A stretch of 30,941 bases of DNA from NCBI GenBank assembly GCA_002309195.1, contig DBWY01000004.1, positions 170 through 31,110 on the forward strand, read 5' to 3'. The translations under genes and the position numbers were made by a program. This document shows, in pieces, positions 1 through 30,941 of this stretch. The stretch is from Treponema sp. UBA1226. Lineage in GTDB: Bacteria; Spirochaetota; Spirochaetia; Treponematales; Treponemataceae. Position 1 is the first letter of the stretch. Each line of letters starts with the position of its first letter. A model generated the notes under the pieces. The model saw only the letters and a program-made list of their open reading frames with translations, was not told the origin of the DNA and did not search any database.

Positions 1-921
1 CTCGTAGTAGTCTTCAAGCGTATCCATACTCTCGCCTATAGAAATTGCAAGAGTTTCTGCTCCGACAGGACCTCCACCGAAGTTTTCAATTATCGACCGC
101 AATATTTCCCTGTCATATTTTTCAAGTCCCATCTCGTCAATTTCAAGACGCTTAAGGCCGTCACCCACGATTGAAGTCGTAATCTTTTTACTTCCTGCAA
201 CCTGAGCAAAGTCACGCATTCTTCGCAGAACCCTGTTTGCAACGCGTGGAGTTCCACGGCAGCACTTTGCAAGCGCCATCGCAGCTTCTTCGTCAATACC
301 GATTTCGAGAATCGAAGCCGAGCGTTTTATAATCGAAGCAAGTTCTGTCTGTGTATAAAATTCAAACCGCGGAATAAAACCAAAACGCGACCTCAATGGA
401 GAACTTACGCTTCCTGCCTTTGTCGTAGCTCCAACGAGTGTAAATGGCGGAATCGGAATCCTTACCGTACGAGCCGCAGCACCCTGACCGATTATCCAGT
501 CAAGTTCAAAATCTTCCATTGCGATATAAAGCATTTCTTCGATTGCAGGTTTTAAACGGTGAATTTCGTCTATAAAAAATACAGTGCGTGGCGTAATCGT
601 AGAAAGAATTCCTGCAAGGTCTTTTGGTTTATCTAAAGCAGGAGCGCTGGTTACTTTAAAATCTACACCAAGCTCATGAGCGGTAATCTGTGCAAGAGTT
701 GTCTTTCCAAGTCCCGGAGGCCCAATAAAAAGAAGATGATCTAAAGGTTCTTCCCTTAATTTTGCAGCTTCAATGAATGTAGAAAGATTTTTCTTTACGC
801 TCTCCTGCCCTAAAAAATCTTTGAGCATGACAGGGCGAAGCTTATTATCCTGTTCATCAAAACTGTTTTTTAAATCTGCACGTACAATTGCAGAAAAGTC
901 TTCATTAAAATCTTCACCCAT
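1..921 (-). CDS. ruvB: Holliday junction branch migration helicase RuvB (partial, C-terminus off the left edge)
   Basis: AAA+ motor that, with RuvA, drives Holliday-junction branch migration in the cytoplasm. 307 codons are present from the ATG at 921 to the window edge, with no stop; the family is about 340 residues, so roughly 35 residues of the DNA-binding winged helix are missing. Visible motifs: Walker [10 protein letters not shown] (residues 67-75), Walker B FIDEIH (about 116-121), sensor-1 GATTKAG, and the arginine-finger region SPLRSRFG. The fragment ends in the conserved [10 protein letters not shown] segment. The start follows the ruvA stop by only 9 bases and a GGGGGA ribosome site lies in that gap, so ruvA and ruvB are almost certainly cotranscribed and coupled. 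Confidence 0.96.
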
Positions 922-930
922 AAAATCCCC

Positions 931-1545
931 CTACGCTAATTCCACAATCGCACGCCTGAATAAAATATCTTCCCTTTCCTTCTGACTCTTTGCGGCAAAA
1001 TCAGAATCGTTTGTAAAGACTTCATTAAGTTCAGCTACTTTCTGCTGGACAAGACGCTTATCATAGCCCATTCCCACAAGAGAAGAAACAACATCCGCGT
1101 AAGGACTTGCATCAAAACGCACAGACGGGCCGGAACTTTCACTGAGCTTTAATTTACCCTTGAGCGCAAGAATCATTTTTCCTGCTGTCTTTTTACCAAC
1201 GCCCGGAATTTTTTCGAGCATTTCAAAATCGCCTTTTTCAAGAATATCCATAAGACGAGAAGATGACACAGAACTCATTATCTTTACAGCGCCCTTAGGA
1301 CCAACTCCGTCGACCTTAAGAAGATCAAGAAAAACTTCACGCTCCTCCCGGCTTGCAAAACCATAAAGTGCCATAAGCTGGTCGGTATGCTGCAGCCATG
1401 TATATATCTTAGCTTCGTTTCCTACCGGCGGAATCAAATCAAGGTTCGAATCTGGAACGCATAAATCCCACTCTACACCGTTTGTATCAATAAGAATCTG
1501 TTTAGGAAACTTTCCCGTAATTATTCCTGTAAGTGAATTAAACAT
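931..1545 (-). CDS. ruvA: Holliday junction DNA-binding protein RuvA
   Basis: Tetrameric junction-binding partner of RuvB. 204 residues, the normal family length. N-terminal OB-fold (about 1-65), two helix-hairpin-helix motifs (VDGVGPKGAVKI and IPGVGKKTAGKMI), a flexible linker and a C-terminal three-helix RuvB-binding domain (about 150-204). I chose the ATG at 1545 over an in-frame TTG at 1563: MFNSLTGIITG matches the usual RuvA N-terminus and a TATAAT ends exactly 6 bases before this ATG. There is no Shine-Dalgarno sequence, so the mRNA may be leaderless. The gene is separated from ruvC by 127 bases and probably has its own promoter. Confidence 0.96.
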   Translation of the reverse strand: MFNSLTGIITGKFPKQILIDTNGVEWDLCVPDSNLDLIPPVGNEAKIYTWLQHTDQLMALYGFASREEREVFLDLLKVDGVGPKGAVKIMSSVSSSRLMDILEKGDFEMLEKIPGVGKKTAGKMILALKGKLKLSESSGPSVRFDASPYADVVSSLVGMGYDKRLVQQKVAELNEVFTNDSDFAAKSQKEREDILFRRAIVELA

Positions 1546-1551
1546 AATTAC

Positions 1552-1580
1552 ATTATAAAACAAAGCACTAAATAAGTGAA
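1552..1580 (-). promoter_or_regulatory. Candidate sigma-70 promoter of ruvAB, predicted leaderless
   Basis: On the minus strand, TTCACT (1580-1575, four of six matches to TTGACA), a 17-base spacer, then TATAAT (1557-1552). Six bases separate TATAAT from the ruvA ATG, so the expected +1 base is the A of the start codon. The call rests on spacing and hexamer match only. Confidence 0.6.
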
Positions 1581-1608
1581 TAGGTTTTTAAACACATAAA
1601 ACAAAATA

Positions 1609-1716
1609 CTATCTTTTAGGATTCTCAATGACCTTAAAGACGGAAAGTCCGTTCTTGCCATGTAATATTTTTTTATCCCCTGCTGTGAATATGAGTAACA
1701 GCACCTGCAAGTGCAT
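1609..1716 (-). CDS. Possible 35-residue small protein overlapping the 3' end of ruvC
   Basis: A short ATG-initiated frame, shifted +1 relative to ruvC, begins inside the last codons of ruvC and runs 64 bases past its stop to a TAG at 1609. It starts MHLQVLLLIF and ends GLSVFKVIENPKR: a hydrophobic start and a basic, plausible-looking tail. No good ribosome site is obvious and I do not recognise the sequence. It may be noise, the remnant of a longer ancestral frame, or a small coupled protein. It fills part of an otherwise empty ruvC-ruvA spacer. Confidence 0.15.
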   Translation of the reverse strand: MHLQVLLLIFTAGDKKILHGKNGLSVFKVIENPKR

Positions 1717-2221
1717 CTGCTGCATGATCCGGCCGGGGAACTTCTTTAAGTCCTAAAAGAAGTTTTACATAATTCTGAACAAGTTCTTTATCTGCAGTTG
1801 TATTTCCTGTAACTGCTTTTTTAATCTGGTTAGGAGTATATTCACCAAGGGGAATACAATGCTGTGCAAGGCAAAGCGATACTACCCCACGCGCTTCGCT
1901 TACTCCCATTGCAGATGTAACGTTCTTTGCAAAATAAAGGGTTTCCATTGCAGCCTCATCCGGTTTAAATTCATCGATTACGGCACAAAGCTTATTGTAA
2001 ATTGTAAGAAGACGCTCCCCATGAGGCGCATCCGAAAGCGTCGTAATACAGCCGTAACTTACCATGCGGTATCTGCCTTCGTAAAAATCAACGATTCCAA
2101 AACCTGTATTTGCAAGCCCAGGGTCAATTCCCAAAACCCGTCTGATTTTTTTTTGAGAAGTTTTTTTAACTGTTACCTCTGAACCTGGAAGCGGTTCAAA
2201 ATCAGGTATCTTTTTTTTCAT
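1673..2221 (-). CDS. ruvC: Crossover junction endodeoxyribonuclease RuvC
   Basis: Holliday-junction resolvase, RNase-H fold, acting with RuvAB. 182 residues from the ATG at 2221. Catalytic acidic residues are visible: Asp33 in GIDPG, Glu93 in METLYF, and the C-terminal RPDHAADALA with Asp165/His166 and Asp169. Compared with E. coli RuvC, where the first Asp is residue 7, there is a basic, low-complexity N-terminal extension of about 26 residues. An upstream in-frame start at 2287 would run through the yebC terminator and is unlikely. A TATAAT at 2234-2229 lies 7 bases before the chosen ATG, supporting this start and suggesting a leaderless or near-leaderless message; the only ribosome-site-like bases are AAAGAG, very close to the ATG. 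Confidence 0.94.
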   Translation of the reverse strand: MKKKIPDFEPLPGSEVTVKKTSQKKIRRVLGIDPGLANTGFGIVDFYEGRYRMVSYGCITTLSDAPHGERLLTIYNKLCAVIDEFKPDEAAMETLYFAKNVTSAMGVSEARGVVSLCLAQHCIPLGEYTPNQIKKAVTGNTTADKELVQNYVKLLLGLKEVPRPDHAADALAGAVTHIHSRG

Positions 2222-2228
2222 ACTCTTT

Positions 2229-2257
2229 ATTATAAATGCAATTTTTAAAACAATAAA
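2229..2257 (-). promoter_or_regulatory. Candidate promoter of ruvC, predicted leaderless
   Basis: TATAAT on the minus strand (2234-2229) is 7 bases before the ruvC ATG. The hexamer 17 bases upstream is TTTATT (2257-2252), only three of six matches, so the -35 is weak. It overlaps the downstream flank of the yebC terminator. Confidence 0.45.
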
Positions 2258-2279
2258 GCCCGGCATTACGTCGGGCTTT
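2255..2279 (-). terminator. Rho-independent terminator after yebC
   Basis: Perfect 8-bp stem AAAGCCCG (2255-2262) and CGGGCTTT (2272-2279) with a 9-base loop, followed on the minus strand by a T-rich run (TTTATTGTTTT). It sits between the yebC stop and the ruvC start and should separate the two transcripts. Confidence 0.85.
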
Positions 2280-2301
2280 GTTATCAATTCAGCTTATATG
2301 T

Positions 2302-3045
2302 TTATGCTTCTGGTTCGAAATCATCCGGATATTCAGCTGTGTGATAAACGTTCTGAACATCATCGTTGTCTTCGAGTTTATCAATCATCTTCTGAACTTT
2401 AGCAGCTGTATCTTTATCTACTGCTGTATATGCATCCGGAACCATTCCTACGTCAGCAGAAAGTGTTTCGATTCCTTTTGCTGCGATTGCATCTGCAACT
2501 GCTGTGAATGCATCTGGAGTTGTTGTAATTGTAATAACTCCGTCTTCATTTACAACATCGTCTGCACCTGCATCGAGAGCGATTTCCATTACTTCGTCTT
2601 CGCTTGCTTTTTCTGCATCGATTTCGATAGTTCCCTTTCTCTGGAACATACGGCTAACAGAACCTGATGTTCCGAGGTTTCCACCATGTTTTGTAAAGAT
2701 GTTGCGAACGTCAGCTGCAGCGCGGTTGTGGTTGTCTGTAAGAACTTCAACCATTACAGCAACTCCACCTGGAGCGTATCCTTCGTATACTAATTCTTCG
2801 TATGCTGTAGCACCGTCTTCACCTGTACCCTTTTTGATAGCACGTTCAATGTTATCTTTAGGCATGTTAGCGGCTCTTGCTTTGATGATTACTGTTCTAA
2901 GACGTGGGTTAGAGTTAGGATCTCCACCACCCATACGAGCTGCAATAGAAATTTCCTTGATGAATTTTGTAAAAATCTTTCCACGCTTTGCATCGGCCAA
3001 ACCTTTTGCATGTTTGATTGTGGCCCATTTACTGTGTCCTGACAT
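2302..3045 (-). CDS. yebC: YebC/PmpR-family protein (TACO1 family)
   Basis: Conserved cytoplasmic protein. The family has been described both as transcriptional regulators (PmpR) and as translation factors that relieve ribosome stalling (YebC/TACO1). 247 residues, full length. It opens with the hallmark SGHSKWATIKHAKG and continues with the RGKIFTKFIKEI segment, NPRLRTVI, and YEGYAPGGVAVMVE, the standard three-domain layout. The start has a good AAGGAG ribosome site about 5 bases upstream. It is the first gene of the yebC-ruvC-ruvA-ruvB arrangement common in bacteria, but a strong terminator follows it here, so coexpression with ruvC must depend on read-through or on separate promoters. Confidence 0.97.
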   Translation of the reverse strand: MSGHSKWATIKHAKGLADAKRGKIFTKFIKEISIAARMGGGDPNSNPRLRTVIIKARAANMPKDNIERAIKKGTGEDGATAYEELVYEGYAPGGVAVMVEVLTDNHNRAAADVRNIFTKHGGNLGTSGSVSRMFQRKGTIEIDAEKASEDEVMEIALDAGADDVVNEDGVITITTTPDAFTAVADAIAAKGIETLSADVGMVPDAYTAVDKDTAAKVQKMIDKLEDNDDVQNVYHTAEYPDDFEPEA

Positions 3046-3099
3046 GGGAACTCCTTATATAAATCTTTAAAATTGTTTGTTAAAAGAAATAACTTGAAA

Positions 3100-3129
3100 A
3101 TAATAACATTAATGGTTGTCAATAGTCAA
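3100..3129 (-). promoter_or_regulatory. Candidate sigma-70 promoter of yebC
   Basis: Minus-strand TTGACT (3129-3124), 18-base spacer, TATTAT (3105-3100). Predicted transcript start near 3093, giving a leader of about 48 bases that carries the AAGGAG site. Its -35 lies 3 bp from the -35 of the divergent ankyrin-gene promoter. Confidence 0.6.
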
Positions 3130-3132
3130 TAC

Positions 3133-3161
3133 TTGACCGCTGGGTTTTTGCTATATATAAT
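3133..3161 (+). promoter_or_regulatory. Sigma-70 promoter of the ankyrin-protein gene, predicted leaderless
   Basis: TTGACC (3133-3138), exactly 17 bases, then perfect TATAAT (3156-3161). Seven bases (AGAAAAT) separate the -10 hexamer from the ATG at 3169. The expected +1 is 3168-3169, leaving no room for a ribosome binding site. Confidence 0.75.
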
Positions 3162-3168
3162 AGAAAAT

Positions 3169-4896
3169 ATGAAGACAACAAGACTTGTTTTAACGGCAAT
3201 TTTAGCCCTTTTTGTTATAACACCCGCTTTTTCGTACAACAAGAACGACCTTATGCGCGCCGTTGAGTCGGATTCAAGCGCAAATGTAAAAAAAATACTT
3301 TCAAGAAATCCAAATCTTGCGACAGTAAGTTTTAACAGTGACAAAGATTCCATCTTAATGGTTGCAATAGATAATGATTGTAGCGTAAACGTAATCGAAG
3401 ATATCCTCAAAGCAGGCTGCAGCCCTGACATAAAAAACGCCTATGGCCAGACAGCTTTAATGTATGCCTGTAAAAAACAGGCTGAACCAAGAGTCATAAG
3501 AAAAATCATTAATTTTAATGTTCTCACAAAAGGCGGAAAAGAAAAACGCTGTACAGTTGCTGACAAAGACGGCAAAACCGCATTTGATTATGCGGGAGAA
3601 AACAGTTCAGCTTATAACGTTCTGCTTGAATTTGCACAGGACCCTAAAAAAGTTCCGCCTAAAGAAAAGAAATCCAAAAAAACTCAGGAAGAGGAACCTT
3701 TAGAAGAAACTGAAGAAGTCGCAGAGGAAGTTGCAGAAGAAACAGAAGAAGTTACCGAAGAAGTTGAAGAGGTTGAAGAAACTGCAGAAGAAATTCCTGA
3801 AGAAGCAGAAGAAGTCGAAGAAGTTGCAGACGAACCTGTAGAAGAAGTTGAAGAAATCGAAGAGGAACGCGTTGCATACGATGAACCGGAAGAACTGGTA
3901 GAAGAAACAATCGAAGAAACTGCAGATGAATCTTTTGAAGAAGCAATCGAAGAAGCTGCTGTTGCAGCTGCTGCAGTTCCGGTAATTGTTGAAGAAACAG
4001 AACCAGAAGAAGAAACCGAAGAAGCTGAATCAGAGGAAGAATTCGAAGAAGATTATTCAGAAGAATATGATTATGAAGAAACAGAAGAATACGCAGAAAC
4101 ATATACAGAAGAAACCGAAGAAACACCAGAAGAAGTTCCTGCAAAAATTGATGTAAACGTTACACAGGAATTCCCTAAAATTGATCACTACAGCAAAAAC
4201 AATCCTGAATATCTTTTCGATGACATGGATGCAGAAACAACTGTAGTAACAGATGATTATAAACCTAAAACGATTTCAAATCCTGATGCAACAGACAGAA
4301 GCGGAAGAACAAGACTCATGAATGCAATCATGTCAAATGATGTAGAGCTTTGTTACAACCTCCTCTACTCTGGAGCAAAAATTACTTCACGCGATAAAGA
4401 CGGATGGACTCCGCTCATGTATGCATGCCGCTATGCAAAGTCTCCTGACATTGTAGTGATGCTTTTTAATCATGGTTCAACCCTTACAGAAAAAGCAAAC
4501 ATCTACGGCATTACACCGCTTTCGATTGCAGCAGCATACTGTCAGAACGAACAGATTTTAAATATCGTTCTCGAACATGCTAAGATAGAAAAAATCGAAA
4601 TCGCACCGGCATTTGTAACTGCACTCACAAGTGAACGTCCGGCAAAAATCGTAAAAGAATTCCTGTCGTACATCAAGAACATCAATAAACTCATAAGCGG
4701 GAAAACTCCATTGATGTACGCTGCACAGAATTACAGCGACACTTCTGTAATAAAGCTTCTTCTCGAATCAGGAGCAGACCCTTACATCATAAGCTCAGAA
4801 AAGAAGAATGCATTCAGTTATGCAAAAGAAAACAACAGAATTGTACATGATTCTGTTTACTGGTCTCTCAACGTTTCTTACACAAAGAAAAGGTAG
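3169..4896 (+). CDS. Secreted ankyrin-repeat protein with a long glutamate-rich central region
   Basis: 575 residues. A signal peptide is visible (basic MKTTR, hydrophobic core to about residue 20, likely cleavage after AFS at 22), so export to the periplasm or envelope is inferred. Ankyrin-type repeats occupy about 25-165 (for example YGQTALMYACKKQ) and about 375-565 (SGRTRLMNAIMSNDVELC, DGWTPLMYACRYA, GKTPLMYAAQN). Between them lies a low-complexity stretch, about 173-324, made almost wholly of Glu with Val, Ala and Thr. The start follows from the signal peptide and the promoter; the frame stays open to 3073, but that region holds the promoter. rsmD begins 2 bases after the stop. Ankyrin repeats imply protein binding; the partner is unknown. 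Confidence 0.85.
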   Translation: MKTTRLVLTAILALFVITPAFSYNKNDLMRAVESDSSANVKKILSRNPNLATVSFNSDKDSILMVAIDNDCSVNVIEDILKAGCSPDIKNAYGQTALMYACKKQAEPRVIRKIINFNVLTKGGKEKRCTVADKDGKTAFDYAGENSSAYNVLLEFAQDPKKVPPKEKKSKKTQEEEPLEETEEVAEEVAEETEEVTEEVEEVEETAEEIPEEAEEVEEVADEPVEEVEEIEEERVAYDEPEELVEETIEETADESFEEAIEEAAVAAAAVPVIVEETEPEEETEEAESEEEFEEDYSEEYDYEETEEYAETYTEETEETPEEVPAKIDVNVTQEFPKIDHYSKNNPEYLFDDMDAETTVVTDDYKPKTISNPDATDRSGRTRLMNAIMSNDVELCYNLLYSGAKITSRDKDGWTPLMYACRYAKSPDIVVMLFNHGSTLTEKANIYGITPLSIAAAYCQNEQILNIVLEHAKIEKIEIAPAFVTALTSERPAKIVKEFLSYIKNINKLISGKTPLMYAAQNYSDTSVIKLLLESGADPYIISSEKKNAFSYAKENNRIVHDSVYWSLNVSYTKKR

Positions 4897-4898
4897 TC

Positions 4899-5444
4899 AT
4901 GAGAATCACCGGCGGAAAACTTTCTGGACGCAGCATAAAATGTCCTGACGGCGTAATACGACCTGCAATGGACAGAATGAGGGAATCTGTCTTTGCAATA
5001 CTTGGAGACCTCTCGGGAAAATCTTTTCTGGATCTTTTTTCGGGTTCTGGAACAATTGCAATAGAAGCAGTTTCGCGTGGTGCAACAAACGTTGAACTGT
5101 GCGAAAAAGATAAAATCAAGATAAAAACAGTCCTTGACAATGTTTCTGTAACAGAAAAAGAAATGGGCGTAAAGATTCACTGTCATTTTATGGCAGTTGA
5201 ACTCTTTTTAAAGCGCTGCAAATCCAAATTTGACTATATATTCTTTGATCCACCGTTCCCGTATAAATTTCATGAACAGCTTGTAGAACTTGCATCAAAA
5301 CGCGGACTTTTAAACCCTGGAGGCATAATTCTGGTTCACCGGCCAGAAGAACACTTCATGCCGGACGAAATCGACACTCTTTACAGGAAAGACCAGAGGG
5401 TTTACGGACGTTCAATCGTAGATTTCTATACATATAAAGAGTAG
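4899..5444 (+). CDS. rsmD: 16S rRNA (guanine(966)-N2)-methyltransferase RsmD
   Basis: SAM-dependent methyltransferase for G966 of 16S rRNA. 181 residues, typical length. The N-terminus MRITGGKLSGRSIKCP, the IRPAMDRMRESVFAIL segment, the SAM-binding loop LDLFSGSGTIAIEAVSRGA (about 44-62), and the catalytic motif FFDPPF are all in the expected order. It lies 2 bases downstream of the ankyrin gene, and the AAAAGG at the end of that gene is its likely ribosome site, so it is probably the second cistron of that transcript. No terminator is evident after it. In many bacteria rsmD neighbours coaD; that is not so here. Confidence 0.93.
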   Translation: MRITGGKLSGRSIKCPDGVIRPAMDRMRESVFAILGDLSGKSFLDLFSGSGTIAIEAVSRGATNVELCEKDKIKIKTVLDNVSVTEKEMGVKIHCHFMAVELFLKRCKSKFDYIFFDPPFPYKFHEQLVELASKRGLLNPGGIILVHRPEEHFMPDEIDTLYRKDQRVYGRSIVDFYTYKE

Positions 5445-5509
5445 AAAGCGCTTAAAATAAAATTTAACTTCCGCTATTGACTTCTAGGGTTTTTATGATA
5501 ACATTGTAA

Positions 5510-5515
5510 TATAAT
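5510..5515 (+). promoter_or_regulatory. Possible -10 element before the TPR pair
   Basis: A perfect TATAAT lies 25 bases before the ATG at 5541, in a very AT-rich spacer after rsmD. No convincing -35 lies at 16-18 bases; a TTGACT at 5477-5482 is too far away (27-base spacer). The ribosome site AAGGTGAT is clear. Confidence 0.35.
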
Positions 5516-5540
5516 AGTATAAAATTTTAAAAAGGTGATT

Positions 5541-5879
5541 ATGAATAAAGAAACCAAGACAGTTCTGGAACAAAAGCAGATTCCCGAGGGATTCATAAAA
5601 GTTACGGATCAGCCTGTAAAAACGCTTTCATCTGAACAGAAAGTAATTCTTAATCGCAAAGGAAATGTTCTTTTTAATGAAGGAAACATAGAAGGTGCAA
5701 GGCGTATTTTCATTACAACCGGCTATTCTGACGGTCTTACGCGCGTTGCAGATAAATATGCTTCTGAAAAAAAAGAATTAAAAGCTTTAAAACTTTATCT
5801 TCTTGCCCACAATGAACGCAAGACAGAGCCTATTTACAATAAAATTGCGCAGACAATATCGATGCTTATTAGTGAATAA
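5541..5879 (+). CDS. Small conserved-looking cytoplasmic protein, cotranscribed with a TPR protein
   Basis: 112 residues, soluble, charged, no signal peptide or membrane segment. I do not recognise a named family. The helical segment around 45-100 (LNRKGNVLFNEGNIEGARRI, then ALKLYLLAHNERKTEP) reads like one and a half degenerate TPR-like hairpins, which fits its neighbour, a large TPR protein 36 bases downstream. The ATG at 5541 has AAGGTGAT correctly placed before it; the in-frame GTG at 5535 is part of that ribosome site and was rejected as the start. The two genes probably act together, but nothing in the sequence fixes the process. Confidence 0.75.
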   Translation: MNKETKTVLEQKQIPEGFIKVTDQPVKTLSSEQKVILNRKGNVLFNEGNIEGARRIFITTGYSDGLTRVADKYASEKKELKALKLYLLAHNERKTEPIYNKIAQTISMLISE

Positions 5880-5915
5880 AATATATAAAAAAACAATTTC
5901 AGGAGATGTAAAAAA

Positions 5916-7079
5916 ATGGACGAGCAGAAAGGATTTGTTCAGGATCACGAAATCGACACCCTTGACCCTACTAAAGATCTGGAAAATGAACAGTCAAATG
6001 AAATTTCTGAGTTATCCAAAAGAGGTTATCAGCTTTTAAAGGAGAACAAAATCAAGGAAGCAAAGGAAGAATTTTCTAAGATTCTCGGAATCGAAGAAAA
6101 CAACAACTATGCCCTTGTAGGACTTGGAGATTCTGAGCGAAAGCTCAATCATTACAATGATGCAATTGAATATTACTCAAGATGTCTTTCTTATCATCCC
6201 GGTAATAACTATGCATTGTTCGGACTTGCAGACTGTTATAAGGCTTTAAATCAGTTTCATAAAGCAATTACAATCTGGGAACAGTATCTTGTTCACGACG
6301 ACAGAAACATTACAGTCCTTACACGTGTTGCAGATGCTTACAGAAAAATACGTGACTTTAAAAAATCAAAACAGCTTTATTTAAAAGTTCTCGATATGGA
6401 AGAAAACAATCCGTATGCACTCATAGGACTTGGTCACCTTCATTACGATTTTAAAGAATACCGCGATGCACTTTATTACTGGACAAAGATGCTCGACTTA
6501 AATCCTAATGCAGTTGATATACGCGTATTAACTTCGATCGGAAACTGCCACAGAAAATTAAAGACATTCGACCGCGGCGTAAAATATTTCGAACGTGCCC
6601 TCGAAAGTGATCCTAAAAACTTTTATGCATTGTTTGGACTTGCAGACTGCTACCGTGGAATGAACCAGCAGTACCGCTCTGTAGAATACTGGAATAAAAT
6701 TCTTGAGCTTGATCCTAACAACAAAGTTATTCTCACGCGTGCAGGAGATGCATACAGGAACACAGGTGATTACAAGACAGCAACAGAATATTACAACAAG
6801 GCAATGAACATTGACTTTGATATTTATGCTGCCCTTGGACTTGCACTAATCTGTAAAGGCGAAGGTCATTACGAAGAAAGTATCGAACGCTTAAGCGCAC
6901 TTATTAAAAACGATCCTAAAAACTACAGGCTCTACATTGATCTTGCAGACAGTTACTTAAAACTTAATCAGCGCCAGAAAGCAATAGAGGCACTCGAAAG
7001 TTTCCAGAAACTGGGAATCAGAAGCCAGGCTATAAATGAATCACTCGAAAAAGTAAGGAACAACAAAAGCCTTTCATAG
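5916..7079 (+). CDS. Tetratricopeptide-repeat protein, about nine to ten tandem repeats
   Basis: 387 residues with no signal peptide, predicted cytoplasmic. After a short acidic N-terminus (about 1-30) the protein is an almost uninterrupted array of 34-residue TPR units. The repeat core NNYALVGLGD / NNYALFGLADCYKALNQ / NPYALIGLGHLHYDFKEY / NFYALFGLADCYRGMNQ recurs, alternating with units of the type ITVLTRVADAYRKIRDF and VILTRAGDAYRNTGDY. This two-unit periodicity suggests the array grew by duplicating a pair of repeats. A strong AGGAGATG site precedes the ATG. TPR arrays scaffold protein-protein contacts; no enzymatic domain is attached and the client is unknown. The next gene, rlmN, begins 28 bases later with its own -10. 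Confidence 0.9.
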   Translation: MDEQKGFVQDHEIDTLDPTKDLENEQSNEISELSKRGYQLLKENKIKEAKEEFSKILGIEENNNYALVGLGDSERKLNHYNDAIEYYSRCLSYHPGNNYALFGLADCYKALNQFHKAITIWEQYLVHDDRNITVLTRVADAYRKIRDFKKSKQLYLKVLDMEENNPYALIGLGHLHYDFKEYRDALYYWTKMLDLNPNAVDIRVLTSIGNCHRKLKTFDRGVKYFERALESDPKNFYALFGLADCYRGMNQQYRSVEYWNKILELDPNNKVILTRAGDAYRNTGDYKTATEYYNKAMNIDFDIYAALGLALICKGEGHYEESIERLSALIKNDPKNYRLYIDLADSYLKLNQRQKAIEALESFQKLGIRSQAINESLEKVRNNKSLS

Positions 7080-7101
7080 CCGGCACATTTTCTGATATAA
7101 T
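7073..7101 (+). promoter_or_regulatory. Candidate promoter of rlmN, predicted leaderless
   Basis: TTCATA (7073-7078, four of six matches), 17 bases, TATAAT (7096-7101), then 6 bases to the ATG at 7108. The expected +1 is the A of the ATG. The -35 overlaps the stop codon of the TPR gene. Confidence 0.55.
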
Positions 7102-7107
7102 GACGTT

Positions 7108-8130
7108 ATGAATAAAATTGCATTGACAGGACTCACTCCCCCACAGATTACGGAACAGTTGTCTTTAAATCAGTCGTTCCGTGGTAAGCAGATTTTTAAA
7201 TGGATTTACAGTCACGAATGCGATTTTGATAAAATGACAAATCTTTCAAAAGATTTGCGAGAGTTTTTAAAGGAAAAAGCAGTCGTAAGAAGTTCAACTG
7301 TAAACCAGGTTTTAAAAGATCCTGACGGAACTGTAAAACTTCAGATTAAACTTTCTGACGGACTTTTTATCGAAACAGTTCTTTTAACTGATAAAAGCGA
7401 CAGGAAAACTGCCTGTGTTTCATGCCAGGCAGGTTGTGCAATGAAGTGTGCTTTCTGCCAGACAGGAACGCTGGGCCTTGCAAGAAACCTCACCCCTGGC
7501 GAAATCATCGAACAGTTCATGTATCTTGAAGAAGTAAGCGGAACTTTGGACAACATCGTTTTTATGGGCATGGGCGAACCAATGATGAATCTCGATGCCA
7601 TAAGAACTGCAATCGAAATCTTAAGTTCTCCGGACGGAAGAAATCTTTCTACAAGAAGAATAACTTTAAGTACATGCGGTGTAATAAAAGGAATCTATGA
7701 CCTTGCCGATAACGGGCCTTTAATAAGGCTTGCAGTTTCTCTTACAACCGCAGATGAAGAGTTAAGAGAAAGCCTCATGCCTGTACAAAAGGGAAATCCG
7801 CTTGCAGATTTAAGAGAGGCTATAAATTATTATGCCCAGAAGACAGGAAAGCGCGTTACTTTAGAAGCAGCCCTCCTTCATAACAAAAATACGGGTAAAG
7901 AAAGCGCAGGCCGCCTCATTGAGTTTGCCCGCGGCCTTGACGTAAATATAAATCTTATTCCGTGGAATCCTATAGATACACTCCCGTTTGAAGAACCGGA
8001 TGCAAAAGAATGCCGTGATTTTGTTACAGAACTAGAAAAGGCAGGACTTAACGTAACATTAAGGACACGCCGCGGGCGTACGATAAAAGGGGCCTGCGGA
8101 CAGCTCGGAAAAACTTCTGCAGAAAGCTAA
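7108..8130 (+). CDS. rlmN: Dual-specificity 23S rRNA/tRNA methyltransferase RlmN (radical SAM)
   Basis: Methylates C2 of A2503 in 23S rRNA and A37 of some tRNAs by a radical SAM, cysteine-relay mechanism. 340 residues. The [4Fe-4S] motif CAMKCAFC places the cluster cysteines at 110, 114 and 117; the methyl-carrying C-terminal cysteine is Cys330 in GACGQL. MGMGEPMMN and STCGVIKGI are also family hallmarks. The N-terminal helical RNA-recognition domain (LTGLTPPQITEQL, FRGKQIFKWIY) is complete. There is no Shine-Dalgarno sequence; TATAAT ends 6 bases before the ATG. Confidence 0.97.
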   Translation: MNKIALTGLTPPQITEQLSLNQSFRGKQIFKWIYSHECDFDKMTNLSKDLREFLKEKAVVRSSTVNQVLKDPDGTVKLQIKLSDGLFIETVLLTDKSDRKTACVSCQAGCAMKCAFCQTGTLGLARNLTPGEIIEQFMYLEEVSGTLDNIVFMGMGEPMMNLDAIRTAIEILSSPDGRNLSTRRITLSTCGVIKGIYDLADNGPLIRLAVSLTTADEELRESLMPVQKGNPLADLREAINYYAQKTGKRVTLEAALLHNKNTGKESAGRLIEFARGLDVNINLIPWNPIDTLPFEEPDAKECRDFVTELEKAGLNVTLRTRRGRTIKGACGQLGKTSAES

Positions 8131-8136
8131 AAAAGA

Positions 8137-8202
8137 CATATGACAATATTCACTTGGCATATGATAAAATTCACCTGTAGAAATTGGTGAAAATTCTACC
8201 GT
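8137..8202 (+). repeat. Tandem 21-bp direct repeats upstream of the HMA-like gene
   Basis: Two adjacent units at 8137-8157 and 8158-8178 match at 17 of 21 positions (core CATATGA, then ATTCAC). A third, degraded unit (TGAAAATTCTACCGT) spans about 8188-8202. An inverted pair TTCACC (8170-8175) / GGTGAA, and GTAGAA / TTCTAC, overlap them. They lie about 75-116 bases before the predicted transcript start at 8253, a position that suits an activator site; the 21-bp period, two helical turns, puts the units on the same face of the DNA. Confidence 0.55.
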
Positions 8203-8217
8203 TTTGGAAAAATTAAC

Positions 8218-8246
8218 TTGAACAATAAAATAATTCAATATATAAT
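8218..8246 (+). promoter_or_regulatory. Sigma-70 promoter of the HMA-like gene
   Basis: TTGAAC (8218-8223), 17-base spacer, perfect TATAAT (8241-8246). Predicted start near 8253; the transcript carries the AGGAG site at 8258-8262, 9 bases before the ATG. Confidence 0.75.
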
Positions 8247-8271
8247 TAACTATATATAGGAGCATCAATCA

Positions 8272-8481
8272 ATGCAAAAGAAAATATATGTTGCCGGAAT
8301 GTTTGACGACGATTCGGCAAATAAGGTTGGAGCAGCAGTAAGCGCTGTTGCCGGTGTTACAAACTGTACTGCTAATGCACAGAAAGCACAGGTTCTTGTT
8401 GATTTCGATGAGAGTGTTGCAGGCATCGAAGGTGCCATAAATTCAGCTATAGAAGCAAACGGTGTCCAGGTATTGGGTTAA
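8272..8481 (+). CDS. Small HMA-fold-like protein lacking the CxxC metal-binding motif
   Basis: 69 residues, the length of a CopZ/Atx1-type chaperone. The layout fits a beta-alpha-beta-beta-alpha-beta HMA fold: first strand KKIYVAGM, helix SANKVGAAVSAVAGV, strands ANAQKAQVLVDFD, helix IEGAINSAIEANG, last strand VQVLG. Where metal chaperones have GMxCxxC this protein has GMFDDDS; its only cysteine is Cys32, elsewhere in the fold. Copper or zinc binding by the classical site is therefore excluded; acidic residues might bind another cation, or the fold may serve protein contact. It is monocistronic, with a strong promoter and terminator, and upstream repeats that suggest regulation. Confidence 0.75.
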   Translation: MQKKIYVAGMFDDDSANKVGAAVSAVAGVTNCTANAQKAQVLVDFDESVAGIEGAINSAIEANGVQVLG

Positions 8482-8495
8482 TTCCGTTTAAAGTC

Positions 8496-8530
8496 TGCAC
8501 TGGTGTAATATACATCAGTGCATATTTTTT
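8496..8530 (+). terminator. Terminator after the HMA-like gene
   Basis: An 11-bp stem (8496-8506 with 8512-8522, one G-T pair) closes a 5-base loop and is followed by TATTTTTT. It ends just before the leuC -35 and so belongs to the upstream gene rather than being a leuC attenuator. Confidence 0.85.
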
Positions 8531-8532
8531 GG

Positions 8533-8561
8533 TTGACAGATTTAAAAATATTTAATATATT
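8533..8561 (+). promoter_or_regulatory. Sigma-70 promoter of leuCD
   Basis: Perfect TTGACA (8533-8538), 17 bases, TATATT (8556-8561). Predicted start near 8568, leaving a leader of about 30 bases with AAGGGG before the ATG. There is no room for a T-box or leader peptide. Confidence 0.75.
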
Positions 8562-8597
8562 TAATATATCTTAAAAAAACAAAGGGGACTGAGAAAT

Positions 8598-9881
8598 ATG
8601 GGAAAAACAATCGCTCAAAAGATTTTTGAGTCGCATCTGGTAGAAAAACCATTTGAAGACACATATGTATTAAAACTGGATCGTGTTTTCTGTCACGAAA
8701 TTACAACTCCTATCGCAATTACAGATTTAGTTGAGCGCAATAAAGACCGTGTTTTTGACTGCTCTAAAATCAAGGCAGTCATAGACCACGTAACTCCTGC
8801 AAAAGACTCAAAGACTGCAACACAGGAAAAGATTCTTCGCGACTGGGCATGCAGAAATAATATCAAGGACTTTTTCGATATCGGTGCAAATGGTGTATGC
8901 CACGCCATCTTCCCGGAAAAAGGCTTTGTTCGCCCTGGCTTTACAGTAATCATGGGAGACAGCCATACTTGTACTCACGGTGCATTCGGAGCATTTGCTG
9001 CAGGAGTCGGAACAACTGACCTTGAAGTTGGAATCTTAAAGGGTGTCTGCTCTTTTAAGGAACCAAAATCAATTAAATTTACGCTGAACGGAGAACTCAA
9101 ACCTGGTGTTTATGCAAAAGACGTAATCCTCTTTTTAATAAGCAAAATCGGTGTAAACGGAGCTACAAACTGCGTAGTAGAATTTACAGGTCCTGTAGTA
9201 GACAAGTTCGGAATGGAAGAAAGAATGACAATCTGTAACATGGCTGTAGAAGCCGGTGCTACAAGCGGAATCTGTTTTCCTGACGAAAAGACTGTAGACT
9301 ACCTCTGGGAATTCATCAAAGACGACTACCCTTCTAAAGAAGCTGCTGTAGAAGACTATAAAAAATGGCGTTCGGATGACGATGCAGAATATGTAAAAAC
9401 TTACGAATTTGATTTGTCAAATCTCGAACCTCTTGCTACAATAAACTATAAGCCAGATCAGGTAAAACCGGTTCGCGAACTTGCGGGAACAAAGGTTAAC
9501 CAGGTTTATATCGGAAGCTGCACAAACGGCCGTATTTCTGACCTTAGAATTGCAGCAGAAGTTTTAAAGGGCAAACACATTGCTCCGGGAGTACGCGGTA
9601 TCGTAAGTCCTGCAACTCCTAAGATTTACAAGATGGCATTGCAGGAAGGAATCATCGACATCTTTATGGATGCAGGATTCTGTGTAACAAACCCTACATG
9701 CGGTGCTTGTCTTGGTATGAGTAACGGTGTACTGGCAGAAGGTGAAGTATGTGCCTCTACCACAAACCGTAACTTTAATGGTAGAATGGGTAAAGGCGGA
9801 ATGGTTCACTTGATGAGCCCGGCTTCGGCAGCAGCAACAGCTATTGCTGGAACTATAACAAATTCGCCTATATATAAATAA
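8598..9881 (+). CDS. leuC: 3-isopropylmalate dehydratase large subunit (LeuC2 type)
   Basis: Isomerises 2-isopropylmalate to 3-isopropylmalate in leucine synthesis, as a heterodimer with LeuD. 427 residues, the length of the shorter LeuC2/HacA branch of the aconitase superfamily. The [4Fe-4S] ligands are Cys308 (YIGSCTNGR) and Cys368/Cys371 (PTCGACLG); substrate-site motifs MGDSHTCTHGAFG (119-131) and NRNFNGRMG are intact. AAGGGG precedes the ATG. leuD follows after 17 bases. Sequence alone does not exclude homoaconitase or another hydro-lyase of this branch; leucine synthesis is the most likely role. No leuA or leuB lies in the window. Confidence 0.92.
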   Translation: MGKTIAQKIFESHLVEKPFEDTYVLKLDRVFCHEITTPIAITDLVERNKDRVFDCSKIKAVIDHVTPAKDSKTATQEKILRDWACRNNIKDFFDIGANGVCHAIFPEKGFVRPGFTVIMGDSHTCTHGAFGAFAAGVGTTDLEVGILKGVCSFKEPKSIKFTLNGELKPGVYAKDVILFLISKIGVNGATNCVVEFTGPVVDKFGMEERMTICNMAVEAGATSGICFPDEKTVDYLWEFIKDDYPSKEAAVEDYKKWRSDDDAEYVKTYEFDLSNLEPLATINYKPDQVKPVRELAGTKVNQVYIGSCTNGRISDLRIAAEVLKGKHIAPGVRGIVSPATPKIYKMALQEGIIDIFMDAGFCVTNPTCGACLGMSNGVLAEGEVCASTTNRNFNGRMGKGGMVHLMSPASAAATAIAGTITNSPIYK

Positions 9882-9898
9882 CGAATTGGGAGAACGAG

Positions 9899-10432
9899 AT
9901 GAAACAATTTGGTGGTGCTGTACTTTTTTTGGATCGCTCTGATATCAACACAGATGAGATTATTCCTGCAAAGTATCTTACAGAAAATACAAAACAGGCT
10001 CTAAAACCTTATCTTCTGGAGGATTTAAAACTTGAGGGATTTAATCCTAAGACTGATGTCGCAGGAAAAAAAGTAATCATTACAAGAGAAAATTTTGGAT
10101 GTGGTTCATCGAGAGAACATGCTCCATGGGCACTGGAAGTAAACGGCATTTATGTTGTTGTCGCAACAAACTTTGCCCGCATCTTTAGGCAGAATATGTA
10201 CAACTGCGGAATGCTCGCAATCGAAATGGATAAAAAATCCATCGAAGATATGTTCAGAACATTCGCAGATAAAGATACAGAATGTAAGATTGTAATCAAT
10301 GATGATGGAACTCAGAAAGTAAAACTTATTGCAGGTTCTCTTTCTAAGAGCTATCCTTTCAAACTCGAAGGATTTGAAAAAGCTCTTATCGAAAAAGAAG
10401 GCTGGATCGGTTACGCTGATTCTAAATACTAA
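9899..10432 (+). CDS. leuD: 3-isopropylmalate dehydratase small subunit
   Basis: Swivel-domain partner of LeuC. 177 residues, with the N-terminal DINTDEIIPAKYLT and the active-site loop FGCGSSREHAPWAL (about 67-80) that characterise LeuD of the LeuC2/LeuD2 pairing. Its coding sequence starts 17 bases after leuC with a GGGAG site, so the two subunits are translated from one message. A strong terminator follows at 10448-10480, making leuCD a two-gene operon. As with leuC, the substrate could be a close homologue such as homoaconitate, though isopropylmalate is more likely. Confidence 0.92.
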   Translation: MKQFGGAVLFLDRSDINTDEIIPAKYLTENTKQALKPYLLEDLKLEGFNPKTDVAGKKVIITRENFGCGSSREHAPWALEVNGIYVVVATNFARIFRQNMYNCGMLAIEMDKKSIEDMFRTFADKDTECKIVINDDGTQKVKLIAGSLSKSYPFKLEGFEKALIEKEGWIGYADSKY

Positions 10433-10447
10433 ATCTTAATTAAGTGT

Positions 10448-10480
10448 AAAAAAGTCCGCAAAAAAATGCGGACTTTTTTT
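10448..10480 (+). terminator. Bidirectional terminator between leuD and the cytidylate kinase gene
   Basis: Perfect 8-bp stem AGTCCGCA (10453-10460) and TGCGGACT (10467-10474) around a loop of six A residues, flanked by an A-tract and a T-tract. It should end leuCD on the plus strand and the convergent kinase/yicC transcript on the minus strand. Confidence 0.92.
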
Positions 10481-10517
10481 ATGTAAAATTTTTTTTTTGA
10501 AATTTAAAGAAATTAAA

Positions 10518-11078
10518 TTAAACTTCTTCAACTAATTCCATAAGAATAAGACGGTCAATTACGTGCTGGCATAAAAGCTCAGGATTGTCGATGCTTGAGT
10601 CAAGTACTAAATCTACAAAATCATAATCACTGTTATCGATATTATAAAGTTCTTTATACCTTCTTGAATCTTCTGAGTCACGCATCTGTGTAAACTTCTT
10701 GATTTCTTCAAGGTCACCGCCTTCCCTATTTAAAATTCTCTTTGCTCTTGTTTCTGCATCAAGATGAATGTAAACCTTTAAGTCTGCTTCCTTTAACATC
10801 CAGATTGCAAGACGGCTTCCGAGAACACATGACTGGGCTCGTGCAAGTTCTACCTGATGGCTGTCTACATACTTGTCATAAAAATCATCTGTCTTTGCGT
10901 TTTCTATAACCTGCGCAAGAGTAAGTCCTTTTTCTTCTGCAAGCTGACGGAATGTATAATTTATCAAAGTGATTCCAAGTTTTTGAGAAAGCATAGTGCT
11001 TATTGTTGTGTTTCCGCAGCCGGACTTTCCGCTGATTGCGATACGAAGCTCTTTCCCAGGTTTTACTCTATATGCCAT
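10518..11078 (-). CDS. cmk: Cytidylate-kinase-like P-loop kinase with an atypical P-loop
   Basis: 186 residues from the ATG at 11078, which has a strong GGAGG site; an upstream in-frame start at 11108 was rejected. The N-terminus LRIAISGKSGCGNTTIS has the position and shape of a nucleotide-kinase P-loop, but Asn stands where most P-loops have Lys. Archaeal-type CMP kinases likewise lack the Lys (GSGTTT), and this protein resembles that short branch, not the usual bacterial Cmk of about 220 residues. The LID-type arginines lie in ETRAKRILNREGG and RDSEDSRRYKELYNID. The expected reaction is CMP or dCMP phosphorylation by ATP. The gene is downstream of yicC on the same strand; a similar pairing of yicC with a nucleotide kinase (gmk) is common in bacteria. 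Confidence 0.8.
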   Translation of the reverse strand: MAYRVKPGKELRIAISGKSGCGNTTISTMLSQKLGITLINYTFRQLAEEKGLTLAQVIENAKTDDFYDKYVDSHQVELARAQSCVLGSRLAIWMLKEADLKVYIHLDAETRAKRILNREGGDLEEIKKFTQMRDSEDSRRYKELYNIDNSDYDFVDLVLDSSIDNPELLCQHVIDRLILMELVEEV

Positions 11079-11126
11079 TTTCTTTCCTCCAGTGTTGTAA
11101 GCGCACACGGATGCAATTTGTTAATT

Positions 11127-11993
11127 CTATTCAACATTCTTTGACTGCTCGCGAATGTTTTCTATTGCATCCTTTGCAGTAATTACCATTGCCCCTACTT
11201 CGGTAAACTGGTTTTTACTGCCGATTGTATTTATCTCACGGTTAATTTCCTGACAGATAAAATCAAGTTTTTTACCCGGAACAGGATTATCATTTATTTC
11301 GTTTTTCATCGCTTCAAGATGACTTGAAAGACGAACGATTTCTTCGTTTATCGTATACTTTACAAGCATTGCAGCTGTTTCTGTCATTATACGGTTTTCA
11401 TCCGCGTTATCGCCCAGAAGTTCGTTGAACTTTTTTGTAATCTGTTCTTTAAACATGGCTTCCATTTTAGGCTGCCATTCTTTAAAGAAAGAAGCACATT
11501 CTTCAAGCTTAACAAGTTTTTCAAGAAGATCCTTTTTAAGATTTTCTCCTTCACGAAGCCTGTCTTTTACAAATTCATCAAGTGAAGAATTAAATACAGG
11601 AAGAATCATTTCCTTATATTTTTCTGCATCATAGTTTTTTGAACTGTTTAAAACTCCGGGCTGCGAAACAATTAAACCTATCGGAATCTCCTGACTGTAG
11701 CCTATTGAATCAGAAATCTTTTTTATTGCATCATAATATGCTTTTGCAGCCTTCGTATCTGCAGTAATTTCTACATCAGATTCAGTTTCTTTTACTCTTA
11801 TAAAAACATCAACTTTGCCGCGGACAACTTTTTTTGTCACTAAATCTCGAAAAAAACTTTCAAGCGGATTTAAAAACGGCGGAAGATTTACGGTTAAATC
11901 CAGAAAACGCGAATTTACAGATTTTATTTCTACAGAAACGACTGCATTTTCTGTGTTCTGTTCAATATAAGAATAACCTGTCATTGATGTCAT
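11127..11993 (-). CDS. yicC: YicC-family endoribonuclease
   Basis: 288 residues, full length for the YicC/YloC family, whose E. coli member has been described as an endoribonuclease acting on small RNAs. The N-terminal MTSMTGYSYIE, the SVNSRFLDL motif, and the C-terminal KLDFICQEINREINTIGSK followed by MVITAKDAIENIREQSKNVE are characteristic. The ATG at 11993 has GAGG about 9 bases upstream; the ATG three codons later would also be possible. It is probably the first gene of a two-gene operon with the cytidylate-kinase gene 48 bases downstream. A TATACT at 12024-12019 is a possible -10, but no matching -35 was seen. Confidence 0.92.
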   Translation of the reverse strand: MTSMTGYSYIEQNTENAVVSVEIKSVNSRFLDLTVNLPPFLNPLESFFRDLVTKKVVRGKVDVFIRVKETESDVEITADTKAAKAYYDAIKKISDSIGYSQEIPIGLIVSQPGVLNSSKNYDAEKYKEMILPVFNSSLDEFVKDRLREGENLKKDLLEKLVKLEECASFFKEWQPKMEAMFKEQITKKFNELLGDNADENRIMTETAAMLVKYTINEEIVRLSSHLEAMKNEINDNPVPGKKLDFICQEINREINTIGSKNQFTEVGAMVITAKDAIENIREQSKNVE

Positions 11994-12072
11994 GATAAAA
12001 TCCTCATTAAAACTGTTCAGTATAAAGACTTAAGGCAGTTTCTTTCCTCTATTTTACTTCTAATAAAGAATA

Positions 12073-12101
12073 ATGACAAGAATATATGAATATGCTATAA
12101 T
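12073..12101 (+). promoter_or_regulatory. Sigma-70 promoter of the CorC-like gene
   Basis: ATGACA (12073-12078, five of six matches), 17 bases, TATAAT (12096-12101). Predicted start near 12108, with a leader of about 49 bases. Its position rules out starts upstream of 12157. Confidence 0.7.
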
Positions 12102-12156
12102 TAAACAACAAGAGGATTTTTTGTCCCCTTATTTTTATTTTGAGGTGAATCACTTT

Positions 12157-13431
12157 ATGCCCGCCGGGTCCTGGTCCTTACTCATTTCTTTAATCATACT
12201 TGTCTTTTTTTCTGGTTTCTTTTCTGCCATCGAAACTGCTTTTTCATGCGCATCAAGAATAAAACTCAGAACCCTTTTTTCTAACGGAAACAAACGCGCC
12301 GGAAGAGTATTAAATCTTACAGAAAAACACTATGACAGACTTTTAAGTACGATATTAATCGGAAACAATATCGTAAATCTTTCTGCTTCTGCAATTTCAA
12401 CATTGTTTTTTGCAAAAATCCTTTTTGACTCAAGAATAGATTCAACTGTAGTGGCAACTGCAGTCATCACTGTTGCAGTCCTTATTTTCGGAGAAATTAC
12501 ACCAAAGTACATTGCAAAAACTTATCCCGAAAAAGTTTCGATGCTGTTTTTCCCTGCAGTCATTTTTTTCTACTATGTTCTTTATCCGGTAAACCTCATT
12601 TTTTCTGGATGGAAATTCATCATTTCGCATGTATTCAAGCTGAATAAAGAAGAAATCATCACCGAAGACGAAATCATGACTTTTGTAGAAGAAGCTCAGG
12701 AAGACGGAACACTAAAAAAAGACGAGACAAATCTTATTCGTTCTGTAATAGAATTTGATGACCTTGAAGTAGAAGATATTTTAACACCTCGTGTAAACAT
12801 CGCAGCAGTTGACAGCCGCGCTTCTCTTGATGAAATTAAACTCGTCTTCCAGAGAACGGGATTTTCAAGACTTCCTGTTTACAAAGGCTCGATAGATTCT
12901 ATCATCGGAATAATCCACGAAAAAGACTTTTACAATCTTTACGTAAGCGATAAAACGAACATTAACGAAGTAATGCAGGAAGCGTATTTTACGACAGAGC
13001 ATACAAAGATTTCTAAGCTTTTAAAAACGCTCCAGCTTAAAAGAATCCAGATGGCAATCGTACTCGACGAATACGGTGGAACTCTTGGTATCGTAACACT
13101 CGAAGATATCCTGGAAGAACTTGTCGGCGAGATTTATGATGAGCATGACGAAGAAATCAATTACCACAAAAAATTAAACGATACGACATATATCTTTTAC
13201 GGAAACGCACCGCTTGATTACACTTTCGAAACACTTGGGCTTGATAAAGACAAGGCAGAAGACTTTGATGCAAGTACGGTTTCTGGCTGGGTAATCGAAA
13301 ACTTGGGCGAGATTCCTGCAAGTGGCAAATCATTTGAATACGAAAACTGCCGTGTAGAAGTAATGAAATCTACGGTAAAAAAAGTCCTTCAGGTAAAAAT
13401 TGATATTACGCCTGTAAAAGAAGAAGAATAA
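12157..13431 (+). CDS. CNNM-transmembrane, CBS-domain and CorC_HlyC-domain membrane protein
   Basis: 424 residues from the ATG at 12157, with GAGGTGA 8 bases before it. Order: DUF21/CNNM membrane domain with hydrophobic segments around 6-27, 85-125 and 135-160, including the conserved IGNNIVNLSASA and FGEITPKYIAK; acidic linker (KEEIITEDEIMTFVEEAQEDG); CBS pair (about 195-320, DILTPRVNIAAVD and VLDEYGGTLGIVTLEDILEELVGEIYDE); C-terminal CorC_HlyC domain (about 335-420). Family members are linked to magnesium/cobalt efflux and, historically, to a Brachyspira haemolysin; divalent-cation transport is the safest prediction. It converges with murC with only 4 bases between the stops. Confidence 0.9.
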   Translation: MPAGSWSLLISLIILVFFSGFFSAIETAFSCASRIKLRTLFSNGNKRAGRVLNLTEKHYDRLLSTILIGNNIVNLSASAISTLFFAKILFDSRIDSTVVATAVITVAVLIFGEITPKYIAKTYPEKVSMLFFPAVIFFYYVLYPVNLIFSGWKFIISHVFKLNKEEIITEDEIMTFVEEAQEDGTLKKDETNLIRSVIEFDDLEVEDILTPRVNIAAVDSRASLDEIKLVFQRTGFSRLPVYKGSIDSIIGIIHEKDFYNLYVSDKTNINEVMQEAYFTTEHTKISKLLKTLQLKRIQMAIVLDEYGGTLGIVTLEDILEELVGEIYDEHDEEINYHKKLNDTTYIFYGNAPLDYTFETLGLDKDKAEDFDASTVSGWVIENLGEIPASGKSFEYENCRVEVMKSTVKKVLQVKIDITPVKEEE

Positions 13432-13435
13432 AATT

Positions 13436-14983
13436 CTATTGTTCTAGAATCGCCTTACCGAGTTTCCAGTTATCCCCTGCTCCCATCGTAACAAAAAGAT
13501 ATCCGTCAGGGTATGCACCTGTAAGCGGAGCATCAAGAAGTTCGAGGACTTTATCCTTTGCGTCAAGAATTTCTTCGAAATAATGAACTCTATTTTCTTC
13601 GATACCGGTTTTTAAAACTTCTTCGTAAAGCGTCCGACCTGTGATATTAAAATCTGCAGGATTTTCCCTTGCAGATGAATAAATCTTATGAAGGATTATT
13701 TCGTCTGCACTTTTAAAGCACGAGGCAAATTCTTTTAAGAGAGCCTGAGTTCTGCTGTATGTATGGCTCATAAAGTCAACGATGATTTTTCTTCCCTTAT
13801 AAAATTCTCTAAAGCCTTCAAGGGTTGTCTTTACAGCTGTCGGATGGTGACCGTAGTCATCTACAACAACTACATCGTTTCCTGATTTTGTCTTAAAGCG
13901 GCCTACGATTTCACTTCGTCTTTTTCCACCTGTAAAGTTTATAAGACCGCGTGAAATATTCTGATAATTTGAAAGTGGATCTATACCTGCATCACGTAAA
14001 AGCTCAGAGCATAATGCAACGGCAGCGGCTGCATCCATTACTTCGTGCTTTCCTGGAACTGCAATTGCAAGCTCACCACAGTTTTTAAAAAGTTCAAGTT
14101 TAAAACAGTTTTTTTCGTTTTCTACTTTACCGAACGAAAGCCTATAGTCGCCTTTGGCATTCTGGCCGTAAGGAATCATTTTTATGTCAGGCCTTTTTTT
14201 ACCTGCGATAGAAGCTGTTTCTACAGCGCCCTTGTCATCGGCACAGTAAATGAGTTCACCGTTTTCCGGGAGCTTACAGATATAATCTACGAAAGCATCA
14301 CGAATATCTTCGTAAGTCGGGTAATAATCCTGATGGTCGCTTTCTACCGATGTAAGGATTATCTTTTTAGGGCAGAAAGACATAAAGTGTCTCTGGTATT
14401 CGCATGTTTCTGCAACAAAAATGTTTTTGCCATTAAAATTCTGAGCATTTTCAGACGAAGCTTTATAGCCCTGATTGCGCTCTTTTTCTGCAATAAGAGG
14501 TGAAGTATATGTACATGTTCCGCCGAATGAGTTTATAACGCTGCCTGCAAGAACCTGGGAAGGAAGATTAAGTTCCTTGAGTATTGTTCCGGTTAAACCC
14601 GTTGTAGAAGTTTTACCATGAACACCGCATATACCGCACGAGTAAGCGCGTTCGCTGTAACTTCCGAGAGCTTCTGTGTATAAAAGGCATGGAATATTTT
14701 TTTTGACTGCGGCTATAAGGTCCGGGTTTTTATCGAGCTTGTATGCAGAAGAATATACTACATACTGGATTTTATCTGTAATATTGTTTTCTGAAAAAGA
14801 AAGCGCCTTAAGTCCGAGTTTTTCAAGAATTTCATCTGTATAAAAACGCTCGGCTACGTCGCTTCCTGTAATTACAGCGCCTGCATGAAAAAGTATTTCG
14901 ACAAGGGCTGCCATACCGGTTCCCTTGATTCCGACAAAATGTATATGAACGCCTTTTAAATTTTCGGGTAATTGTTTAGCCAT
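13436..14983 (-). CDS. murC: UDP-N-acetylmuramate--L-alanine ligase MurC
   Basis: ATP-dependent ligase adding L-Ala to UDP-MurNAc in peptidoglycan synthesis. 515 residues, longer than the usual 450-490. Seen: N-terminal UDP-binding loop HFVGIKGTGMAAL (15-27), ATP-binding GVHGKTSTTG (120-129), central AETCEYQRHF and SVESDHQDYYPT, and C-terminal VDDYGHHPTAVKTTL, which favours MurC over Mpl. Extra length comes partly from an insert after GTCTYTSPLI (about 170-190). The ATG at 14983 has no Shine-Dalgarno sequence but lies 7 bases after a TATACT, so a leaderless mRNA is predicted. The frame is open upstream to 15025, but that stretch contains the promoter. Confidence 0.94.
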   Translation of the reverse strand: MAKQLPENLKGVHIHFVGIKGTGMAALVEILFHAGAVITGSDVAERFYTDEILEKLGLKALSFSENNITDKIQYVVYSSAYKLDKNPDLIAAVKKNIPCLLYTEALGSYSERAYSCGICGVHGKTSTTGLTGTILKELNLPSQVLAGSVINSFGGTCTYTSPLIAEKERNQGYKASSENAQNFNGKNIFVAETCEYQRHFMSFCPKKIILTSVESDHQDYYPTYEDIRDAFVDYICKLPENGELIYCADDKGAVETASIAGKKRPDIKMIPYGQNAKGDYRLSFGKVENEKNCFKLELFKNCGELAIAVPGKHEVMDAAAAVALCSELLRDAGIDPLSNYQNISRGLINFTGGKRRSEIVGRFKTKSGNDVVVVDDYGHHPTAVKTTLEGFREFYKGRKIIVDFMSHTYSRTQALLKEFASCFKSADEIILHKIYSSARENPADFNITGRTLYEEVLKTGIEENRVHYFEEILDAKDKVLELLDAPLTGAYPDGYLFVTMGAGDNWKLGKAILEQ

Positions 14984-14990
14984 AAAAATG

Positions 14991-15019
14991 AGTATATCGC
15001 TTTTATGGGGCAGATTCAA
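14991..15019 (-). promoter_or_regulatory. Sigma-70 promoter of murC, predicted leaderless
   Basis: Minus-strand TTGAAT (15019-15014), 17 bases, TATACT (14996-14991), then 7 bases (CATTTTT) to the ATG at 14983. The same two hexamers with the same spacing occur before the outer-membrane-protein gene at 25622-25650. Confidence 0.7.
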
Positions 15020-15093
15020 CTGCACGTGGTTGCCGGGTTTTATAAATATAAGGTGCCAGATTTTAGTATCATGAGCGCTTGCCGGAATGCTTT

Positions 15094-15127
15094 AAAAAAA
15101 AGGTCCCGAGCCATACGACCGGGACCT
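15094..15127 (-). terminator. Terminator of the flgF-flgG-flgJ operon
   Basis: Perfect 8-bp stem AGGTCCCG (15101-15108) and CGGGACCT (15120-15127), loop of 11, followed on the minus strand by seven T residues (15100-15094). It separates the rod operon from murC on the same strand. Confidence 0.92.
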
Positions 15128-15157
15128 CTTCTGGAGGAAAAACTTTTATTTTTTATA

Positions 15158-15649
15158 TCAGCGGCTCAATTCGAGGTAAATCGCATCTGCAATACCGAAT
15201 CCGGCATTCTTTGTAAGTGCTGTAGTGTATTCATCATAGAGCATATCTTCGTACATTTTCTGTGCAAAGCCTGCATCTCCGTTTGCTTTTGTTACTGTTT
15301 TTCTCATCGAGTCTACCATCATTTTTACAAAGAAGGATTCAAGTTCGAGAGATTTTTCGTATAACTTAGAAGTTTTATCGATTGTTTTTTTACCGTGGGC
15401 TTTTGCTGTGTTGGCTGCAAATCCAGAAATACGAGCACTTTTATCTGCTTCGCTTATGTGAGAAGAAGAAAAATCACTTGCAATATCACCGTTAAGACGT
15501 GTATCGTGTTTTAAAACCTTGTCACTAGAAACAGTGCTCTGTGCAGATTTAACAAGATCATCAAAGCGGGAGTCTTCTGCCCTTGCCTTTGCGTTTGATA
15601 AAACTGTACTGCTCTGTGTTAAACTTCCAAGTCCCGTAATTCCTGTCAT
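15158..15649 (-). CDS. flgJ: FlgJ-type rod-binding protein without muramidase domain
   Basis: 163 residues. The C-terminal half (about 95-163: KLYEKSLELESFFVKMMVDS, GFAQKMYEDMLYDEYTTAL, GFGIADAIYLELSR) matches the rod-binding domain of FlgJ, which caps or guides rod assembly. The SLT or glucosaminidase domain that enterobacterial FlgJ carries is absent, so local peptidoglycan cleavage would need another enzyme. The N-terminal half is Ser-rich and variable. AAGGGGA precedes the ATG. It is the last gene of the rod operon, 64 bases after flgG; the spacer contains a hairpin. Confidence 0.88.
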   Translation of the reverse strand: MTGITGLGSLTQSSTVLSNAKARAEDSRFDDLVKSAQSTVSSDKVLKHDTRLNGDIASDFSSSHISEADKSARISGFAANTAKAHGKKTIDKTSKLYEKSLELESFFVKMMVDSMRKTVTKANGDAGFAQKMYEDMLYDEYTTALTKNAGFGIADAIYLELSR

Positions 15650-15677
15650 AATATATCCCCTTATTTATCCCACCATA

Positions 15678-15702
15678 ATAGCGCAGAAAAAACCCGCGCT
15701 AT
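15678..15702 (-). other. Intercistronic hairpin between flgG and flgJ
   Basis: 7-bp perfect stem ATAGCGC (15678-15684) and GCGCTAT (15696-15702) with an 11-base loop. There is no T-tract after it, so it is unlikely to be a full terminator; an mRNA stabiliser or processing site is possible. Confidence 0.45.
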
Positions 15703-15713
15703 ATCATATTAAC

Positions 15714-16508
15714 TTATCTCTTTAAGTTTGCAGCAACGCTTAACATCGAATCTGATGTCTGGATTGCCTTTGAGTTAAACTCGTAAGCACGCTGTGCAAC
15801 AATCATCTGAACCATTTCGTTTACAACCGAAACGTTAGACATTTCAAGGAATTTATGTTTAAAAATTCCTGTTCCTTCCTGGCCCGGAATTCCCGGAATT
15901 GCTTCGCCTGATGCATTTGTTACTTTAAACAAACTGTCACCGATTGCTTCAAGACCTACCTGGTTAGGAAAGCGGTATAATTCAAGCTGACCAACTTCTA
16001 CCGGAATATCATCACCTGCAACTTTTACAGTTACTTTTCCGTGATCAGTAATCGTAAGGCTTCTGATGTCAAAATTTTCCGGAAGAATTATTTCTGGCAT
16101 TACACGAAGACCTTCAGAAGTTACAAGCTGCCCTGTCATATCAACTTTTAATGCACCGTCACGTGTGTATGCGTAGCTTCCGTCATAACGCTGAACTCTC
16201 ATAAAGCCCTCGCCTACGATTGCAACGTCAGTATCTACACCAGTTGCCTGCAAAGAACCCTGACCAAAAATGCGCTGAGTTGCAGCAACTTTAACACCGG
16301 CACCCTGCTGGATTCCTACAGGATTAACTGTATCTTCTGTTGCAGGAGTTCCTGCAAGTTTTAAATTCTGATAAATCAAATCTTCAAATTCTACACGCTG
16401 CTGTTTGTAACCTGTTGTATTTACGTTTGAAAGGTTGTTTGAAATTGCATCAATATTTGCCTGCTGTCCGTTCATGCCTGTAGCGGCTGTCCACAAACTT
16501 CTTACCAT
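15714..16508 (-). CDS. flgG: Flagellar distal rod protein FlgG
   Basis: 264 residues, standard FlgG length. N-terminal MVRSLWTAATGMNGQQ with NNLSNVNTTGYK (flagellar basal-body rod motif), central GEGFMRVQ and AYTRDGALKVD, and C-terminal LEMSNVSVVNEMVQMI, AQRAYEFNSKAIQTSD. Builds the distal rod of the periplasmic flagellum, exported by the flagellar type III system rather than Sec, consistent with the lack of a signal peptide. AAGGAG lies upstream. It follows flgF by 16 bases. No P- or L-ring genes (flgI, flgH) follow it, as expected for periplasmic flagella. Confidence 0.95.
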   Translation of the reverse strand: MVRSLWTAATGMNGQQANIDAISNNLSNVNTTGYKQQRVEFEDLIYQNLKLAGTPATEDTVNPVGIQQGAGVKVAATQRIFGQGSLQATGVDTDVAIVGEGFMRVQRYDGSYAYTRDGALKVDMTGQLVTSEGLRVMPEIILPENFDIRSLTITDHGKVTVKVAGDDIPVEVGQLELYRFPNQVGLEAIGDSLFKVTNASGEAIPGIPGQEGTGIFKHKFLEMSNVSVVNEMVQMIVAQRAYEFNSKAIQTSDSMLSVAANLKR

Positions 16509-16524
16509 CTTAACTTACTCCTTT

Positions 16525-17322
16525 TTAACGCTGAACAGATGCAACACGGTTCCACAATGTATTCATCATTGCATCTTCTGACTGTATCGTCTTCTGATTT
16601 GCTTCGTAAGCGCGGTTTACTTCGATCATACGAACCATTTCGTTTACGACATTAACATTTGACGTTTCCATATAATTCTGAATGAACTGAGGGCGCTCAT
16701 CACCTTCTGCAATATGAGCCGGCCCTGATATATCATTATCAAGATACATGCTGTTTCCAATCTTTTTAAGATAGCGCTCGTTGTCAAATCTTACACAGCG
16801 GAATCTGTCTACGACTTCATTGTCCTTTGTTACAATAATTCCGTCTTCATTAACTTTAAACTTATCATCCTCAAGATAAATGTAGCCGTTCTCACCTAAA
16901 ACAGGATAACCGTCTTTAGTTTCGAGAATGCCTTCTTTACCGAGCATAAAATTTCCGTTTCGTGTATATCTTTCTCCTTCCGGAGTCATAATTACAAAAA
17001 ATCCTTTTCCATGGAGAGCAAAATCTGTAGGTGTGTCAGTGAGGCGAAGCGATCCTTCTGTAAAATCGATGAAATTCTCATTTGTTTCGCAGCCTGTACC
17101 GAGTTTTCCGATGATAGGAGCTGCGTCTGCGCTTCCGAAAATATTTTCATAGACACCGTCAGCATCCTGTCTTCTTAAAAGAAGCTCGCTGAACGATTTT
17201 ACCGACGTAACGTCTTTTTTAAACCCTGCAGTATCAACGTTAGCAAGGTTATTTGCAATTGTATCAAGGCGCTGCTGCTGGACATTCATTCCGCTGGCAC
17301 CCGTATACCATCCTCGAATCAT
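16525..17322 (-). CDS. flgF: Flagellar rod protein FlgF (FlgG-like)
   Basis: 265 residues of the FlgF/FlgG family: N-terminal MIRGWYTGASGMNVQQ, NNLANVDTAGFKK, central GKGFFVIMTPEGERYTRNG, C-terminal METSNVNVVNEMVRMIEVNR and AYEANQKTIQSED. It is more divergent from consensus FlgG than its neighbour, with a Val-Asp-Thr variant of the N-terminal motif, which with its position before flgG supports FlgF (proximal rod). GAGGGG precedes the ATG by about 8 bases. First gene of the flgF-flgG-flgJ operon, behind a sigma-28-like promoter. Confidence 0.9.
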   Translation of the reverse strand: MIRGWYTGASGMNVQQQRLDTIANNLANVDTAGFKKDVTSVKSFSELLLRRQDADGVYENIFGSADAAPIIGKLGTGCETNENFIDFTEGSLRLTDTPTDFALHGKGFFVIMTPEGERYTRNGNFMLGKEGILETKDGYPVLGENGYIYLEDDKFKVNEDGIIVTKDNEVVDRFRCVRFDNERYLKKIGNSMYLDNDISGPAHIAEGDERPQFIQNYMETSNVNVVNEMVRMIEVNRAYEANQKTIQSEDAMMNTLWNRVASVQR

Positions 17323-17356
17323 AAATTTACCCCTCGTATTAGAAATCTTACCTTAA

Positions 17357-17383
17357 TTATCGGTTTTTGATTTTTTGAGTTTA
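17357..17383 (-). promoter_or_regulatory. Sigma-28 (FliA)-type promoter of flgF-flgG-flgJ
   Basis: Minus-strand TAAA (17383-17380), exactly 15 bases, ACCGATAA (17364-17357). The FliA consensus is TAAA-N15-GCCGATAA, so only one base of the -10 differs. It lies 35 bases before the flgF ATG, leaving a leader of about 28 bases with the GAGGGG site. Confidence 0.75.
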
Positions 17384-17448
17384 GGGAAATTTTTTAAGCT
17401 GAACTGACTCAAATTCTGCCCAAATTTATAGAAAAAAATAGAAAAAAG

Positions 17449-17477
17449 TTGCAAATCGAGGATTTCGGTTTTATAAT
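17449..17477 (+). promoter_or_regulatory. Sigma-70 promoter of glgC
   Basis: TTGCAA (17449-17454), 17 bases, TATAAT (17472-17477). Predicted start near 17484, giving an AT-rich leader of about 79 bases, the longest predicted in this window; I see no clear structure in it. Confidence 0.65.
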
Positions 17478-17562
17478 AGAACAAAAGTTCAAAATATATC
17501 AATTTCTGGACTTACGTATCATTAAAAAAACTAATTTATTAAACACCTTGGAGGGTCACAAA

Positions 17563-18855
17563 ATGCCAAAAGAATTTGATGAATCAAGAGTTTTAAGCCT
17601 CATTCTTGGAGGCGGTAAAGGAACCCGTCTTTATCCTTTAACAAAAGAACGTTCTAAACCAGCCGTTTCGTTCGGCGGAAAATACCGTATCGTTGATATC
17701 CCGATTTCTAACTGTATTAACTCAGGATTTAAAAAGATATACCTTTTAACACAGTTCAACTCGGCTTCGCTCCACCTTCACATTACTAACTCATATAACT
17801 TTGACCGTTTCTCAAACGGCTTTGTTGAGATTCTCGCTGCGGAACAGACTCTGGAACATTCAGGCTGGTACGAAGGAACTGCCGATGCAGTACGCAAGAA
17901 CTTCATCCACTTTAAGACACAAAAGCCGACACACTACATAATTCTTTCTGGTGACCAGCTCTACCGCATGAACCTCAAGGAGTTCATGAAAAAGCATATC
18001 GAAAGCGGCGCAGACGTTACGATTGCAACAATCGCAGTTAACAGAAGCGATGCATCCGGCTTTGGTATCATGAAAATCGATGGCGACAACCGCATCACAG
18101 AATTTATGGAAAAACCGGCTCCGGATCTTAACATCGATGACTGGAAGATTCCGGAAAATTCACGCGACCCGATGCTTCCAAAAGAAAAAGAATATCTTGC
18201 TTCTATGGGTATTTACATCTTTAATGCCGACACAATGGAAGAAGTATTAAATAACGACAAGCAGGACTTTGGTAAAGAAATCATTCCTATGGCAATCAAA
18301 TCTAAGAAAATCAATTCTTACATTTTTGACGGCTACTGGGAAGACATCGGAACAATCAAGAGTTTCTACGAAGCAACTCTCGACCTTACAAATGTTAAAC
18401 CACAATTTAATTTCTATGATGAAAGAAAACCGATCTTTACACAGCTTACAAACCTTCCGCCTTGTAAAATGAACCACGCAGACTTGACTGCATGTCTTGC
18501 AAGTGACGGATGTGTAATTACAGATTCTATGATAACCCATTCTGTCATTGGACTTCGTTCAATTATCGAAAGCGGAACTGTGCTCGACGGAGTTATCACG
18601 ATGGGTGCAGACTTCTATGAATCTGACGAAGAAAAAGAAGCAAACGCAAAATCAAATACGCCAAACATGGGAATCGGAAAACACTGCCACATTGCAAAGA
18701 CAATCATCGATAAAAACGTAAGAATCGGTGACAACTGTTCTATAAATGTAAGCGGCAAAAAGTACGACAACGGCGATTACGGTAACTTCTATGTTGCAGA
18801 CGGAATAATCGTAATAAGAAAGAATGCCGTTATTCCAAGCGGAACAATCATCTAG
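17563..18855 (+). CDS. glgC: Glucose-1-phosphate adenylyltransferase (ADP-glucose pyrophosphorylase)
   Basis: Makes ADP-glucose from ATP and glucose 1-phosphate, the committed step of bacterial glycogen synthesis. 430 residues. Nucleotidyltransferase motif LILGGGKGTRLYPLT (13-27) followed by ERSKPAVSFGGKYRIVDIPI, catalytic-site SGDQLYRMN (129-137), sugar-site FMEKPAP, and a C-terminal left-handed beta-helix (GIGKHCHIAKTIIDKNVRIG). The ATG at 17563 has GGAGGG upstream; the frame is open back to 17449 but that stretch contains the promoter. No other glycogen gene is in the window, so it is transcribed alone. It converges with the response-regulator gene with 23 bases between and no hairpin. Confidence 0.94.
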   Translation: MPKEFDESRVLSLILGGGKGTRLYPLTKERSKPAVSFGGKYRIVDIPISNCINSGFKKIYLLTQFNSASLHLHITNSYNFDRFSNGFVEILAAEQTLEHSGWYEGTADAVRKNFIHFKTQKPTHYIILSGDQLYRMNLKEFMKKHIESGADVTIATIAVNRSDASGFGIMKIDGDNRITEFMEKPAPDLNIDDWKIPENSRDPMLPKEKEYLASMGIYIFNADTMEEVLNNDKQDFGKEIIPMAIKSKKINSYIFDGYWEDIGTIKSFYEATLDLTNVKPQFNFYDERKPIFTQLTNLPPCKMNHADLTACLASDGCVITDSMITHSVIGLRSIIESGTVLDGVITMGADFYESDEEKEANAKSNTPNMGIGKHCHIAKTIIDKNVRIGDNCSINVSGKKYDNGDYGNFYVADGIIVIRKNAVIPSGTII

Positions 18856-18878
18856 TTTATCTTTTAGGTTTTAAAAAA

Positions 18879-20237
18879 TTATTCCTCGTCATCATTTACA
18901 CCGTATTCTTCAAGTTTACGGTGTAATGTTTTTCTGCCGATTCCTAAAAGCTCAGCAGTCTTTGACTTATTGTTTTTGTTTGCAGCAAGAGTCTGCATTA
19001 TTATGATTTTTTCTGCTTCGTCTAAAGTTGCAGATGCAGGAATCGAAATTGATTTTTCTTCCCCTGCATTGCTTACCGTCGGAGGAAGGTCTTCGAGTTT
19101 TATCTCATCTCCGGAACACATTACGACTGCACTTTCTATGCAGTTTCTTAGTTCGCGGATATTTCCCGGCCAGTTATAATTGTACATGGCAGATTTTGCG
19201 CGTGCGTCAATTGATTTAATATCCTTTGCGTTTTCGCGCGAAAACTCTTCGAGAAAATGTGCAATCAAAAGCGGTATGTCATCTTTTCTGTCACGAAGCG
19301 GCGGAACATGAATATGAATTACATTTAATCTGTAATAAAGATCCTCTCTGAAATTTCCTTTTTTTACTTCTTCTTCGAGATTTCTGTTTGTTGCGGCAAT
19401 TATGCGTACATCTACGCTTATTGTTTCTGTTCCGCCTACGCGCTCAAACGCTTTTTCCTGCAGCACGCGCAGAATCTTTATCTGTACAGCCGGATTTATC
19501 TCACCTATTTCATCGAGGAAAATAGTACTGTTGTGGGCAAGCTCAAAGCGGCCCTTTACAAGGCTGTCTGCTCCCGTAAAAGCACCCTTTTCATGACCAA
19601 AAAGCTCGCTTTCCAAAAGGGTTTCGCTAAGGGCCGCACAATGTACCTTTATACACTGGTGGTCCTGTCTCGGCGAAAGCTTGTGTATTGCGTCTGCCAC
19701 AACTTCCTTACCTACACCGCTTTCGCCTGTAATCAATACAGAAGCCTTTGAAGATGCAACCTTTTTAATAAGCTCAAATACTTTCTGCATCTGAGCGCTT
19801 TTTCCGATTATATTGTCAAGAGAATGATTTTTTTCTACTTCCTGCTTTAACTGTTTATGCTGGAGCGAAAGTTCACGGTTTTCAAGTGCACGCTTTACAA
19901 TCATCGAAAGCTGGTCAAGATTCAATGGCTTTGTCAAAAAGTCATATGCGCCGTTTCTCATCGCATCAACTGCAGAATCTATGCTTCCGTGCCCTGTTAA
20001 AACGATTACAGGGATTCCAGGGGTTTCTGTCGCAACCTTTCTTAAAACCTCTTCGCCACTTACACCCGGCATCCTTAAGTCTGTAATTACAAGGTCAATG
20101 TCCCCTTTTGCAATTAAGTCAAGACCTGTCTGACCGTCTTCTGCAAGCTTTACATTATACCCTTCCATTTCAAAATTGGCTGCAAGACCTTCGCGGATAT
20201 TTTTTTCATCATCAATAATTAAAAGAGTAAATTTCAT
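18879..20237 (-). CDS. NtrC/AtoC-family sigma-54-dependent response regulator
   Basis: 452 residues in the classic order: receiver domain (1-120) with phosphoacceptor Asp53 in ITDLRMP, Thr81 and Lys103; AAA+ domain with Walker A GESGVGKE (171-178) and an intact GAFTGA loop (218-223) for sigma-54 contact; Walker B IFLDEIGE; arginine-rich LRDRKDDIP and WPGNIRELRN; C-terminal Fis-type helix-turn-helix (KSKTAELLGIGRKTLHRKLE). All catalytic residues are present, so it should activate RpoN promoters when phosphorylated. Its start overlaps the histidine-kinase stop by 4 bases (ATGA), marking them as a cognate pair. I found no clear sigma-54 promoter in the window, so targets lie elsewhere. Confidence 0.95.
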   Translation of the reverse strand: MKFTLLIIDDEKNIREGLAANFEMEGYNVKLAEDGQTGLDLIAKGDIDLVITDLRMPGVSGEEVLRKVATETPGIPVIVLTGHGSIDSAVDAMRNGAYDFLTKPLNLDQLSMIVKRALENRELSLQHKQLKQEVEKNHSLDNIIGKSAQMQKVFELIKKVASSKASVLITGESGVGKEVVADAIHKLSPRQDHQCIKVHCAALSETLLESELFGHEKGAFTGADSLVKGRFELAHNSTIFLDEIGEINPAVQIKILRVLQEKAFERVGGTETISVDVRIIAATNRNLEEEVKKGNFREDLYYRLNVIHIHVPPLRDRKDDIPLLIAHFLEEFSRENAKDIKSIDARAKSAMYNYNWPGNIRELRNCIESAVVMCSGDEIKLEDLPPTVSNAGEEKSISIPASATLDEAEKIIIMQTLAANKNNKSKTAELLGIGRKTLHRKLEEYGVNDDEE

Positions 20238-21508
20238 TTTTTACCTTCTTCGCTTTCACTGTCATAACCAGTACTGTCCGGCATTTTTTTTGATTGAGGC
20301 TTTTCACCATCAAAAGACAAAAGGCGTCTGTCGAGCTGCGGAACCGGAATCGAAATAAAGAATGTAGTTCCTTTATTAAGCTCGGATTCAACATTGATAT
20401 CGCCTGAAAATTCCTTGATGATTTTATAAACCATCGTAAGTCCAAGTCCCGTTCCGGTTGCCTTTGTCGTATAATACGGCTCAAAGATGCGCGAGACTTT
20501 TTCTTCTGTCATACCGCAGCCGTTGTCAGAAATCTCAAGATGATATCTGTCATCTTTTATGTAAGTCTTTATTTTTAGACAGCCGTCTTTTATTTTCTTA
20601 TTTTCGTTTATCGCATAAATTGCATTCTGCGAAAGATTAACTATTACTTCGCGAAAAAGCTTTTCATCAAGTAAAAGCCTTATGTCTTCCTTACAAAGTT
20701 CAACTTCGATGCCGATTTTTTCCTTGTCATATTCCGGCTTAAGAAAATCAACAAGCTTTTCGATAATCTGATTCGGATGTAAGAGTTCAAGATTTGCACT
20801 TACCGGGCGGACTGCAAAAAGGAAATCCACAACGATTTTATTTAAGTTATCAATTTCTTCGTTAACGATATCAAGATAATTTTCTACAAATTTTTTATCA
20901 GGAATCTGATTATCCTTTCCCCTCGCCTTTGCAATCGCTTTCTGCAAAAGCTGAATATGAATGCTTATTGCACCAAGCGGATTTTTAATTTCATGAGCAA
21001 CGCTTGCGGCAAGATTTGTAAGGCTTGCAAGACTTTCCATGCGGTGCAAAAGAATTTCCTGGTTACGTTTTTCTGTTATATCGCGGAATATGATTATATT
21101 TCCTGCAAGTTCCTCGTTACTTAAAAAAGGTGTAACAGTTATCGTAATAAATCTTACGGAGCCACCGTTATTTGAAATCGTAAATTCCTGCGATACATTT
21201 GTTTTATTTAAATCCTTACAGTCTTTAAAAAATGCTGCTATATCTTCATCCTTTACGATTTCTGAAAGGCTTATTTTTTCTGCATTTGCGTCCATCGGAT
21301 CTGTAGAAAAAAGAACAAACCTGTCTACAGCCTTATTTAAATGAACGGGAACCCAGTCATTATTTACGATTAAAATTCCAGAAGTTAAAGACTGGATTAT
21401 CGAGTTTAACATCTGATTGTCGGCGCTCATTGCTTCAAAGAGCCCCTGAATCTGAGAATCCGAAAGTTTTGAAATCTTTTCTGATATTCTTGTGTTAAAG
21501 TTTGACAT
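20234..21508 (-). CDS. Soluble PAS-type sensor histidine kinase, partner of the sigma-54 regulator
   Basis: 424 residues without membrane segments: a cytoplasmic sensor of the NtrB/AtoS type. PAS domain about 30-145 (SLTSGILIVNNDWVPVHLNK to GNIIIFRDITEKR), dimerisation and phosphoacceptor helix with His172 in SVAHEIKNPLGA, and a C-terminal ATPase with N-box VIVNLSQNAIYAIN, G1 DNGCGM and G2 GTGLGLTMV. The stimulus must be intracellular; no cofactor site can be recognised. Translation probably couples with holB, whose last 14 bases overlap the start of this gene, and with the regulator downstream. Confidence 0.94.
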   Translation of the reverse strand: MSNFNTRISEKISKLSDSQIQGLFEAMSADNQMLNSIIQSLTSGILIVNNDWVPVHLNKAVDRFVLFSTDPMDANAEKISLSEIVKDEDIAAFFKDCKDLNKTNVSQEFTISNNGGSVRFITITVTPFLSNEELAGNIIIFRDITEKRNQEILLHRMESLASLTNLAASVAHEIKNPLGAISIHIQLLQKAIAKARGKDNQIPDKKFVENYLDIVNEEIDNLNKIVVDFLFAVRPVSANLELLHPNQIIEKLVDFLKPEYDKEKIGIEVELCKEDIRLLLDEKLFREVIVNLSQNAIYAINENKKIKDGCLKIKTYIKDDRYHLEISDNGCGMTEEKVSRIFEPYYTTKATGTGLGLTMVYKIIKEFSGDINVESELNKGTTFFISIPVPQLDRRLLSFDGEKPQSKKMPDSTGYDSESEEGKK

Positions 21509-22724
21509 AGGCCTCTAAAAGTGCATTTTCGTTCTGACGGTTAATCAGAGCAATTTCCTTTACTAGATTTTCCAGCGCAGAAAGCACGTTCTGATTATAA
21601 ACTGTTATATTATTCCATGCATCGCATATAGCCTTAGTACATTTTGAACTTGCATAAGTACCACGGGCAGTTTTTAAAGCACTTTTTTGAATATCATAAA
21701 GATTTACAAAAAAGATTCTTAAAATTGTACGCGGGTCAAATTTATTGCAGTTACTTATAAGCTGTGCAAGGTCAGGAATATGACCGTTAATAATCTCTTC
21801 ATAAAATTGCGTTGAATACTGTTTAATAAGATCAGGTGAAACAGAAAGAAACTGCTGCAGATACTGTTCGATTGAGCCATCAAATTTTTCATGATAAACC
21901 CTGTCGATTATATCTGCACTCTGAGCCTGCGTACGGGCTGTAAAATTATAAGTTCTTACGCGCGAAAGAATTGTAGGCATTACAGAGTTTCTTTTGCTCG
22001 TAGTTAAAATAAATACAGTATTTTCAGGCGGCTCTTCAAGGATTTTTAAAAGCGCATTTCTAACCCCCTCAAGCATTCTCTCTGCCTTTTCGATTATTAC
22101 AACCTTTTTTCCTTCAGAAAGTGAAATATGTGCCCACTGAGAAAGATTTCTTATCTGTGCAATTGAAATAGAGTCATACATCAACTCTTCTTCAAATTCT
22201 AAAGCCTCTTTTTCAAGTTTATCGCAAATTTTTGAAAGGTCATCAAAATCAGGAAGTTCACGCGGAAAATCAATTTCTTCTAAAAGCTCATCAATATCCT
22301 GCATATAGGCAGAAATCTTAGAAAGCTTGTCACTATCCTGCCATAAAACAGGATTAAAGCGCATCGTTAATTTTCGAATGCTTCTTAAAAAAAGATAGCG
22401 CGCTGCATCCTCATGCTGACCGCTTAAAAAGGCATTTAAAAAAGTTTTTTTTGCAGCAGAAATCTCAAGGCTGCAGTCACGCGGTCCTAAAAGAACTACA
22501 TTGGAACTCAAAAGCGCTTTATGAGAAAGACACGAAGAGCATGTACACTGCCACTTTCCAGGCACCTTATCCTTGCACGAAAGAATTCTTGCAGTTTCAA
22601 GCGCTGCCGTAAGCTTACCAGAAGCATCAGGCCCGGAAAATAAAATCGAACCCGGGAGTCTGTCGTTTTTTATATCATCGCTTAAAAGAGAATCTGTATT
22701 CTGATATAAAAGATTTTCGTACAT
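21495..22724 (-). CDS. holB: DNA polymerase III clamp-loader subunit delta-prime (HolB-like) with a large insertion
   Basis: 409 residues. An AAA+-like N-terminus (LPGSILFSGPDASGKLTAA, 23-41) is followed by a cysteine cluster at 50, 60, 62 and 65 resembling the DnaX/HolB zinc module, then SIAQIRNLSQWA, KKVVIIEKAERM (206-217), LLKILEEPPENTVFIL (225-240) and ILSRVRTYNF. This order is the delta-prime signature. The P-loop lacks Ser/Thr after the Lys (GKL), as expected for a subunit that need not hydrolyse ATP. About 100 extra residues, acidic and helical, lie between the zinc module and the IRNLSQ segment (about 81-183). The stop overlaps the kinase start and the ATG overlaps the cvpA stop by one base. 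Confidence 0.85.
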   Translation of the reverse strand: MYENLLYQNTDSLLSDDIKNDRLPGSILFSGPDASGKLTAALETARILSCKDKVPGKWQCTCSSCLSHKALLSSNVVLLGPRDCSLEISAAKKTFLNAFLSGQHEDAARYLFLRSIRKLTMRFNPVLWQDSDKLSKISAYMQDIDELLEEIDFPRELPDFDDLSKICDKLEKEALEFEEELMYDSISIAQIRNLSQWAHISLSEGKKVVIIEKAERMLEGVRNALLKILEEPPENTVFILTTSKRNSVMPTILSRVRTYNFTARTQAQSADIIDRVYHEKFDGSIEQYLQQFLSVSPDLIKQYSTQFYEEIINGHIPDLAQLISNCNKFDPRTILRIFFVNLYDIQKSALKTARGTYASSKCTKAICDAWNNITVYNQNVLSALENLVKEIALINRQNENALLEAYVKL

Positions 22725-23206
22725 TAAGCGCTCTCCAGCAGCTTGGAACTTGTGCTGTTTATAAATCCGTTAAAATATTTATAGAAAAGACTTTCCTTGA
22801 TAATCGGAAAACTGAACCATGTACTCAAAGCATCAAGGACGATAAAAATTAGAACGATTACAAAAAAGCCTTCTGCAATTCCAAAAAGAAATCCAAGTCC
22901 GTGATCAAGGCTCTTTAAAATGCTTCCCGAGAAAACAGACTTTAATGCAAGCTGAATTATTTTAACAACGAGGAATATGATTATAAAAATAAGAAGGAAC
23001 GAAAGAATTTTTGCAATCGTAGGGTTCATGCACGCTTCGAGATACGGCGAAAGCTTTGGCATAAAAAAGTACGCAAGGTACGCACCAAAGATAAAAGTTC
23101 CAAGTCCGAAAAAGTCATCGATAAAACCTTTAATCGCTGCCCTTATACTTAAAATAAGAGTGATAAGAATAAAACAGATATCAACCGGCGTAAGTCCAAA
23201 CGGCAT
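22724..23206 (-). CDS. cvpA: CvpA-family inner-membrane protein
   Basis: 160 residues with four predicted membrane segments, at about 9-27, 31-49, 64-90 and 107-128, matching the CvpA family (named for colicin V production in E. coli, where it neighbours purF). The family's molecular role is not settled; links to envelope and stress resistance are reported. The conserved N-terminal half, DICFILITLILSIRAAIKGF with FFGLGTFIFGAYLAY, is clear. It sits between murG and holB, 13 bases after the murG stop, behind AAGGAAGG; its own stop shares a base with the holB ATG. Confidence 0.88.
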   Translation of the reverse strand: MPFGLTPVDICFILITLILSIRAAIKGFIDDFFGLGTFIFGAYLAYFFMPKLSPYLEACMNPTIAKILSFLLIFIIIFLVVKIIQLALKSVFSGSILKSLDHGLGFLFGIAEGFFVIVLIFIVLDALSTWFSFPIIKESLFYKYFNGFINSTSSKLLESA

Positions 23207-23219
23207 TTAAGCACCTTCC

Positions 23220-24398
23220 TTATTTTATATTGTTTATGCAGTCGTCAAAAATCAGATCTGCAATTTTTTCTGCACTTCTCTTTTTATCAAGCAAAGCTGC
23301 CATTGCTTCAGAAAAGAGCTTTCTCTTTTTAGCATCAAGCATGGCGCTCAAAGCATTCTTTAAAGGATCAGAAGAAGCATACTCGCCCTTAAGAACAATC
23401 GCAGCGCCTTTCTTTTCAAAAAACTCTGCATTGTCAACCTGATCTCCTCTCGTTCCGGAACCACAAAGCGGAATCAGGACAACAGGCTTTTTCAAAACAG
23501 CACACTCCCAGAGACTGTTGGCACCGGCGCGCGAAAGAATTACATCTGCATATTCCATTACATGCGGCATCTGCTCATAAATAAACGGAAACTGTCTGTA
23601 ACTGTCAAGCACGCTGTCAGGAATTACAGGAATCGAATCCTGATTTTTAATTCCTGTCTGATGAACGACATAAAATCTCTTGCACAAAAATTCGATGTTT
23701 TCAAATACAAGGTCATTAATCTGCTTTGCACCAAGAGAACCGCCCATAACAAAAAGAACAGGCTTTGTCTTTTTCGAATAACCAAAGTTAACGAAATCCT
23801 TTCCTATCTTTGCATCAGTTGAATAAAACACAGGACGAACAGGATTTCCGGTAACCAGTGCTTTTTCTGCAAAATCTTTCTGCATGAACTCTTTTGTCTC
23901 TTCATAAGATAAAAGAATCTTTGTAGCAAAACGACTGTTAATCTTAGTCGCAAGTCCAGGTGTAAAATCACATTCATGCGTATAAACTTTTATTCCGAGG
24001 AGTTTTGCAACTACACAAGGCGGAACACTTACAAACCCACCCTTACTAAAAAGAACGACAGGCTTTTCTTTTAACAGAATAAAAAAAGAAGCAATACAGC
24101 CGGCCGCAATTTTAAAAAGGTCTGTAAAATTCTTTAAAGAAAAATAACGCCTTAATTTTCCCGAAGGAATTCCGTAAAACTTATTTACAGAAGGAAGATC
24201 ATCAAGTCCCAGATTTGACTCGACTATATTTCTGTCCATTTTAGAACAGTTTCCTATCCAAACAAGATTTAAAGGGACATCTTTTTTCTTGCAGAGTTCC
24301 TTTAACTCATCTGCAATTGCAAGTCCCGGATAAATATGCCCGCCTGTTCCACCGCCGGCAAACGCTACGGTAATTTTTTTAGTTTTGTTTTTTTTCAT
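23220..24398 (-). CDS. murG: UDP-GlcNAc--lipid I N-acetylglucosaminyltransferase MurG
   Basis: Converts lipid I to lipid II at the inner face of the cytoplasmic membrane. 392 residues, slightly long for the family. N-terminal glycine loop AFAGGGTGGHIYPGLAIA (13-30), the second loop VLFSKGGFVSVPP, VTGNPVRPVF, VMGGSLGAKQIND, and the UDP-GlcNAc site RAGANSLWECAVLKKPVVLIP are all intact. A very Lys/Asn-rich start (MKKNKTKK) precedes the fold. The gene begins 23 bases after the second ankyrin gene on the same strand with only a weak ribosome site, so it probably shares that transcript. With murC this window holds two steps of peptidoglycan synthesis, in separate operons. Confidence 0.95.
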   Translation of the reverse strand: MKKNKTKKITVAFAGGGTGGHIYPGLAIADELKELCKKKDVPLNLVWIGNCSKMDRNIVESNLGLDDLPSVNKFYGIPSGKLRRYFSLKNFTDLFKIAAGCIASFFILLKEKPVVLFSKGGFVSVPPCVVAKLLGIKVYTHECDFTPGLATKINSRFATKILLSYEETKEFMQKDFAEKALVTGNPVRPVFYSTDAKIGKDFVNFGYSKKTKPVLFVMGGSLGAKQINDLVFENIEFLCKRFYVVHQTGIKNQDSIPVIPDSVLDSYRQFPFIYEQMPHVMEYADVILSRAGANSLWECAVLKKPVVLIPLCGSGTRGDQVDNAEFFEKKGAAIVLKGEYASSDPLKNALSAMLDAKKRKLFSEAMAALLDKKRSAEKIADLIFDDCINNIK

Positions 24399-24421
24399 TT
24401 TTTTGTGCTCGTTTATTTTGT

Positions 24422-25318
24422 TTATTCTTTATGATATTTTTCAAGCATCTGTGCAATGTCTTTTTTGCCAAAGAGTTTTGCATACTCATAGGCAGACATA
24501 CCCATCTGGTCTTTTACGTCAGGATCAGCACCAGACTCTGCAAGAAGTTTACAAATATCAAATTTCCCTGCTCCGACTGCAAGAACTAAAACCGACTGAC
24601 CGTCGCGGCTTATGAAATTTAAGTTTGCGCCACGTTCAATCAGAATTTTAGTAAGTTCGTAATTATTTTTCCATACTGCATCCATTACGGCAGAATAACC
24701 TCTGTCGTTAGAAACAGCATCGATATCAACATTCTGAGATAAAATCCAGTTAACCGCTTCGCTCTGCTCTGCCCTGATTGCAACATTAAGCATCGGAGTT
24801 CCTTCTTCAGTTCTCGTATTAATGCTTATTCCTGCATCAACAAAATCCTGGCAGACTTTTAAATTGTTTTTAGAAATATGGTATGCAAAACAATCTGCTG
24901 TATATGGAATCCCTTCGTTAAAAAGATTAGAAAAAGCTTCGCGCGATCTTTCTTCTGTCTTAATTGCATCAAGTTGTTTTTCAAGTCCTTTTTTAAGCGC
25001 ATTTTCTCCTTTAAAAAGAAAAACGTTCTTAAAAAATTCCATATTTTTTGCCCACTCATTTGTAAGCGAGAAAAACTTTTTTACACGCCCTACAAGATAT
25101 CCGTAAAAAAACGAAATCTTATCTTCAAGAAGAAGCTGGTTATCAAAAAGAACGCAGTGAGTCGCATTTTTTACCGATTCATTGATTTTTTCGTCCTGCA
25201 GATCTGCAATTTTAGCAATCGGCACGATAGTAGATTCTATATTATGAACAAGCAGCATTTCCTTTGTTTCGTTTGCTGCTTTCTCGAGGTCATCTCTGTA
25301 TAAAATTATCCATTCCAT
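24422..25318 (-). CDS. Cytoplasmic ankyrin-repeat protein with an unidentified alpha/beta N-terminal domain
   Basis: 298 residues from the ATG at 25318; no signal peptide. The C-terminal half (about 135-295) holds four to five ankyrin repeats (EEGTPMLNVAIRAEQSEAVNWIL, DRGYSAVMDAVWKNNYELTK, DGQSVLVLAVGAGKFDICKLL, QMGMSAYEYAKLFGKKD). The N-terminal 90 residues are different: a strand-helix start (MEWIILYRDDLEKAANE), then VKNATHCVLFDN and ISFFYGYLVGRVKKFF, which is reminiscent of small Rossmann- or TIR-like domains but too divergent to name. There is no ribosome site; TATAAT ends 7 bases before the ATG, so the message is predicted leaderless. It is probably the first gene of the transcript that includes murG. 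Confidence 0.82.
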   Translation of the reverse strand: MEWIILYRDDLEKAANETKEMLLVHNIESTIVPIAKIADLQDEKINESVKNATHCVLFDNQLLLEDKISFFYGYLVGRVKKFFSLTNEWAKNMEFFKNVFLFKGENALKKGLEKQLDAIKTEERSREAFSNLFNEGIPYTADCFAYHISKNNLKVCQDFVDAGISINTRTEEGTPMLNVAIRAEQSEAVNWILSQNVDIDAVSNDRGYSAVMDAVWKNNYELTKILIERGANLNFISRDGQSVLVLAVGAGKFDICKLLAESGADPDVKDQMGMSAYEYAKLFGKKDIAQMLEKYHKE

Positions 25319-25325
25319 GAAATAT

Positions 25326-25354
25326 ATTATAGTAGATAAAGTGGTTATTAACAA
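25326..25354 (-). promoter_or_regulatory. Sigma-70 promoter of the second ankyrin gene, predicted leaderless
   Basis: Minus-strand TTGTTA (25354-25349), 17 bases, TATAAT (25331-25326), then 7 bases (ATATTTC) to the ATG at 25318. It would drive the ankyrin gene, murG, cvpA, holB and the two-component pair unless internal promoters exist; I saw none with good hexamers. Confidence 0.7.
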
Positions 25355-25435
25355 GTGAGTAATTTTGATACACCCGACAAAGTCATTTTTACCCAATTCA
25401 GCATAAATATTACAGGCGGAATCAACTCAAAAACC

Positions 25436-25470
25436 AAAAAAAAGGCTGAAAAACCAGAAGTCTTTCAGCC
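25436..25470 (-). terminator. Terminator of the tRNA-Phe gene
   Basis: Hairpin of GGCTGAAA with TTTCAGCC (25444-25470) on the minus strand, followed by eight T residues (25443-25436). It begins three bases after the tRNA 3' end. Confidence 0.85.
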
Positions 25471-25473
25471 AAG

Positions 25474-25546
25474 TGCCACGAGTCAGAATCGAACTGACGA
25501 CATACGGATTTTCAGTCCGGCGCTCTACCAACTGAGCTATCGCGGC
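25474..25546 (-). tRNA. tRNA-Phe, anticodon GAA
   Basis: 73 bases fold into a full cloverleaf: acceptor GCCGCGA with TCGTGGC (one G-T pair), D stem GCTC/GAGC with the AGTTGGTA loop, anticodon loop CTGAAAA (anticodon GAA), T arm GTCAG-TTCGATT-CTGAC, discriminator A. The top pair of the anticodon stem (27-43) is a C-T mismatch. The CCA end is not encoded and must be added by nucleotidyltransferase. It is a single-gene transcript with its own promoter and terminator. Confidence 0.96.
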
Positions 25547-25557
25547 GTGTGATAACT

Positions 25558-25586
25558 AATATAAAAAAAATATTAATTTGTGTCAA
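25558..25586 (-). promoter_or_regulatory. Sigma-70 promoter of tRNA-Phe
   Basis: Minus-strand TTGACA (25586-25581), 17 bases, TATATT (25563-25558). The predicted start is about 5 bases before the mature tRNA 5' end, so RNase P removes only a short leader. The hexamers are the same as those of leuC. Confidence 0.75.
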
Positions 25587-25621
25587 TAGGTTTAAACTTA
25601 ATTTTTAAGAAATTTATTAAA

Positions 25622-25650
25622 TTGAATTCAACTCAAATGACTGATATACT
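25622..25650 (+). promoter_or_regulatory. Sigma-70 promoter of the outer-membrane-protein gene
   Basis: TTGAAT (25622-25627), 17 bases, TATACT (25645-25650). Predicted start near 25657, with a leader of about 48 bases. The -35 forms part of a 10-bp palindrome, TTGAATTCAA (25622-25631), that could be an operator half or chance. Confidence 0.65.
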
Positions 25651-25704
25651 GTGCTGTAACTAAGAGATCTGCTAATTTGTTTTTTTTACATCGGGAGATA
25701 AAAT

Positions 25705-26595
25705 ATGAAATTAAAAATACCGGCCATCTTATTTTTAACGCTCGCGCTCGGCCACGGAGCATTTGCACAGAACGAAGTTTCTAAAATCGATTCTCATCTT
25801 GAAGGTTTTTCAAGACAGCTTACAGCAGTAATTCCTAATGCTGCAGTACAGACAAATACTTATGCGGATGCATGGATAGGAAAATTTGTTCCTTCCCTTC
25901 CGATGCATTTTGCAGTCGGTATAGATGGCTCTGTAACACAGCTTGATATCAAAGATTTATCGAATGCCGCAAAGATGACAGGAATCTATTCGATACCAGA
26001 TTCATTTCTTTTTCCTACGATAAACTTTAATGCACGGCTGGGAGGAATTTTTCTTCCTTTTGATGCAGGTTTTTCTTTTTCTATGGTAAATACAGAAAAA
26101 CTCGGGAGAACTTTTGAAAAAATCGATTTTGAGTATTTTGCCATCGGCGGAGATTTACGCTACGCGCTTCTTAAAGGAATCGGACCTCTACCGCAGCTTT
26201 CTGTAGGAGCCGGATACTATTATGTAAATACATCGATAGGAAAATCTGCAGGAAGTCAGGAAGTAAAAAGTTCAAGCACAATGCAGGCAATAGTTGCAGA
26301 AGCACAGCTTTCAAAAACAATAATCTTTTTTACTCCTTTCATCGGCTTTAGAGCAATCTGGTCAGAAGCAGACAGTTCTTACAGCTGGAAAAGTTCTGCA
26401 GGTTTAAATAACGGAATGACAGTCGTACACTCAGGCAGCGGTTCAGTTAAAACAGAGTTTAAAGATTCTTTTATACCACAGATTTTCGGTGGATTTGGTT
26501 TTAAAATCGGAACATTTGAACTTGATGCAACCGGTTCTTATGACTTTAAAAATGAAATCTGGTCAGCCGGCGCCTCAATAAGATTTAAATTATAA
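25705..26595 (+). CDS. Predicted outer-membrane beta-barrel protein
   Basis: 296 residues. A signal peptide is clear (basic MKLK, hydrophobic IPAILFLTLALG, likely cleavage after AFA at 21). The mature part is rich in Gly and aromatic residues in alternating patterns (FNARLGGIFLPFDAGFSF, PQLSVGAGYYYVN, FIPQIFGGFGFKIG), and the last strand ENEIWSAGASIRFKL-like segment ends in the alternating hydrophobic pattern recognised by the BAM complex, though the final residue is Leu and not Phe. No catalytic motif is seen and I cannot name a family; a barrel of roughly ten to twelve strands is inferred. GGGAG precedes the ATG. It is monocistronic, with a promoter and a strong shared terminator. Confidence 0.8.
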   Translation: MKLKIPAILFLTLALGHGAFAQNEVSKIDSHLEGFSRQLTAVIPNAAVQTNTYADAWIGKFVPSLPMHFAVGIDGSVTQLDIKDLSNAAKMTGIYSIPDSFLFPTINFNARLGGIFLPFDAGFSFSMVNTEKLGRTFEKIDFEYFAIGGDLRYALLKGIGPLPQLSVGAGYYYVNTSIGKSAGSQEVKSSSTMQAIVAEAQLSKTIIFFTPFIGFRAIWSEADSSYSWKSSAGLNNGMTVVHSGSGSVKTEFKDSFIPQIFGGFGFKIGTFELDATGSYDFKNEIWSAGASIRFKL

Positions 26596-26625
26596 TTTTA
26601 CACAGCGCGGATTTTTATTCACATA

Positions 26626-26670
26626 AAAAAAAACACTTTGCAATCTTAAAAGATGCAAAGTGTTTTTTTA
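26626..26670 (+). terminator. Bidirectional terminator between the outer-membrane-protein gene and flgE
   Basis: Long stem AAACACTTTGCA (26631-26642) and TGCAAAGTGTTT (26654-26665), with an inner ATCTT/AAGAT extension, flanked by an A-tract on one side and seven T residues on the other. It ends the plus-strand gene and the minus-strand flagellar operon. Confidence 0.92.
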
Positions 26671-26695
26671 TCTTAAGCTATTTACAATCTGGTTA

Positions 26696-28087
26696 TTAGC
26701 GCTTTAAGCTCAATACTGTTTCAAGCATTGTATCTGAAGTCTGGATTGTCTTAGCGTTAGACTGGAAGCCGCGCTGTGTTGTAATCATATCAACCATTTC
26801 CTGTGTAAGATCAACGTTTGACATTTCAAGGGCGCCAGCTAAGAGCTTTCCTTTGCCTGCAATTCCAGATTCACCGATGTTTGCAATACCAGAGTTGTTC
26901 GATTCAACATAAGTGTTGTCTCCGGCTTTTTCAAGACCGCCCTGGTTAGTAAATGTTGCCATTGCAATTTTACCGATTGCACGGTTTGTTCCGTTTGAAT
27001 ATACGCCGGTAATTACACCGCTCTGGTCAATCTTAAAGTTGTTAAGATATCCCATTTTATGTCCGTCCTGGAACCATGCTTTTGTAGAAGAATCTGCAGC
27101 ACTCTGTGTTACAGTATCTTTCTGACTTCCGATTGTTCCAAGGTTAATGTTAAATGTCTGTCTTGTAGGGTTTCCTTCTTCGTCAGGATTTGCATTAGGA
27201 ACTGTGAACGAAGCCTGTAAAACGATTTCGCCTTCAGGGTTTGTTACGTTTCCAGCAGAGTCTGTTACTGACTGGAGTGTTCCGTGATTATCAAAATTGA
27301 TTACGAAAGTTTCACCCATTCCGTCTGTAGTACCAAGACCAACACGTGTCTGTGTAAAGTCTTCATTTTCTACGTCAACGCGAACTCTTGCCTGCCACTG
27401 GTTTGGATTTCCAACAACACGTGTAAAATCTACAGACAAAAGATGTTCGTTACCGAAGCTGTCATAAATTTTAAATTCTGTATTCCATGTTCCGCGAAGG
27501 ATATCTTCTTCTGAAGCACCTTCAAGAATTTCAGGAGTATTTTTATTTAAGTTACAGAGGAACTTAACGTTTTCTGTAGCCTGTGCAGGATCTTTCTGTC
27601 CCAACGGAATTACTAAGTCTGTAGGTGTTGCAGCAGTCTGAATGATTGACTGACCGTTTACCTGGCGAGCCATCCATCCCTGAACGCGCATACCGTTTGC
27701 AGGGTTAACGAGAGTTCCTTCTTTATCAACACTAAAAGCACCTGCTCTTGTGTAGAATGACTGATCGCCCTGTTTTAATACAAAGAAACCGTTTCCCTGA
27801 ATTGCGATATCAGTGTTTACACCAGTTGTCTGCAAGTTACCCTGTGTATGGATTGTATTGATTGCAGCAATCTGAACACCAAGTCCAACTTCTTTAGGGT
27901 TTACACCACCAACTTCTGTAGTAGGTGCTGCAGCGCCCGAAAGCTGCTGTGATATCATATCCTGAAAATCAACACGACCTTTTTTAAAGCCCCATGTGTT
28001 AACATTAGAAACGTTGTTTCCAATTACGTCCATTCTTGTCTGGTGATTCTGCATTCCTGATACACCAGAATAAAGTGATCTCATCAT
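26696..28087 (-). CDS. flgE: Flagellar hook protein FlgE with lysinoalanine cross-link residues
   Basis: 463 residues. N-terminal [20 protein letters not shown] and [20 protein letters not shown], central [19 protein letters not shown], and C-terminal [16 protein letters not shown] with [17 protein letters not shown] are typical of hook proteins. Numbered from the first Met, Lys165 (GQKDP), Cys178 and Asn179 (FLCNL) coincide with the T. denticola residues that form the self-catalysed lysinoalanine cross-link between hook subunits. The same covalent hook polymer is therefore predicted here. It is the last gene of the operon, 15 bases after flgD, and is followed by a strong terminator. Confidence 0.96.
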
Positions 28088-28102
28088 ATAGCTACCCTCG
28101 TT

Positions 28103-28561
28103 TTAGTATCCGTATACTGCGTTAATGTGTTCTAAGTTATAATAGTTGCCGTTTACAAGCACCTGTGGAACTTCTCCACGTGTAACACTTTCGACAACGC
28201 CTGTTATCTGATTTTCGCCAACTTCAATCTGAACAGTCTTACCAAGCGTTGAAACTGCTTCGCTGTTGTTCATAAAAGCAGCCATCTTAGTAAAGCCTTC
28301 TGACATATTGTGCATCTGTTCCAGAGATGAGAACTGTGCCATCTGTGCAACAAATTCTGTATTGTCCATTGGCTGTGTAGGATCCTGATGGGACAACTGT
28401 GTAATAAGCAGTTTTAAGAAGTCATCCTTATCAAGCTGATTTTTAATCTGACGACCTTCGAAAGTATTCTCTTTATTGTGAGCATCAACTTTCAACTGTG
28501 TCTCAAACATTTCCTGTGGATTCATCTGTGGATTAAAATTTACTCCGTTGATTTCCATCAT
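28103..28561 (-). CDS. flgD: Flagellar hook assembly scaffold FlgD (short form)
   Basis: 152 residues. The conserved N-terminal scaffold motif is complete: DKDDFLKLLITQLSHQDPTQ, PMDNTEFVAQMAQFSSLEQM (about 45-84). The C-terminal part is a short beta segment (TLGKTVQIEVGENQITGVV, VLVNGNYYNLEHINAVYG) in place of the larger Tudor/FlgD-Ig region of enterobacterial FlgD (about 230 residues). The protein caps the growing hook and is later discarded. It lies between fliK and flgE with 13- and 15-base spacers, as in other spirochaetes. Confidence 0.93.
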   Translation of the reverse strand: MMEINGVNFNPQMNPQEMFETQLKVDAHNKENTFEGRQIKNQLDKDDFLKLLITQLSHQDPTQPMDNTEFVAQMAQFSSLEQMHNMSEGFTKMAAFMNNSEAVSTLGKTVQIEVGENQITGVVESVTRGEVPQVLVNGNYYNLEHINAVYGY

Positions 28562-28574
28562 TCACCTCTTTATT

Positions 28575-29939
28575 TTATGCAACTATGTTTATCGAGTAAT
28601 CCCGAACATCGTTTAAACTATCGGAATTATTTTCAACAACTGAATAATTTTCTGCAACAAAATTGTCATAAAGTTTTGCCGCATATTTTTCATTCTGGCT
28701 GTTGTCCTGATTGCCGTTTCCTGTAAACTGCTGACCCTGGTTTGCATAAGAAACATCAAAGCTTGCAGATTCAAAACCGCTGTCAATGAAGGCTGCCTTT
28801 AAGCTGTTCTGTGTAGAATTAAATGCATTAAAAGCTTCCTGACTTGACACCAGGATTTTTCCGGTAATAACCTTATCGGATAATTCCAGACTTATCTTAA
28901 CATTACCAAGACTTTCTGGATGAAGGATAAGATTAATGTTTCCAACGTTGTTATCCTTAAGAACGATGTTTCCGGCTTTTACGAAATCTGCTGCATTTTC
29001 TGTTATCTGATTTTCAAGCATTGCCTGGAATGTAGAGCCCTGGGCACCTGCTGTCTGTGCATCAAGTGACAGAATATTTTTTTCTGCATTTGCATTTAAT
29101 TCCATTGTCACCTGAGCATTATCATTTGATGTCTGCTTTATCGATGCAACAAAATCTGTTTTCTTTGCAGAAACAACAGTTTCTTTTTTCTCTGTTCTTA
29201 AATCTGTTACAGAAATTACATCAGAAAGTTTTTTTACATCTTTCTTAGGTTTAATTTCTTTTGCAGAATTTTTTGCATTTAAATTTTCAGAAAAGTTTTC
29301 TGAGTAATTTAAAATCGGCTTCTGTTCTTTTAAATCTAAAATCTGAACGGCTGACAAATCTTTTTCGTCATCATCTTTTATAAGTGACTTAAGATTTTTT
29401 GCCTGCTCTATAATAAATTCAGGATTTTCGTCATCTGACTTAACAGAAACAAGATGCAGTTTATGTTCTGCAAGCTCTACCTTGTTTTCTTTAGAATCCC
29501 TGAGCATTCTGTTGATTTTTTCTGCATCAACTTTATCTTTAAGATACATGATGCGGCTTACAAACTGCTCGTTGTCTTCTTTCTTTTCAGAAACTTTTTC
29601 TTTATCAGAAAGATTTTCTTTTTTTGAAGAAGGCTTTTCTACAGATTCTGTTTTTTCGTTAGTCGGATTATCCTGATTCTTCTTAACATCCCTGTCGGCA
29701 AAAGCAACTTTTTCTTCTTTGCTGTAATCGTCTTTAGAAGAACTTTTTGATACATCCATGTCGGTTTTAGACGCGCGGGAATTGTCGGATATCGGATTTT
29801 CCTTGAGCTCAATTTCTCTGTTCAGCATGGAAACAAAAGAAACCTCGCCTTCCGGTCGGTTAAAATCCTGACTGTTCTGAGTATCCCTGGCTGTCTGTGG
29901 AATATAGGTCGAATCTAAATTTACATTCAATCCCTGCAT
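28575..29939 (-). CDS. fliK: Flagellar hook-length control protein FliK (Tap1-like)
   Basis: 454 residues. Only the C-terminal region (about 335-425) is conserved: VGNINLILHPESLGNVKISL, ELSDKVITGKILVSSQEAF, and NSLKAAFIDSGFESASFDV match the Flg_hook domain that switches export specificity. The first 300 residues are Lys/Glu/Ser-rich, low complexity and probably disordered, as expected for a secreted ruler. The gene order fliK-flgD-flgE matches tap1-flgD-flgE of T. denticola. GGAGG precedes the ATG. A CGGTAA in the leader could pair with TTACCG next to the ribosome site, which may modulate translation; that is speculative. Confidence 0.88.
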   Translation of the reverse strand: MQGLNVNLDSTYIPQTARDTQNSQDFNRPEGEVSFVSMLNREIELKENPISDNSRASKTDMDVSKSSSKDDYSKEEKVAFADRDVKKNQDNPTNEKTESVEKPSSKKENLSDKEKVSEKKEDNEQFVSRIMYLKDKVDAEKINRMLRDSKENKVELAEHKLHLVSVKSDDENPEFIIEQAKNLKSLIKDDDEKDLSAVQILDLKEQKPILNYSENFSENLNAKNSAKEIKPKKDVKKLSDVISVTDLRTEKKETVVSAKKTDFVASIKQTSNDNAQVTMELNANAEKNILSLDAQTAGAQGSTFQAMLENQITENAADFVKAGNIVLKDNNVGNINLILHPESLGNVKISLELSDKVITGKILVSSQEAFNAFNSTQNSLKAAFIDSGFESASFDVSYANQGQQFTGNGNQDNSQNEKYAAKLYDNFVAENYSVVENNSDSLNDVRDYSINIVA

Positions 29940-30012
29940 TCGGTAACCTCCATCTTTTTTAAGACTGCGACGCAGCCATAAACCGTGAAATTACCGTGAT
30001 GCAAAAGATTAA

Positions 30013-30654
30013 TTATTCATCTTCGTCATCAAGTGAAACAGGCTTCGAAACCATTTTTCGCTGGATTGTAGCGGCTCTGTTGGCATCCATGAGAGAAAGC
30101 CAGTAAGCAACCATCGAGCTTGTATTGTTGGCACGTGCCCTTTCTTCAACCTTTCGAAGGACGTCAATCACCAGCTGATCATCCATAGCAGACAGGATCT
30201 CAACTGCGTTCTTTGGTTGCATACCTTCTAAGTTTGCAGCAATTTGTACGATGTTTACTTCTTTCTTATCGTACTTTTCTTTCTCATTGTTAAATGTTTT
30301 TTCGCGTTCTTCCAAAGATTTTTCGCGATTTTCTATTTCAAGGGCTATCTGTTCGTTCTTTTTTTCTGAAATTTCAATGTCAGACTCGCGTTTTTCGAGC
30401 TCCTGCTTGAATATTTCGAGGGATTCGCGCTGTTTGTCCAGTCTGTCCTGGTCCAGGTCGGCTATAAGAGGTCTTGAATTTGTGGCTGTAGTCGAAGTCT
30501 GAGGCTGTAGTCCTATTGCCTTATAGAAAGGAGAGAACAATGACTTTACGTGAATTACACCGATAAAGTCAAACCATAAAAGTCCGCCAATCAAGAGAAT
30601 TATTACCAAAATAAGTAAAACGATTGTTTTTCCTAAAGAACCTGATTTTGCCAC
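30013..30654 (-). CDS. flbB: Periplasmic-flagellar collar protein FlbB (MotE/MgtE_N-like)
   Basis: 213 residues with a GTG start, preceded by AGGGGA at the right spacing. One N-terminal membrane anchor (about 10-32, TIVLLILVIILLIGGLLWFDF), a Pro/Ser/Thr linker, a long coiled coil (about 70-130, QRESLEIFKQELEKRESDI onwards) and a C-terminal helical domain of the MgtE_N/MotE kind (VQIAANLEGMQPKNAVEILS, then RANNTSSMVAYWLSLMDANR). In Borrelia FlbB is the base of the collar that surrounds the motor and stabilises the stators. First clear gene of the flbB-fliK-flgD-flgE cluster; the acidic tail DDEDE is disordered. Confidence 0.88.
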   Translation of the reverse strand: MAKSGSLGKTIVLLILVIILLIGGLLWFDFIGVIHVKSLFSPFYKAIGLQPQTSTTATNSRPLIADLDQDRLDKQRESLEIFKQELEKRESDIEISEKKNEQIALEIENREKSLEEREKTFNNEKEKYDKKEVNIVQIAANLEGMQPKNAVEILSAMDDQLVIDVLRKVEERARANNTSSMVAYWLSLMDANRAATIQRKMVSKPVSLDDEDE

Positions 30655-30686
30655 GATTTTTCCCCTATTCTCTATATTTTACTCCA

Positions 30687-30694
30687 TTATCGGT
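30687..30694 (-). promoter_or_regulatory. ACCGATAA box before flbB, possible FliA -10
   Basis: Minus-strand ACCGATAA (30694-30687), the same 8-mer as in the flgF promoter, lies 32 bases before the flbB start and overlaps the stop of the edge gene. A TAAA lies only 11 bases upstream rather than 15, so the -35 is non-standard and activity is uncertain. Confidence 0.4.
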
Positions 30695-30941
30695 TAAAAA
30701 ACAAGTTTACTAGATAGTTTTGGTAAAATTCCTATATACGGGTTCTGGCCGTCTTTTAAGAAAAGAACCACATCCGTTCCAAGTCCGATTGTCCCAAGTT
30801 TGACAAGGACTCCCGTATTTAGAGTAAATTCAACATTTAAGCCAAGACTTACCGACTGGTCAAAATGGCCGTTTTTTATGCCGTCACGCACTTCATCCGG
30901 CTTAAAGGCTGCCATAGAAATTTTTTTTTCGTAAAAAAGTT
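30694..30941 (-). CDS. Unidentified partial gene at the right edge (C-terminal part)
   Basis: The minus-strand frame is open from the window edge to a TAA at 30696-30694. At least 82 residues are visible; an internal ATG at 30915 would give 73. There is no convincing ribosome site before that ATG, so a longer protein entering from the right is more likely. The sequence alternates hydrophobic and polar residues in a beta-rich manner (SVSLGLNVEFTLNTG, LVKLGTIGLGTDVVLFL) and ends in KLVF; a terminal Phe is compatible with, but does not prove, an outer-membrane barrel. I do not recognise it. It is not FliJ, which precedes flbB in Borrelia. Spacing to flbB is 39 bases. Confidence 0.5.
   Translation of the reverse strand, partial: LFYEKKISMAAFKPDEVRDGIKNGHFDQSVSLGLNVEFTLNTGVLVKLGTIGLGTDVVLFLKDGQNPYIGILPKLSSKLVF

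Follow-up and report, generated by a model that had tools for sequence, protein, structure and literature searches.

The window analyzed here, the whole stretch of 30,941 nucleotides from Treponema sp. UBA1226, holds six genes in which a -10 hexamer lies almost against the start codon. On the minus strand, the ruvA coding sequence (931..1545, start at 1545) is preceded by TATAAT at 1552..1557, 6 bases before the ATG, and by the -35-like hexamer TTCACT at 1575..1580, which has at least four of six matches to TTGACA and leaves a spacer of 17. On the same strand, ruvC (1673..2221), with a RuvC domain at residues 29-177, has TATAAT at 2229..2234, 7 bases before the ATG at 2221, and a weak -35-like hexamer, TTTATT (three of six matches), at 2252..2257, again with a spacer of 17. 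The first ankyrin gene, ank1 (3169..4896, plus strand), matches Ank_2 and other ankyrin models and encodes an N-terminus that, read by eye, resembles a signal peptide; TTGACC at 3133..3138 and TATAAT at 3156..3161, separated by 17 bases, precede its ATG at 3169 with a distance of 7. Also on the plus strand is rlmN (7108..8130; RlmN_N and Radical_SAM domains), whose TATAAT at 7096..7101, preceded by TGA as in the extended -10 type, ends 6 bases before the ATG at 7108 and has its partner TTCATA, spacer 17, at 7073..7078 within the 3' end of the preceding TPR gene. On the minus strand, murC (13436..14983; three Mur ligase domains) has TATACT at 14991..14996, 7 bases before the ATG at 14983, and TTGAAT at 15014..15019 with a spacer of 17. 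The second ankyrin gene, ank2 (24422..25318, minus strand), identified by a domain match, has TATAAT at 25326..25331, 7 bases before the ATG at 25318, and TTGTTA at 25349..25354, likewise with a spacer of 17.

An earlier note on this DNA had described these junctions, and its coordinates for all six -10 hexamers proved exact, with a spacing of 6 in ruvA and rlmN and of 7 in ruvC, ank1, murC, and ank2. The partner hexamers that it reported are also there: in five of the six genes a TTGACA-like hexamer with four or five matches lies exactly 17 bases upstream, ruvC having the weaker one. The chance of at least four matches at a random place in the window is 0.046. The start codon is ATG in all six genes. 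Among the 59 candidate ATGs of the window, five carry an exact TATAAT at spacing 6 or 7; when the upstream regions are dinucleotide-shuffled 200 times, the mean is 0.12 and the maximum 1. When one mismatch is allowed there are seven matches, against a shuffle mean of 0.66 and a maximum of 4. The seventh is TATCAT at ATG 11984, internal to yicC, and we count it as background because the likely yicC start at 11993 has a Shine-Dalgarno sequence.

Reasoning from the sequence, we hold it highly probable that the set represents leaderless mRNAs. Under this proposal, sigma-70-type promoters would start transcription on the A of the ATG or on the base just ahead of it, the resulting mRNAs would be leaderless, and ribosomes would recognize the 5'-terminal AUG together with the initiator tRNA and without a Shine-Dalgarno sequence. 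The earlier note had further pointed out that none of the six genes has a convincing Shine-Dalgarno sequence. By eye none does, but this cannot be taken as independent evidence, because the -10 hexamer fills its usual site.

An AT-rich window, with a GC content of about 39%, could bring such hexamers near start codons by chance, and background matches do occur at spacings 11 to 40 as well. Several lines of evidence beyond the window shuffles make this explanation very improbable. In a sample of 1.6 Mb from seven related genomes (1281 genes), -10-like hexamers stand at spacing 6 or 7 from candidate ATGs 124 times against 49.5 expected when the samples are pooled, an excess corresponding to about 5.8% of genes. 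The genome-wide excess at this distance, without which the earlier note had considered its own proposal refuted, is thus present in these relatives. It is significant alone in five of the seven samples and not in the other two (G002, p 0.15; G096, p 0.06). The spacing profile peaks at 6-7, with only two cases at 5. Candidate GTG and TTG starts in the related genomes show no excess (25 observed, 26.6 expected), and neither does a 200-kb stretch of E. coli at spacing 6 or 7 (1 observed, about 1.9 expected). In three samples with 1290 candidate ATGs, TATAAT ranks first of all 4096 hexamers at spacing 6 or 7, with 24 occurrences versus 19 for AAGGAG and 9 for its next best anagram. Furthermore, a -35 hexamer with at least four matches, 16-18 bases off, accompanies 58 of the 124 hexamers at spacing 6 or 7 versus 163 of 742 at spacings 11-40 (p 2.7e-8), and a pyrimidine directly precedes the ATG in 94 of 124 versus 428 of 742 (p 1e-4). 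Shuffles, anagrams, the spacing profile, and the flat results for GTG/TTG starts and E. coli refute chance AT-richness for the class as a whole, although individual genes, ruvC for example, may still be explained by it.

At ruvA the arrangement is kept in 70 of 92 non-redundant upstream regions. In the remaining 22, a Shine-Dalgarno sequence is found instead in 14, and neither element is found in 8; a single region has both. A Shine-Dalgarno sequence thus occurs in 1 of 70 regions with the -10 and 14 of 22 without it, a contrast that is partly forced, given that the -10 fills that site. Of the 92 regions, 57 have their best strong -10 at spacing 6, 9 have it at 7, 2 at 5, and 3 at some other distance; 21 have none that is strong. 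The base before the start is a pyrimidine in 65 of the 70 regions with a -10 versus 12 of the 22 without (p 1.3e-4). Six ruvA loci lie in fetched stretches of at least 50% GC, and four of them (L259, L279, L282, and L283) keep TATAAT, TATACT, or TAGAAT at spacing 6, which again argues against AT-rich chance; L288 and L291 do not have these hexamers there. On a quick tree, the ruvA initiation mode requires a minimum of five changes. Operon position as the cause of this switch is unsupported: among ruvA genes, 18 of 69 that carry the -10 have a same-strand gap of at most 40 bases, compared with 6 of 13 that carry a Shine-Dalgarno sequence (p 0.19).

Gene starts here are assigned from sequence alone, so the promoters could be real and translation could start at a downstream in-frame codon, giving mRNAs with leaders. 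For ruvA the start position is fixed by the Pfam RuvA_N profile, which matches from residue 1, and by residue 2, which aligns with residue 2 of the solved RuvA. For ank1 and many of its relatives, signal-peptide-like sequences, read by eye, begin at the promoter-spaced ATG. We consequently give a downstream start very little credence. Somewhat less remote, yet still unlikely, is the idea that these are minor promoters and that main expression comes from longer read-through transcripts of upstream genes, translated without a Shine-Dalgarno sequence. The 18 ruvA genes with a -10 and a same-strand ORF within 40 bases upstream would fit it, as would rlmN, which follows closely behind the TPR gene (stop ending at 7079, ATG at 7108). 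The other 51 of the 69, however, have no same-strand ORF (at least 80 codons, crude detection) within 40 bases, and the exact spacing at ruvA is conserved, a precision that a minor promoter would not require.

Since synteny around ruvA is sparse (by tblastn in 80 ruvA loci, an ank1 relative in one locus and an rlmN relative in one locus), relatives of ank1, rlmN, murC, and ank2 were sought separately. The arrangement is kept in 16 of 23 non-redundant upstream regions of murC and in 17 of 25 relatives of ank1, a set that was not thinned. For ank2 it is found at spacing 6 or 7 in 15 of 23 non-redundant regions; seven more have spacing 8-9 and would therefore have a leader of a few bases, not zero. 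By comparison, yebC, used as a control, shows the arrangement in 0 of 32 and a Shine-Dalgarno sequence in 32 of 32. The conservation of spacing at orthologous genes that the earlier note had proposed as a check accordingly holds for ruvA, murC, ank1, and ank2 and is weak for the other two genes. In rlmN the arrangement occurs in 8 of 25 relatives, with neither this -10 nor a Shine-Dalgarno sequence in 17. Weaker hexamers (for example, TAAGAT or TACATT) are seen by eye at spacing 6-8 in several rlmN relatives and may or may not count. In ruvC it occurs in 6 of 46, with neither element in 38, so that ruvC is unsupported as a conserved member; its start is hard to locate because the N-terminus is variable. 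Several ank1 relatives have a further in-frame ATG ahead of the promoter-spaced one, and longest-ORF gene calls may therefore be wrong.

What we observe is the hexamers, the constant interval between them and the start codon, a -35 partner, a pyrimidine before the ATG, the restriction to ATG, and conservation among orthologs; from these we infer where the transcripts begin and how their translation is initiated. The case differs in strength from gene to gene: we rate leaderless status as very likely in ruvA, murC, and the two ankyrin genes, as likely in rlmN, and as no more than plausible in ruvC. As the arrangement is retained at several genes in many related species, it looks stable and inherited in the group. 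We lean slightly toward a broader hypothesis, in which treponemes possess an old, conserved set of predicted leaderless genes comprising at least ruvA, murC, and the two ankyrin families. Across loci of differing base composition, the ruvA promoter would have been held in register with the start codon, deviating by no more than about one base from the site at which transcripts would begin on that codon, with a Shine-Dalgarno sequence substituted in some lineages. Leaderless status itself, beyond mere promoter proximity, would then be under selection, for example through tuning by initiation-factor levels or stress. Should the predicted 5' ends prove correct, treponemes would be a group that uses Shine-Dalgarno sequences and yet keeps a stable minority of leaderless genes, and ruvA, traceable through several changes of initiation mode, would make it possible to test directly what keeps a gene leaderless.

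The earlier note had been aware of no described class of leaderless genes in Treponema, and among the matches listed in the open-licence literature we found no paper on leaderless mRNAs in this genus; in Spirochaetes, however, such genes were predicted in 2011 and, in Leptospira, mapped in 2017. According to the available text of Zheng et al. (2011; PMC3160421), 6 of 18 Spirochaetes genomes have predicted TA-led (leaderless) genes, at a mean of 3.9% of genes (1.8-6.9), compared with our pooled excess of about 5.8%. That analysis resembles ours in its -10-like signal about 10 bp before the start and its dinucleotide-shuffle test; it differs in that its main text lacks the word Treponema and its ortholog analysis, in the portion available, concerns Actinobacteria. 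A 260-genome survey offers a point against: in the portion available, six Spirochaetes have a mean of -3.25 on a component linked with leaderless or S1-mediated starts, and the phylum average therefore lacks a leaderless signal there (PMC5397173). In Leptospira interrogans, of the same phylum, dRNA-seq is described as placing the transcript start of 430-450 genes at most 10 bases from the start codon (2017; PMC5243855). Those starts were measured, whereas ours are predicted, and the accessible part of that report gives no common promoter motif except sigma-54, in contrast to the clear sigma-70-type -10 and -35 hexamers seen here. Streptococcus pneumoniae D39, from another phylum, is likewise described as having a leaderless minority, measured there and predicted here, where most coding sequences have a ribosome-binding site (69%): 70 leaderless transcripts make up 9% of operons, and a reporter test indicated efficient leaderless translation (PMC6212727). 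Thus, leaderless initiation is a known minority mode already reported in Spirochaetes, to which the predicted Treponema set would be a well-supported addition.

An earlier note on this window predicted a set of leaderless mRNAs from six genes with a -10 hexamer 6 or 7 bases before the ATG (hereafter spacing 6/7). Read from the window and scored, all six hexamers and starts were confirmed: ruvA (1557-1552, ATG 1545), ruvC (2234-2229, 2221), ankyrin gene 1 (3156-3161, 3169), rlmN (7096-7101, 7108), murC (14996-14991, 14983) and ankyrin gene 2 (25331-25326, 25318). Domain models identify the products as RuvA, RuvC, RlmN, MurC and two ankyrin-repeat proteins. Given the 6-7 bases that separate a sigma-70 -10 hexamer from +1, transcription of these genes would begin on the A of the start codon or on the base just 5' of it. 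Transcription starts favor a pyrimidine at -1 and a purine at +1, and the pyrimidine found directly 5' of the ATG in 6/6 genes of the window suits a start on that A. Exact TATAAT stands at spacing 6/7 at 5 of the window's 59 candidate ATGs (those in frame and no more than 60 codons from the 5'-most start of each of 29 genes defined by ORF), against 0.12 expected and a maximum of 1 in 200 shuffles. With 6/29 genes versus 124 matches per 1281 genes in related genomes (p 0.056), the window is somewhat rich in such genes, not clearly unusual. The reverse strand, which carries ankyrin gene 2, also has a tRNA-Phe (GAA) gene at 25473-25546, just upstream of it.

The genome-wide excess expected under this reading is present in the related genomes. 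We drew 1.6 Mb from seven of them (samples of 400, 300 and 100 kb and four more of 200 kb each), in which our own ORF and codon-usage script called 1281 genes. Hexamers that read TA...T and differ from TATAAT in no more than one base were counted by their distance to every candidate ATG, with the expectation taken from spacing 11-40. In the pooled samples, 124 hexamers fall at spacing 6 and 7 versus 49.5 expected (Poisson p 5e-19), an excess equal to 5.8% of genes; per genome it ranges from 3.1 to 10.7%, with p <0.006 in five genomes, the remaining two having p 0.15 and 0.06. Only 2 fall at spacing 5, a near-absence that a leaderless class needs, because a promoter any nearer would start the transcript too late to include the AUG. 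Exact TATAAT occurs 40 times at spacing 6/7 versus 9.1 expected, and in the first three samples it is the commonest of all 4096 hexamers there, followed by the Shine-Dalgarno word AAGGAG. The identical count at GTG/TTG candidates in the seven samples gives no excess (25 vs 26.6 expected), which argues that the -10 signal belongs to AUG starts, and 200 kb of E. coli K-12 (149 genes), handled likewise, gives 1 with about 1.9 expected. One sample (G005, L087-L106) also has a smaller rise at spacing 0-1, 8 and 11 over 5.7 per position; directly against the ATG, this perhaps reflects base composition.

Two further promoter marks accompany these hexamers. A -35-like partner (at least 4 matches, 16-18 bases from the -10) is found for 58/124 at spacing 6/7 versus 163/742 at spacing 11-40 (p 2.7e-8), and some of these 58 genes presumably encode housekeeping-like proteins. 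Likewise, a pyrimidine precedes the ATG in 94/124 versus 428/742 (p 1e-4).

At ruvA, whose start codon is secure by protein alignment, 129 loci had at least 60 bases upstream, and 92 remained after those at least 75% alike were dropped. A -10 (TA...T, at least 4/6 matches) lies at spacing 6/7 in 70/92, one of which also has a Shine-Dalgarno sequence; 14 have a Shine-Dalgarno sequence only and 8 neither. Of the 92, 57 have a strong -10 hexamer at spacing 6, nine at 7, two at 5 and three elsewhere; 21 have no strong one. Among six loci in stretches of at least 50% GC, four have the -10 at spacing 6 and two (L288, L291) do not. Column information over the 92 upstream regions is highest at -9, -11 and -12 (0.72, 0.67 and 0.41 bits). 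It rises less at -35 to -31 (0.23-0.32), -19 (0.34) and -1 (0.35) and is lower in most other columns, which suggests that the promoter rather than the entire upstream region has been kept.

The two predicted modes appear to have exchanged repeatedly at this gene. A quick maximum-likelihood tree built from 91 RuvA proteins requires at least five changes between the leaderless-type state and the Shine-Dalgarno state, leaving out rows with neither. Many forks are poorly supported; strongly supported branches alone force three or more changes in the leaderless label and four or more in the Shine-Dalgarno label, with each label set against all remaining rows and irrespective of direction. Among the places where ruvA has a Shine-Dalgarno sequence is a group containing the related genomes G096, G066 and G055 (1.14 Mb). 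Despite its Shine-Dalgarno ruvA, G096 retains an excess at spacing 6/7 that is only suggestive (14 vs 8.8 expected, p 0.06). The presence of a close same-strand upstream gene shows no significant association with the switch.

Beyond ruvA, the anticipated conservation of spacing at orthologs held in part. A -10 lies at spacing 6/7 in 16/23 relatives for murC and 15/23 for ankyrin gene 2 (at 8-9 in seven of the remaining eight), and, for either of the first two ATGs of ankyrin gene 1, in 17/25 (26 loci, one without a usable start; near-copies kept). Conservation is weak at rlmN (8/25 non-redundant of 31 loci) and ruvC (6/46 of 58), where 17/25 and 38/46 upstream regions have neither signal. The control yebC has a Shine-Dalgarno sequence in 32/32 relatives and a -10 at spacing 6/7 in 0/32. 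As yebC and ankyrin gene 1 are divergent neighbors with a common 123-base gap (3045-3169), they make a natural pair in which to compare the two modes side by side. In five ankyrin gene 1 relatives (L216, L223, L224, L228 and L238) the promoter-spaced ATG, which begins a signal-peptide-like sequence, has another in-frame ATG upstream of it; thus, longest-ORF annotation may misplace the start.

Leaderless genes in Spirochaetes as such are already known: they were predicted in 6/18 genomes (PMC3160421), and transcript starts at most 10 bases from the start codon have been mapped for 430-450 Leptospira genes (PMC5243855). A survey of non-Shine-Dalgarno genes points the other way, with a negative mean on its leaderless/S1 component for six Spirochaetes (PMC5397173). 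Mode switching at orthologs has been analyzed for Actinobacteria (PMC3160421). As far as literature searches show, what is new here is a predicted leaderless class in treponemes, together with its gene-by-gene conservation.
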